Of a stretch of DNA of 64,000 bases, positions 1-64,000 are shown piece after piece. The notes under the pieces are model-generated. The model saw only the letters and a list, made by a program, of their open reading frames with translations. It was not told the origin of the DNA and did no database searches. Position 1 is the stretch's first letter; each line of letters starts with the position of its first letter. The stretch is taken from NCBI GenBank assembly GCA_027922465.2, contig BQMF02000235.1, positions 372,001-436,000 of the forward strand, given 5' to 3'. The stretch comes from Turritopsis dohrnii (lineage: Eukaryota; Cnidaria; Hydrozoa; Anthoathecata; Oceaniidae). The position numbers and the translations under genes were made by a program.

Positions 1-1646
1 TGCTGCAAGAAATGTAGAAGAAAGCGAATTTCTTCTTGAATATCCTGGAGTGATTCTATCAGAGAATGATGGGATAGAGAAAGAGAGGATGTACAAAGAC
101 TGCTTTCTTTATTTCTTTGAATTCAACGGAGAGTCTTTGTGGTGAGTAAAGCACACTAAACTATAAATAAGAAAGAAATTCCAACTAAACATGACTTTTT
201 GTTTATCAATATACTATATAGTACATCGATAAATTATATTATTATGAAGGTATATAATTTCATAATAATTTTTGCTGTGCTAATCAAATTTTAATTTTAT
301 TTAGTTTGGATGGTACTTTAGAGACTCGCTTGGGGAAGTATGTGAATGACAGTAGCAAACAGTTTGCTAATTATCAAATGAAAATAAAGACATATGATGG
401 AAAGCCTTATCTTTGTCTTTATGCCACAAAAGCTATTCCAAAGGGTACGGAATTGAGGTATGTAAAGTTTTCTAAATATATAAAGTGTTAATATCTTGTT
501 TTTAAAATATGCATAAACAATTCCTAAATGAATTTGTTATCTAGGTATAACTATGGTGATACATCTGGACTGAGTTGGAGGAAGCTGGTAAGATTGTTAC
601 TTGTTTTCTGTTATCTCAGATTTTTTTGTTGATAAAATGAAATGCATGTATATTTCAGCCCCAATACAAAAGGCCGTTTACTAACAAAAAGAGTAAGTGA
701 TCAACTCATAATTTAGTAATGAAATAGTGTCCAGTCATTATTATTGATGAATAGAATTTCAGAATTTTCTTTTACAGCTGAGCAGTTAAAAAAAGCTAGC
801 TCTGAGGAATCTGGAACTGATAGTCAAAATTCAGCTATTCAAGCCCAGGTATTGACAGTATATTATACCAGTATTATATTATTATACGTTCTTAATGTTT
901 CAACTCAAAAATAATGTACTTTATGTTTACAAATAAAACGGTTATTCTTAGTACTAAAACTGGATGTTTTTTGTTTCATTTTAGCGAATAGATTTTGAAT
1001 TAAATGATACTAATCCAGCCAATGATGCAGAAACTTTCAATGGTGTTGAAAACAAGCAGAAACAGACTGCAAAAGAGCCTAGCCAGCCAAGTGATTTATT
1101 GGAAAGTGATGGTGAACACCAAAATGAAACCATGGAAATGATTGAGGTAACTCTTTTCTGTACATGCAGCTTCAGATTTTTTTAAATATCTTACCTACCT
1201 TAAGAACAGAATGTTACATGAGTAGAGATTCTCGCGAAAGAAAGTTTTGTAGTTGGCAGCTGTAAGATCTGTCATTTATATATGAAATAAATTCTGTGAA
1301 TATCTACCGGCAATTTTCTGCCCATAAAGTAACACATGTTTTTACATTTTCAGTTTATTTGCGGTATTTACCAGACAAATTGTCATCTCATTAAGCTGTG
1401 CGAATATTTTGATTGTGCTGACAATAAAATTGGTAAAATTTTCTGCGTGGATTGCTACGACGACCATGTTTGTCGAAAGGAAGATAACTCGGTATGTTAA
1501 TGCATGATACAAGTTATTGGCTGATATTTTTAGCATGTTACGTTTTGTGAATATAAGATAACATATTATCCTTAAGAGCAGTACCCAATTCTTGGATGAC
1601 ATTGATATTGAAGAAACAGAATTAGAGGTTAAGGAACAACAAGTAA
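1..1646 (+). CDS. KMT5A-like SET-domain protein gene, 5' end outside window
   Basis: Spliced gene fragment. Exons I can place from reading frame and GT/AG borders are 1-141, 305-457, 545-587, 659-692, 779-848, 985-1146 and 1354-1491, with a possible last piece near 1580-1646 that runs into a TAA. The first three exons encode the C-terminal SET core: a YVNDS segment, then MK...DGKPYLCLYATKAIPKGTELRYNYGD. In the SET family this NDS/ELRYNYG pair builds the S-adenosylmethionine and lysine channel, as in H4K20 methyltransferase KMT5A. The next exons are short, acidic and Gln/Glu-rich. The exon at 1354-1491 is Cys/His-rich (CGIYQTNC, CEYFDC, FCVDCYDDHVC) and probably binds zinc. SET identity is firm; the substrate is not known. 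KMT5A-like genes are often multicopy in aquatic animals, so this may be one of an expanded family rather than the orthologue. Confidence 0.8.
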
Positions 1647-2516
1647 AGGTATAATGGTTGGAACCTTTGCTTACTTTTATCCTTACTGATAGTTGAAGGT
1701 ATACCAAACCATTTATAAAAGCATGTGCTGCATATTTTGTTGTATTGGAACTTCACATCCCTAAAGTTATACCTTCAGTCTCACAGTGTTCTAATTTACC
1801 GAACTAAATGTCATCTGGGTTGAAAAAAAAGCAGTCACTTTCAAGAAAAACACAGGAAACTAACTAAGGTAAGTTTTTCAACTAAATAATTAATTGAACT
1901 CTAGCGAATTGTGGCCACCTTGACGTGGTGGTAGGGCCCAAAATAGTTTGACAGAAATATATTTCAACAGAAAAATATTTCGACAGAAATATTTTGCTAA
2001 GAGCCACAAAATATATCGACTTTTTCAGAATAGGAGAACAATAAGAAAAGACTTAGCAGCAGTGACAATACAGCGATGCTTCTTTATCCCATATCAAGAT
2101 CATTCGATAGCCCATATTTTTATAGGTATGAAATAGCCAAGTTTTATTAAGTTCTGGGCATATACAAAGAGAGACTAAGGGTCTATTCTTTTTTATATAT
2201 TTGTTATTATTGTTGTTGCTTTTTAGATATTTCACAGTATAACGATGACGTACGATTTCTATATTATATGGTTGCACATACTTCGCCGTAGTTTTTAATT
2301 TTGTGGAGACTATGAAATTTTGTCGTTTGGTATACCTTAAATACGAAGCAAAATATTCTCAATAATTTTCTTCTATTTCGTTATCATAGGATTTATCACA
2401 GATTTCTTGTGAAGTTTCTCGGAATACGTAAGTTTTTTCGTGGAAGGTTTGTATTTCTTAATTGGATAAAAGTCACAACAAAGAATATACTGGTTTTGAA
2501 ATAGTGGGTATTGATA
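1647..2516. other. Non-coding stretch, no gene recognised
   Basis: AT-rich sequence with only short open frames that lack splice support. Near 1912-1935 there is a small GC-rich segment (gtggccaccttgacgtggtgg) able to fold on itself. I cannot assign it to a repeat family. Confidence 0.4.
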
Positions 2517-3058
2517 ATGTCGTCTCTTTATTCCAACTCCGAAAGCTGTAGTTTCAAATGTTTATTCCGAAATTGTTTCCGATGTTAGTAGTGCAACTAA
2601 CCTTGCTGCAGATTTCTCTTCAAATAATGACAAGAACGAAACATCGAGTGTTACTTATCAACAGAGTTTAAAACGATTAATGGAAGCTGGTCATGTTGAA
2701 GAGGCTGAAAAAATATACCCTGTCTCAGATTTCCAATAGATAGTTTTACTATCATAAGATAAATAGATAGTTTTACTATATTAAGGTACTAGCTTGATAG
2801 ATGGTGAAATTATATGATCTTTTTTACTCCCAGGTATTTGCAGCATGGAAAGAAAATTTGGCGAAACAAACCGTTTCTGAAGAAAAATCTGTGACGTTAA
2901 AAAAACATACAACGGAAAAGATTGCTAAAAGATTTTGCCGTAATCGAATAGCTTGTATTGAACGAGGATGTAAAAAGGAAGTAATTGATCTTCCACGGCA
3001 CCTTTGTGTCGTCCATAAATGGAGTCCTAAAAGAGCCAAAAAAGCTCGAGGCATGTAA
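2517..3058 (+). CDS. Probable exons of a Cys/His (zinc-binding) protein
   Basis: Two open segments in the same orientation as the SET gene. The first (about 2517-2739) is an uninterrupted acidic, Ser-rich frame. The second follows a cccag acceptor at about 2834 and runs to a stop at 3058. The second encodes VFAAWKENLAKQTV, a basic stretch, then a C-x4-C pair (IACIERGC) followed by IDLPRHLCVVHKWS, a C2H2-like arrangement with the two histidines five residues apart. From memory, similar C...C...LPRHL..H.W segments accompany SET and recombinase-like genes in cnidarian and fish predictions, but I could not search for this. It could be the 3' end of the upstream SET gene or a separate gene. No promoter is recognisable. 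Confidence 0.45.
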
Positions 3059-3194
3059 TAGAAAATAATGTCATAGTAGAAATTAATGCTGCACCGTGTC
3101 TTTTTCATTCTTTATTCTTCGGCTTAATTATTATTAATTTCTAAATCAAGGTCACTTTCTACATAACTTGAAACCACAGTTTGTCATCTATATC

Positions 3195-3330
3195 CTAATA
3201 CGCGCTGTGCATCCAGTTTTTAGTTTAGAGAGTGATTGTTTCGGGTTGCTTTTAACGGTCAAAATCTTCTTAATCGTGGTCATATAGCGGCAGTTAGACC
3301 AAGCAAAACACATTCACGATTAGTATAACG
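3195..3330 (+). mobile_element. Helitron-B 5'-end fragment
   Basis: The segment starting cgcgctgtgcatcc and continuing through ttagagagtgattg and cttaatcgtggtcatatag matches the 5' end of the other Helitron-B copies in this window (reverse complement of 28080-28190 and 59640-59770). The terminal TC and the 3' hairpin are missing, so this is a degraded fragment. Confidence 0.55.
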
Positions 3331-3611
3331 AGCAATGCAATGCTTCTATTTTGATCTTTTCGAACGTTTTGTAAACATAGCAACTGTGTTCGTTCAAAAT
3401 GTAAACAAACTTATTTTGGTATTGAAAAAAGATTGCGAAGGAGCTCTACAATAAGAAAAAGATAAAAAATAAGATAAAAGAAGAAAAAAAAACTGAAAAC
3501 GAATAAAGTTTATGAGGTAATCTATCTAATCTGCCGCTATTTAATTGCTGTTTAATTCGAAAAATGAAAGTCTCTGTTTATCGAAAATGAAAGTGTCTGT
3601 TTTATGATTTA

Positions 3612-3900
3612 TATTCAGAGTTGACGAGTCATATAGCAGAATATAGTGGTTATAGAGAGGCAGTTGTAAAAACAATACAGAGTTTTACTCCAGGTAATTT
3701 TTAAAGTGCTGAATTACTTTTTTTTCATGAAACCACATCGAAATGTGATATATAGTGTTTGTTTATGATTTTTATATATATTCAGAGTTGACGAATTATA
3801 TAGCAGAAAGTTTGTGGCATAAAGTTATAGAGAGGCAGTGTTGAGATATTGTAAAAACAGTTCAGAGTTTTACTCCAGGTATATAATTGTTAAAATCATC
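3612..3900 (+). repeat. Diverged duplication of a 5' untranslated exon
   Basis: Two related segments (about 3616-3691 and 3783-3879) each begin after attcag with agttgacga..tatagcaga, share atagagaggcagt and cagagttttactccag, and end at a GT donor. They look like tandemly duplicated non-coding exons upstream of the Helitron-A gene. A third attcag acceptor follows at about 3968. Copy divergence is substantial, so the duplication is old. Confidence 0.5.
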
Positions 3901-4041
3901 TTTTGTTTTTTTTTCATGAAACGACATTGAGTCTTTTTATTATTTGTTTTCAAATTTATTTTCATTCAGGGTTGGGAGTTTGTTAATCTACAATTTGGTA
4001 GTTATATTTTCTTATTTCTATATATCTTATATCTGTTCGTC

Positions 4042-5319
4042 ATGTATAATATAGGAAGGGGCAATAATATTGTCCCTGGTGTTCAAGCAACTTTTAGGAA
4101 TGGACAATTTGTATTGCAACCTCCTGATCAACAACAAATTCGATCAGTAATCCAACGTAGGTTTGCACATGAAGATGTCGCTATTGCGCGACGTCGCGAA
4201 ACGCAAGGCAATAATATTTCTCATGATATTTCTGAGAATGAGCGCCGCAGGAATCACGATGCCGAAACACGCGTTCAGTATCGTCAAAATGAAGATGCTG
4301 ATGAGAGATTAACTAGGCGGAATAGAAATATGCAACGTATGCGGGCTAGACGCGCTACATTAAGTTTGCATTGTGCTGCACGTCAACCTGAGCAATTGCC
4401 TGAGCAACATTACTTAGGCCCAATGGACAAGGTTTGTCAACGTTGTAGTGCTAAAATGTTTGCCGATGAAAGTAATTTCAAATGTTGTCATAATGGTAAG
4501 ATACACCTTAATGACATTAATTACCCTAATGATCTTAAAGACCTTTTAGTAGGTAATACAAATCAAGCAAAGAACTTTCAAGAAAATATTCGAAAGTTTA
4601 ACAGTTCTGTCGCTTTTGCGTCGATGGGTGCAAAAATGGCTGTACCACCAGGTCGAGGACCACCTGTCTTTCGTATAAATGGTATGCCACCGTACAGGGA
4701 ATCTGCATCCGTCGGAAGGTGTTCCTCCATCATATGGTCAGTTGTACATTTATGATGGGATGGATGCATTCAATGAAAGAATGGCGAGACCTGAAAATCA
4801 AGGTTGTTCGCCTGAGGTAATGCAAAATTTGCAAGACATCATTATAAGAGAAAGTCCTTACGCTGCTGCATACAAATACATGAGTGAGGTAGAAGCTGAG
4901 GAATTACGGCTTGCCCAAGAGCAAAATCGCCAACCATCTTTGGTAAAATTTTGAGTTATTAATCAGTTATCTTTGTAGGTTTTTTTAAAATCAATTATTT
5001 TCAAAATCTTTCATTTTAAAATTTAGGTTAGAATGCACCTGAGGAGTGGTGGCGATCGGCGGCGTTACAATCTACCCCACCATGATGAAGTAGCAGCTGT
5101 TTTTGTTGGTGAAGATGGTGCACCACCTGCCTTTCGGGATATTGTTGTTTATCCTCGAGACAGACCACTGCGATGTTTACCAACAGATTCACCTCATTTG
5201 GATCCAATGGTTTATCCAGTCTTTTTTCCAAGGGGAGAGTCTGGATGGACTACAGATATTCCTCATGTAGCTGAATATGCTACAGGTAGTCGGTGCCGCA
5301 CAACTGCATTACAATATTA
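4042..5319 (+). pseudogene. Helitron-A Rep/helicase protein, N-terminal part (frameshifted)
   Basis: N-terminal region of an autonomous Helitron protein. The frame opens at ATG 4042 and is basic and Asn/Arg-rich. A CQRC..C-type zinc motif (VCQRCSAKMF, FKCCHNGK) follows near residues 130-155, as is usual upstream of the Helitron Rep domain. The frame shifts near 4680-4700: the PVFRINGMP segment continues in another frame as HRTGNLHPSEGVPPSYGQLY. An 84-bp intron (4943-5026, GT..AG) keeps phase 0 into the next exon, which contains LPTDSPHLDPMVYPVFFPRG, typical of the Helitron-like N domain. The exon stops at 5319 only because two Helitron-B copies are inserted there. The same codon resumes at 10222, so the interruption is exact. 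The frameshift makes this copy non-functional. Confidence 0.85.
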
Positions 5320-7578
5320 CTAGTATCCCGGGTAAAAACTTTTTACCGAACTTAACTTTGAAAACATTAGGTCAAATCTGTCATTCCTGTGGTACGTACG
5401 CGTCACTCGCCACCCATGTTCAGTATGCGTTGTGTCACAGAATTTAACTCGTGTAAAAGTTTCTTTTCAGGCATTAATTTGTTATTACATTCAGAAAATT
5501 AAAAACAGAAACAAATAGCAACATGGCTCAGAATAATATATTTATACGCAGAAGAGAAGTAACTTTAATGTAAAAAAAATGGCAATATATAACACAGAAC
5601 TGTTTACCCAGACATACGAAACCAAACATTGAATAACATTACAAAATGTGAATTGAAAACAAATTGATACCTTCCAACTGTGTTTCTTTCGTGTGGAAGT
5701 TACATCATACAGCAACCATTAATGAATTTTTGAAATGATATATAGTCTATTCTTCCCAAAACCATCAACGTCATGATTAAAACCATGAGTTTCATTTCTT
5801 TATAATTTTTTTATTATTACCTAAAAAATTAATACTTGAATTGTAATACCGAAAACCTAATCATGCTATAAGAATATTGAAATAAACAACAACAACAAAA
5901 AGTGAAATTCACCTACGCATTTATCCTTAAAACAAAAATTTACCCAGAAGATAAAAAGTCACAAATAAAATCATAAAATCATGCCAAACTTATATACCCA
6001 GGTACGTAAACGATTACCATAACACAAAATAATGCATAAACATTTCATTGCACAGTAATAACTAATGAACTTCTTAAATACATAATCCATTCACATCTAC
6101 AGAATTTATATATCTAAAGAGTTTATAAAAAATTGAAAACAACCATATTTTTAATCTGAGTTAAAATCTCCTCTGGCTAATTCACAACTGTTAAACAACC
6201 CTTTATTCTTATTTATCCAGCATACCAACTGTGTTATAACTAAATAGATTTATACTATTTTAACTTTAGCTGAACTTCAAACAAAACGGGATACCTTTCA
6301 CTTCCAATTCACATGTTAGTAAACTGAACTGCTTTGATCATCTTCTGTAGGCATTTTCAAACACTTCTCAACTCTTTACTTCTATATTCATACCTGTAAA
6401 CAAATTACTAATACTTTATTTACTTTCCAACACAAACATACATAGGTATTTATAAAACACTTTCACTACCATTTTTTTTAAGTGAAATACATAAAATAAA
6501 ACTGCTCTCTCTTCGTTTGGAAAAACTGCTAAACTTTCTGTATTTTCCAGTAGATTTTGTACTTTTTGGCAGGCAGACAAAAGCATCAAGCATCGATATA
6601 ATTAGATACAATAGATACAATCAGACAGCATAACACATTCCCCACTTCCACAGCGTCATGGAGAAATAAAAACATTCATAGCTGCAGGACCATTTTTAAT
6701 GTAATAATAGCGCGCATTATTACCAAAACAAATTTCTCTCGTCTTCCTTTTGATCCAGCAGCATATACACATACTAAACGACAGAATAACTGAGACATCC
6801 ACTCAAAGCTAAATCAATTAATCTTTCAAAACTTAAAACCATTCCTTACTGTGTAAATAAACATCAAACTGCATTTCTTCACTTCACTTTCTTCTGTATA
6901 GCGATATTTGATAACTAAAACGTAAACAAACATTTAAAAACCTGTTCTTTTATTAATCTAAAATATTAAACAATAAAAGTCTTATCGTTCTGCACAGCCA
7001 ACTTTTCAAAACTCCACTGCACTTCTTCTGTATAAAAGTTTTATAATAATACCTTTTGTTCGTTCGATCTTTCTGCAGCTAATTTTTAAAAACTTCACTG
7101 CACTTCTTCTGTATATCTAAATATGATTTTTCATTGTAAACAAACGATAATAAAACGTTTTATAATAATAACAATACCTTCGTGCATACAAACCTGTGTT
7201 TCTTCATCAGTTCTTTCGTCGATTTGCTGCCTAAAACAATCAAATTTAAATCAAAATATTCGTATACAAAAAGAAACACGTCTTCTTCGCGAAGTTTCTT
7301 GCTCACGAAATGATCGTTGACAAATTTCGAACGATTAACATTGCATTGCTCGCACTCCTCCAAAGACGTTTTTCGGCTGATTTCCACTGCGCAAGCCAAA
7401 AATAACAAAACGGAGGAGCATATACTAATCGCGAAAAATCAAAAAAATCACTCTCGCTTTGGCGTGGTTTTACGACGAAAAGGGAAAAAATAAGAAGGAT
7501 TTGACCGTGAAAAAAAAACAAATATATCACTCTCTAAAATAAAAGTGTGACACACAATCGCGAATTAGTATAATAAGA
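5320..7578 (-). mobile_element. Helitron-B copy 1 (2259 bp), nested in Helitron-A
   Basis: On the minus strand it starts TCTTATTATACTAATTCGCG (right edge 7578) and ends with a hairpin GGTAAAAAGTTTTTACC, a short spacer and CTAG (left edge 5320). TC at the 5' end and a hairpin followed by CTRR at the 3' end are the defining Helitron termini. Host base A lies at 5319, and there is no target duplication. No Rep/helicase gene lies inside, so it is non-autonomous. The interior is AT-rich and non-coding apart from a short conserved open region near the 5' end. Its 5' end abuts the CTAG of copy 2 directly, making a head-to-tail dimer. Confidence 0.85.
7160..7530 (-). CDS. Short conserved open region inside Helitron-B copy 1, possible captured exon
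   Basis: Two overlapping minus-strand frames. One (7160-7408, 82 codons) has a hydrophobic start, then a polar stretch SLEECEQCNVNRSKFVNDHF and KLREEDVFLFVYEYF. The other lies at 7303-7530. Almost the same sequence recurs in copy 2, as expected from recent common descent of the copies rather than from selection. A ttgattgttttag acceptor and an acacag/gtttgt donor can be seen, so this may be a captured host promoter and first exon, as Helitrons are known to capture. I recognise no domain, and coding status is uncertain. Confidence 0.25.
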
Positions 7579-10221
7579 CTAGTATCCCGGGTAAAAACTT
7601 TTTACCGAACTTAACTTCGAAAACATTAGGTCAAATCCACCATTCCCGTGTACGTACCCCGTGACGAAAAAATAAATCATAGAATCGCAACTCATCGCAG
7701 GCGGCGTCGCTCGCCACCCATGTTCAGTATGCGTTGTGTCGCAGAATTTAACTCTTGCAAAAGTTTCTTTTCAGCATTGATTTTTTAATTCATTTCTTAC
7801 ATTCAGAAAATTTAAAACAGAAACAAATAGCAACATGGCTCAGAATATATATTCATACGCAGAAGAGAAGTAACTTTAATGTAAAAATATGCAATATATA
7901 ACACAGAACCGATTACTAAGACATACAAAACCAAACATTGAATAACATTACAAAAATGATACCTTCCAACTTTTTCTTTTGTTCAAAAGTTACTTCTGGA
8001 CTGCAACCATTAATGAATTTTTGAAATGATATAGTTAGTTCTTCCCAAAACCATCAACATCATGATTAAAACCATGAGTTTCATTTCTTTACGCTTTTTT
8101 TATTATTGCCTAAAAGAATAATGTTTCAATTGTAATACCGAAAAAAAAAAAAGAAACAAAAAAAAAAAGGAAATTCAAGTACGTATTTATCCTAAAAACA
8201 ATAACTAAGAAGAAAAATTTGCACAAAAGATAAAAAGTCACAAATAAAATCATAAATTCAAAGTTATATACCTAGGCATAGTACGTAAACGATTACCATA
8301 ACACAAAATATGCATAAATGCGATAAAATATAAACTTAAGAAAAATACAGCCAACAACACTTATTTTTTGTAAGATAGTTTCATTGCACAGTCATTAAGT
8401 AAGTAAATCTTAAGTAACCCTCTCGACATTATAACCCATCATGTGCTTCATTTCTATATTAACAGATCAAAACATTAAAAAAACATATACAAAAAACCTA
8501 ATCATGCTATGACGAAATCTAAAGAAAAACAAAACAAAGTAAAAGAAACTTTGAAAATGTATTAACCTTAAAAATAATAATTAAAAACATTACGTTTTAA
8601 TGACAGAATTAGTATAGCTGAAAAATTTTTAACATATGAAAACATTCGTGGAGCCATTTTTTATTTCCAGTTCAAAGCTCCTCTCTGCTGGAAAATTCAA
8701 AACACAACAGTAAACATCCCTCTTATCCTTTATGTATCCACTAATACTAACTGTGTTTAACTAAATAGATACTATTTTAACTTTACCTTTCAATACCAAT
8801 TCACATCATCATGATAGTAAACAATATTGATCATGTTCTGTAGCCATTATCAAACACTTCTAAACTCTTTTACTTTCTGTATTTCATACCTGTAAACAAA
8901 TTAATAACACTCGATTAACTTTCCAGCATACTTTCCTATTGTAAAGATACACTTTCTCTTTGCTTTCTACTGAAATTCCAATACCATTTTTATACAGTGA
9001 AAGTTATAAAAATGCTTTCTTCGTAACTTCATAACTGTGGAGCCATTTTGAATTAAATAAAATAAGGAACAGCAACTTCGTTACCAAAACAAATCATTAA
9101 CTGCTCGAGGGACATGCATCTTAATGATTTGATCGTTTTAACTCTGTTTTTACTCTCTTTTAACGCTGTATTTACTAAATCCGTTTGACTCATGTACTTA
9201 CGTATATTACTTTATATCTTTTCCAAACAATTTCTCTCCGAAAAGAAGTAAAATCATTTTCTTCACCAATGTAAATAAACAGCATCCTTTCTGCAGCCAT
9301 TTTTAAACAACTTCAACTTCATCTACACTACTCTACTGCTGCACTCCCATAACTATTTGATAACTATAAAAAGAAATACGTAAACAGCTCGTAAAATAAA
9401 AATAGACTTTCTTCATCTCGTTCTTCGTTTCGTTTTCCTCTGAAAAAACCTATATATAAAAAACAACATCTGTTTAAAAACTCACCTAAGTATGTGGTTA
9501 TACCTGTTCTTTTATTAATCTAAAATAAAATCTAAAATACAATAACAATAAAAGTTTAACAATAAATTGATAACTAAAACGTAAACAAACATTTAAATAC
9601 ATTTAAATACTGACTTGTTCTTCTATTAATCAAAAATAACAGTTTTATAATAATACCTTTTGTTCGTTCGCTCTTTCTGCAGCTAATTTTTAAAAACTTC
9701 ACTGCACTTCTTCTGTATATCTAAATATGATTTTTCATTGTAAACAAACAACTAACCCGTGTTCTTTTATTAATAAGAGTAAAAGTTTAGCAATAAACAC
9801 GATAATAAAACGTTTTATAATAATAACAATACCTTCGTGTGTTTCTTCGTCAGTTCTTTCGTCGATTTGCTGCCTAAAACAATCAAATTTAAATTAAAAT
9901 ATTCGTATACAAAAAGAAACACGTCTTCTTCGCGAAGTTTCTTGCTCACGAAATGATCGTTGACAAATTTCGAACGATTAACATTGCATTGCTCGCACTC
10001 CTCCAAAGATGTTTTTCGGCTGATTTCCACTGCGCAAACCAAAAATAACAAAACGGAGGAGCATATACTAATCGCGAAAAATCAAAAAAATCACTCTCGC
10101 TTTGGCGTGGTTTTACGACGAAAAGGGAAAAAATAAGAAGGATTTGACCGTGAAAAAAAAACAAATATATCACTCTCTAAAATAAAAGTGTGACACACAA
10201 TCGCGAATTAGTATAATAAGA
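7579..10221 (-). mobile_element. Helitron-B copy 2 (2643 bp), head-to-tail with copy 1
   Basis: Left edge CTAG at 7579 preceded by the same hairpin as copy 1; right edge is the 5' TC at 10220-10221, followed by host T at 10222. It shares the first 300 bp or so and the 5' third with copy 1 but has extra internal sequence, hence the greater length. It is also non-autonomous. Removing 5320-10221 rejoins the Helitron-A codon TA|T without adding or losing a base, which confirms both outer boundaries. Confidence 0.85.
9815..10173 (-). CDS. Short conserved open region inside Helitron-B copy 2
   Basis: Counterpart of the open region in copy 1 (frames 9815-10051 and 9946-10173), differing by a few residues and a short deletion near the C-terminal end. 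The same interpretation applies: a possible captured exon, with no recognised function. Confidence 0.25.
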
Positions 10222-10978
10222 TACTTATAGGTTTTCATACAGAAGCAATTTTAATCCCATCTTTAAAGGTAAAAGATTATTTCAACAATTCGTGGTTGAC
10301 TGTTACTGTAAGGTGGAATCTGATCGTCTCAACTATATTCGGAGAAACCAAAAAGTGTTACGTGTTGAGCAATATCAAGGGTTGATTGATCATCTTGCCA
10401 ATGTTGCAGGAAATAGAGGTTTAAATGCAGGCAGACCTGTGATATTACCATCGTCTTTTCAGGGCAGTCCAAGAGCTATGCAACAAAATTACCAAGATGC
10501 AATGGCTATGGTGACTAAAATGGGAAAACCTGATTTGTTCTGCACTTTTACGTGTAATCCAAATTGGAAGGAAATTACCGAAAATTTAGATAATGAGCCT
10601 GCACATTATCGACCTGACTTGGTTGCATGTGTTTTTAATTTGAAATTGAAAGCACTTTTAAATGATGTCATAAAAAATGGTGTATTGGGGAAAACAATTT
10701 CTCACCTTTATGTGATTGAATTTCAAAAGCGTTCTTTACCTCATGCACATATTCTTATTCATTTAGCACAAGAGGATAAATTACAAAATGCTGATGATGT
10801 TGACAGCTTGATATGTGCTGAAATTCCTGATCCCGATGAGGAGCCAGAACTACACAATATCATCAAATCGTGTATGATACATGGTCCATGTGGGATTTAC
10901 AATGAGACTTCTGTTTGTATGGGAGATGATGGCAACTGTACCAAAGATTTTCCCAAATCATTCTGTGATTCAACATAA
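10222..10978 (+). pseudogene. Helitron-A Rep (HUH) domain part
   Basis: Continues the Helitron-A frame after the nested insertion. It carries RLFQQFVVDCYCKVESDRLNYIR, the conserved lead-in of the Helitron helicase-like N domain, then FCTFTCNPNWKEI and FQKRSLPHAHILIHL. The HAH in the last segment is the HUH metal-binding motif of the rolling-circle Rep nuclease that nicks and joins single strands. The frame ends at a TAA (10976-10978) directly followed by the rest of the protein in the same frame, so a single in-frame nonsense codon breaks the gene. Together with the frameshift upstream this makes the copy inactive unless the stop is read through. Confidence 0.88.
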
Positions 10979-13453
10979 ATGAATGTTAATGGTTATCCTT
11001 TGTATCGCAGACGAAATAATGGTCGAACTGTGAGGGTTAAAAATGTAGATTTAGATAATCGATGGGTAGTTCCATACTGTCCCTGGTTATCAAAGAAATA
11101 TAATGCACATATAAATTTAGAGGCCTGTACTTCTATAAAAAGTGTTAAATATTTATTCAAATACGTATATAAAGGACATGATCGAGCGCATGTCGAAATT
11201 AACGAACAATTGCAATATGATGAAATTAAAACTTTTTTAGATGCTCGATATGTTAGTGCACCTGAAGCTCTGTGGAGAATATTTGAGTTCTCCATGCATG
11301 AGAAATCACACTGTATCAAAAGATTGGCAGTGCATTTGCCAGATCTTCAACGGGTTTATTTTCAACCTGGTGAAGAGTATGCAGCTGCAGACAGGGCATC
11401 TATGAGAGACACTCACCTCACAGCATGGTTTAAATTGAATGTTGAAGATCCTGATGCCCGACAATATCTGTTTCCTGACATTCCATATCATTATGTATTT
11501 CATGATAAGGAAAAAAAATGGAAAGCAAGAGATAAAACATATAAGCCAATAATTGCTCGACTATACAATGCAAGACCAACAGAAGGAGAAAGATTTTTCC
11601 TTCGTGTTTTATTGCTTCATGTTCCTGGTGCCACATCATTTGAGTATTTGCGCACGTTAAATGGGGTTGTTTATGATACATTTCGTGAAGCATGTATTGC
11701 AAGAGGTCTTCTTCAAGATGATGACGAATGGCACAATACATTGGAAGAGGCATCTACATTCCAAATGCCACAACAATTGAGGCAACTGTTCGTCACAATA
11801 TTGACACACTGTGAGCCATTGAATCCGTTGGATCTGTGGAATACATTCAAGGGTCAATTGTGCGAGGATTATGCGCGCACATTGCCTGCTACTCAAGCTG
11901 AGCAAAAGGTTTTGGGATATATCGATAACATACTCAAACAATTTGGTATGTCCTTAACGCAATTAAACCTTCCTGAGTTAATTGAACAAATTGACGAGGA
12001 AGAGGTTGATGTAAACTTATACATTGACCAGACACAACAGGTAAGGCCTCTGCTTAATGAGCAGCAGGTGGCTGTGGCTGATGCAATATTATCTGCTGTT
12101 TCAAATGTAAAAAACGCTTTGGCACAACCTGATACATTGTTTTATCTTGATGGACCAGCTGGCACAGGTAAAACATTTACATACAACTATGTTATAGCAG
12201 CATGTAGGGCCAGAGGTTGGAAAGTCGCTACTGCTGCATATACAGGTATTGCAGCCACTTTACTTTCTGGTGGGTGTACATTGCATTCATTATTTCGTTT
12301 GCCTGTTCCTGTTTTAGAAACCAGTGTTTGTAATGTAACTCCGACATCAAAACATGCTGAATACTTACGTAGTGTAGACCTGTTTCTCATCGATGAAGCG
12401 ACAATGGTTTCCACTCATATTTTTCATGCCATCGATCGTTTACTTCGTGATGTTTGTAAAAACGATACTCTCTTTGGTGGCAAAGTACTGTTATGGGGCG
12501 GAGATTTCCGTCAATGCTTACCTGTTGTAAAGAAAGCAAAACCTACTGATGTTATTGAGGTGTGTTTAACCAGTTCTGCATTGTGGGCTTCAGTGTCAAA
12601 ATTCTCATTAACTCAAAACATGAGAGCTAGACCTGAGGAGCAACAATTTTGTCAGTGGCTGTTGCAATTGGGTAATGGGGAATTACCTTTTAAACAAGAT
12701 GATCCTGCTAAAGGTGCCATTGAAATTCCAGATTGCTGTGTCGTGTCTGAAAACACATCACTTATTTCAGTCATGTACGACGGCCTGGAACCTCATCAAT
12801 ATGCTTCGACTGCTATTTTGACACCTACAAATGAGCAGTCATTAATAATTAATAATGAGGTGTTGGAAAGATTGCCTGGTGAACCAGTTTGCTATTATAG
12901 TGCTGATGAAGTTGATTGTGATGATGAGGATGAGCGACAAAATTATCCGCTTGATTTTTTAAACAGCATCACACCATCTGGTATGCCTCCACATTGTTTG
13001 AAACTTAAAGTTGGAGCAATAATTATGCTTTTACGAAATTTGAACATCAAGAAGGGTCTTTGCAACGGGACACGCTTGATTGTTCGGGAACTATCGCAGA
13101 ATTTTATTAAAGCTGACGTTTTGACAGGGTCAGCTGTTGGAGAAACAATTTTCATACCTAGGGTACAATTGTCACCCTCTGACACAGGTATGCCTTTCAC
13201 TTTGAAACGTAGACAACTGCCGATTCGTTTGGCTTATTCTTTCACTGTTAATAAGAGTCAAGGTCAAACATTTGAAAAAATTGGTTTGTTTCTACAACGA
13301 CCGTGCTTTTCACATGGTCAACTATATGTAGCCTGTTCTAGGGCAAAGGCATTTGATAATGTTAAAGTCAAAGTTGCTGCCACAGGTAAACAAGGTTACA
13401 TCAATGGGAAGTTGTATACACAGAATGTTGTATTCCCACAAGTTTTACAGTAA
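10979..13453 (+). pseudogene. Helitron-A Rep C-terminus and PIF1-family helicase
   Basis: 824 codons in frame with the preceding Rep part, separated only by the TAA at 10976. It opens with NGYPLYRRR and SVKYLFKYVYKGHDRA; the tyrosines in the latter segment are those expected of a two-tyrosine Rep active site. A PIF1/RecD-type SF1 helicase follows: Walker A GPAGTGKTFTYN (residues about 393-405), Walker B LFLIDEATM, an Arg finger region LTQNMRARPEEQQF, and the C-terminal FTVNKSQGQTFEKIGLFL plus LYVACSRAKAF. Size and domain order match autonomous animal Helitrons. The helicase half is intact over its full length. The element's own 3' terminus was not located with certainty downstream. Confidence 0.9.
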
Positions 13454-14023
13454 ATTATTTGTTGTTTTGTTTGTTGTGCAGTTTGCCATAATCTGTGCCC
13501 TTTTTTAAGTTCAGTAACATGTGTATTATTGTGACGGATGTGATGGATGATTATTACACTGTGTATAGTTTTCCTTTGGGTATCTTTACCAGTGTGATAT
13601 CTATTCTATCCACTAGGTGGTTCGTTAATGCTGTTTATAGTAGAACTACTGTCTCCGTTTTTTCTGATACACGATGACTGTTCCTTAAGGTGCCAGCTGT
13701 TAACTGCTATATTTAATCCTGAAGAAATGTAATCAACTTATATCACATGATATGTTCATTTCTTCTTTAGGTGGAGTACAAGTCCCATTGACTTGCGTTC
13801 CCGTCGTGTACTCTGTTACCATGAATTGCGCATGGAAAATCACGAGCTTTTAGCCAATAGCAACACATCTCCATAGGCAATTCATGAACCAAAAGTCAGG
13901 GCATCTCTTTGAAAGAGATATATTTTCAGTTTAGTAATGTGGTATCTTTAGCATTATTTTTTTAAGAGTTGTAAATTAAAACTATGAAATTTTTATTTAA
14001 TTTTAGTAATAAAAAAAAATATA
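13454..14023. other. Gene-free stretch between Helitron-A and the micro-exon gene
   Basis: AT-rich with no supported ORF. It should contain the Helitron-A 3' end and the promoter of the downstream gene, but I could not identify a convincing hairpin plus CTRR or a TATA box. Confidence 0.35.
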
Positions 14024-14995
14024 ATGGCTGCAGCCAACACAGACTTCAGTAAGTTGTACATTTTTAACTGGGATTTTCTATTGCATTTAAGTTATTTGCT
14101 TTCTATTAAACATATCTTCCTCCTATATTTTAGTATTCGAAACAGAATGTGCTGCAAGTAAGGTTTACATTATTTACTTTCACCGCTTTTTCATTAAAGA
14201 AGATACTATGGTTTTAACTGCTTTATTTTTAGAGTTACAACAATATGACAAAAAGAAACCAGGTATGCAATTAAACATAACTACCTTTCTATGATACCTT
14301 TTGAAGACCCTGAAGGAAGCTGAAAGAAAGTATTTCATATTACGGAATCATGTTTGATACATAATAGTTTGATTCATAAACATTTTATTTTTAGTAATGA
14401 AAATGGTTAAACGGGCACAGCCCATACACAAAACCCATTCTGGTAAGCTTTCTAAGTAATAGCTACATAATATATATGTTTTATTCATATGACGCCTTTC
14501 ATTCATATGACTCCTTCATTCATATGTTTTGGGTGTAGATATATACGCATATAACTTTTTTAGATAATGCTACAACAAGCAAATATGTGAATAGTGAGTT
14601 TTCGTAATATTGTTCATGTTCATGCAGTATTGTATTGTATAACAATACCATTCTTTGAGCAGTGATCAGTACATATAGGCACGGTTATATATTTTTTTCA
14701 GATCTAATGGATGTGGATGCGCCCACTGCAAATAGTAAGAGTGCAAATATTCTTATTTTTAATGAATGTATAATGTATGTCTTCTTAACACTTCTGTAAC
14801 TGTTATGTTCCATATGTTTTTAGATGTTGGAAAGCCTTCATCAGTGGGAAAACCGGTCCCAAGTACCAGTGCAAATAGTAAGTTTATGAATAGATTTTAT
14901 TTTGCGCCACACATAGTTCATTTAAGTGTCTTCTTTGATCAGTCACATGTATGATATTTTTTCAGATCTCGATGTCGAAACTAACAGTGGAAAAA
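14024..14995 (+). CDS. Micro-exon gene segment: eight symmetric phase-1 exons
   Basis: Exons by GT/AG borders: 14024-14048, 14134-14157, 14233-14262, 14395-14442, 14564-14593, 14702-14734, 14824-14877 and 14966-14995. The first starts with ATG and is 25 nt. The others are 24, 30, 48, 30, 33, 54 and 30 nt, all multiples of three, and every intron is in phase 1. Each internal exon can therefore be skipped or duplicated without breaking the frame. The encoded peptide is polar, rich in Ser, Thr, Asn, Lys and Pro, with no signal peptide or known domain. Several exons end in the same AAT-A|gt pattern. The next in-phase acceptor is at 15719, leading into the recombinase-like exon, so this is probably the 5' part of that gene. 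The pattern resembles the micro-exon genes of schistosomes, but homology is not claimed. Confidence 0.65.
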
Positions 14996-15073
14996 GTAAG
15001 ATTTAATTTGTAGAATCTAACATCAACTTATTGTATTTGCGGTAAACTATTAATTTCTATTGATTTTGTTTAG

Positions 15074-15250
15074 AACTCACGTATATGGATTTCGCCCGTT
15101 ACCGCGAAACGAATCCGGGCTCCCGATCCATGGCGGCCTTTCGGGTTTGGTCCAAAAATGGTGGTCGGGACCGGCCCGACTATATATATAATAAAAAAAA
15201 AAATAATAATAAAAAAAATAAAAATAATCTTTTAAAAAATATTATAAAAA
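15074..15250 (+). repeat. GC-rich block with A-rich tail, possible short retro-insert
   Basis: About 100 bp at 15085-15180 (cgcccgttaccgcgaaacg through gggaccggcccgac) are far more GC-rich than their surroundings. They are followed by a TA-repeat and a long A/AAT-rich tail. A GC body with an A-rich 3' tail suggests a retroposed fragment. No A or B box or target duplication could be identified. Confidence 0.35.
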
Positions 15251-15256
15251 TTTTGA

Positions 15257-15327
15257 ATAATTCTACGCTGTAAGAAACAGGGTAAAATGAAAGTATAAGT
15301 ATAATGTTTGTTACAGCGTAGAATTAG
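15257..15327. repeat. Perfect inverted repeat, MITE-like hairpin
   Basis: Arms aattctacgctgtaa and ttacagcgtagaatt are exact reverse complements separated by about 40 nt. This could be a small foldback element or a remnant of one. Confidence 0.55.
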
Positions 15328-15647
15328 TATTTCGTTGTTTGTAAAGTTTGTAGAGTTTTTTATTTGAGAATAGATGTTTGTTGTCAATCTGTTATCTTTT
15401 TTTACTTCCATTGTCACGATTCAGTAAATAGTTCTTCGTAGCCAAATCACGTCAACCTACCATGTTCTTTGAAATCGCTGATCTCATTTAATATTTTTGT
15501 ACTGGTCTACATTCCAAGCAATAGAGGAACTTTATTATACTTAAATTCATTATACTAAGCCTTTCTCAGATTTTATTACCATTAAAAATATATATAAATA
15601 CAAGTGTATATCAGATCCTAAGCCTTTCTCTCTGTTCAGCTCACATT

Positions 15648-15685
15648 GATTAAAACCTGTAAAAAATTTTTACACGGGTTACTAG
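15648..15685 (+). mobile_element. Helitron-B-like 3' terminus
   Basis: The palindrome GTAAAAAATTTTTAC, a short spacer and CTAG followed by T match the 3' end organisation of the Helitron-B copies. The 5' part of this copy is not recognisable upstream. Confidence 0.5.
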
Positions 15686-15719
15686 TTTTTTTCTAATGTG
15701 ACATTATTTTCTATTACAG

Positions 15720-17264
15720 GCATCTTTAACATTCGGAAGGAAAGGAGCGATAGAGTTGCTGATGAGGCTGAGAACAAGAAACCCAGGTCGTATCGATTTT
15801 ATATTTGTCCCATATGTGCAGTTGTAAGCAAAACATTTTCTGAACAAGGATCCAGAAAAATACCGATCTACGTTGGCAGCAAAAATTCCTTGCGAGGAAG
15901 AGATAATTCAAGTAAAATGGCCAATGAAGAGATCGATAAAAAGCCAAAAGTATGGGAGGTCAAATGAAGAGGATGAAAGTTCTGATTCTGAAGCATCTAT
16001 AACTTCTGAAATGGATATACCAAGCATCGATGACACTGAAGGTGCAGTATAGGAAGTAGAAGAGCCAGAATTTAGCAGATATTTAGAGGTTTTCAAGCAA
16101 TACCTTATGAGTCATTCAGTTGAGAAGAATGGCAACTGTTATCTGTACGTTAGGGTGTCAGCATTATACCAATTTTTGCGATCTTCAATCTGTTGATAGT
16201 CTGTGGATGAAGAAGCATGCTTTAGTGAAGAAATATGAACCTGGAACTATCAGATCATACCTTTTGACATTGGGTCATTTCTTTGATTTCCTCATTCGAT
16301 CCATGGTTACCCCTAACGTACCCAATACCTTGCCAGTTAACCAGGTGACTGTAGACCAACTTAGAGTTTGTCGCGATGAAGTGGCAAAATGGCGTTCAGC
16401 GTTAAGGCCTGAAGAAGAGCTTAGGCAATATGATGTTATGATGAAAGATGGGGGTAATCTTATCTCTAAAGAAGAGTTTTGTGCTGTTTTGAAAAGTCCA
16501 TTTTACTTGGAAGTCATGAAAATGATCACAAAAGTCACAAAGGTTACTCGTGATTCGTTAATGGTAAATATAGTCCGACTGGTCAATACCTTGTGTTAGT
16601 AAAGAAACACAAGACAGCTAGTAGATATGGGCCATGTCAAAAAGTTGTTAAGAAAGAAGTGAAGGAAGCATGTGATGTTTACGTGAACATCATAAGGAAT
16701 GCTGTGCCTGGAAAAAAGTCGTCAATCATGTTCATCACATGGTCTGGTTGTCAACTTGAATCTGGTGGGGTCAGCACACAATTAAATTCGTTCTTTTTGA
16801 AGTGCCTTCCTAACGATGATAGAAGTAAGAACATCAGTGCAACACTTGTACGAAAGAGTCTGCTCACCTTTTTTTATGATGAGCGGCCAGACATGAAAGA
16901 AGAATTAGGGCAACTGATGAAGCACAACCCAAAAACCGGATCTCGGTTTTATCATTTGACACGTTTGAGGAAAGAATGTGCTGCAACTTCTGAAAAAGTA
17001 GATGAAGTTTTATTCCATAGTGATGCAGACGAAGAGAGGCTGGATAAAAAGCGAAGAATGGGAGATATTGAAAAAACAGCATCGAATGAGGAGGATGATG
17101 AATTCGAAAAAGATAGTGACCAAGATTATATCCTGAATGATGCCATTGAAAGTCGTAGGCATGTTTGGTCGATGGAAGAAGAGGAGGCACTTATTGATCT
17201 TCTCGGTGATACTGTTTTAGAAACGTGGCATATGCCTTTAATTCGTCAGGTATGTTTAATCTAG
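15720..17264 (+). pseudogene. Tyrosine-recombinase-like (Crypton-type) gene, decayed
   Basis: Coding sequence starts after a tattacag acceptor. The N-terminal part reads RSDRVADEAENKKPR and YICPICAV, a zinc-finger start. The frame then shifts near 15840 and again between 16080 and 16200, and a TAG lies at about 16049. Open segments at 16120-16599 and 16593-17264 carry SYLLTLGHFFDFLIR (a SAM-like N-terminal helix region), then TLVRKSLLTFF and LMKHNPKTGSRFYHL. The Arg in the first and the His...Tyr pair in the second, nine residues apart, fit the second Arg, His and nucleophilic Tyr of tyrosine recombinases; the usual HxxR His is replaced by Thr. A Myb-like WSMEEEEALIDLL follows an acidic linker. 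Related families include Cryptons and domesticated recombinases. Multiple frameshifts make this copy a pseudogene. Confidence 0.6.
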
Positions 17265-17449
17265 TCTGCTTTGTTTTGATGCTTAATTTGGTTTTAAATG
17301 TGGCAAATTGTATTAATCAATGAACAAAAAACTAATATGGCAAAATTTCTATGGAGGCTTGGAAAGGGTGTGGTTGTTTCTTTCATAACGTTCATTTAAA
17401 AATTGTTAATCAATTTTTTATAATAAAGCTTGCTTCCACAAATTAACTA

Positions 17450-17844
17450 TTGAAAGGAATTTCATCAAAAAAAATATATGACAAACTTCATCAGCTGAAA
17501 AGAACAGGAAGATTTGAAGGGGAAAAGGAAGAAGAACAGGTGATACAAGCTGAACAGGCTTCCATTGCATCAAATAAAGTTTCATTCCATCCAGATCAAA
17601 GAGTGTTTATTAAAGAACTGTTCAAGCGAGAAGTCCGTGGTAGTGGGTCTGTCACACTCAGTGGTATAAAAAAAGTTCTGGACAACCATTTCACTGCTCG
17701 TCAACGATTGGCGCAATTTACCAATAACCAAATTGTAGCTAAAGTGCGATACGAAAGGCAGCGATACCGGCTTAACAATCGCAAGAAGATCAAGATCAAT
17801 ACGATAACGAAAGATGGTATTCAGACAGAAACGATTATTTATGA
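17450..17844 (+). pseudogene. Possible C-terminal exon of the recombinase-like gene
   Basis: Open segment beginning ISSKKIYDKLHQLKRTGR, followed by a Gln/Glu-rich linker and a second basic helix-rich region (FHPDQRVFIKELF, LDNHFTARQRLAQFTNNQIV). The spacing after the Myb-like WSMEEEEAL segment suggests it completes a DNA-binding tail. No catalytic motif is present. The reading is cut by a change of frame where the cysteine-rich ORF starts. Confidence 0.4.
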
Positions 17845-18203
17845 TGTGGGCAATGTAATGAAAAAGTATGTAATGACGAGTACAATATCTGTACAAAATG
17901 TTTTTGTGGGCGATGTAAAGAATTTTTAACTGACGTTGACACAATAGGTTATGATTTATGTAAGAAATGTTTGTACGAAACATGCCCATTAACTGTAAAC
18001 ATTTCAATAACGGAAGACGATTGTATATGTTATAAACATATAAGCACGATCAAACCGTGGCCTAGTTGGTGTAATGGGTACAACATCAACCTTGGAATCG
18101 CAAGGTTCCAGGTTCAAACCCGACACTTGCCCAGCTGATGAGCCGTGATACGGCGAAACAAGCTTGTCCTGGGATGTGTATATGTTATAAACATAAAATA
18201 TAA
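17845..18203 (+). CDS. Cysteine-rich zinc-finger-like ORF, interrupted by a SINE
   Basis: A frame opens right after a TGA (17842-17844) and encodes CGQC, VCNDEYNICTKCFCGRC and YDLCKKCLYETCP: twelve cysteines in about 50 residues, spaced as in a treble-clef or RING-like zinc domain. The SINE is inserted near the C-terminal end at a TGT-ATA-TGT codon run. Because its 19-bp target duplication repeats that run, the original frame would have ended shortly after at TAA 18201-18203. No ATG start is visible, so it is either an exon or has lost its 5' part. It lies directly upstream of three tiny ORFs in the same orientation. Function unknown. Confidence 0.4.
18022..18040. repeat. SINE target site duplication, left copy (19 bp)
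   Basis: tgtatatgttataaacata, identical to 18177-18195. Confidence 0.92.
18058..18069 (+). promoter_or_regulatory. Pol III A box of the SINE
   Basis: TGGCCTAGTTGG matches the tRNA A-box consensus TRGCNNAGYNGG. Confidence 0.85.
18111..18120 (+). promoter_or_regulatory. Pol III B box of the SINE
   Basis: GGTTCAAACC matches the B-box consensus GGTTCRANNCC, 41 bp downstream of the A box, a tRNA-like spacing. Confidence 0.88.
18130..18173 (+). ncRNA. Type I hammerhead self-cleaving ribozyme
   Basis: All conserved core elements are present in order: stem I strand cccag, CTGATGA core (18135-18141), stem II gccg-tgata-cggc, GAAA (18155-18158), a very short stem III caagcttg, the cleavage triplet GTC (18166-18168), and the closing stem I strand ctggg (18169-18173). 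Cleavage is predicted after C18168. The short stem III is typical of animal type I hammerheads in retroelements, which often work best as dimers. No core base is missing, so activity is plausible. Confidence 0.88.
18177..18195. repeat. SINE target site duplication, right copy (19 bp)
   Basis: tgtatatgttataaacata, identical to 18022-18040. Confidence 0.92.
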
Positions 18204-18206
18204 TAG

Positions 18207-18281
18207 ATGAACTGCCAAGAAATAGTTATTGCTGTATTTTTAATTGTTTGGTGTGTCATTTTATTTGCTGCATGGTTATAA
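18207..18281 (+). CDS. 24-residue single-pass membrane peptide ORF
   Basis: ATG to TAA encoding a short polar start followed by an almost uninterrupted hydrophobic run (IVIAVFLIVWCVILFAAWL), long enough for one membrane span. It sits 3 bp after the TAA of the Cys-rich ORF and overlaps the next ORF. Very short ORFs can occur by chance; the composition and compact neighbours are the only support. Confidence 0.35.
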   Translation: MNCQEIVIAVFLIVWCVILFAAWL

Positions 18282-18472
18282 AAAAACGTCATTTACACAA
18301 AACAAGACGATAAACGAGCTGTTAAGAAACAAAGCGCGGTGGTTTTATAAAAGCACAACGTAAATGTCGTCGTGCACGTCGAAATCGACGACGAAAACAA
18401 CAGAAATGTGGGTTTCGTGGTGCATTACTTGGACTGGCATTACCAGTAGTGTCAACTTTATTAAATAAATGA
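18272..18472 (+). pseudogene. Arg/Lys-rich small protein with hydrophobic C-terminus, two in-frame stops
   Basis: Frame from ATG 18272 (KKRHLHKTRR) broken by TAA at 18311-18313 and a second stop shortly after. It then stays open to 18472 with CRRARRNRRRKQQKC followed by GALLGLALPVVSTLL. A strongly basic region followed by a Gly/Ala/Leu-rich amphipathic tail is the layout of adenovirus mu/pVI-type core peptides and their counterparts in Polinton-like viruses. This is an analogy of composition only. No start codon precedes the second part directly. Confidence 0.35.
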
Positions 18473-18502
18473 AAATAAAAAAAATTAATCATTTTAAACG
18501 AA

Positions 18503-18661
18503 ATGAAGAAAAGAAAACATCGTGGTGTTTTTTTTGATTGGAAGCCATGGTATTTACAAAAAGGTTGTGATACGTATCGTAAACATTATCGTCGTTATCA
18601 ACATCATAGACGACGACAAAAAGGCGGATGGATGTCAGCAAAAATTAATTTTTTTAATTAA
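18503..18661 (+). CDS. 52-residue basic ORF
   Basis: ATG to TAA with KKRKHRG at the start, an aromatic DWKPWYLQKG segment, then YRKHYRRYQHHRRRQKGG and a short polar end. It is highly basic and rich in Tyr, His and Arg, consistent with a nucleic-acid-binding peptide. It follows the previous ORF in the same orientation with a 30-bp gap. No family recognised. Confidence 0.35.
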   Translation: MKKRKHRGVFFDWKPWYLQKGCDTYRKHYRRYQHHRRRQKGGWMSAKINFFN

Positions 18662-18768
18662 GATAAGAAATTTATTGCATCAAGACTTGATATTTTCAGA
18701 ATTATTTAAAAGAGACAACACTAGATTTTAATTAACGTGCCGCTTGTAACCCTTTAGTAGCCAGTCGA

Positions 18769-18774
18769 AATAAA
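18769..18774 (+). terminator. Polyadenylation signal AATAAA after the tiny-ORF cluster
   Basis: AATAAA about 110 bp downstream of the last small ORF, the only canonical signal close to the cluster end on this strand. Confidence 0.4.
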
Positions 18775-18964
18775 GTCATTGTTTCAAACAACTTGTTATT
18801 TATTATTTTTAATAAATACAATTTTTTAAAAATTTCGTCTTTTCATTTACTAACGTGTTATTTATTTATCAATTACAAGTTTATTGCAACTACTATTTAC
18901 ATTCTCATTTAATATTTATAATCTATCAACACCTAACTTGTTACCATTTCTTTTATGAGGTTAC

Positions 18965-19080
18965 ACTAGGTTCCAATCTCTTTTTTGACAACTTGACAAC
19001 TAGTTACCAATCTTTTTAAACTAGTTACCAAGCTCTTTTAACAACTTCAAAACTAGGTACCAAACTCTTTTCACTTGGGT
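18965..19080. repeat. Short imperfect tandem repeat around 'aactagttaccaa'
   Basis: About four imperfect units containing ctagttaccaa or taggtaccaaact followed by tctttt, with a spacing of roughly 30 bp. Confidence 0.5.
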
Positions 19081-19280
19081 TGAGATTACTTTTTTGGTCA
19101 TATTTTCAAACTACTATTTTCTTTGTTTCAAAAAACAATAGGGTCCATTGTTCTCAAAACTTCTTATGTAAATAGCGGCACGCTTTCATCTTTCAACCCC
19201 CTCCTACCGACTATCATCATCAATAATTTCTGATAAATTTATCAGGAAGTTACTGATTGGAAAACAATAAATCTAATCAG

Positions 19281-19366
19281 TAATTCGTTCGATGAATCAG
19301 AAATTCGTTCGATGAATCAGTAGTTATTGATAAAATAATCAGCAATACTGATTCATCAAACGAATT
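19281..19366. repeat. Direct and inverted repeat cluster
   Basis: aattcgttcgatgaatcag occurs twice in direct orientation (19281-19299, 19301-19319) and once inverted with one mismatch (19348-19366). It is surrounded by more ctgataa/ttatcag palindromic sequence from 19225 to 19415. It can form a long hairpin. Confidence 0.65.
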
Positions 19367-19560
19367 ACTGATAAATCAAACAAATTACTTATTAATTTAT
19401 CAGTAATATCACTTGTTATGATTTTCCCTCAAACCGTCACATATATATAATATTTTTAATATATTTGATTTGACAATTTGGTTGACAAGTTTTCGGTGGT
19501 CATGTAACTTACTTGTGTTACTTGTGTGCATATTCGAACGTCTTGTTCAGGTAAGATTCT

Positions 19561-20393
19561 TCATAAATCACGCCTCATGTCTCCTGATGAATCTTCCAAA
19601 ATATTTTTCATATGTAAGATTGAATTACACCCTGTGTAACCATGAATTTGGAGTTCATCTGTGATAGACTTGAGGTGTGTGTTGAGGGCATTTTTGAATT
19701 GGTCAATTGAAATATTTTTCATGTTTCTGATGCTCTTTGGCATGGCATTAAAAAGTTTTGCACCTTGCACAGCAAGGGAACTATCTCTGAGTCTTGATAT
19801 TTGATTCTTTGAGATAGATAATGAACACATCCGGCCCAGCCATGGGTTTTCAGTGGACTTTATACTGTTGTTCACATTTGGTACCATATTTTCGAGGATA
19901 TTTCAAATATAAATTATGCGATATCTTTCCTTTCGCCTTAGAAGTGAAATTTTTGTTTGTTTCAGACACTCCCAATAGTTACTTGAGGTGCTGATTCTTC
20001 TTAAAAATGAATTTTGAATATGTTCAAGTATCTGAATGAGACCAACTGCAATTGGACTCCATAGAATGGAGCAATATTCTATAATTGGTATGATTTATAT
20101 AGGACAATCATACAATTGCAGGAGTGTGATGAAAAGGTGCGTAGAATGCAAGATGTTAGATTTTTGGCTTTTTCATCAATCATGGTTGTTACTTGTTCTT
20201 TAAATGTGCAATCCTTATCCATAAGGATTCCTAGGTCCTTTACAACATCCTTACTTTCAATCAGTGTGCCTGATGGCAAAATGTAATTTGTTTGTTCTTT
20301 AATGAGCTTGTTTGGTCCACAGTGCAAAAGCTGAAATTTTACATCATTCAGTTTCATATTATTTTCATTTGTCCAAGTGTAAATTTGTTCCAA
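19561..20393 (-). pseudogene. LINE C-terminal region, fragmented
   Basis: Two open pieces, 20079-20393 and 19561-19887. The first contains WTNENNMKLNDVKFQLLHCG and KDLGILMDKDCTFKEQV, the conserved post-active-site thumb region of LINE RTs. The second contains SLAVQGAKLFNAMPKSIRN, a C-terminal signature found downstream of many LINE RTs. Frames differ between the pieces, so the gene is broken. Confidence 0.75.
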
Positions 20394-20408
20394 ATCTTCT
20401 TGAAGTAA

Positions 20409-21060
20409 TCATACATCTTCATAAGTTTTAACCTGTTTGGTCGCTCTTGTGTCATCAGCAAAAGACTTGACCAAACTATGTGAGACATCCTTGTTGATGT
20501 CACCAATCAAAATCAGGAATATCAAAGGGCCCAAACACTTCCTTGGAGAACTCCTAACACAACATTCTGTGGTTTTGATTTTACACCATTTACCAACACA
20601 GATTGTTTTCTCCCAGTTAAAAAAGACTTTAGCCATTGGAGGATTTGCCCAGTAACTCCCAGCCATTTTATCTTTTGAAGTGCAATTCCATGATCGACTT
20701 TATCAAAGGCTTTAGAAAAGTCTAGGTATACAACATCAGCATTTTGCGTCTTCATCAAGAATATTCAATACCAGATCATATTGTTTCGAAAGTTGCCTTA
20801 AAAGCATGACCGTCCACCTCTGAATCCAAGCTGATTTGGGTTGAAGAGGTTTTTTTGGTATGTATTTAACAATGTGTGATCTGAGTACTTTTTTGAAGAT
20901 CTTAATCACATGAGATGTTAGGGCTATAGGTCTGTAGTTTGCTGCTAGTGATCTGCTTCCTCTTTTGTGGATTGGAGTGATTGTGCAGCTTCTCAATTCG
21001 TCTGGGACTATTCCCTTTTCCATACTTTTCTCCCACAGGATACAGAGAGGTGTCGAGAAT
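20409..21060 (-). pseudogene. LINE reverse transcriptase core, frameshifted
   Basis: Overlapping minus frames give, in RT order, TPIHKRGSRSLAANYRPIALTS (20736-21194 frame), VYLDFSKAFDKVDH (motif A, 20522-20758), a VLQGSV motif B region, and LIFLILIGDINKD then SFADDTRATK (motif C with the FADD catalytic pair, 20409-20666). Catalytic residues are present, but at least two frame changes separate them. The N-terminal 20 or so codons of the 20736-21194 frame belong to the nested LINE tail, not to this gene. Confidence 0.78.
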
Positions 21061-21079
21061 TCTTCTTTGCATTGTTTCA

Positions 21080-21600
21080 ACAATAATGCAGGAAATGATG
21101 ATGATGATAATGGTGATGCTGCCAAACACCAACTCCAATGACTGCAAAGGGTACAAAACGCTGCTGCCAGCTTTGTAATGAAGCACTGTGCCAAATCAAC
21201 GGCGTTATCAACTTGAAGTGTTTACCGATCACTGAAAGCATTGATATGGCCCTGGCAAAAGTTGCACATAATGCCGTTTACAATGCAGATTGACCCGCTT
21301 ACCTTTGACTGTTCAAAGCACCTCCACGAAACAGGGAATTGCAATCTACTGCTACATGTACGATATTGAAAACAATAGTCGCCTGAATGGTACCTTTAAA
21401 CATGAGGGTGCGAGGTGTTTTAACAAATTACCCACTAATATAAAGAAAATCAACTCGATAAAAAATTTTGGTATTAGATGCCGAAATTATTATTTTGATA
21501 AAGCTCCTGCTAGAGTGCTTAACCTATCGTGAAACGTAGTTATGGCAAAGAAGATTTTATCTTTTTTATAATTATTACCTATTTTTTATTTAGTATAAGG
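21080..21600 (+). mobile_element. Nested LINE 3' fragment on the plus strand
   Basis: Plus-strand frames read NAAASFVMKH, then a CLPITESIDMALAKVAHNAVYN segment in which HWLPI..RI...L...ALYN of LINE C-termini is recognisable. The 21290-21532 frame then gives GARCFNKLPTNIKKINSIKNF and YYFDKAPARVLNLS. It is oriented opposite to the surrounding LINE and interrupts it, so it inserted later. Confidence 0.6.
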
Positions 21601-21629
21601 TTTATCTTGTACACAGCACATACACTACT

Positions 21630-22475
21630 TTATAATTTCTGGTAATAAGTAATAATATTATTTTTGGAGACAATGTATCGATGAAAAAAAACCAAAAAAT
21701 AATCAGGTCCAGGAGCAGAATTTTGAGATAATTCATTAATGGCTTTGATTAGATCATCTTCTGTCACAAGAACATTTGAAATGTCATTAATATCTTTTTC
21801 GTTATCATTTTTGAGTGACTCATCTTCGTTTATGGATCGTGGTTTACTGAACACTTTAACGTGTTAGATGGACAAGATTTCTGCCATTTCTTTGTTTCTT
21901 TGTGTCAGATCACCATGTTCGTTCAAAAGAGGTCTGATTTTTGATTTTATCTTTGATTTCTTTTTCGCGTCAGAAAAGAAATATTTCGAGTTTTTCTTTA
22001 TTGAGTCTATGGCTTTATTTTCATCGTAATGTTTTGATTCCTGGAACGATTTTTGTAAATCCTTCTCCATTTGTAGAAGTTCCTGTCTTGATTCGGCTTT
22101 CCTTGATTGGGAGGTCATTTTGATAATTGCTTTGTAATTTTCCTTCTCCTTTTAGTGAGTGAGCTCCGATATCTCTCAACTTTTGACTTTCACTGGGAGT
22201 GTTTGGTTGTTCTACCAGGGATTCTTCTTCTGCATCCTTCATAACATGTTGTTGAAGTTGCTTAGAAATTTTTGCTTGTCATCATTGAGTTCTTCTTTCC
22301 AGTTGATTTGGCTTAGATCGTTTTTCAGCATATTCCACTCAATTTCATTTGAGAAGAAGTTTAGCGCATTGAATTTTGAGGGCTTCTGGTTGATCATTGT
22401 CGTAGACAGAATCTTTAACCTTGAGACTAGTTGATACCATGACAATACCATGATGCAAAGTGCTTTGAAGTACAA
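21630..22475 (-). pseudogene. LINE linker between endonuclease and RT, fragmented
   Basis: Minus frames at 22239-22475, 21864-22242 and 21630-21854 carry a charged helical linker and then ISNVLVTEDDLIKAINELSQNSAPGPD, the conserved entry motif before the RT domain of CR1-like LINEs. The frames are discontinuous. Confidence 0.65.
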
Positions 22476-22520
22476 TTAAGCAATCATGTAATAGATTTTA
22501 ATTGTATGTAAAAAGAAGGT

Positions 22521-22979
22521 CTAGGATGTTGCTATCTCTGTGAGTCGGTGAAGTGACGTATTGTGACATGAATATTTATCATTACAGAAGTTGTTTAGTG
22601 CATTCAGCATTGTTCTTTCTTCAATAGAGCATCCAGGTTTGGGCAGTCCATCAGGCCAGGTTGACTTTGGAAGGATAAAATCTCCACCAAATGTTATGTT
22701 TGGGACAGGTTCCAAGCCTGAAAGGGCTAATTTTGCTCTTTTCAGTGGCGTAATGAAATCATTAGTTGTTGACGGATTCCCATTGGCTTTGTCATCCAGC
22801 TGTCTGTATATCACTAATAATGCCAAGTTTTCAATGATTGAGTACACACAAAGAATCTGTACACCTGACGTCGAGTGAGATAAGATTACTTCACATGAGG
22901 CAGCTATGTCTTCTCTTACATAGAAGCAGATTCCCCCTGTAAATCTACCTCTTTTTTCCTCTTTCTTGATGAGTTGCAC
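22521..22979 (-). pseudogene. LINE AP-like endonuclease part
   Basis: Contains GGICFYVRED, LLVIYRQ, and the ITFGGDFILPKSTWPDG segment corresponding to the GDFN catalytic region of exonuclease-endonuclease-phosphatase LINE nucleases; the Asn is replaced by Ile. The closing HRDSNILDLLFTYN motif is in a different frame just downstream. This enzyme nicks target DNA to prime reverse transcription. Confidence 0.7.
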
Positions 22980-23379
22980 TTAAACAAAGTGAAACCTTCT
23001 GTTTCCTTGTGATTATTGATCCATGTTTCTGATAGGCCAACAAATAGTAAATCTTTATGACATTATAATTGTTTTCAATAAAAGGAACCTTGCTGGGTAC
23101 AGTTTGGGGATATAATCCTTGTACGTTAAAAAATGCAAAACTGTTGATTATTGATTGGATTGGATTGGGTTGAAGTTGGTTTAAAAAGGAATCTGTATAT
23201 GTGATCTGGGTAATTGTATGGTTTTCATTGGGTATGGTTTTCATTGGGTATGGTTGAGGAAGTCAGTTGGAGAGAGGAGCTTGGTGTGTCTACTGAAGTT
23301 GTTGTATTTGATTTTACATTGAGTGGATTCTTTGATTCAATGTATCCAGTATTTCTTCCTTCAGTAGACGAACCTACCT

Positions 23380-23928
23380 CTAAAAAATGATCAGGTTCAG
23401 AGGGTTTTCTTGCTTCAACATTGTTTGGTAACATGTTGTTATTGTGTGTAACAGTATTTTTGATCTTTTAGTCTCTTTTATGTGGGCAAAAAAACGCGAT
23501 TCAGAAAAATATTCCCCTTCGCGGATTGAATCAAAACACATTTTCGGATGAAAGTCTTTACACTTTTTTCCTTGGGTACATCCTCTTTGTTTATTTGTAC
23601 CATGTTGAGTGAATTTTCGAAACATCTTTGGGTGAGAAAATTGGCATTCTCTTCTTTTCAATCCGTGCTTGCAGATTCCATTTTTATAGAAACGACAGAT
23701 ATAGTTATGCTTTTTAGGATCATCAGTTCTGTCGTGTGCAGAATGTTCGATCCTTGTATCAGCATTTTCTTCTCCAATCTCGTCTAGATCCTGTGGTATT
23801 GGGACAATGTCATCTGGGGCCACATCCATCATTTTCCAGTCTAGCACCATTGTCCCGACCCAGCTCTGCAGGCAACTACACACCAGCTGCCACCGGCTGT
23901 TTACGTCTGTTGTTGCCTTCTTTCTCAC
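23380..23928 (-). pseudogene. LINE ORF1 with CCCH zinc fingers
   Basis: 182-codon frame with CRFYKNGICKHGLKRRECQFSH and a second finger from GCTQGKKCKDFHP to MCFDS. Such C-x-C-x-C-x-H fingers bind RNA and are found in ORF1 proteins of several invertebrate LINEs. The frame continues poorly on both sides. Confidence 0.6.
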
Positions 23929-24160
23929 TTGGAATAGTGTTTGGATTGCAGTGCATATAAAAGATTCCAGGTAAATTTAGAGGGTTATACATTTTTTCAG
24001 TGCAGGAGAAAACAGCAAACAGAAAGTGCTCCCAGTGCATCCAGTAATCAGTTCCTAGACACTTCCACTTCACTAGAGTTAAAGCTGGGTGAGACTAGTA
24101 GTGCTGATGAATTTAGCTCTAAGAATGATAAACGTTTCCAGTCAATTTGGTCGATTTGTT

Positions 24161-24428
24161 GATAAAGATTTTACTTAATTTTTGTTCTTGTAATATGTAA
24201 AAAAGCCTTGTGTTGTATTGAAATCTTATAAGTTATAATAAGTAACAATGAAACAAAATGCGTTCTTTAAGTTTGAGAGGGTGTGGTTTTAACCAATCTT
24301 GAGGGGAAAAAATTTCAAAATTTTTTCTGGTGCGTCGGACCCAACCATGGCGGGTCCTCCTACGTCACTAATTATACATGGCCCTGTCGACAGCCCTGCT
24401 AAGTCTTAAGTAGTTGTGTAAAAGGCGT
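24161..24428. other. Gene-free AT-rich stretch
   Basis: No ORF or repeat that I can assign, apart from a short GC-rich palindromic segment around 24330-24352 (ggacccaaccatggcgggtcc). Confidence 0.4.
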
Positions 24429-24751
24429 CTGTCCTTGTTCAACAATGTTGACAAAGCCCTGGTTGACGATTGTAAGATATATATTTGTGTGTTTTATAGT
24501 CTGTCCTTGTTGACAGCAACCAGTTCGTGCGAGTGATATCCTGTCCTTGTTGACAGTTTTAGTCATAAGTTTGTCTGTCCTTGTTGACAGCAGTACAATT
24601 TAGGTCAAAGTTAGGCTGTCTTTGCCGACAGCAGTATCATTTAAGTCACGAGTTAGTCTGTCCTTGTTGACAGCAGTACAATTTACATATCCTGTCCTAG
24701 TTGACAGTTCTTTGGTGTGATAGTCCTTGTTGACAATCAGTCCTTGTTGAC
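24429..24751. repeat. Spaced palindromic minisatellite (ctgtccttgttgacag)
   Basis: A 16-bp unit whose ends ctgtc/gacag are inverted repeats recurs at 24501-24516, 24541-24556, 24575-24590, 24616-24631 (two changes), 24658-24673 and 24692-24707. Degraded copies lie at 24429 and after 24721. Intervening segments of about 18-27 bp are partly related (agcagtacaattta, cataagtttgt), which points to tandem duplication rather than unrelated spacers. Confidence 0.85.
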
Positions 24752-25144
24752 TTTACAATTTGTTTTACGAATGCACCACTTGGACATTCCCCAATTCGGT
24801 CAAATACTTGTTCTTATTGAGTCTTAGCCCATGCCAATTAATAGGTCTTCATGAAAAATTTTGTAAAAAGTCAGGATGTTGGGTTCTGTATTATGAGAGG
24901 CAACCGTGTTATAAAAAACCCAAATTGATGCAAAGTATTTATTCTTCCAGAAGTTTAACTTAATCAAGTAAATTTAAGTAAAGAAAAATTAAATGCAAAT
25001 ATTAATAAATAAAATAAAGATCTTATCATCTATGTTATACAGTGGCTATTCTCTCTTTAAAGCATTTATAACTGCAAGTTTGTACTGAACTGAATGCCAC
25101 TATATTTACACTTTGTCTGTGTATTTACTCAATTTTATTTATAG

Positions 25145-25470
25145 GTGGGTGAAGTTTATGGAAGGTGGATGATGACTGGTCACCTAAGAGCAAAAGGTCT
25201 AAGAGTGTCTGAAAGTAGAGTAGGAAATGCCTTGAAAGCTATAAATCCCACAGCTCAAAGTAAAAGAATAGAAAATGCAGGAAGAATTTTGAATCCGAAA
25301 GTTTACCATGCAGACTATTTTGGTCATAAACTTCATGTGGACCAGAATGAAAAATTAGTCATGTATGGTGTCACTCATGTTTGTGCTCGTGATGGTCACA
25401 CTGGTCTCATTGTAGCTTATGCTACTATGCCAATTAGGAACAATTGCACAATTTATGAAGAAATATACAG
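25145..25470 (+). CDS. Integrase-fold (rve/DDE) gene, exon 1 fragment
   Basis: Exon bounded by ttatag and ag|gtacta. It reads GHLRAKGLRVSESRVGNALKAI, then YHADYFGHKLHVDQNEKLVMYGVTHVCARDGHTGLIVAYATMPIRNN. The HVDQNEK segment supplies the first catalytic Asp of the retroviral-type integrase core, with the following beta strands clear. This family occurs in cnidarian genomes as integrase-core genes related to Ginger-type transposons. The upstream exon lies outside recognisable sequence. Confidence 0.6.
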
Positions 25471-25828
25471 GTACTATAAAAATTGCAATGCTTTCTGATG
25501 ACAAATAGGGAGGTATTATAGTTTGCAAGACAAACAGTTTTTCTTTCTGTGCATGAAAGTTAGTAGAACAGTACTAAATAAAGATTTACAATGTTGGGAT
25601 AGGCTATCTCTTCAGTCATAGCCATCAGTCTGAATTAATATGGATTTAGTTGACAATTTTCACTGTATTAATTGAGCTAATTTAGTGAACACAACTGTTT
25701 ACATTTTACACATCTTGTGATTATGCAGTTTGAAAAGGCTATAAGAACCCTTGAAACAAAGACACAACTAAACATGCTATTATTTCACTGTTACCCTGTT
25801 GAGTTTAAAATTACCTTTTCTTTAGAAA

Positions 25829-26381
25829 CTAGTTACCTGCATAAAAGTTTTTTACGACTAATAATTTTGAAAAAGATGTGGCGCGTTTCCCATGTGTGTT
25901 ACGAAAATTTTAATTAAGGAATCACGACTCATCAGTGTTACCATGTTGTAGAGCTTGAAAAACTGATCAAAAAATGTATTGGATCGTTTCGCTACGACCA
26001 ACCGTTGCAGAGATATCGTCGATCAAAGATTTTGATGACGTCATAGCCGCAGTACCAAATAAGATTTAGTCCCAAATTTTGCATCACCACATTGCCTGTA
26101 TCGCAGAGCCTAAAAACTGTCAGTTATCCCCATTGGTTCTCGAGATATTTTTCCTAAAACGTTGTGTTCTACTGGGGATTCAATGCAATGGTTCCCTGTG
26201 ATCATAAAAAAAACTGACGTCAAATGCCACATGCTATTATACTAATCTTGAATGTGTCTTGTGTGGTCTAACTGCCGCTATATGACCACGATTGAGAAGA
26301 TTTTGGCCGTAAATTAAAAAAAAAACACAGCACTCTCTAAGTTAAATGTGTTGCACACGATTGCGGATTATTATAATAAGA
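25829..26381 (-). mobile_element. Short Helitron-B copy (553 bp)
   Basis: On the minus strand it runs from TCTTATTATAATAATCCGC (right end 26381) to a hairpin and CTAG (left end 25829). Host A precedes CTAG. It lies within the intron of the integrase-like gene and abuts a second copy. It shares the block gatcgtttcgctacgacca and gatgacgtcat with the copies at 59121 and 61465. Confidence 0.75.
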
Positions 26382-28193
26382 ACTCTTTTGAGCTGCTTTT
26401 GACCTTGGCGTATTTTACTTTCGAGCGCGCATTTTTTCTTTCTCTTTTGCTAAATTTTATATCAGCCAATATTGTTTCAGTCGCTTGCCACCCATGTTCA
26501 GCTTGCGTTGTGTCCCAGAATTTAACTTGTGTAAAAGATTTTTAATTTTTTAATTCATTTCTAACATTCAGAAGATTTGAAACAGAAACAAACAGCAATA
26601 CGTCTCAGAATATACATTTATACGCAGAAGAGAAGTAACTTTAATGTAAAAAATGTCAATATATAACAAAGAACTGTTTACCCAGACATACAAAACCAAA
26701 CATTGAATAACATTATACAAAAATGTTAATTCAAAACAAATTGACACTGCAATCATAAATGAATTTTGAAATGATATAAAGTCTGTTCTTCTCAAAACCA
26801 TCAACATCATGATTAAAACCATGAGTTTCATTTCTTTATGCTTTTTTATTATTGCCTAAAAGAATAATATTTCAATTGTTATACCGAAAATAAAAAAACC
26901 CAAAAAAAAAACAAAAAGGAAATTCAAGTACGCATTTATCCTAAAAACAATAACTTAAAACACAAATTTACCCATAAGATAAAAAGTGACAAATAAAAAC
27001 ATAATGCCAAACTTATACACCCAGGCAATCATATACCATAACACAAAATAATGCATAAATTTGATAAAATGTAGACTGAAAAAAAAATCCATCCAATAAT
27101 GATTCTTTTTTGTAGGACATAATTCATAATTTAACCACATGCTTCATTTCTTTAATGGTTATATACACTTTTTCTTTTCTGACCTAATAAAAGAAAATAT
27201 TTCAGTTGAAGAACAGCTAAAATAATCACATTCATTGCAACTATATTGAAGCAAACAAAAACAAAAGTTGGCTGGAAGACAGCCAGATAGACAAAGTATC
27301 AAGCATCTTAAATTGTATAGAAAATCTAGTAAAAGGCAGACATGGTTAGGTGTAATGAGACAGCATCTGACGTTCCCCCATTTCCACAGCCATGAGAACC
27401 ATTTTTGATTGATTGTTAAATAAATAAATTACGGCGCGTGTTACCAAAACAAATTTCGTTCGTTCGGCGTTCCTTTTCATCCAGCATCCAGTTTTCATGC
27501 AGCGAAGATACATACTAAATGATAGAATAACTCATAATTCATAATTCCAAACTCAATTAATCTTTCAAAACTAAATTAAAATGAAAACCATTCGTTAAGG
27601 GTAATGGAACATCTTTTTTTTCTGCATTTCTTCACTGCACTTTCTTCTGTATAGCCATAACTAAAACGTAAACAAACATTTAAATACATACACATATTTT
27701 ATTAATCTAAAACAAAGAAAATAAAATGTTGAAACATGTGCTGAATGTATACTTGTTATTTGTTATTCGTTTTCCACATAAAAACCATTTCAGTATGATT
27801 TTATATAATACATACATAATAAACATAATACATTTACTTACGTTCTTTTATTAATCTAAAAAAGAAAAACAAAAAAAGAAAAGCAAAAAGTTAAGCAATA
27901 AACGTTTTATAATAATACCTTCGTACAGACCTGTTCGTTCGTCAAACGATTAATGAAAATGGATTTCATCTCAACAAACATCGTCGCTATAGTTTGTCTG
28001 ATTTGGGCAACCAATAAAAACGGCGAAACAGTGATCACATGTCAAAACAAATGATCGTTGGATTGCAGTGGAAGAGTTTCTTCAATGGTCGGACTGCCGC
28101 GATATGACCACGATTAAGAAGATTTTGACCATTAAAAAAACAAAGCACTCTCTAAGTTAAATGTGTTGCACACGATTGCTGATTATTATAAGA
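26382..28193 (-). mobile_element. Longer Helitron-B copy (1.8 kb), 3' end lost
   Basis: The interior matches the Helitron-B dimer at 5.3-10.2 kb (for example cgccacccatgttcag and gcagaagagaagtaactttaatg). The 5' TC lies at 28192-28193, followed by T. The CTAG end is missing at the junction with the 553-bp copy, so it is truncated or fused to it. Confidence 0.7.
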
Positions 28194-28194
28194 T

Positions 28195-28338
28195 GCATTG
28201 ATAAATTATGGGTTATGGGACCAAATTAGAGTTGATGGTGGGAAAGAGTTTGTGTTGATGTGTTACATGCAAGAGATGCTAGGAGACCGAAGAAGAAATC
28301 AATCTATAGTTCCTTTCAAAGCTACAAAATCTACTGAT
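28195..28338 (+). CDS. Integrase-fold gene, downstream exon fragment
   Basis: Open frame NYGLWDQIRVDGGKEFVLMCY, then RRRNQSIVPFKATKSTD, ending at a GT donor (28339). RVDGGKEF contains the second catalytic Asp of the rve core. In relatives this segment directly follows the part encoded by exon 1. The 5' edge of the exon is lost because a Helitron-B copy ends 1 bp before it, so the gene is probably non-functional. Confidence 0.55.
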
Positions 28339-28399
28339 GTATGTGCCATTGTTGATATATGGGCTCTGGTTATATCTTTTGTTGTGTGTAGTGAATCCA

Positions 28400-29010
28400 G
28401 TTGAAAGTATATGTGCATCCTCATCAGATGTACTAACTACTAGTACATCTGGTAGCTACATACTTAATGTTTTAAAATTTTGAATAAACAAAGGAAGGAA
28501 CAAGCTTTAGGTACTTTGTGTTATATTCAATCTACTATTTGATGTACTATTTGTAACCTATTTAACTTTTAAGAACCACATCATTGACCGAATATGGGTA
28601 GAGGCTAACTCATGAGTCAACTATCCAATGAAACAGCTGCTGAATAAGATGGTCCTGAAAGAAACAATTGACATGACGAATGAAAAAGTTAAATTTTGTG
28701 TTTCTTTTGTGACAAGACATGTATGCTATGAGGAGTTGAAAGTATTTGTTAAAGGGATCCCTAGGTCATAATATAAATCAATGTTATTGTAAACAACGAT
28801 AACCAAAAATAACGTTAGTTAAAATATTTTTTCTTGTACTTCATCCGAAGTCGAGTATCGCTTGATTCAAAAAACGTTTTTTCGCATGCTCTTCGTCCGC
28901 CATTATTTTTATCTTGAACTCTATTTTCAACTCTATGCGCCAGTCCCTTTAGCCGAATTTGTAGTTGTGACGTACCATTTGAGTAACGGCTCGCATAGTA
29001 AGTAGGAAAT
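28400..29010. other. Gene-free stretch
   Basis: AT-rich sequence with no supported exon. It should contain the promoter of the P2X7-domain gene. No TATA box or repeat is assigned. Confidence 0.35.
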
Positions 29011-29516
29011 ATGTCTGTGATACCATACCAATACGAGCCAGTGAAACAACACAAGAAAAATGAGCCATCAGATGAGGAATGGGAAGATGTTGAAAATGTA
29101 GAAGACGATTTTATCTGCCAAGTCAACGATCTAGATATCCAACAAAACAACAAAATATTGCGTTTAAATAGCGATGTGAATCTCTGGTGTCAATGTTCAC
29201 ATTGCCATGTCATGTCTGTAAATCGGGAATGTCTATGCTGTACAGAGATTGATGAAATAAAATACAAAAAACTTTCTGAAGGTAAAAATTTATTTTTCTT
29301 CTTCACATTCTGTTCACATTAATTTTTCTCTCTAAAATTAATCGACTATTTTCTATCGATAAGCCACCTGTTTAAATCATAAAAATTATTGACGTAACTT
29401 TGTGCATATTTTTCAATAAACCCTCCATCTCACTGTCATTTAATTTTCTTAGACGTAAAATGCATAACTGAACATGATGGTTTCCAGGCAACATGCTTGA
29501 ATAAGGATGTTTTGTT
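29011..29516 (+). pseudogene. P2X7-type cysteine-rich domain gene, truncated by repeat array
   Basis: Exon 1 (29011-29281) starts with ATG and has a KKNEPSDEEWEDVENVEDDF acidic lead, then WCQCSHCHVMSVNRECLCCTEIDEI. The C-x-C-x2-C...M...EC-x-CC-x-E pattern is the signature of the P2X7 intracellular-tail domain, seen in cnidarians as stand-alone nuclear or transposon-linked proteins. A phase-1 intron (GT 29282, AG 29451-29452) leads to exon 2, which carries CITEHDGFQATCLNKDVL, the next conserved block. That exon is cut at about 29516 by the Helitron-C array, so the C-terminus is missing. Confidence 0.75.
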
Positions 29517-32500
29517 GGTTGCAACCCCAATCGAACGTGACTTTTTTTGGCTGATGAACTAATAGGAATAACGTTTTGTTTTTATTATTATTGTTAGTTT
29601 TATATTCCACGTTGACTTGGCTTTGAAAACAGTACATCAACTAAATACAAAGAAACTAACTGATTAAACGTTTTGGACATAAAAGCAGCAGTGGCAGAAC
29701 ATGGCAGCATGTGCGGTTTACCAGTGTATCCTAACGTATCCTTGCCTGACTGTCTGAGATGGGTGAACTTTTTTTCGAGCAATCAAAATGTTTAAAAACC
29801 GATAGGTAAAAAAAGAGTGTCATGATACAAAATATTTTTTTTTGCTTTTGTCTTAATAGTTGTCTTAATTTCTTTTAATCGATTTCTTTCAATCTATTTT
29901 AATCAGATCGAACATTTTTTTTTATTCACTTTATTCATTTAGCACGTGCCTTTTTCTCTCTCCTCCCGTGTGATCTTTCTAAAAAGAAAAACCATTTCCC
30001 CCTTACGTTTGATAGCACCCATGTTAGAGCGCGTAACTTTTTTAAAACAAAAGCTAATAAAAAGTTGAAGTTTCCTCTCTCTACGTTTTGAGTGTATTGT
30101 TACACTGATAAAAGAATGGTTTTACCAGAGGTTGCAGGGTGCGAAATAAGAAAATTATCTGAGCTGGTCAATGTCCGGCTGATTCTACGAATTTAGTGTG
30201 AATTGAACGGTCATTGAAGATGTTGACAGGTCACTGATTAAGTGCTTGTATGAAGAAATGAAACAAGTTTAAAGTCTTTCATATTACTGGCTGGTGAAGG
30301 GGACGATTCTAGCAACTTGGCGTCCCAAGCCAGCTAGTTATCAGTGAAGAAATCGTTTTCACATTAAGCTGGTGTTCTATTAATACTTATTCATCGCGTG
30401 ATAACTATTTGAACCCATCATTGGAAAACCAGCTTTAGTGACGTCACTTTGAATATGTAGAAAGTGAGGAACTTTTATTAACAAAAATAAGTATACTTCA
30501 ATTAAAACTCACAAGCTTTTGTACAATAGTATACCTTGTTAATAGCTTCTTCGTGACGCAAAATAATTTAACAACAAGCTAGTTTTAAACTTGAAGTTGA
30601 TGTTCTATCAAAGATCGCGATTTTAAGCATTTCGTGATAATTTTGCATCGCTAATATTTTAAATTCAATTGCGATTCGCGATTCGCGATCTGCTAATTCG
30701 AACGCTGACCCAATCACTGAAACTAACAATACGTTAGCCTTATCTCTTCACCACTGCACTATTGATGAACGGTAGATCTTATGTCTCTTACGAATATCAT
30801 AATGCTTTGGTGAAATAATTCACAGATAAACTTGAGCAAATCGGATTGTCTAAAAATAATTATTTATCTATAACGCAATTATTTGCAGGAATATCTAAAG
30901 AATTATTATCAACTTTCTCTTCGACATTTCAATTTGCTTCTTTATGAAAATAAACGTTTATTTCGTCGTCTGTGTTTAACCTTTTTCTTTATTTGCAATC
31001 ATCAACATTGATTGTGTAGAATAAAAGACTGACACTAAATAAACTTTCTGGACAAATTTACCACGCGTCAACCTGCAAAACATCACCTTCTTACTTCACC
31101 TGTTGTCTGCCGAAATGAATGTTAAAACATTTCGCACATTTTACATGCGCTCTCCTCCGCTGTTACTAATCAACCATATATACGCTGTAATTAATAAAAG
31201 TTTTAATAACAAACTCTCAGTGGAAGGGTAGAAAGTTTGTTTTCATATCATGCAAACAAGAGGTGGAAAGTCGAAAGTGAAATGAAGAAGAAAACCGACT
31301 TTTTACTGCGCAACAAGAAAAAAAATAATAATAATGTAGTTAAGAAAAAATGTCACAAGATTGAAAAATCAAAATCAACTAGTTAGCTACTTTTTTGGGG
31401 GAAATGTATTGGCAGGACAATGACCTGTTCAGTAGAGCATTTTGTAATAAAATTGCCGGTCAAGTCTATTTTTTACCGGACTTTGTCCGGTGTCCGGCCG
31501 TTATTTCGCACCCTGGGTTCTGACTTCGAATCTGCTTCTGGTTGAACACAAGTTGTACGAGACGTTTATTGATACAGTGATACAGAGCAGGTGGACATTA
31601 GCGGCGAGCGACGCCGCCTTGGCGGCTAGTCTATGTATTAATAGCCGATTCTCTGTCTGTCTGTCTGTCTGTTTGTTTGTTTGTTTGTTTGTAAGTCACG
31701 CAAAATGGTAGATTAAGTTGTGAGAGAAATTATTTCTTTTTTTGTGTGCAACGTGAGTTCGAAGCAAAAACATTGCAACCCCCAATCGAACGTGACTTTT
31801 TTGGCTGATGAACCAATAGGAACCAATAGGAATTTTTTTTTTTTTTTTTTTTTTGCTTTTCTTTTAATAAATTAATTTCTTCTTTTAATTGTTAATAAAA
31901 AGTTTTTTTCTCTCTACGTTTTGAGTGTATTGTTGTACTGATCAACGATTGTTTTAAAAAATAAATAACACATGAAATTTGGGTTTTTTTGGAACCATTG
32001 TTTAAACTGATATTTGATATTTGATTTCGAATCTGCCTCTAGGATAACTGACGTTTTTTCGGGTCCGCGATACAGGCGATGGGGTGACGAAAAATTTGGG
32101 TCTAACTTTTTTGGGAGGGGTCTGTGACGTCATCAAAATCTTTGAAGAATGATATCTCTGTAACGGTTGATCGTAGCGGAACGATCCCATACATTTTATC
32201 AGTTTTTCGAGCTCTACAACATGGTAACACTTTCGGTTGCCAATTCCTTAATTTTATTTTTCGGGAAGTCAACGCATGCTGAACATGGGCGGCGAGCGAC
32301 GCCGCCTTGGCGGCTAGTCTATATATTAATAGCCGATGAACTAATAGGAATAACGTTTTGTTTTTATCATTATTGTTAGTTTTATATTCCACGTTGACTT
32401 GGCTTTGAAAACACTACATCAACTAAATACAAAGAAACTAACTGATTAAACAGTTTGGACAAAAAGCAGCAGTGGCAGAACTTGGCAGCATGCTTGCCAG

Positions 32501-35500
32501 TGTATCCTAACGTATCCTTGCCTGATTGTCTGAGACGGGTAAACTTTTTTTCGAGCAATCAAAATGTTTAAAAACCAATAGGTAAAAAAAGAGTATCATG
32601 AAACAAAATATTTTTTTGCTTTTCTTTTAATTTAATTTCTTTTTTTAATTGTTAAGCGCTTCTGATCGAACATTTTTTTATTCTCTTTATTCATTTAGCA
32701 CGTGCCTTTTTTCTCTCCTCCGGCGTGATCTTTTTAAGAAGAGAAACGATTTCCCCCTTACGTTTGATAGCACCCATGTTAGAGTGCGTAACTTTTTTAA
32801 AACAAAAGCTAATAAAAAGTTGAAGTTTTCTCTCTATACATTTTGAGTGTATTGTTACACTGATAAAAGATTGGTTTTACCAGAGGTTGTGACGTCGAAT
32901 CTGCTTCTGGTTGAACACAAGTTGTACGAGCCGTTTATAAGGAAATTTGACGTTTATTGATACAGTGACACAGAGCAGGTGGACATGGGCGACAAGCGAC
33001 GCCGCCTTGGCGGCTAGTCTATATATTAATAGCCGATTCTCTGTCTGTTTGTTTGTTTGTAAGTCACGCAAAATGGTAGATTTAGTTGCGAGCGAAATTA
33101 TTTCTTTTTTTGTGTGCGACGGGAGTTCGAAACAAATACATTGTAACCCCAATCGAACGTGACTTTTTTTGGCTGGTGAACCAATAGGAATAACGTTTTG
33201 TTTTTATTATTATTGTTAGTTTTATATTCCGATGACCACCGTTGACTTGGCTTTGAAAATAATACATCAACTAAATACAAAGAAACTAACTGAATGAACA
33301 TTTTGGACAAAAAGCAGCAGTGGCAGAGCATGGCAGCATGTTCGGTTTGCCAGTGTATCTGCTTGCCTGACGGCTCGAAAAAAAGTTCACCCGTCTCAGA
33401 CAATCAAAATGTTTAAAAACCGATAGGTAAAAAAAGAGTATCATATCAAAAGAAAATGTTTTTTTTTTTTTGCTTTTCTTTTAATAATTTAATTTGTTCT
33501 TTTAATTGTTAAGCGTTCTAATCGAACGTTTTTTTATTCTATTTATTCATTTAGCACATGCCTTTTTTCTCTCCTCCGTGTGAACTTTTTAAGAAGAGAA
33601 ACCATTTTCCCCCTTACGTTTGATAGCACCCATGTTAGAGCGCGTAACTTTTTTAAAACAAAAGCTAATAAAAAGTTGAAGTTTTCTCTCTCTACATTTT
33701 GAGTGTATTGTTACACTGATAAAAGATTGGTTTTACCAGAGGTTGTGACTTCGAATCTGCTTCTGGTTGAACACAAGTTGTACGAGCCGTTTATAAGGAA
33801 ATTTGACGTTTATTGATACAGTGATACAGAGCAGGTGGACATGGGCGGCTAGTCTATATATTAATACCCGATTCTCCGTCTGTCTCTCTGTTTGTTTGTT
33901 TCTTTGTTTGTTCGTTTGTTTGTAAGTCACGCAAAATGGTAGATTAAGTTGTGAGCGAAATTATTTCTTTTTTTGTGTGCGACGTGTGTTCGAAGCAAAT
34001 ACATTGCAACCCCAATCGAACGTGACTTTTTTTGGCTGATGAACTAATAGGAATAACGTTTTGTTTTTATCATTATTGTTGGTTTGATATTCCACGTTGA
34101 CTTGGCTTTGAAAACAGTACATCAACTAAATACAAAGAAACTAACTGATTAAATATTTTGGACAAAAAGCAGCAGTGGCAGAACGAGGCAGCATATGTTC
34201 GGTTTGCCACTGACTCTTGCCTGACTGTCTGAGACGGGTGAACTTTTTTTTTGAGCAATCAAAATGTTTAAAAACCGATAGGTAAAAAAAGAGTATCATA
34301 TCAAACAAAATGTTTTATTTTTTTTGCTTTTCTTTTAATAATTTAATTTCTTTTAATTGCTAAGCGTTCTAATCGAACGTTTTTTTATTCTATTTATTCA
34401 TTTAGCACGTGCCTTTTTTCTCTCCTCCGTGTGAACTTTTTAAGAAGAGAAACCATTTTCCCCCTGTTTGATAGCACCCATGTTAGAGCGCGTAACGTTT
34501 TTAAAACAAAAGCTAATAAAAAGTTTTTTTCTCTCTACGTTTTGAGTGCATTGCTGTACTGATCAACGATTGTTTTAAAAAATAAATAACACATGAAATT
34601 TGGGTTTTTTTGGAACCATTGTTTAAACTGATATTTGATATTTGATTTCGAATCTGCCTCTAGGATAACTGACGTTTTTTCGGGTCCGCGATAGAGGCGA
34701 TGGGGTGACAAAAAATCTGGGTCTAATTTTTTTTGGGAGGGGTCTGTGACGTCATCAAAATCTTTGTAGAATGATATCTCTGTAACGGTTGATCGTAGCG
34801 GAACGATCCCATACATTTTTTTAATCAGTTTTTCGAGCTCTACAACATGGTAACACTTTCGGTTGCCAATTCCTTAATTTTATTTTTCGTGAAGTCAACG
34901 CATGCTGAACATGGGCGGTGAGCGCCGCCGCCTTGGCGGCCAGTCTATATATTAATACCCGATTCTCCGTCTGTCTGTCTGTCTGTTTGTTTGTTTGTTT
35001 GTTCGTTTGTTTGTAAGTCACGCAAAATGGTAGATTGAGTTGTAAGCGAAATTATTTCTTTTTTTGTGTGCGACGTAAGTTCGAAGCAAATACATTGCAA
35101 CCCCAATCGAACGTGACTTTTTTTGGCTGGTGAACTAATAGGAATAACGTTTTGTTTTTATTATTATTGTGTTAGTTTTATATTCCATGTTGACTTGGCT
35201 TTGAAAACAATACATCAACTAAATACAAAGAAACTAACTGATCAAACATTTTGGACAAAAAGCAGCAGTGGCAGAACGTGGCAGCATGTGCGGTTTGCCA
35301 GTGTATCTTAATGCTTTCCTGACTATCTGAGACGGGTGAACTATTTTTCGAGCAATCAAAATGTTTAAAAACCGATAGGTAAAAAAAAGAGAATCATGAA
35401 ACAAAATATTTGTTTTTTTGCTTTTGTCTTAATAGTTGTCTTAATTTCTTTTAATCGATTTCTTTTAATCTATTTTAATCTGATCGAACGTTTTTTATTC

Positions 35501-35574
35501 ATTTCATTCATTTAGCACGTGCATTTTTTTTCTCCTCCCGTGTGATCTTTTTAAGAAGAGAAACCATTTTTTCA
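29517..35574 (+). mobile_element. Helitron-C tandem array, left part
   Basis: Head-to-tail units. Each unit starts TCTATATATTAATAGCC, then (CTGT)n(TTTG)n and gtaagtcacgcaaaatggtaga. It ends with gacgccgcc-tt-ggcggc, which forms a 6-bp GC hairpin running straight into CTAG. Junctions CTAG|TC lie at 31629/31630, 32317/32318, 33017/33018, 33852/33853 and 34943/34944 (CCAG at the last). Unit lengths run from 688 to 1091 bp because two alternative internal modules are present. TC start, 3' hairpin and CTAG end are Helitron termini. No protein is encoded; the short open frames are the TTTG repeat read in different phases. Confidence 0.72.
30135..31515. mobile_element. Non-autonomous hAT-like DNA transposon (1381 bp)
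   Basis: Terminal inverted repeat cagggtgcgaaataa at the left and its exact complement at the right. It splits a Helitron-C unit at ccagaggttg|tgacttcg. The inner flanks repeat as ggttg on the left and ggttc on the right. CAGGGTGCGAAATAA is a typical hAT terminus, but an 8-bp target duplication is not clear. No transposase is inside. Confidence 0.65.
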
Positions 35575-36594
35575 CCTACATGCCGCGCAACCCTTTGTGA
35601 CGAGATCTTCTATCATGTCCGCAGCTTCGTTATTCTTTGCTGACATCTCATTTAATAGTAAGGACTGATGTTGGATCATGTCTCTATCTTGTGTTAATTG
35701 AGTTTTTAGGTTGTCCACTTCTGCCTGTTTTTGGGACACCTGGTCCTCCAGAGAAGAAATTCTGAGTTCCTTTTTGCGCTCCTCCATTTGGTTTGAGAAT
35801 GAGGTAGACTGCTGATTTTCACGTAAAGTTTGTCTTGCGTCGTCAGCTTGTTGCTGCAAGGTCGCCATTTGGATCTTCAATGTGTCCTTTTCCTTCAGTA
35901 GCCGATCCAAAGCTTGCTCATCGTCTTCACGGAGTTGTAGTAATTGATCATTATCCTTTTTGTACTGCATGATGAGCTTCTGTCGTTGATCTAGCTGTAA
36001 CTGCATGTCTGTGATTCTATCCCTATATTCCCCAATGTCATCATTGAGTGCCTGATGCTCTTCCATGTGACACACAAGGGTAGTTGTGATAGAATCCTCA
36101 TGTTCACTTCGCAACTCTGTGATTAGGCTTTGAAGGTTTGTAAACTTATCTTGCAACTGCTCATACTTTATAGTACCTGCCTCAGCATCATGCTTGGCCT
36201 TGTCAGCGATTTGTTGAGCCTTTACCAGTTGTTGATGCTCCTGCTGATACTTAAGTCGATATTCAGCAGTTTTGTTGGCTTGCTGCTGATATTGGTCGGC
36301 AGCTGCTTGAGTGGCTTGTTGAATAGCATCCTTCTTCCTTGCCAACAATTGTAAGTTTCTATCAATGCCGTTTGTATGTAGCAAAGGCGAAACATACTGA
36401 GTTGCAGGTTGCCATGTATTGAGCTCTTCATATACTGCTTTCAGTTCTTTCCTGAGTGCTGTAATGTTGGCGTCTTCACTGATATGACTTTGCTGTTTTT
36501 CTTCTGATAGACGTTTGATGACTTCCCTATCAGCCTTTTGTTCCTGCTCTAATGCTTGAATTCGAGTTTGATCTTGGTTTTTCTCCCTTTCCAA
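35572..36594 (-). pseudogene. Gag coiled-coil region, truncated at the left end of the element
   Basis: 340 codons of almost continuous heptad-rich, Gln/Glu/Lys-rich coiled coil (ALEQEQKADREVIKRLSEEK onward). The frame enters from further upstream: no ATG is present, and the first codon used is TTG. The last 128 or so codons (35577-35960) are the same as the start of the 54506-56146 frame. The protein is cut at GCAAC where Helitron-C sequence starts, whereas at the other end the same frame continues. This is therefore not an independent gene but the front half of the gag region. Confidence 0.8.
35577..35960 (-). repeat. Terminal redundancy, left copy (384 bp)
   Basis: Aligns without gaps to 55813-56196; I see two substitutions by eye (about 99.5% identity). 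Confidence 0.92.
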
Positions 36595-36611
36595 TAACCA
36601 AATTCGTTTCT

Positions 36612-37337
36612 TTAAGTCCTCCTTCTCCTGTCTAGCGGTCCGGTTGGACTACAGCCATTCCATCTCCTCGATGGTATAATTTGCGTTTGTCTCGACTTGT
36701 GCGGAGTATGCGCTACAAATTGCGCTGACGTAAGCATCGCATAACTTGGTTCGTTGCTGATAAGATATTGCTCCCAATCTTGTGGTGACACAGGCAGATG
36801 ATGCAGAGTATTTGTTGACTCGAACACATCATAGATCCAACCAATGTAGTTGTTAATTGGATCCTGGACTGCATTCGTTCCCACAGTCGTTGCTGTGATG
36901 TCAATTGGAGTAGAAAAGGTAAAAGGTGGTGTGTTTACCTTACCCATTTGCTCAGTTGACTTTGCTCGCTCGAGTTTGATGCTTTGATCAATCATATCTT
37001 TGCAGGCGCATGTACCAGTCTTGTGATATTTGACTCTATCAAATGGAACTGGATAATGCTTCAGTTCTGGATGGTTTATCCATTCACAGAATTCCAATGG
37101 CACAAGATCTTCTTGAGCCAACATGTGACCCAAGTCACAGTTGCAATCACCTATCAAATACTTGTAACCATTGATGATAACTTCTTTATTTGCGTGCTTG
37201 GGCAAGTCAGGAACTTGTCTTAACACAGCTTCAGCAGATATTCTGTGTCTCGTGATCCATTCACATAACATTTGATTATAATATTTATCAGCGTCTTCAT
37301 ATGCTTGTGTCAACTTCTCATGACTTTGTTGACTCAA
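36612..37337 (-). pseudogene. Gag-region ORF with clustered cysteines
   Basis: 241 codons, beginning at a TTG that overlaps the stop of the previous ORF. It has an N-terminal helical segment, then GDCNCDLGHML, EFCEWINHPEL and GTCACKDMI, a compact Cys/His group that may bind metal. The C-terminal part is Pro/Thr-rich. The frame ends 18 bp before the coiled-coil frame, which is itself open across the junction. A frameshift within one larger gag precursor is the simplest reading; overlapping ORFs are the alternative. No homologue recognised. Confidence 0.55.
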
Positions 37338-38725
37338 GAGGTGTTAGATAAACAACCCTTCTTCGCAGATGCGTAAAAACTGCTTGCGGATTTTGGGAAT
37401 AGATGACGTGTCGCGTCCGCAAATGCTGAATTTGCTGATTCAGCAGATGGCTTGTCCGCAAAGGTTACGCCCATTGTCGGTACACCCTTTTGAGATGTTG
37501 GCGCAAACCGATTTTTCCCGCCAAAGTCTTTGTCCGCAAAGGTCGATTCCGCAGACCACTCTGCCGCAAATGGTCTTTCTCTATTTGCCGCAGACGTCTT
37601 GTCCGCAGACCGATAATCCGCAAACGACTTATCCGCAGACCATTTGTCCGCAAAGGTCGATGCCGCTAGTGGTCTGTCCGCAGATAGTCGCGGATTTGGT
37701 GTTTTTTCCGCATATTGCAGAAGTCTTCGATACTTCGAGGAAGCATCCGCAGCGTTAGACGCCGCAGACTCATCATCGACTCGAGTACCCTTGATGACGC
37801 GTTCGTCCGCAGCTAACGGCGTGCTTGCCGCAGCCTCGAAACCGTCATTTCCTCGTAAAGGGGAAGCACCTGCGGCCTCGTTCGCCGCAAGTTCGTCAAC
37901 GACCCTTCTTTTGCTGCTACCTCGAGTATCCACATCCGCTGACCCAGTGTCCGCAGACTCACCTCGAGGTTGATAAGCTTGTTTGGCCAATTTTGATAGT
38001 TTCTCAACCGTGTCACTTCGCCGTCGTTTGAAGTGACGTAAGCGATTATTTAAGGCTCGTTTTAATAAACCTTTCCTTAATTGGTCTGTTGGATTTCTCG
38101 TTACTAATCCCTTTGTAAGAGATTGTGGTAAAGTTCGCGTGCCCATTTTCCCTTGTTTAGCCATCTTAATAAGCTTTTCTGCTAAAATCTTCTGGTGATC
38201 TAGTTTTTCTGCTAATAATGATAATTCCAAAAGTATTGGTTTCAATGTTTCTGAGCTTCGTAATTGGGCCAATTGTTCGTCTGTAATTGGAGACTGCTTG
38301 TTCCCAAATTTTCTGCTATCTTCTGCGTTGAAAGTTGTGAGAGCCGATAAGATCGTGAAGAACTTTTTCCGCTCGTCTGGATGGATTTTCTTGTCTTTCA
38401 AATATTTGACGATTGCTTGTCGTATTCCATATATCGTTATATTCTCGAAATTCAGGGTTTTCTCTTCGTATCTTGATTCATTTGATAATAGATCCCGCAA
38501 CATTCGTACTTCCGCAGCGTCTAGTTTAGAAGTACGTGGCAAAACAAACGGCCCGTCATAAGACATACTGGGTGTTTGTTCCACCCGATCAGCACCGTCC
38601 GAGGACATAGTGGCGTCTGATTCGTGTTGGGAAACTGAGTTGTCTGATGGAATTTCCCATCCTGCTGATGTGATGCTTTCCGTCGTAGACATTGTGTGAG
38701 GACTAGGTTCGAAGAATGGCAGCAA
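37334..38725 (-). CDS. First gag-region ORF of the giant retroelement
   Basis: 463 codons following a leader of about 335 nt downstream of the primer site, so it is the first ORF of the presumed genomic RNA. The N-terminal third is acidic and Ser-rich, and the middle is helical. A basic cluster (NRLRHFKRRRSDTV, about residues 225-240) could act as a nuclear localisation or nucleic-acid-binding signal. The C-terminal 150 residues are low complexity with recurring S/F-A-D-K units, visible in the DNA as repeated tccgcag/tccgcaaa. Position suggests a matrix-like gag segment. I recognise no fold. Confidence 0.6.
   Translation of the reverse strand: MLPFFEPSPHTMSTTESITSAGWEIPSDNSVSQHESDATMSSDGADRVEQTPSMSYDGPFVLPRTSKLDAAEVRMLRDLLSNESRYEEKTLNFENITIYGIRQAIVKYLKDKKIHPDERKKFFTILSALTTFNAEDSRKFGNKQSPITDEQLAQLRSSETLKPILLELSLLAEKLDHQKILAEKLIKMAKQGKMGTRTLPQSLTKGLVTRNPTDQLRKGLLKRALNNRLRHFKRRRSDTVEKLSKLAKQAYQPRGESADTGSADVDTRGSSKRRVVDELAANEAAGASPLRGNDGFEAAASTPLAADERVIKGTRVDDESAASNAADASSKYRRLLQYAEKTPNPRLSADRPLAASTFADKWSADKSFADYRSADKTSAANRERPFAAEWSAESTFADKDFGGKNRFAPTSQKGVPTMGVTFADKPSAESANSAFADATRHLFPKSASSFYASAKKGCLSNTS
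37380..37960 (-). repeat. Coding minisatellite in first gag ORF (tccgca-type units)
   Basis: tccgcag/tccgcaaa units recur roughly every 15-30 bp over nearly 600 bp, giving the Ser-Ala-Asp and Phe-Ala-Asp-Lys repeats of the protein. Confidence 0.65.
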
Positions 38726-39497
38726 GTCCTGTTGGCGTTAGCCCGATGTAATTGTAATTTTCCTGATGGATAGTTACCCCCTTTCCGTCGTCGGTTTCGC
38801 CGCTCGTCAGCTTAGATACCTGGGGTTAGTATGCGTAATGTTCAATAGGCGTAGCAATATACCTGATAGATATTGTACTCTACTTACGTCTTTAACTTAT
38901 TGGAGCACACCAGTACCGCGTTTCACGTGTCCAAAAGTTCTTCTAATATAGCATCCGCTGGGATAAATCAAGTTCCGTCGGCTAGCTAATATTAGGTACC
39001 AAATTCCCTAGCTTGTTACTTTTAATGTCACTTTATTTACAAATCAATTGCCTTGTGGATGCCCCACGTTGGGCGCCAGTATTGCGTAGGAAGTATAACC
39101 CAAAATTATAAAACCACTAAACATCAATACTCCTACTTCTCAGCAGGTTGGTGTGGGGACGCCAGTTACGGACCACAAGGTATTCACACAACAAAAAGTC
39201 AATTTTTCTCTTGTTACAAACGTTCTCTTTGGTTGATATATGTCCAAGAGTTATATGCCATAAACTAATATACTAATAAAAGATAAGTCGTGATGGTTCA
39301 ATCAGTCTTCTGATATACTTAGAGTGATCAATTCTTCGTATAAAAGTTTCCTTCTTGAAAAACTAAAGTGTATACAATAATGTTTATCACTGTATCGTTG
39401 CTAAAAAATGAGTACTGAAAAACTAAGTAAAACGTTCATGTATATATACAAAATTAATGTTTGTTTACAAATAAGTGTTAAAATAAATGTCCAAGGT
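38726..39497 (-). promoter_or_regulatory. Single non-coding region of the retroelement (promoter, leader)
   Basis: The only long gap between env and gag. It contains the primer binding site 419 nt after the env stop, then a leader to the first gag ORF. A TATATATA run (39439-39450) upstream of the primer site could be the promoter, and TTTATT at 39032-39037 gives AATAAA on the minus strand. A purine-rich ggaaaggggg lies near 38776-38785 in element sense. Whether the sequence upstream of the primer site is a solo LTR cannot be decided from one copy. Confidence 0.5.
39061..39078 (-). promoter_or_regulatory. tRNA-Lys primer binding site
   Basis: On the minus strand TGGCGCCCAACGTGGGGC, 18 nt that match the tRNA-Lys(1,2) primer sites known from several retroviruses. 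It is the start point for minus-strand DNA synthesis by the encoded RT. Confidence 0.88.
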
Positions 39498-42400
39498 TCA
39501 TATTGCCTTGTTTGGCAATGTTTCGTCTTCATCATCGTATTTACGCTTACTCATGCCAAAACTTGTCGTAACTACGTTCGTTTCCAATCCTTTTCCCACG
39601 CGATTTTCGTAACCTCTAATTACTTCGGCAGATTCGTGTCTTCTCATGCTCGTGTTAATCCCCATTGTTGACATTCCGATGTCATCCATTTTATTGCCCA
39701 ATTTAATCACCGGATAAAGGTGTTTGCTTTTCACATCATGTGGTTTACCGCCTTTCATCTTTTTCTCATTATCTGTAATTTGATTCTTTTGTTGACATTT
39801 CTTCATGTCGTCGTCATCCGACATCAGTCCTTTGTTCACCGCCGCCGTTGAATTAAGTTGCTTAATCTTGTCCCAATTTTTGACATAAAACCGGTATTGT
39901 AATTGGCTCTCGTCAGGCCGCAAAACAACTCGTGTCACTTGTGAAGTCGCCGCTCTCTCACACTTATTTTTTCTTCGGGTCAAAGGGTGAAATTTCGGCT
40001 GCCGTTGCTTCTTGTTCCACTCCTTGCGGATTTTCTCTGCTTCTCGTCCGATTACCTCAATCCATTCCACATATCGTACCGAATAACATTGTGAACAATT
40101 TACCCATTCTGAAGTTGTTCTGTCGCAAACGTATACGTACCTTGTTAGATCGTTAGTTTTGCATTTTGTGCAGTAAGGTTCCCATAATGGTAATTCCTTA
40201 GGATGTTTTGGTTTGTTAACTTCATTGATTTGCGCAATTGTCAGGTAGTTTCCTTCAACTGGTCGTATTGCTTTTCCCACTTTTCTGATGTTTTGTACCA
40301 CAGTTACAAAAACAGTACATCCTGATAATGTGATCATCGTCGTCCGCAAAACCGTTTTGAGTTGACTGCTCATGGGTACTGCGATTATTACGAGTTCCAA
40401 AATTACTGGTCCAAGTAATATTATGCTTGTCCCGAAAACCTTTAATATGCTTATTCTGTGTTCCCGTATCATTGCACGTATTGTCTTTCGTGGTTGCGTT
40501 ACATGGTAGACTGACTGCTTTGCCGCTTTGTACTCAGCATTGGTTCTTTCCCACTTTGACATTGTGCAAGAGATGACGCCAATCATCATTAAGGCCAATA
40601 CCCAAACGATAATTAGTATGATTGCCTGTGCTGTTATGCCATCCACTTTTATCACGAAATAGTCGGTGACTATTGCCGCACTTGTGAGTGTGACGATCGT
40701 GAATACTACTGCGAATATCTTGCGATATGTCATGCGCTTTCCAATACCTTCGAACGTTTTCCGCCATTGCTGTAACTTATTTTCTTCCTGTTCACGTTTC
40801 CCATGACTCAGGAGGTTGATTTGATCCGAAAACTTTCCAACTTGCTTGCGTATTCTTCCAGCCTTTATACCCATTCGTATTAATGCCACTGCGCCTATTA
40901 CTAGCATGATACTAGCAATTCCAATGAGCACATATGTTCCATACTTGATCACCTTCTTGATTATATCTGTGACAGGATCTGTTACCTTCTTTACGATGTC
41001 TAACCCTTGTTTTATAACTTCCGTTATCTTCTTGTAAATCCACCGTGTTCCATACTTGGCAATGTAGTTTATTGAAGTCGAGACAGCATTCCAGAACTGC
41101 TCAAAACCTTTAAGGAAAAAGTCCAAGTTCAGCTTGAGGTTCCACCACCTAAGACTTGATGCTAATGCTTCAATATCTTTGACAACCAATTCCTCAACCT
41201 GTTCGATCTTGTTGTTTAAGAATATCATACGTACTCCGAGGGATATTATCTTTGCGGAATTAATATCCACCATTAAGGCGAGCTTCGCAAAAGCGTCTTC
41301 CAACTTTACCCCATCATCAGCTGTCTGCAACCATGTCCTCATTTCACGTTGATGATTGAGTCGTTGGTTACGTATGTTGATATTCATCTGCCGCGTATGA
41401 TTCTGGTATGATGTAATATTCTTTTCAGGTATTGTGAACTCGAAGGTTTCCAAAAATACCCAAAGTTGATCATCCCAATAAAGTTCAGTGGGCAATTCAG
41501 CCTTTACGGCTCCCCATGCTGTGATGTTATTAGCTGGATCTAGCTGGTGAATGAAATCGGTAATCCATTTAATCCGAATGATCTGCAAATTTTCCATGAT
41601 ACTTATTGGTAAATGGTATTGCTGCATGATGTCGTATGTTAACCCTTGCGCGGTTAAGTTATACAGTCGCTGCAACATCTTTACCGTTTCATCCGCCTTC
41701 TTATAACGAGCTTCATCATCCGTTACGTTGATTAACATCAGGAAAATGTATCTTGCTTCCCTGGTTTTGTCCCACTTGACAGTTTCAATCATCTTGCCGC
41801 GATATTTGTCGTATATCACCGGGATCCACTTATCCTTGTGCGTTCGCCACGTGCGATTGAACAAGATAGTGTAGTTTCCACTCTCTATGTTGCAGTGAAA
41901 CGTCATAACCAGTGATCTTGTGTTTATGCGTAGATCGTTTCCAACTCTCCGTCTTGCGTGGAATCCGATCTTCCGATCCTTTACCGGCATTATAACCGGG
42001 TTCAGGGTCAGAATCCGAATAAAAGGTAATGTTTCCTGCAGATGCAATGATTTAAAGGTATCGTTCTGCGAAATCTGCGATTCTCCTAAACAGAATACCT
42101 GTCCGATAGTTGTCAGTATATAATGACTTCCTTTGTAGGTATAGATGGTATTTTTCCGTTCTACCCCTTTCCATTGCCATTCAATGTGCGTTCTTTGAAC
42201 CTTTATTGACACATAACCATGATTATATAACATCAAAGGATCATTTTCGGGAAAAATTTTCTTTGACATCATATGCTTCCCGCCCTCCATCAAACAAAGG
42301 TACAACGGGGGTTGGGCTGTCCCTATGGTTACATTGTTGGTTCCAAGACTCCTAGTCGCTTGTGGTTTATCTATCTTCTGATAATGAATTCCTGTGTTTT

Positions 42401-42737
42401 TAGCTGTTATATTATGCCAACCGCGCAGCTGATTCGCGAACATAATCAGTGCCATGGCTTGGTGCATCTTGATAGGCCAAGCTGGTCGCACGATCTGCAA
42501 TACCTCGACATATTCATTCACTGCGAAGTTCCCGCATTCAATCAGGATTCCCTTTTCCTGACCATAAGGTTGACCAACAAACCAATTGCTACTGGTCATC
42601 TTTCCCTGTATATTGACCAGATCGAAGCCAATGTGGAACTTGTTAGGGTTTGAATCTGTCATGATCAGTTCTTCCTTCTTGATTACTACATTAAGTTCAG
42701 TCTCGATTACTTCATACTGTACGCCGGTTAATCCCAT
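39498..42737 (-). pseudogene. Env-like multi-span membrane glycoprotein, C-terminal part
   Basis: 1079 codons. The first 590 or so residues look extracellular, with N-glycosylation sites (NIT, NLT, NHT) and a helical region before the membrane. Five hydrophobic spans follow near residues 595-626, 669-688, 702-722, 766-787 and 797-815. A Cys4-type zinc motif follows (CTKC...C...CSQC, about 852-884), then a basic tail. The frame is open upstream of the first ATG for about 20 codons, and the Harbinger lies 90 bp upstream, so this is the continuation of the 45574-46983 ORF after a frame change. Five spans plus a zinc motif are unusual for a retroviral env. No family recognised. Confidence 0.6.
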
Positions 42738-42827
42738 TGTTTTCGGGCAAAGGTAGTATGGCGCATACTCGGACCATTTGGTGGGTTTATAGGTTCTATC
42801 GCGTTATCCGCATTCTTCCGATACATT

Positions 42828-42854
42828 AGGCACCTTACGCAAAACACGACGGTA
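42828..42854 (+). repeat. Harbinger left terminal inverted repeat
   Basis: 27 bp, exact reverse complement of 45549-45575; att precedes it. Confidence 0.95.
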
Positions 42855-43107
42855 AGCCCTGGGACGGCAAAATTGCTTAAAAAATCATTGTGCGCATGCG
42901 TATTTACTGGGAATCACCATCGTCGTTCTAGAACTTTAAACCTTGGACGTCAATAGAGTGGTTTTGTCGTTGTATCTACAACGTGAGTATTTTTTTCTTC
43001 CTTCTTGGCACAAAGCAGAGTACTAATATATATAAACTTAAGTTAGCTTCTAGGTTAGCTACTACACTGATTTATGCAGTTTTTTGTTTATTTAATTTTA
43101 GACTTGT

Positions 43108-44146
43108 ATGATGGATAAAGAAAACACATCAGTTCAACAGCTGGATACCAACAGCACCACCACCAACAAGAAGAGACAGTAAGTTTAGCTTTTCTTACTG
43201 ATTAGCTAGGTTGTTCTAACCATATTGTGGAGCTAGCCCTGGTTTTCTTGTTTGTGTTCTTTGTTTTCAAAATGGAAGTTCGATTCAAAATAAATCAACA
43301 ACTGGGAGCCAAGTTCTTAAAAATGGTACCTTTCTGACTGGGGGCTAGCTAGCTAAACTTTTTATTTTGCTGTGTTCCTTGATATGCAGCTGTAAAATTA
43401 TAGCTGTAAATATTTTTGTATTATTTTTGTGTAGATCCTCCATGGATTGGACTACAGAACATGATGAATTACTTATACGAGAAATACTTGCAGTGGAACC
43501 TTACTTACACAAACCTTCAACTGTCAAAAGAGGCCAGTCTTGGACTCAAATTTCAGAAATTTTAAATGCTATTCCTGATCCAATATTTCGTGTTACACAA
43601 CGAGCAGTTAGAGAAAGATATAATTATCTTGAAAAAATATTTATCAAGAAAATTGCCAACGAGGAAAAATCTACAGGAACAAATGATCCTGAATTAACAG
43701 AAGTTGAGAGAGGTATAGAAGACATTATTGCGAAAACTAAAGAGGCTGCCTTGCATTATGATGATACTGCTAAGAAAAACATAGATGCTGAACGAAAAAA
43801 GGCAGATGAAGTAAGAAACAAGTGCTTGGAAACTTTTAGTGAATCCAGAAAAAGATTAGGATCACCTGAGGATGAAGAAAGTCCCAAAATTAGGAGAAGG
43901 GGCACTGGAAGTGAAACGATAGCATTTCTTCAGGCAAAAGCAGAGAGGGATAGTGAATTACGTTCAAGAGAATTAGATATAAGACAACAAGAAAGTAGCA
44001 ACCAACAGCAGTTGATTGTAAGCATGTTGAATAAACAAGAAGATATGCAGAAACAGCAGCAAGCTCTACTAATGGCTAATATTCAAGCTCAGCAGCAGCA
44101 GATGCAACTATTTATGGCTATGATCGAGAAAATGAAAAAAGACTAA
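43108..44146 (+). CDS. Harbinger Myb/SANT-like DNA-binding protein
   Basis: Exon 1 is 43108-43178 (ATGATGGATAAAG start). The intron has gtaagt and gtgtag borders, and exon 2 (43435-44146) continues in phase. The protein has a trihelix/Myb-like domain at MDWTTEHDELLIREILAVEP through SWTQISEILN and TQRAVRERYNYLEK. A charged coiled coil follows, and a Gln-rich tail (QQQQMQLFMAMIEKMKK). In Harbinger transposons this partner binds the ends and carries the transposase into the nucleus. No damage seen. Confidence 0.85.
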
Positions 44147-44323
44147 CTATATTATTTTGAGGAAATCTTTTGACTTTGTTTGGTAGCTACAAGCCTAAAA
44201 AACAGTTATTGAAGACTGTATGTATCTTGGTTGTAAATAGGAAAGAGAATCATAAAAAGCAGCCATAATAAGTTATAAAATATTTTAGTGACTTTTGTTT
44301 GTTTACACTTTCTCTTTACAATG

Positions 44324-45400
44324 TTATTGAAAATACTCTCTTATTGTTGGGGGATTAATTTGAAAGAAGTCAGTTGTTGTTGAATGGTATAAACATGTGT
44401 GTGCATTTCTTAATAAAGCACATGAAACGTACATTTTGCCCACAGCACTTAAACCCATCTTCAAATTCTTTTTGAAATCGAGGAAAGCAAAATAATTTGT
44501 AATATCTGCGAACACCCACTCCACTGCGATTCTGACTTTGCTCATTGATTTGTTGTATAGTGATTGATTTTGTGTGAGTCTTGGACCCCGAAATGGTGCT
44601 TGCAACTGTAATCGAAGTGGGTATGCAGGGTCTCCATATATGCAAAGTGAATTTCTATTAGGGCCATATGAGAACTGTTGTAGTTGTCCCAAAAGACCAG
44701 AGTCAGTCAACATGCCACTATCGTGCTTTCTCCCTTCATAAGGTCCGGCTAAATTCGCTATGATACCGTTTGGAGCAACAACTGATTGAAATTTTATACT
44801 ATGAATTCTTTTATGTCCGTTATACACTACCCGTTGGTCATGGTTTGGGCGACAAATAGGTCGGACAGTCCCATCAACAAAGCCCCAACAATTGTCAAGA
44901 GCGGCACCTTTAGCATGAACAGCATCAGCAAAAGCTTGAAGACAGTTAGGGTTCAGCCATGGTTGATTAAGGTCCTGTAATAAGTATCGGTAATTTTCAT
45001 ACACGTGATTAACCACTTGATTTGACATCATGGACAACTGCGGAACAGGCCGCCCAAAACGCGGCATTATATCGCTGTATCTGCAAGGATAGGAAAAACG
45101 TTTCAGAAATATACACAATGCTTCAACACCATCAACTTTAACACGATTATAAGTAGTGATTTCTTCTGGAATTTGTAAAACTTCTGCTAGATCAAAAATA
45201 TCATTTTTTAAAAATCTGAATTCTGCTCTGCATTCATCGTCGGTGAGGGTATCTAGTTGAAAGTGTTCATAAGTCCAATAAGGGAAATCTGGATTCTTTG
45301 ACGTATTCATATTATATAACAAAATGAAGTCTTCATCATCTATCAAATTTTCTGTATATGCAGTAAGTAAACATTCTCGTGTTTTTCTAAAAGTTGCCAT
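44324..45400 (-). CDS. Harbinger DDE transposase (DDE_Tnp_4 type)
   Basis: 358 codons, ATG to stop. Catalytic triad by position: D in CWGFVDGTVRPI, D in CIYGDPAYPL, E in VRIAVEWVFADI. The segments HKRIHSIKFQSVVAPNG and YEGRKHDSGMLTDSG are classic for PIF/Harbinger nucleases. Length is normal and the frame is intact. Together with the plus-strand partner gene and perfect inverted repeats it makes the element a good candidate for autonomy. Confidence 0.93.
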   Translation of the reverse strand: MATFRKTRECLLTAYTENLIDDEDFILLYNMNTSKNPDFPYWTYEHFQLDTLTDDECRAEFRFLKNDIFDLAEVLQIPEEITTYNRVKVDGVEALCIFLKRFSYPCRYSDIMPRFGRPVPQLSMMSNQVVNHVYENYRYLLQDLNQPWLNPNCLQAFADAVHAKGAALDNCWGFVDGTVRPICRPNHDQRVVYNGHKRIHSIKFQSVVAPNGIIANLAGPYEGRKHDSGMLTDSGLLGQLQQFSYGPNRNSLCIYGDPAYPLRLQLQAPFRGPRLTQNQSLYNKSMSKVRIAVEWVFADITNYFAFLDFKKNLKMGLSAVGKMYVSCALLRNAHTCLYHSTTTDFFQINPPTIREYFQ

Positions 45401-45548
45401 TTTGATTTTGGCGCTTTTAAAAAAATTCTTGGAAATGTTTTGTTTTCAAGTTGCCGTCCGCGTGCAATGCTTGCGTAAGTATAAAAGAAAACGACGACAG
45501 CAGGAATTTTGTACTGGAGCAGAGTAATAATAACGCCGTCCTAAACTA

Positions 45549-45575
45549 TACCGTCGTGTTTTGCGTAAGGTGCCT
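45549..45575 (-). repeat. Harbinger right terminal inverted repeat
   Basis: 27 bp, exact reverse complement of 42828-42854; att follows it. Confidence 0.95.
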
Positions 45576-46983
45576 ATTCTGTGCAACCCCACCAATCCGT
45601 CCGTGTGTGGCTTTTCTCCAAGTCGTAGCAGTTGATGCGTACATCCTTGAAGACCTTCTGGTTAAGTCGCACCCCTAGCTTCTTTGTGGTTGGTGAGAAT
45701 GATACGGCCACCTTATAATCGAACTTCCTGGACATGTGCAGATTGTGCTTGCGTACTTTGACCAAGACCAGGTTTCTTCCAACTTCCTTTAGACCATAAT
45801 ATTGTCCACTCGCCGCATGTGTCGTGAGGACATATATACGGTCGACAGGCGAGCTGACATTGGCGCGTAAGACTTCCTGCCATTGGTCATCCCTGTAAAG
45901 CTGGATTTTCTCATCACCTGACTCACAACTTCCATAACCGTAGGCCATGCAATCGCCCTTTTCTTCAACTGGTTTCTTCCACTTGGGGAATTCCATTCGT
46001 GATACGTAGGTTGGGTGAAGGTTCTTGTTAATTATGCCTGCTATGATAGTGCGTATTATGTTGTCCTTCCAATTCTTATTTGGTACATCCTTACGCCATT
46101 GCCAAACATACGCAAACTGTCGTTGGGGCAACGGTTCATGTTTGTAGGACAATAACTGCGCTATTTGTGGTCGTCGTATCACTGTCGCTTCTGTGCGATG
46201 CGGTTTATTGTTACAAACCCAATTCGTATCAGGTCGGTATAATCGATTCTTGGTTATACTGTTGCTTACCGTCATATCCACCATGTTTGGGGGGCTTCTT
46301 AGCTGTAACTTCCTCCCAAACAATCCATTGATTAGATGCACTGACCACTGTATGCCATAGAAGCGTATCTGCACTCCCAATGCGCATGCGTGCTTTCGCA
46401 AAGCCGTGACGCACTGAGCATATTGCGTATTTGGAATCTCCCCTGGGGGCAAGTCCTGAATATACTTGTTCAGATGCTTCATAGGGTTGCTTGTGTAATT
46501 CAGAATGACCTTCAAGTTTGTGGTTGCTAACTTCTGTGCCAGAGTCACCACGGCTTGTGTGTTCGGTGGCACTTCGATAAACACGTGGTAGAATTTGCTT
46601 GCGGTCTTTCGGAACGTTGCGTTTTCTGGATAACGTAGGATTTCGTTCAGAGTTTGGCATTTTACAATAAGGTCATCATATGTTTGATTCACGACTATTT
46701 CCGTCTTGTAGGGCAAGAAGAAAAGCTTCGTGAATTCCATCGTGTATACTTTAATATCATTTATGACCATTGATTTCAGTCCACCCACTTCGCTACCAGT
46801 ATCCTCCAACCAGCAATTCATTAAGGCGACATTCGGCTTGATGCCTTCCCAGGCTAAGTTCTGAGGTTCGATGACTGCTTCCTTGCAGCAATCGTCGGCA
46901 TTATCCTCCATGATGTCTCGTCTGTAACGCCCGATCCGTCTGTCCGGTAGTGAGTCGTAATCGGTGCATATAACTCTTGACAT
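45574..46983 (-). pseudogene. Env-like glycoprotein, middle part, cut by Harbinger
   Basis: 469 codons with N-glycosylation sites (NQT, NAT, NYT, NVS) and about a dozen cysteines, as expected of an extracellular viral attachment region. The TAG that ends it is made of the last base of the target site and the first two bases of the Harbinger repeat, so the frame formerly ran on. The frame is also open upstream of its first ATG, overlapping the end of the 47010-47678 ORF. The env region is thus split over several frames. I recognise no homologue. Confidence 0.6.
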
Positions 46984-47009
46984 TGTACTGGTGACGAGTT
47001 TTGTGGAAG

Positions 47010-47678
47010 TTACTTGATGTAATTTGTTGAGTTCATCACGCTAGTGGAGAACCTTGTCACATTTATGGTTTGTGTTGCTTGTATAGTGTTGGTCTGATTC
47101 ATTGTGTTAGTCATGTTGATGACTTGTGTGCTTGTACTATTTACATACTGTGTGCTTGTTATCCGATTGGTGATGTCGATGGTAATCATGCTTGTTTGGT
47201 TCTCAATCCGTGTCTGGTTGATCGTAAACCATCGTGTAGCATTGACTGTTATCGTAGCATTAACCATCTGCGTTTGATTGGTTACCCAGATGCTGCGTGT
47301 TGGTACCATTTTATCATTTGGGAACTGAGCCAAACATCGTTGGAAACATGATATCCGTGAGTTGAGTATGCAGCGCCGAGCATCCTGAGTGTTATTGGCA
47401 TAAAACCGTCGCTCATTAATTAAACCACAAGTGTTTGTAGCCATCATGATTGGTTCGTTACGATGCACCCTCCTCTGTATTCCTATCGTCAAGGCTGCCA
47501 TGTAAACCCTGCTTCCATGTTGCGCGTAATATGTAGGCGTAGCACCGTGATCCACACAATATTCCCCTAATTCCGGTATTGTGACGTATGATGGGCAGCT
47601 GGTCAGGTTTTTGACCGCGTATGAGGTTATCAGCAACTTTATGCAAATTTCCCGGTCCAATCGCGTGTCATTAGTCAT
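47010..47678 (-). pseudogene. Env-like glycoprotein, N-terminal part, densely glycosylated
   Basis: 222 codons. The N-terminal half has paired cysteines (SCPSYV, GEYCVDHG, NTCGLINE, RCILNSRISCFQRC). The C-terminal third is a Thr/Asn-rich run with more than ten N-x-S/T sites (NQTQMVNATITVNAT and similar), a mucin-like stalk. The ATG overlaps the pol stop (ATGACTAA). A signal-peptide-like segment lies just upstream in the pol frame (about 47934-47860), so the true env start is probably there, with a frame change between. Confidence 0.6.
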
Positions 47679-50600
47679 CTCCCATACGGTTCGGTTTGAT
47701 GCTAAGATTTGATGCTCCTTGGTGTGTCTTGTACAACGTGTTCAGTACTAGCATGGTCATGATGTTATACTGCCAGGGCTTGGGGAAATCATTAATGTGA
47801 CAGCTTACTATTGTTGTTGTTGCCGGATCCGCCAATGTGTACACATTCTGAAAACTTTGTGCTGTGGTCCCTGTAACCATTGTTGAGACGGTGACCAGTA
47901 CATACAGCATTGTGCACCAATTATTATTGTTCATGCGAAAGGTTCCATGTGTTGCTTCCACAGGTTCATGATGCACTTTCAGTTCGGAACGGTAAATTGG
48001 CCCAATCCGTTCGGATCGCACCTTATGTGCTGCTACCAAATGTCTCTTCTTAAAGTCATTCATTGGTTTCTTTTCCTGCTTCTTGGCGCTTGCAAGGGCT
48101 TGGAAGTCCAATGGTAAGACTGATAATTTGGGAACATGAGTAATTCCCAGTCTTTCCCTCAGATTATTCATGTGATGCTTCATGAAATCCTGATGCCTTA
48201 TGGAACAACCATAAGAAAGTTTCCGCACTTGGTGATGGTTCTTTATGGCTTTGACAGGTAGCTCCTTCAACGCCACTGGATACCGTTGTTGTAGTTCAAT
48301 CAGATTGCTGCTTGCCGCTTTATTATCCAAAATGATCCAAACTTTGTCCATTGTGTCGCTTTGATATTTCTTCCATAGCGAAATGGTCCAAAGTGCACAC
48401 CTTTCATAACAGCTAAGGTTATAGCTCTGGTTATATTCCAGGATAATATCTGCTGTTGATACTAAGTGCTGACCTATGCATTCCCAAGTCACGGTTCCGT
48501 CCGTTCGTTGGTTTCCGCCTTCAGGCCACGCTAAGGTTCGTTTCAGTACTAAGGCTGAGCACTGATGGACTGTGACTGAAGTGTAGACAAATATTTCACG
48601 CAGCTTGTTCCATCGTGACATGCCGAGCTTCCTTTCCAATTGCGGCTTCCTTTGTTTGGTTTTCGCTTTCCGCAATTTAATCCATGGTAACGCATCACTT
48701 ATGTCGCTTGGTACGACCAATGACGTCAATGATATTCCACTATCTTGATGGTGACTCTTAGCGTATTGGTGATGATTCTGCGAGGTACCATAGGGCACAA
48801 ATTGATAATTCCTTGCGGTGAAGTCGCAAATGTTTCCAAGCGATAAATATTGTGGATCTCTTCCTTCCTTCAAAATGGTAACCAAGTCCGTCCTAGCCAC
48901 TTGGTTGTCAAGCATGACGTAGGTTGGTTCAGTTGGGTCATGATTATAGCGATCAAGCAATGCACGTGCCCATATGATATTGCGTTCATTCTTGATCAAA
49001 GGCAACCCTTTGCTGCCTTCCATTGACATGTAACGTGCCGACACTACATGTTGAGCAACCATTTGCCATTCTACATGCCATGGGTCTGCTTTATCCATGT
49101 ACCGCTTAAATGATGATCGTCGCATCACCAGAGCCGTACTTTCTGAGTCAGTGACTGAGACATAGATTTCTAATCGCACATCATGTAACCGTTGTTCGCA
49201 AACTGGCCCAGGGTTTAAGGCTTCACCGCTGGTAGCTCGGATTTCGGTTTCCGTATTTGCTCTCAATCGGTTATCCTCTTGAACCAATCCATGGTTGAGA
49301 CACATGATGCAAGCTGGGGTTCTTGAACGGTATTTAGCAATGTTCTTTATCAACTTGTCTTGTAAAAATTGATGACGCTCACGATAAAGTTCCGTTAAGT
49401 CTCGTAATTTGCGCCAACCACTGTTATCGAAAGGCGTTCCCTGATTGCGCCATGATGCATGTCGATACAAGTCGATTTGTCGCTTGCTCGGTGTTTGGCA
49501 ATTCTTAAGATGCTCATGAATTTGTGAAACCCATGTACCAGTAAAGTCACGTACTATCGGGTTCATGATTCCAACAGCTAGGATGTCATCACGAGGCATC
49601 ATAAGGCCAGGTGGCACCAAAATCTTGTGAAAAAGTCTTGCTGGTGAGGGCATTTCTTCATGACTGCTTTCCATCAACAGCAAGGTGTCCAAATCAGTTA
49701 TGATGTGTTCATCAGCCAAGGTGTATTCTGCACCCCCTTCAATCTGCTTCATCTGCACCATGCGGAGCTTGATCTCCCAAATCTTAGCTATGCGCTCAGT
49801 TGATTTGACCAAACCAGCCAAACAGTCCCTAATTGACTCCTTCTTTAGGTCCAACTCGGTCTGCATTTTCAACTTCATTCGGTTGAATAGAAATGATCGT
49901 CTATCAGCTATCATTCGCTCCGAAATGGTCAACCTTGGTAGATCATCCAGGTATTCAAGAGGTATATGAATGTGAATTGGTCCTCCGACAGGTCCTGGGG
50001 TTGATGGTTCGCCATCTTTTAAGCTTCTCAGGTCCTTATCGAACCTCATCCCGTAATGTTGCGGTGGCTTTAATAACTGCAATTCAGCCGCAATGTTGTG
50101 GAATGTGGTTAGCTTTTCTAAACGGGTCATTCTGCTCAAAATGTCGTCATCAGTGATATCATTGTTGACGTGATTGATTCGACTATAGCCATCACCCTTA
50201 TTCTGACCTCTTTGCAACTTCCATTGGTCATTACCCCGGGATGCCCGACCAACGGGCCCTGCTACTTCAGTAGATCCACAGGCTTGCGACCTTTGTTGCA
50301 ATTCGTCGATCTTTCGCTGTGCATGTTCAGGCGTGATACCATGTGCAGTGGCGAGTGGCGTTTCGATATCAACAATCAATTCCTGGTCGTGCGTAACCAA
50401 GTCCAAGATGATTCTGCCATCAAATCCAGCTGGATAATAACGTGGCTGCATCTCCATACCGGCAACAGCTAAGATTGGTGCGTTAACAACCATTATTGCC
50501 CTGCAGTCCGGATTCTTGATGCGTATCTTGGTGTCAATCCGATAATGCTGATCCCGTAGTAAGTGTATGCGTTGCGGGAAATTGATGATGTATCCAGCAA

Positions 50601-53600
50601 ATTCCAAACGATACTCAGGCAATTTGATTCCGCGTACTTGCGTGGAGAAGACAACCTGAGCGAAGCCAAGTTCCTCACCCACATGGTGCACCGTTGCAGT
50701 TATGTCGATTTCGTCGAACAATTGTTCCAGCATTCCTTGTTGATGAGGATGTTTCTCCCCAATCTTGCCAATCACTCCCGTAGAGCCAAGCCCGTTGGTT
50801 CCTCGCTCCGTCCGTGCCTCAACCAACGTCGTGACTTCCTCTACTGGCGGCGTTTTGACACATTGTAAGACAGCTTGCGCTATCTTATCGCCTGGTTTAA
50901 CTGACACAGGCTGATTGGTGAAATTTCGTATCACCACCGTTATTTCGTTGCGATAGCCTGGGTCGATGGTTCCACCCTGTACAACTAATCCCTTTAAGAC
51001 GTTACCGGAGTTCGATCGAATGTCGATAAAGGTTCCCTTTGGTGGTTCCATGACAAGACCAGTTTTGATTCGCGCAATACCATTTGGTATTATAAAATGA
51101 TTAGTTGGTGACCGTACGTCATATCCAACGTCCAAGCTGAAGTGTCTCTTAGGCATGATTGCACCTTCCTGGGTACGTTGGACCTTGAGCATCTCGGCTT
51201 GTCCCACGAACTGGATTGTGCGTCTTGCCTTCATCGATTCGCCAGATCCTTTATTGTGATCACCCGACAGGTTCAGATGTTCAGCAATGGTTTTGGGCGG
51301 TTCCGTGTCCACCGGGATTGTTAGTGAATCGATTTGCTTGCGGAGCTTGTCCCATTCTTTGGTGAACTGCCACTTGGCGTTGGCGTCAGGAAGCGCCCAT
51401 CGTGGCGTTGGTTGTGCATCATCAGACCTTGATAATGCATCAGCGAGATACTGCTTAGCCCCTTCTAAATACCATATATCACGAATTCCAGCCTGAATCA
51501 ACATTCCAATGGCTCGTAACCGCCGCTGGTTCATTTGCGTAGACGAGTTCAGCGTGTTGGTAAAGAGATTGATTAGCGGCATGTGATCAGTAATAATAAT
51601 CACCTTTGTCCAATCTATGCGATAATAGGTTTCTTTGTAAGCAAGAAGTATGGCGGCTAATTCTCGGTCCAAGGTTGACTGCCGAACAGTGTTGGATTGA
51701 AATGAACTTGAGCCCATTGCCACTGTTCGTCCATTTTGGAAGGCAACATAACCGGCTGCTATGTCGCTGGCATCAGTGAAAATGTACGTTACACTGTTGA
51801 TGTTCGGAATCGTCATTGCACGTGCTTCGTACAATTCCAATACGATTTCCATCAGCTTCTGCCAGTCTTCCGTAGTTAGCTTTCGTTCTTCGTCCGGAGT
51901 TTCCGCCCTTATTTTGTGGAGTAGGAACTCAACCTTCGTTCTATAATTGCGTATAAATTGGCTATAGTAGCCAAGCATACCAATTATTCGCTCCACAGGT
52001 TTCTTGCTTATCAATCCTCGTCGCTGGTCCTTGCCGACGGCTGCGAATGTAGCAATCAGTTTTGTGTACAAGTTCTCTATGATGCCCTCATTTACGTCTT
52101 TCGTCGAGTTTTTGAGGTCATAGCCCAGGTATGTGACGTTTATCATACCGAACTGACTTTTTCGCATATTGACCATCAATCCTTTGCTGTGGAGAAAGTG
52201 CAGCAATCGGTTGGCTTCTCGGAATGCCTCGATTACTGACCTCAGTTTTTGGATCAGGTCATCTATGAACGACTTAGTGGACTCGTGGATTAGCATGTCC
52301 AATATACCTTGCACCAACATGTCAGTAATCCCCTGGTCGAAGTGTCCAGGCGATCCATGCCAGCCTTGTGGTAAACCGGTTATTACATAGGTTCCTTGAT
52401 GCGTTATGAATGCCGTATGTATTTGGCTCTCCTTTGTTATCCGATGGTTATAATAACCGTGTCGCAAATCCAGTTTGTTGTAAACGTACTCGACTGTCGG
52501 ATCGTGGTTTTTGCTTAAGTTGTCAATGACTTGGTCTACCGATTTTAACGAGTTTAATCCCATCTTGCTTTTAGCGTTTAATTCCTTGAGGTTGATGACT
52601 AACCGGATCCCTTTATTGTTTTCTTTGGGGACCGCAAACATCTGAGCGCAGCCAGTTACTGTTCGCGTTTTCTTTATACATCCCCAAGCTTCCAATTGGT
52701 CCAATTCCCTTCCGATTGCTTCAGTGATTGCTGCTGAAGTTTTAATTGGCTTGTTTCTTGACAGCACTTGTCCAGGCCAAAGTTCAATCGTGACTTCGGG
52801 AAGTTGGCATGGCGGCATGTTCTCTGGTTGGAATTTCTCCTCCCATTTCTTACGCCATTCAGGTGTGAACAATTTTGCTGCCTCTGGGTGCATTGTCCCT
52901 TCCATAGGCCTTACTGGCTTATTATACAGCAGGGGTATTTCGTACACCTGTTCCGGTATGACATATTGTTGGATCTCCTTCTTTTGCTCTTCTGTCAGAT
53001 GACTGCAGTCTGCTAGGATGTTTTGGACAACTTGTGACTTCTTATGGGAACGCACATGTTGTGTTTTGATCGTTTTTCGGTTGATGTCGATCAACTCCCA
53101 AGCATCATTCCCTATCCAAATGCCCAATCCATTATAACGGAAGAAATCTTCACCAAGTAGCGTGAAGTGTACGTTTCCGTCCACAATGGCAATTTCAGGC
53201 ACAGTGATAACCCTGTTGCCGATTATCACTTCCAATTCAGCAATAGCAACTACGTTTAGGTCGTGTCCTGTTGCACTTTTCAGGTCCACTGTCTTGTCAT
53301 AATCCATTGGCAGACCAATCTTCTTGGCTACCTTCAATGGCATGACCGTCTTTGCCGCCCCTGTGTCTAGTAAGGCAACAAATCTTTTCTTCGTAGCTGC
53401 TGTGAAAACCATAATGGGCTTAGTTTGTAATGCCTCCAGTTCGTCGCTTTCCATCGTGCTAACAGTAATCGAGTTGACCGAGTTGATACTGTTACTGGTT
53501 CTTTGTACAGACGCCGATATCTGACTTTGAGCCAGTTGTGTAAAGCACACTTGATTTCCATGGTCTATGCGACATACTTCGCACACCCTTGATTGTTGCA

Positions 53601-54546
53601 CTGGTTGCACTTGTTGGATCGTGCTTACCGTGGGCTGATGCATCATTGGTTGTTGAACCATGTTTGTGTTAGGTACCGACAATCTTGAGTTTGGGCAATT
53701 CCTTGAGTTGTGCCCGTCTTGTCCGCAATTATAACACGAATGCTTTGGTCGGTAATTCTGCTGCTGTTGTTGTTGCCTAGGAGCACTACATTCCTGGGCG
53801 TAATGTCCTGGCTGGCCGCAATTGTAGCATGTTACTGTACCAATGTAGTTTTGCCTCTGGGGTGGAGTCGTTGGTTGATTGTAACCACGTGTCATTCCTC
53901 CTCCCCTGTAGCCTCTCCCCCTTGAGCTGAAGCGCTGCCTTTGTTGTTGGCCATCGCTTTGCTGGGGCTGTTGAGTCTGTTGCTGATTTTGCTGTTGATT
54001 CCCTGTGTTGGAACCAAACTTTCCAGCATTCTTGGGGTTTCTACTACACTCCTTGGTGGTATGTGTGTTTGAGTTTGGATGATACTTACACATAGGTTTT
54101 ACCACTTGTTCATCATCCGAAGAAGAACTAGAAGTGTCTGCGCGTTCCTTCTTTTTGTCTTCTTTCTTCTTATTGGCTTTCTTTGGTTCTGGCTTAGCCG
54201 CAGCTTGTTGCTTCTTTGGTGCTGGTTTCTCTTTCACTGCGTTGATCGTATCCGAACCCAATATTGTGAGTGCTTGGAGGATATCCTCAGCCGACATGTT
54301 AGGTCGAGATAACTTTGCCACTTGCAGTAACTGCGAGAATTGTGGAGTCAATCCTCTTTCAATAGCGGTTTTGTAGAGCTCCTCTGAGGCTCCACTTTTT
54401 AATGCTGCTTCAGATATTGCCATCTTGAAGTCATTAAATTTGCCTTCTTCCATCTTGACGTTCATCAAAGTTCGTCGTTTCATATCTCGCATGGCTGCCG
54501 AGTTTTCACGTTCGTCCAAAAATAAGACGGTCGAATGTGATGACAT
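47671..54546 (-). CDS. Pol polyprotein: zinc knuckles, protease, RT, RNase H, dUTPase and further folds
   Basis: 2291 codons, uninterrupted. Approximate residue positions: capsid C-terminal part 1-95; low-complexity Lys and Gln region; CKYH..H..C and two CCHC knuckles (239-283); aspartic protease LLDTGAAKTVM (about 390) and LLGEDFF; RT with LDLRHGYY (about 690), GLPQGWHGSP and FIDD (about 757); RNase H with TDAS (922), DRELAAI, TDHMPL and LADALSR (1033); dUTPase with DVGYDVRSP (1139), RSNSGN, GGTIDPGYRNEI, GDKIAQAVL and RGTNGLGSTG (1249). A second dUTPase-like beta fold without catalytic motifs follows (1270-1400). A long helical region comes next, then two related RNase H-like domains (1790-1880 and 1980-2070). 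The end holds a signal-peptide-like stretch (from 2204). RT, protease, RNase H and dUTPase active sites look intact. No HHCC or D,D-35-E integrase can be seen. Confidence 0.85.
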   Translation of the reverse strand: MSSHSTVLFLDERENSAAMRDMKRRTLMNVKMEEGKFNDFKMAISEAALKSGASEELYKTAIERGLTPQFSQLLQVAKLSRPNMSAEDILQALTILGSDTINAVKEKPAPKKQQAAAKPEPKKANKKKEDKKKERADTSSSSSDDEQVVKPMCKYHPNSNTHTTKECSRNPKNAGKFGSNTGNQQQNQQQTQQPQQSDGQQQRQRFSSRGRGYRGGGMTRGYNQPTTPPQRQNYIGTVTCYNCGQPGHYAQECSAPRQQQQQQNYRPKHSCYNCGQDGHNSRNCPNSRLSVPNTNMVQQPMMHQPTVSTIQQVQPVQQSRVCEVCRIDHGNQVCFTQLAQSQISASVQRTSNSINSVNSITVSTMESDELEALQTKPIMVFTAATKKRFVALLDTGAAKTVMPLKVAKKIGLPMDYDKTVDLKSATGHDLNVVAIAELEVIIGNRVITVPEIAIVDGNVHFTLLGEDFFRYNGLGIWIGNDAWELIDINRKTIKTQHVRSHKKSQVVQNILADCSHLTEEQKKEIQQYVIPEQVYEIPLLYNKPVRPMEGTMHPEAAKLFTPEWRKKWEEKFQPENMPPCQLPEVTIELWPGQVLSRNKPIKTSAAITEAIGRELDQLEAWGCIKKTRTVTGCAQMFAVPKENNKGIRLVINLKELNAKSKMGLNSLKSVDQVIDNLSKNHDPTVEYVYNKLDLRHGYYNHRITKESQIHTAFITHQGTYVITGLPQGWHGSPGHFDQGITDMLVQGILDMLIHESTKSFIDDLIQKLRSVIEAFREANRLLHFLHSKGLMVNMRKSQFGMINVTYLGYDLKNSTKDVNEGIIENLYTKLIATFAAVGKDQRRGLISKKPVERIIGMLGYYSQFIRNYRTKVEFLLHKIRAETPDEERKLTTEDWQKLMEIVLELYEARAMTIPNINSVTYIFTDASDIAAGYVAFQNGRTVAMGSSSFQSNTVRQSTLDRELAAILLAYKETYYRIDWTKVIIITDHMPLINLFTNTLNSSTQMNQRRLRAIGMLIQAGIRDIWYLEGAKQYLADALSRSDDAQPTPRWALPDANAKWQFTKEWDKLRKQIDSLTIPVDTEPPKTIAEHLNLSGDHNKGSGESMKARRTIQFVGQAEMLKVQRTQEGAIMPKRHFSLDVGYDVRSPTNHFIIPNGIARIKTGLVMEPPKGTFIDIRSNSGNVLKGLVVQGGTIDPGYRNEITVVIRNFTNQPVSVKPGDKIAQAVLQCVKTPPVEEVTTLVEARTERGTNGLGSTGVIGKIGEKHPHQQGMLEQLFDEIDITATVHHVGEELGFAQVVFSTQVRGIKLPEYRLEFAGYIINFPQRIHLLRDQHYRIDTKIRIKNPDCRAIMVVNAPILAVAGMEMQPRYYPAGFDGRIILDLVTHDQELIVDIETPLATAHGITPEHAQRKIDELQQRSQACGSTEVAGPVGRASRGNDQWKLQRGQNKGDGYSRINHVNNDITDDDILSRMTRLEKLTTFHNIAAELQLLKPPQHYGMRFDKDLRSLKDGEPSTPGPVGGPIHIHIPLEYLDDLPRLTISERMIADRRSFLFNRMKLKMQTELDLKKESIRDCLAGLVKSTERIAKIWEIKLRMVQMKQIEGGAEYTLADEHIITDLDTLLLMESSHEEMPSPARLFHKILVPPGLMMPRDDILAVGIMNPIVRDFTGTWVSQIHEHLKNCQTPSKRQIDLYRHASWRNQGTPFDNSGWRKLRDLTELYRERHQFLQDKLIKNIAKYRSRTPACIMCLNHGLVQEDNRLRANTETEIRATSGEALNPGPVCEQRLHDVRLEIYVSVTDSESTALVMRRSSFKRYMDKADPWHVEWQMVAQHVVSARYMSMEGSKGLPLIKNERNIIWARALLDRYNHDPTEPTYVMLDNQVARTDLVTILKEGRDPQYLSLGNICDFTARNYQFVPYGTSQNHHQYAKSHHQDSGISLTSLVVPSDISDALPWIKLRKAKTKQRKPQLERKLGMSRWNKLREIFVYTSVTVHQCSALVLKRTLAWPEGGNQRTDGTVTWECIGQHLVSTADIILEYNQSYNLSCYERCALWTISLWKKYQSDTMDKVWIILDNKAASSNLIELQQRYPVALKELPVKAIKNHHQVRKLSYGCSIRHQDFMKHHMNNLRERLGITHVPKLSVLPLDFQALASAKKQEKKPMNDFKKRHLVAAHKVRSERIGPIYRSELKVHHEPVEATHGTFRMNNNNWCTMLYVLVTVSTMVTGTTAQSFQNVYTLADPATTTIVSCHINDFPKPWQYNIMTMLVLNTLYKTHQGASNLSIKPNRMGDD

Positions 54547-56146
54547 GTGGTGCAGGTGTTGTGGCGTCGATATGCTCTAACCAACGTTCAACAGCATGGC
54601 TAGGTTCGCCATCCAAGCACCATTTTAAGGCGTCCGCCTTGGACTGGTCATCCCATCCGCTTGTTATGGCTCTAAAATCTTTTCGGAATTTCAGATACGA
54701 CAAGGTAAAACCGCCTTTACTGCGATAACCATCGTATTTGGGTAGATCTTTATAGGTTAAGGTGAACCTAGGTCGAGCTGGCGGAGCTGGTGGCGGCGCT
54801 CCTCGGGTTGGAGCTGCTGCACGGAAGATCGGATTGATCGTGTCAGCTGCCAGTTCCTGGTCTTCCTCAAACCTTTCTGATAGCAATTGTTGGGGATTAT
54901 CCTGGTCGAATATACCCGCTGCCTGTGCTTCACGAGTGGTCATACCATTTCGTGGATGCTTGACAGTTGGTGCCACTTGTGTGTATCCGTGTTGCATGTC
55001 AACCACTGGAACGATGGTACTGTTCTGTCTTCTGTGTTTGAATTCAGCTTTTTTGATCATGTTAACTGTGTTTAATGGTTCGAAAGTTGCTGCCTGTAAA
55101 TCATCATCTTGTGAATTGTCATTACCAGATCCTTCCTCGTCAACTGCTGGTGGGCTATCTGGGATTAGTATTGACGTGCCGATTGAAGTGCCTGCATTGT
55201 GAGTTGCCGGTTCTTCTGTCGGGACTGGTACTATTCGTCGTCGTCGAATCGCTGGGGTAGTCGCATTGTCATCGGGATCATTTTGTGGATGTTCAGCCAT
55301 TTTAGCTTCCCATGCTGCCCATTGTGCTGAAGTCATGGATTTGCGTGCCAGTTCCTGGACTTTTTCCCAAGACACTATTGGAACACTTCCCATGCTGTGT
55401 ATTTGGTCAATGAGCTTTCTGCAGTACGTCTGAAACGTTTTCCACTTGTTCTGCGTATGTCTTATTCGTGCTGGTAATCTGTCCTTGATGATGCGTTTCC
55501 ATAGAGCCTGACCGATTTCCGGCTCGTCCTCGTTCATCTTGTTCCAGACTAACTCAACCGCTTGACGTTCTAGCTCGTTGCCTAATCTGGTTACTTCCTG
55601 TAATGCGAGGGTTAACTGCTCGTTGGTTCTACGATCAGTTTCAGCAACTTCTTCCTCAGTTTTCTTCTTCTCCTCTTCATACTTCCTGATCATGTCATCC
55701 TGTTGTGCTTTGAAGTCTGCAAGCTTGTCTTTCTGTGTTTGTAAGTCGGATTTTAGATCTGCAAAGCCATCCAATTCACTGTTAAGGTTAGCGATGCATG
55801 TATCCTTTTCTATACATGCCGCGCAACCCTTTGTGACGAGATCTTCTATCATGTCCGCAGCTTCGTTATTCTTTGCTGACATCTCATTTAATAGTAAGGA
55901 CTGATGTTGGATCATGTCTCTATCTTGTGTTAATTGAGTTTTTAGGTTGTCCACTTCCGCCTGTTTTTGGGACACCTGGTCCTCCAGAGAAGAAATTCTG
56001 AGTTCCTTTTTGCGCTCCTCCATTTGGTTTGAGAATGACGTAGACTGCTGATTTTCACGTAAAGTTTGTCTTGCGTCGTCAGCTTGTTGCTGCAAGGTCG
56101 CCATTTGGATCTTCAATGTGTCCTTTTCCTTCAGTAGCCGATCCAA
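54506..56146 (-). CDS. Gag, second part: coiled coil and capsid start
   Basis: 546 codons. The first 110 or so repeat the end of the 35572-36594 frame, with CIEKDTCI continuing the coiled coil. A helical domain follows (LVWNKMNEDEPEIGQALWKRI), then an acidic linker and a Pro-rich stretch (PTRGAPPPAPPARP). The end carries LPKYDGYRSKGGFTLSYLKFRKDFRAITSGW and ALKWCLDGEPSHAVERWLEHI, a retrotransposon-gag (Ty3-like capsid) N-lobe. The rest of the capsid lies in the pol frame, which overlaps by 41 nt. A frameshift inside the capsid domain, upstream of the zinc knuckles, is not where gag-pol frameshifting normally occurs, so decay is as likely as recoding. Confidence 0.75.
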   Translation of the reverse strand: MDRLLKEKDTLKIQMATLQQQADDARQTLRENQQSTSFSNQMEERKKELRISSLEDQVSQKQAEVDNLKTQLTQDRDMIQHQSLLLNEMSAKNNEAADMIEDLVTKGCAACIEKDTCIANLNSELDGFADLKSDLQTQKDKLADFKAQQDDMIRKYEEEKKKTEEEVAETDRRTNEQLTLALQEVTRLGNELERQAVELVWNKMNEDEPEIGQALWKRIIKDRLPARIRHTQNKWKTFQTYCRKLIDQIHSMGSVPIVSWEKVQELARKSMTSAQWAAWEAKMAEHPQNDPDDNATTPAIRRRRIVPVPTEEPATHNAGTSIGTSILIPDSPPAVDEEGSGNDNSQDDDLQAATFEPLNTVNMIKKAEFKHRRQNSTIVPVVDMQHGYTQVAPTVKHPRNGMTTREAQAAGIFDQDNPQQLLSERFEEDQELAADTINPIFRAAAPTRGAPPPAPPARPRFTLTYKDLPKYDGYRSKGGFTLSYLKFRKDFRAITSGWDDQSKADALKWCLDGEPSHAVERWLEHIDATTPAPHVITFDRLIFGRT

Positions 56147-56196
56147 AGCTTGCTCATCGTCTTCACGGAGTTGTAGTAATTGATCATTATCCTTTT
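55813..56196 (-). repeat. Terminal redundancy, right copy (384 bp)
   Basis: Counterpart of 35577-35960 in the same orientation. Here the gag frame continues into the following codons, while at the left end the sequence stops against Helitron-C DNA. Confidence 0.92.
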
Positions 56197-59099
56197 GTCT
56201 TTAATCGATTTCTTTTAATCTATTTTATTTTATATCAGATCGAACGTTTTTTTTATTCACTTGATTCATTTAGCATGTGAAGTTTCTTCTCTCCTCCCGT
56301 GTGATCTTTTTAAGAAGAGAAACCATTCCCCCCTTACGTTTGATAACACCCATGTTAGAGCGCGTAACTTTTTTAAAACAAAAGTTAATAAAAAGTTGAA
56401 GTTTTCTCTCTATATGTTTTGAGTGTATTGTTATACTGATAAAAGATTGGTTTTACCAGAGGTTGTGACTTCGAATCTGCTTCTGGTTGTACGAGCCGTT
56501 TATAAGGAAATTTGACGTTTATTGATACAGTGATACAGAGCAGGTGGACATGGGCGGCGAGCGACGCCGCCTTGGCGGCTAGTCTATATATTAATAGCCG
56601 ATTCTCTGTCTGTCTGTCTGTTTGTTTGTTTGTTTGTTTGTTTGTAAGTCACACAAAATGGTAGATTGAGTTGTGAGAGTGATTATTTCATTTTATTTTG
56701 TGCGACGTCAGTGTGAAACCATTGTATTGAGACCCTAATCGAATGCGACGTTTAGGGAAAATTATCTCGGTAACCAATAGGGATAACTGACGTTTTTTGG
56801 GGTCGGCGATACAGGCGATAGAGTGACGAAAAATTTGGGTCTAATTTTTTTGGGGGACAGGTCTATGACGTCATCAAAATTTTGATCAACAATATCTCCG
56901 TAACGGTTGGTCGTAGCAAAACGATCCCATACATTTTTATGATCAGTTTTTCGAGCTCTACAACATGGGCACCCTTATTATTGCCAAATCCCTAATTTTA
57001 TTTTTCGTGAACGCAACGCAGGCTGAAAGTAGACATGGGCGCCGAGCGACGCCGCCTTGGCGGCTATCTAAATATTAATAGCCGATTCTCTGTTTGTTTG
57101 TTTGTAAGTCACGCAAAATGGTAGATGTGAACTGCGAAAGAAATTGGGAAGACAGCAATGTAAGATCACACATAAATTATTTCTCTTCTTGTGCGCGACG
57201 TTAGTGTGAAACCATTGTATTGAGACCCTAATCGAATGCGACATTTAGGGAAAATTATCTCGATAACCAATAGGGATAACTGACGTTTTTTGGGGTCCGT
57301 GATACAGGCGATGAGGTGACAAAAAATTTGGGTCTAATTTTTTTTTGGGGGGGGGGGGCGGGTCTGTGACGTCATCAAAATCTTTGAACAATGATATCTT
57401 TGTAATGGTTGATCGTAGCGGAACGATCCCATACATTTTTTTGATCAGTTTTTCGAGCTCTACAACATGGGAACACTTTCGGTTGCCAATTCCTTAATTT
57501 TATTTTTCGTGAAGTCAACGCATGGTTAACATGGGCGGCGAGCGACGCCGCCTTGGCGGCTAGTCTATATATTAATAGCCGATTCTCTGTTTGTTTGTTT
57601 GTTTGTTTGTTTGTTTGTGCGTTTGTTTGTTTGTAAGTCACGCAAAATGGTAGATTGAGTTGTGAGAGTGATTATTTTATTTTATTTTGTGCGACGTCAG
57701 TGTGAAACCATTGTAATGAGACCCTAATCGAATGAGACGTTTAGGGAAAATTATCTCGGTAACCAATAGGGATAACTGACGTTTTTTGGGGTTTGCGATG
57801 CAGGCGATAGAGTGACGAAAAATTTGGGTCTAATTTTTTTGGGGGACGGGTCTATGACGTCATCAAAATTTTGATCGACGATATCTCCGAAACGGTTGAT
57901 CGTAGGAAAACGATCCCATACATTTTTTTGATCAGTTTTTCGAGCTCTACAACATGGGCACACTTATTATTGCTAAATCCTTAATTTTATTTTTGGTGAT
58001 CTCAAATTTAGGCCAAGTTTTTTTGGGGGACGGGTCTATGACGTCATCAAAAGTTTTGATCAACAATATTTCCATAACAGTTGGTCGTAACAAAACGATC
58101 CCATACATTTTTTTGACCAGTTTTTTGAGCTCTACAACATGGGTACACTTATTAATGCCAAATCCCTAATTTTATTTTTTGTGAACCAAACGCAGGCTGA
58201 AGGTGGACATGGGCGGCGAGCGACGCCGCCTTGGCGGCTAGTCTATATATTAATAGCCGATTCTCTGTCTGTCTGTCTGTTTGTTTGTAAGTCACGCAAA
58301 ATGGTAGATTGAGTTGTGAGCGAAATTATTTGTTTTTTTTGTGTGCGACGTGACTTTGAAGCAAATACATTGCAACCCCCAATCGAACGTGACTTTTTTT
58401 GGCTGATGAACTAATAGGAATAACGTTTCGTTTTTATTATTATTTGTTAGTTTTATATTCCACGTTGACTTGGCTTTGAAAACAATACATCAACTAAATA
58501 CAAAGAAACTAACTGATAAAACATTTTGGACAAAAAGCAGCAGTAGCAGCATATGTTCGGTTTGCCACTAACTCTTGCATGACTGTCTGAGACGGGTGAA
58601 CTTTTTTTTTGAGCAATCAAAATGTTTAAAAACCGATAGGTAAAAAAAGAGTATCATAAAACAAAATTTTTTTTTTTTTTTGCTTTTGTCATAGTAGTTG
58701 TCTTAACTTGTTTTAATCGATTTCTTTTAATCTATTTTATTTTATATCAGATTGAACGTTTTTTTATTCACTTTATTCATTTAGCACGTGCCTTTTTTTA
58801 TCTCCTCCCGTGTGATCTTTTTAAGAAGAGAAACCATTTCCCCCTTACGTTTGATAGCACCCATGTTAGAGCGCGTAACTTTTTTTAAAAAAAAGTTAAT
58901 GAAAAGTTGAAGTTTTTATGCGTTTTGAGTGTATTGTTACACTGATAAAAGATTGATTTTACCAGAGGTTGTGACTTCGAATCTGCTTCTGGTTGAACAC
59001 AAGTTGTACGAGCCGTTTATAAGGAAATTTGACGTTTATTGATACAGTGATACGGAGCAGGTGGACATGGGCGGCAAGCGACGCCGCCTTGGCGGCTAG
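56197..59099 (+). mobile_element. Helitron-C tandem array, right part
   Basis: Continues the array on the other side of the retroelement. Unit junctions lie at 56582/56583, 57066/57067 (degraded), 57563/57564 and 58241/58242, and the array ends with ggcggCTAG|T at 59099. Units of 484-858 bp again come in two module types. One carries a gatgacgtcatcaaaat and gatcgtagcgaaacgatccc block also found in Helitron-B copies, which shows exchange between families. Confidence 0.72.
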
Positions 59100-59120
59100 T
59101 AAGTAATATTAATACAAAAA

Positions 59121-59772
59121 CTAGTAACTCGCGTAAAAGTTTTTTACGGCTATAATTTCGAAAAGGATATGACGAAAAATTAAATCACAAAATCATGACT
59201 GGAAGGTGTTCCTATGTCTCGCGTAAAAGTTTTTTACGACTTTAATTTCGAAAGGAATCTGCAGAAATACGACGCGTTCCCGTGTGTGTACCCCGAGACG
59301 AAAATTCTAATTACCGAATTGGAAATGGAAAGTGTACCCATGCTGTAGAGCTTGAAATACTGAGCAAAATGATGTATGGGATCGTTTCGCTACGACCAAC
59401 CGTTGCGGAGATATCGTCGATCAAAGGTTTTGATGACGTCATATCCGCAGTACCAAAAAAAATTTAGTCCCAAATGTTGCGTCACCCCATCACCCGTGCC
59501 ACCAACCCTAAAAAACGTCAGTTATCCCAATTGGTTCCTGAGATAATTCCCCAAAAACGTCGCATTCGATTGGGGTTGCAATGCAATGATTCCCCCGTGA
59601 TGCGATAAAAATAACTGACGTCACGCCGCGTGCTATTATACTAATCGTCAATTGTCAGTGGTCTAACGAAAAAATGACCACGATTAAGAAGACTTTGGCC
59701 GTAAATTTTTAAAAAAACAATCACTCTCTAAGTTAAATGTGTTGCACACGATTGCAGATTATTAAAAGTAGA
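59121..59772 (-). mobile_element. Short Helitron-B copy (652 bp)
   Basis: Left end CTAG (59121) with hairpin gtaaaagttttttac. Right end is TC on the minus strand (59771-59772), followed by T. The 3' end module (cgcgtaaaagttttttacg..tttcgaaa) is duplicated about 95 bp further in. Non-coding. Confidence 0.75.
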
Positions 59773-60009
59773 TTCTTTCTTACAATCAGTAATAACAACA
59801 ATATTTGTATCGATTTAAAAGGAAGAAACATATGTACATATCCGTTGTTTACATGCTTTGTGCATTGCTTCAAACACTTTTTTCTCAAGGGATTTCTAAA
59901 AATACTCTTTTGAAAATAGAATCATTTGCTACGTGCAAAATTAATTTTGGAAACAGTTATGTTTTATTGAAGATGAAGTGTCTTGATAAAGTATTAAAAC
60001 AAAAATAAA

Positions 60010-60260
60010 CATGAATATAGAATCACACTGTTGTCGAAAAAACTATCACCTACATATTCATCTAATTGCCATGATCACACTGTCAGCATCCCAAAATCAT
60101 CAAAGAATTTTTACCAACAAAGTTTCATTCCTCGCTCCTCCACTCTCTGGAATTCTTTACCCCAGTCTGTTTTTCCTTCTCATTATAATCTTCAACACTT
60201 TAAATGTAATGTCCATCGTCACCTTTCCTCCTTGTACCTCAATACACATTAGTGGTTTTA
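60010..60260 (+). mobile_element. LINE RT C-terminal fragment
   Basis: The frame starting at 60031 reads SSKNFYQQSFIPRSSTLWNSLPQSVFPSHYNLQHFK. The SFIPRS..LWNSLP segment is the usual C-terminal signature of CR1/L2-type LINE proteins. It is followed by an A-rich and (TA)n tract, consistent with a LINE 3' end. Confidence 0.6.
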
Positions 60261-60585
60261 AACCTTGTATTGAGCGACTAATTAAAAAAAATATATATAT
60301 ATATATACCACCTGACATATAGTCACTAGGAACGGACTTCTGGCCGACCAAGCATCCATATTCGCCAGACATTGTCCGGTGACCAGCCGTTATTTTAAGC
60401 ACTGGAGTGCATGAATGAATCTGAACTGATGGCTGCACCAAGATGTCATTCTCCATCTGTTGTGATATTGACTTTGGTTACAGCAACGATTCTGCTTGCT
60501 AGTGTTGGGTGATGTTCTTTAATAATTAGCCAGACTTCTTCTCAAGCTCGTCAGAGATAAGGATGAGCGGTGTCATAACTGTTGC

Positions 60586-60840
60586 TTAGATTGCCCTTGC
60601 TGCTGGGTCACCTTGTGTTATACCTTCCTCTGAGAGAAATTCTACGTTTCCCATGATGAATAGTCCTGATGGTCTCAGGCCACAGTTATTAACAAAAGTT
60701 GCCAGACCGGGGCCGATTATTTTAATGTTATGGAGAAATACACTGCAATTTACCCAGTTGAAGGCATTTACAGCATCAATCAGCAGTACTGCTTTGCTGT
60801 CTTGATCTTTGAAGACTTCTCTCATCAGTGTATGAAATCC
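60586..60840 (-). mobile_element. LINE RT motif fragment
   Basis: The minus frame reads AVLLIDAVNAFNWVNCSVFLHNIK and LSEEGITQGDPAA, corresponding to RT motifs A (D..NAFN) and B (EG.TQGDP) of a non-LTR family common in cnidarians. Only this stretch remains; it ends at the GATC-rich repeat. Confidence 0.65.
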
Positions 60841-61015
60841 TAGCTAGGATCCTAACAGGATCCTATGTAAGATCCTGCACTGGATCCTGTAAGATCCTGT
60901 AAGATCTTACAAAGATCATACAGGATCCTGTAAGATCTAGCTGTGACACATATAGGATCCTGTAAGATCTTACATGTGACATATATAGGATCCTGTAAGA
61001 CTTTACATTTTATCT
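60841..61015. repeat. Palindromic GATC-rich tandem repeat
   Basis: Irregular units built from aggatcctgtaagatc, with self-complementary ggatcc and agatct cores and a higher-order unit ending cacatataggatcctgtaagatcttacatgtgac. Confidence 0.75.
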
Positions 61016-61464
61016 TTTCATTCATGTCAATTTTAGTTATCAGAGTCAGTGGGAAAACCATAAATTATATTAGTATCTAAAGTATATATATTAATAACTA
61101 AATCAAACCAACATACTTTACATACATTATATACACATATATATTATATATTCATAAATTCATTATATATATTCATTATTATACATATACATGTAATATT
61201 TTATGTACAATCATAATAACCCGAAATAAAGTAAATCAATATAATACGAGAAACAAACAGTGTTGAAAGTGAGAAGCTTTTGAAAAAATTATTAAGTTGC
61301 TTTGAAATCGGCAAATGTACATGTGATCTTCTATGCTACATTCTGTTCTGTAAAATATAATTAACGCATTTCTGTACTTGCATGAATCAATTCATATATC
61401 GACCATTATGGAGGGCATAAAGGCAAGACATGTCGTAAACTTCAAGTACTAGAAAATTTAAATA
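61016..61464. other. AT-rich gene-free stretch
   Basis: Contains TATA and ATATAT runs (61060-61200). No ORF, RNA gene or assignable repeat. Confidence 0.4.
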
Positions 61465-62027
61465 TCTTATTATAATAATCCGCGTTGTGCATACCACTTT
61501 TATTTTAGAGAGTGATATATTTAGTTTTAATTTACGGTCATCGTCCTCTTATGTGCGCGTAAAACCACGTAGAGGTGAGAGACACTTTTCACGATCATTC
61601 CAAAAGCACGTGGCATCATTTGACGTCAGTTTTTTTATGATCACGGGGAATCATTGCATTGCATCCCCAATCAAACGCGACGTTTTTGGGGAAATATCTC
61701 GAGAACCAATAGGGATAACTGACGTTTTTTGGGGTCAGCGATACGGGTGATGGGGTGACGCATCATTTGGGCCTAAATTTTATTTGGTACTGCGGATATG
61801 ACGTCATTAAAATCTTTGATCAGCGATATCTCTCTAACGGTTGATCGTAGCGAAACGATCCCATACATTTTTTTGATCAGTTTTTCAAGCTCTACAACAT
61901 GGTTACATTTTCGGTTTCCAATTCCTAAATTGAAATTTTCATCACGGGGATTGTTCACGGGAAAGGCGATTTTGACCCATCCTTTTCGAAGTTAAGTTCG
62001 GTAAAAAGTTTTTACCCGGGATACTAG
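61465..62027 (+). mobile_element. Complete short Helitron-B copy (563 bp)
   Basis: 5' TCTTATTATAATAATCC preceded by A; 3' hairpin GGTAAAAAGTTTTTACC, cgggata and CTAG followed by T. It is the cleanest terminus pair of the family in the window and in the opposite orientation to the others. Confidence 0.85.
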
Positions 62028-62284
62028 TATTATATATATGGAATAGAAGAAAAACTAAACTTTAAGATTGTAGTAGAAAATATGGACAGTCGACCAGACG
62101 AAACGACCTACAAACGTAATAACAATCGTCGCCTATTCATTGTCGCCGCCAAACCTTTCACTAACGCAGGTAGCAGCAATTGCACCTAAAGTATTTAATC
62201 TTAGAAGTAAGACTTTTTCTAAGCAATATTATTCCTTACTAATACAAGGATTAAAGTTCACTATGCGCATGTTCCTATTATTAT

Positions 62285-62608
62285 TTGATATCATTACATT
62301 ACATTGTACTTGCCTTGTCCTTGATTTTTTCACTTTGTCTAAACACTTTTGATTTAGACTGGTGCGAATGTTGCACCAGAGTTTTCGGAATGCTTTTTCC
62401 TCTAATCGGAATTGCAATGTTTCTAAATGTTAAAAAATTAATTTTAGAATTAAGAAAAAAACAGAAGAAAGGAAAGGAAATTCACAGTTGTGTTAGTGAA
62501 AAGAACTACCTTTCAACAACCCAACCCTGGAAGGATCCAGGGAGGGTTTCATTGGGGTCAACACAACCAGCCATCGTTTCTCTGTCGGTGAATAGCGTGG
62601 AGAAGATG
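62285..62608 (+). CDS. Hypothetical small membrane protein exon
   Basis: ATG-initiated frame with two hydrophobic stretches (HYIVLALSLIFSLCLNTF and VFGMLFPLIGIAMFLNV) separated by DLDWCECC. A basic cytosolic-type segment LRKKQKKGKE and a Ser/Thr-rich end follow, running up to a gtaagt donor at 62609. The topology would be two transmembrane helices. No family recognised and no further exon found, so it may be spurious. Confidence 0.3.
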
Positions 62609-62699
62609 GTAAGTACATACAAATTTGGTTTATGTTTTTTGGTATGGAACATCTTCCACTAAATTTATCTCTTGGTGTGTCTAAAATCACAAAACAGCA

Positions 62700-64000
62700 T
62701 TTTTCTTAGTTTAAATTTACATACATTGTCATAAAAAACTTCATTAGGTCTAAGAGAACGAAGAGAGTAACCTTGTTTCAATGTTAGCTTGTTACAATGT
62801 AGTTTTTTATGACTATGAATATATAAAGAATGTGCTTGCATGAGAAAGAAAGTACTACTTACGAATTTTGTTACGTCCCTGTCATCAACGGGATGGGTTG
62901 CAACAGGACTTGCGGTGTGATTGAAACTATTCTAAAATGTTTATGTTAACTTTTAAGATTAACTGAAGGAGAGACAATTTAACCAGAAAAGCATTTATAG
63001 CATACATTAACAGATTTAGCTGGTTGGCTCGGAAGCTATTCACTGTCTTCAAGATTTCATCAAGGGTTTTCCAAACCCTTGATTTAAATTTTTCAAAATC
63101 GTCATTGGTGACGTATTCTGTCGTGGTTAAAAAATTATTCATGGGTGTGGATATATATATTGTTTAATTTTCATCAGTGTACAAAAGGAGGATTAATTTA
63201 TTTTTGTGGACTGAAACTGCTAGGTCCTTAATACAACGGGGTTGAATATGCTGCATAATTTTTTGTCTTATTATTTTACTGTTCTATGTAATGCAAAGTA
63301 TATACTCCTTATATTTATCACCTGACTGTACTTTGTAGCATACTATCCAGTTGTATAAAATATATAAAAGCATTACTTTTTCTGTAGCGTGTTTAAATAG
63401 CTTATTAACTTGTGCCGATTCTAATTCCACCTCATCACCATCACTGCTAAACATGTAAACACGTTTAGTGGGTTTATGAGCTATCAATCAGAAATTGATT
63501 TCAAAATTAATTACTAACAGATCATTAGTGATTCCTGTATTCAAAATCTTATTTGTACAAATGTTTGTGCATACAAACCATTGCACAGATTTAAATCAAT
63601 TTCAAATGCAAGAAGTTAACACTGTGTGAAAATTAGTATTAGTATTTAGTTCTTGGTGAAGAAGTAGCAGATAAAAACATTATGCCAAACTTATACCAGG
63701 TGAGTCAAAAAAAGTACCGTTGTTTCACAAAACGTATCTTTCGATTGACTAATTATGAAAGCTAGTGTTTTTTATTTCTAAATAGAAGAATCCTTTGCCT
63801 ACATTTTGGTGTATCATTTGTCAAATTTGGTTGAGTAGAAAAAAAGTTATGGGCAAAAAACTGGTGTTGGTCCGTGTAAAAATCGCCGAAAAATGACAAA
63901 AAAATCTAAACAAAACTTCTCCAAAGGAGATTTTCTGTTCTTATTGCAAACCGTATGGGATTGAAACTCATACACGCTTCAATGTGCTAAAACTTATTTT
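62700..64000. other. Mostly gene-free; possible minus-strand exons
   Basis: AT-rich. Two minus-strand open pieces (62927-63142 and about 63392-63473, the latter encoding KRVYMFSSDGDEVELESAQVN) have plausible polar composition. The second has an ag acceptor and gt donor, but there is no domain and no link between them. 63690-63900 has sequence such as gagtcaaaaaaagtaccg that may belong to a transposon running out of the window. Confidence 0.25.

What the first reader, a model, noticed from the sequence alone, without database searches (positions are those of the whole stretch)
35577..56196. A ~17.5-kb integrase-less reverse-transcribing element integrated as a circularly permuted, terminally redundant copy
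Seen: gag is split between the two physical ends, the ends overlap by 384 nearly identical bp, the only non-coding region with a tRNA-Lys primer site is internal, and no direct LTRs flank the copy. Seen: protease, RT, RNase H and dUTPase motifs, with no HHCC or DDE integrase in any frame read. Known: endogenous pararetroviruses (caulimovirids, hepadnavirids) lack integrase and enter genomes in permuted, redundant forms through end-joining. Inference: this is an animal pararetrovirus-like lineage of unusual size with an env. The alternative is a one-LTR circle of a giant Ty3-like element. I know of no described animal element with this set of features.
Basis: partly seen in the sequence, partly recalled or inferred. 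Interest (0 to 1): 0.95.

Follow-up and report, generated by a model that had tools for sequence, protein, structure and literature searches.

The report
Integrase-less animal pararetrovirus-like fossil
An animal chromosome carries copies of a large reverse-transcribing virus-like element in which no integrase and no pair of terminal repeats was found, and which seems to have been pasted in by chance from circular DNA, a lifestyle known from plant pararetroviruses but here in an animal and with an envelope-like gene.

Summary
Window 35577-56196 (minus strand) is one 17,486-bp unit, circularly permuted, with a 384-bp terminal redundancy (382/384 identical) and a later 2.75-kb DNA transposon inside. 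It encodes CCHC, protease, RT, RNase H and dUTPase, ~1,000 unmatched residues and a glycoprotein-like region; no integrase was found in any frame. The host genome (436 Mb, animal by its Wnt genes) has 13 further places with 61-92% identical RT pieces. Of six copies mapped, three cover the circle or nearly so, opened at different points (gag u3118/3501; gag ~u3545-3591; pol ~u8835-9409); three are partial. The non-coding block with the tRNA-Lys-type primer site is internal in four of six and was never found twice in a copy. Two copies keep open frames of 4,555 and 5,461 codons, so the plan is probably one polyprotein. RT proteins are 82-92% identical while 62-70% of four-fold sites differ: strong purifying selection, hence probably repeated endogenisation of a replicating lineage. 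The RT leans to retroviruses (support 92; CaMV and Ty3 groupings not rejected). It works like a pararetrovirus but is not filed in Caulimoviridae or Retroviridae. Circular DNA, virions and envelope function are inferred, not shown.

The parts
35577..56196 (-). whole integrated copy, circularly permuted and terminally redundant
35577..35960 (-). terminal redundancy, downstream copy (gag-like coding)
   Evidence: 382/384 identical to 55813-56196
55813..56196 (-). terminal redundancy, upstream copy (gag-like coding)
   Evidence: both differences synonymous
38650..39497 (-). single internal non-coding and leader region (runs into the start of ORF1); a TATATATACAT site near 39448 is shared with copies C158 and C112
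39061..39078 (-). primer binding site TGGCGCCCAACGTGGGGC (tRNA-Lys1,2 type, recalled)
   Evidence: exact here and exact once each in copies C156, C158, C112
38777..38786 (-). purine tract GGAAAGGGGG, possible plus-strand primer; AAGGGGG is kept in the three other aligned copies, but a T or C breaks the run just before it there
   Evidence: function inferred
37334..38737 (-). ORF1, 467 codons, no Pfam family over its cut-off
36612..37343 (-). second reading frame, 243 codons; in copy C593 in one frame with ORF1, gag, pol and env
35572..36648 (-). gag-like coiled-coil region, first part, running into the breakpoint
54506..56200 (-). gag-like region, second part
47671..54576 (-). pol, 2,301 codons open: CCHC (two stretches), aspartic protease, RT, RNase H, dUTPase; then about 1,030 residues without known homologues
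   Evidence: Pfam; no integrase; residues 1265-2250 no hit at E<=1
48238..49191 (-). tandemly duplicated domain of pol (48817-49191 and 48238-48612), possibly RNase H-like
   Evidence: z 19.8 against 200 shuffles, 28% identity; low-confidence model with RNase H-like strand order
45574..47741 (-). glycoprotein-like frames (243 codons with 14 N-glycosylation sequons; 488 codons with 4)
39498..42803 (-). envelope-like frame, 1,101 codons, five hydrophobic segments
   Evidence: no homologue at E<=1
42827..45576 (.). later insertion of a DNA transposon (DDE_Tnp_4; 42-bp inverted ends), not part of the element
29500..35576 (.). flanking satellite-like repeats (spacing about 855 bp), left
56197..62000 (.). 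flanking satellite-like repeats, right; restarts about 128 bp earlier in the unit than the left flank stops (87.5% identical)

Best explanation
This is an endogenous copy of a reverse-transcribing virus of animals that works like a pararetrovirus. It has a circular 17.5-kb genome with one promoter and primer-site region, one giant gag-protease-RT-RNase H-dUTPase-envelope-like polyprotein, no LTR pair and no integrase. RNA made from episomal circular DNA is reverse-transcribed from a tRNA-Lys-type primer; the DNA normally stays outside the chromosome. Now and then circular or broken circular DNA is captured at a chromosomal break by end joining, so each insertion opens the circle elsewhere. Shown: permutation, redundancy, single internal primer region, differing breakpoints, no integrase found, long single frames in two copies, saturated silent sites with conserved proteins. 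Inferred: episomal circles, capture by end joining, a polyprotein in life, particles and envelope function.
For: Three of six mapped copies (window, C156, C112) cover the circle or nearly so, opened at u3118/3501, u3545-3591 and u8835-9409 (u = bases downstream of the primer site on a 17,486-bp map); C158 runs from env u15183 through the primer site to pol u8778; C593 ends at the primer site; C22 runs from gag u3726 to env u15869. In all four copies in which the primer site was found (window, C156, C158, C112) it is internal, with env tail on one side and ORF1 on the other. The non-coding block matches 13 pieces on 9 contigs, never as two blocks in one copy. No integrase; positive controls. 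Open frames of 4,555 and 5,461 codons in C156 and C593. RT-dUTPase pieces 82-92% identical in protein with 62-70% of four-fold sites different, in all six pairs of four copies; catalytic motifs kept. The window's flanks look like two different satellite units, not a fresh duplication. Caulimovirids lack integrase and LTRs and are thought to enter repeats as filler DNA (PMC10377300, passages).
Against: No circular DNA, RNA or particle was seen. Ends of the five other copies are known only to tens or hundreds of bases, from protein similarity; the C112 opening lies in a stretch that may just be diverged. Only the window copy has a detectable terminal redundancy. Two of the three full-circle openings and the 5' end of C22 fall within u3118-3726, so openings may not be random. 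C362 and C274 (not mapped) both match the block from the same base (about u94) onward, which could be one duplicated insertion or a shared end. Repeats bracket two copies: in C156 412 bp, 94% alike, 0.7 and 1.9 kb outside; in C593 524 bp at 67% and 82 bp at 91%. RT placement is weak: AU does not reject grouping with CaMV (0.16) or Ty3 (0.26). An integrase too diverged for profiles, or one used in trans, is not excluded. Seven of 13 contigs with close matches were not mapped, and the genome search scores only its best candidates.
Confidence: 0.78

Rival explanations
1. A giant LTR retrovirus-like element whose one-LTR circles (by-products) were recaptured; ordinary LTR-flanked copies exist but were not seen.
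For: The order promoter, primer site, leader is that of LTR and PBS; the RT leans to the retrovirus side; seven contigs are unmapped; C362 and C274 share a block edge.
Against: Of 9 contigs with the block none has two blocks. An LTR element has integrase; none is found. The block lies between env tail and ORF1 in the four copies in which the primer site was found.
Confidence: 0.12
2. The element uses another recombination enzyme (a novel one in the unmatched 1,000 residues of pol or in ORF1) to insert its circle.
For: A large part of pol that is kept in other copies has no known homologue, including a duplicated domain whose weak model has RNase H-like strand order, the superfold that integrase cores share.
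Against: Breakpoints differ between copies, most lie inside genes and one has a 384-bp redundancy; a recombinase would tend to give constant ends. No tyrosine-recombinase or DDE family is found in the element's frames scanned.
Confidence: 0.06
3. Assembly artefact: a circular episome or tandem copies mis-joined into repeat-rich contigs.
For: Flanks are repeats in the window and near several other copies, where assemblers err.
Against: The redundancy copies differ at 2 of 384 sites; a DNA transposon sits inside the window copy; further copies with other breakpoints lie on other contigs; the broken frames of the window copy suggest chromosomal residence (inference).
Confidence: 0.04

Closest known systems
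Caulimoviridae and their endogenous copies (plant pararetroviruses)
   Same: No integrase, no LTR pair; protease-RT-RNase H; endogenous copies in tandem or rearranged form, biased to repeats, thought to be captured as filler DNA (PMC10377300, passages); single-polyprotein members such as petuviruses (recalled).
   Different: Animal host; 17.5 kb, about twice the size (recalled); dUTPase; envelope-like region; tRNA-Lys-type instead of tRNA-Met primer site (recalled); no movement-protein family found; RT does not group with CaMV in the best tree.
Retroviridae, in particular foamy viruses, and fish foamy-like endogenous retroviruses
   Same: Best PDB matches of the RT are foamy virus chains (59 bits; Ty3 44, CaMV 28, MLV 26; 7o0h is foamy virus by recall, 7kse is so named); same primer-site type (recalled); env-like region; fish foamy-like copies reach 17 kb (PMC6431247, passages).
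   Different: No integrase and no LTR pair found; only 23% RT identity; RNase H directly after RT keeps its catalytic residues; probably one polyprotein.
Metaviridae (Ty3/Gypsy), including giant Burro of planarians
   Same: RT-RNase H order, CCHC, protease; Burro is also giant, with a huge polyprotein, dUTPase and env-like part (PMC6431247, passages).
   Different: Burro has LTRs and integrase; here neither was found. RT-dUTPase identity to the 97 database hits is at most 28%; dUTPase after RNase H, not between protease and RT.
Odin and lokiretroviruses; Troyka
   Same: Deep animal lineages near the retrovirus/Gypsy split (PMC9040795, abstract and one section; PMC12440569, three of five parts).
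   Different: Odin and Troyka are described with LTRs and integrase, and integrase was used for the lokiretrovirus phylogeny; Odin has a tether plus second RNase H; neither Odin nor Troyka has env.
Hepadnaviridae, nackednaviruses and relatives (Pliego virus, proto-nackednaviruses; listing)
   Same: Integrase-less reverse-transcribing animal viruses with episomal DNA (recalled).
   Different: Tiny genomes, protein-primed, no aspartic protease (recalled); here a tRNA-type primer site and a retroviral-type protease.

Membership tests
Caulimoviridae | no integrase and no LTRs | tested here: met
   none found in six copies
Caulimoviridae | protease-RT-RNase H core | tested here: met
Caulimoviridae | movement protein | tested here: not met
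   no such Pfam family in scanned frames
Caulimoviridae | plant host | tested here: not met
   61 Wnt matches in the host genome; that Wnt marks animals is recalled
Caulimoviridae | RT monophyletic with caulimovirids | tested here: inconclusive
   best tree puts CaMV with Metaviridae and the window with retroviruses (92), AU for window+CaMV 0.16; one caulimovirid only
Caulimoviridae | circular, non-covalently closed virion DNA | not testable with these tools
   circle inferred from permutation only
Retroviridae | integrase | tested here: not met
Retroviridae | two LTRs | tested here: not met
   six mapped copies, no pair; seven contigs unmapped
Retroviridae | degenerate tether followed by a second RNase H after RT | tested here: inconclusive
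   RNase H after RT keeps its four catalytic positions in 4 of 4 copies and Pfam shows no second one, but a duplicated domain far downstream may be RNase H-like
Retroviridae | RT groups with retroviruses | tested here: inconclusive
   UFBoot 92, alternatives not rejected
Retroviridae | env glycoprotein | tested here: inconclusive
   hydrophobic segments and sequons, no homologue
Metaviridae | integrase and LTRs | tested here: not met
DIRS-like elements | tyrosine recombinase | tested here: not met
   no such Pfam family in the frames scanned
Hepadnaviridae | no aspartic protease, protein priming (recalled) | tested here: not met
   protease family found; exact tRNA-type primer site in 4 copies

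The most novel reading that the evidence does not exclude
A new family-level lineage of animal viruses: enveloped, single-polyprotein, 17.5-kb circular reverse-transcribing DNA viruses that branch near retroviruses but never had, or have lost, integrase and LTRs, so that the pararetroviral way of life arose (or survived) in animals independently of Caulimoviridae and Hepadnaviridae.
Probability: 0.6. Interest if true: 0.95.

Novelty: new variant of a known kind. Interest (0 to 1): 0.9.

Why it matters
In the papers seen, absence of integrase within the retrovirus-Gypsy-caulimovirid group is described for plant viruses only. An animal lineage with the same way of life, an env-like region and an RT leaning to the retrovirus side would show that obligate integration can be dispensed with more than once, and gives a second case of how pararetroviruses arise. 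The copies let one date endogenisations and look for living relatives. It also suggests that tools which demand LTRs or integrase will miss such elements.

Tried and rejected
Searches for relatives outside the host: viral contigs with RT-dUTPase, env, gag and an RT alignment (pattern matches but none confirmed) and a satellite word: none; GTDB genome contigs with RT-dUTPase: none confirmed; 5.8 billion proteins with RT-dUTPase (97 hits, at most 28% identity; 94 of the 97 match the integrase profile, of which 31 built it), with the pol C-terminus (0) and with env (0).

A long target-site duplication was considered for the 128-bp satellite overlap and rejected: 87.5% identical, against 99.5% for the redundancy. 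DIRS-type insertion was rejected for variable ends. A role of the inner DNA transposon was rejected because it has its own inverted ends. Rfam found nothing in the window at gathering scores. A first dN/dS run read two copies on the wrong strand and was replaced.

Print: the rows listed by searches (long result lists were cut) show no animal integrase-less element of this kind apart from hepadnavirus relatives; the library lacks most subscription journals and bioRxiv.
Full report
What is there. On the minus strand of 35577-56196 lies one element. Its two ends overlap by 384 bp of gag-like coding sequence, 382 of 384 identical, both differences synonymous. The protein read into the one end continues out of the other. 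Read in sense from the primer site the order is: leader, ORF1, ORF2, coiled-coil gag-like region, pol (CCHC, protease, RT, RNase H, dUTPase, about 1,030 unmatched residues), glycoprotein-like frames, a frame with five hydrophobic segments, a non-coding region and again the primer site. A DNA transposon with 42-bp inverted ends and a DDE_Tnp_4 gene sits at 42827-45576. Without it and one redundancy copy the unit is 17,486 bp. GC is 42-46% in the two parts of the element against 34% in the host stretches beside the satellites.

Integrase. Pfam, a profile comparison of pol with integrases of Ty3-like hits and an integrase profile over all six frames of the window (best E 0.41, in the ORF1 frame) find none. 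Controls: the profile finds 63 of 66 held-out Ty3-like proteins; one such protein finds PFV integrase in the PDB at 109 bits; and in the 200 kb around five other copies it finds three integrases, all outside the copies. Two copies searched in pieces with Pfam from RNase H to near the end of env have RNase H and dUTPase but no integrase.

Other copies. The host assembly is 436 Mb in 891 contigs and the window is C235:372001-436000. Wnt genes (61 matched pieces; 0 of 14 control genomes match) mark an animal. The RT-dUTPase piece gives 66 matches, a lower bound: 12 other contigs have pieces at 61-92% identity, one more such piece lies elsewhere on C235, and the rest are 23-40% identical (a few pieces at the close places lie between). 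In u coordinates (bases downstream of the primer site): window u3118, through the wrap, to u3501; C156 u3591 to wrap to u3545; C112 u9409 to wrap to u8835; C158 u15183 to wrap to u8778; C593 u695 to u2; C22 u3726 to u15869. Ends other than the window's come from protein similarity and are approximate; the C112 opening falls in a stretch of pol that may simply be diverged. All six are colinear on one circle. Only the window has a detectable terminal redundancy.

No LTR pair found. The 911-bp non-coding block matches 13 pieces on 9 contigs, in no copy as two blocks; on C362 and C274 only its leader side matches, from the same base on. Self-comparison of the 40 kb around each of five copies shows these repeats of 40 bp or more that bracket a copy: in C156 412 bp, 94% alike, 0.7 and 1.9 kb outside; in C593 524 bp at 67% and 82 bp at 91%; in C22 a 40-bp inverted pair. 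None holds the primer site; the C156 repeat has only partial, weak matches elsewhere in what I hold, and the C593 ones lie in dispersed repeats. The exact 18-base primer site occurs once each in C156, C158 and C112, and not in the stretches around C593 and C22 even with three substitutions. CGCAATAC just before it is the same in all four aligned copies, and TATATATACAT is shared by window, C158 and C112; the C156 stretch used did not reach it.

Coding plan and selection. C156 and C593 are open over 4,555 and 5,461 codons, covering gag to near the end of env, and ORF1 to env. Over 711-715 codons four copies (window, C22, C156, C593) are 82-92% identical in protein, while 62-70% of four-fold sites differ, in all six pairs. 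RT, RNase H and dUTPase motifs are kept apart from changes at a few positions. Such a gap between protein and silent sites means long purifying selection, that is, replication as a virus or active element between insertions rather than decay of one amplified copy (inference).

How it most likely works. Shown: permutation, differing openings, one primer region, no integrase found, selection. Inferred: RNA from a circular episome is copied by the RT from a tRNA-Lys-type primer, circles persist outside the chromosome, and rare capture at breaks makes the copies. The window flanks fit this: they look like two different satellite units overlapping by 128 bp at 87.5%, not a fresh duplication. Relatives of this satellite lie near C156, C112 and C593, and near C22 through its match to the C156 repeats; the listing was cut at 40 rows and no background rate was measured. 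One copy ends at the primer site, and the openings of window and C156 and the 5' end of C22 lie within about 520 bases of the longest purine tract of the element (u3636); in pararetroviruses these are the kinds of place where DNA strands are discontinuous (recalled). That is suggestive only.

Relationships. Identity to the 97 database hits of the RT-dUTPase piece was at most 28%. In the PDB the order was foamy virus 59 bits, Ty3 44, CaMV 28, MLV 26. A tree of 35 RTs (window, four PDB fragments and 30 hits: 39 of the 97 passed my motif filter and 9 similar ones were dropped) groups the window with foamy virus and MLV at 92, but AU does not reject CaMV (0.16) or Ty3 (0.26). Distant relatives (30-40%) exist in the same genome; in three checked, the 3 kb after the RT match hold no integrase by profile or Pfam, which hints that the absence may be old. 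The window's pol C-terminus does not match them.

Literature. Caulimovirids lack integrase and LTRs and are thought to be captured as filler DNA in repeats (PMC10377300, passages; PMC13308828, passages). Burro is a giant LTR element and fish foamy-like endogenous retroviruses reach 17 kb (PMC6431247, passages). Odin (PMC9040795) and Troyka (PMC12440569) were read in part. Nothing of the present kind was in the rows listed by searches.

Verdict. I file it as working like a pararetrovirus, not as a member of Caulimoviridae or Retroviridae, since defining features of both were tested and not met.

Noticed in passing
42827-45576: DNA transposon with 42-bp inverted ends, a DDE_Tnp_4 transposase frame on the minus strand and a second frame on the plus strand.
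   Followed up: partly
29500-35576 and 56197-62000: Satellite-like repeats with spacings of about 855 and 496 bp and inverted arms; relatives lie near other copies of the element (C156, C112, C593).
   Followed up: partly
G000 C87, C61, C3 (two), C602, C471, C9 (two), C199, C697: Distant RT relatives (30-40% identity) in frames of up to 4,398 codons; no integrase found within 3 kb after the RT match in three checked (L041-L043).
   Followed up: partly
L025-L028 (C156 123118-123525 and 143720-144131): 412-bp direct repeats, 94% alike, outside both ends of the C156 copy.
   Followed up: partly
G000 C362:74783-75115 and C274:572579-572911: Both match the non-coding block from the same base (about u94) onward; one duplicated insertion or a shared end.
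   Followed up: no
10220-13453: Long frames that look by eye like a Helitron replicase/helicase (not tested).
   Followed up: no
16111-17264: Frames that look by eye like a tyrosine recombinase of the Crypton kind (not tested).
   Followed up: no
25145-25498: Frame that looks by eye like part of an integrase-type DDE core outside the element; the integrase profile did not hit it.
   Followed up: no
G000 C139 and C500: Wnt matches with identical scores on two contigs, which may mean unmerged haplotypes in the assembly.
   Followed up: no
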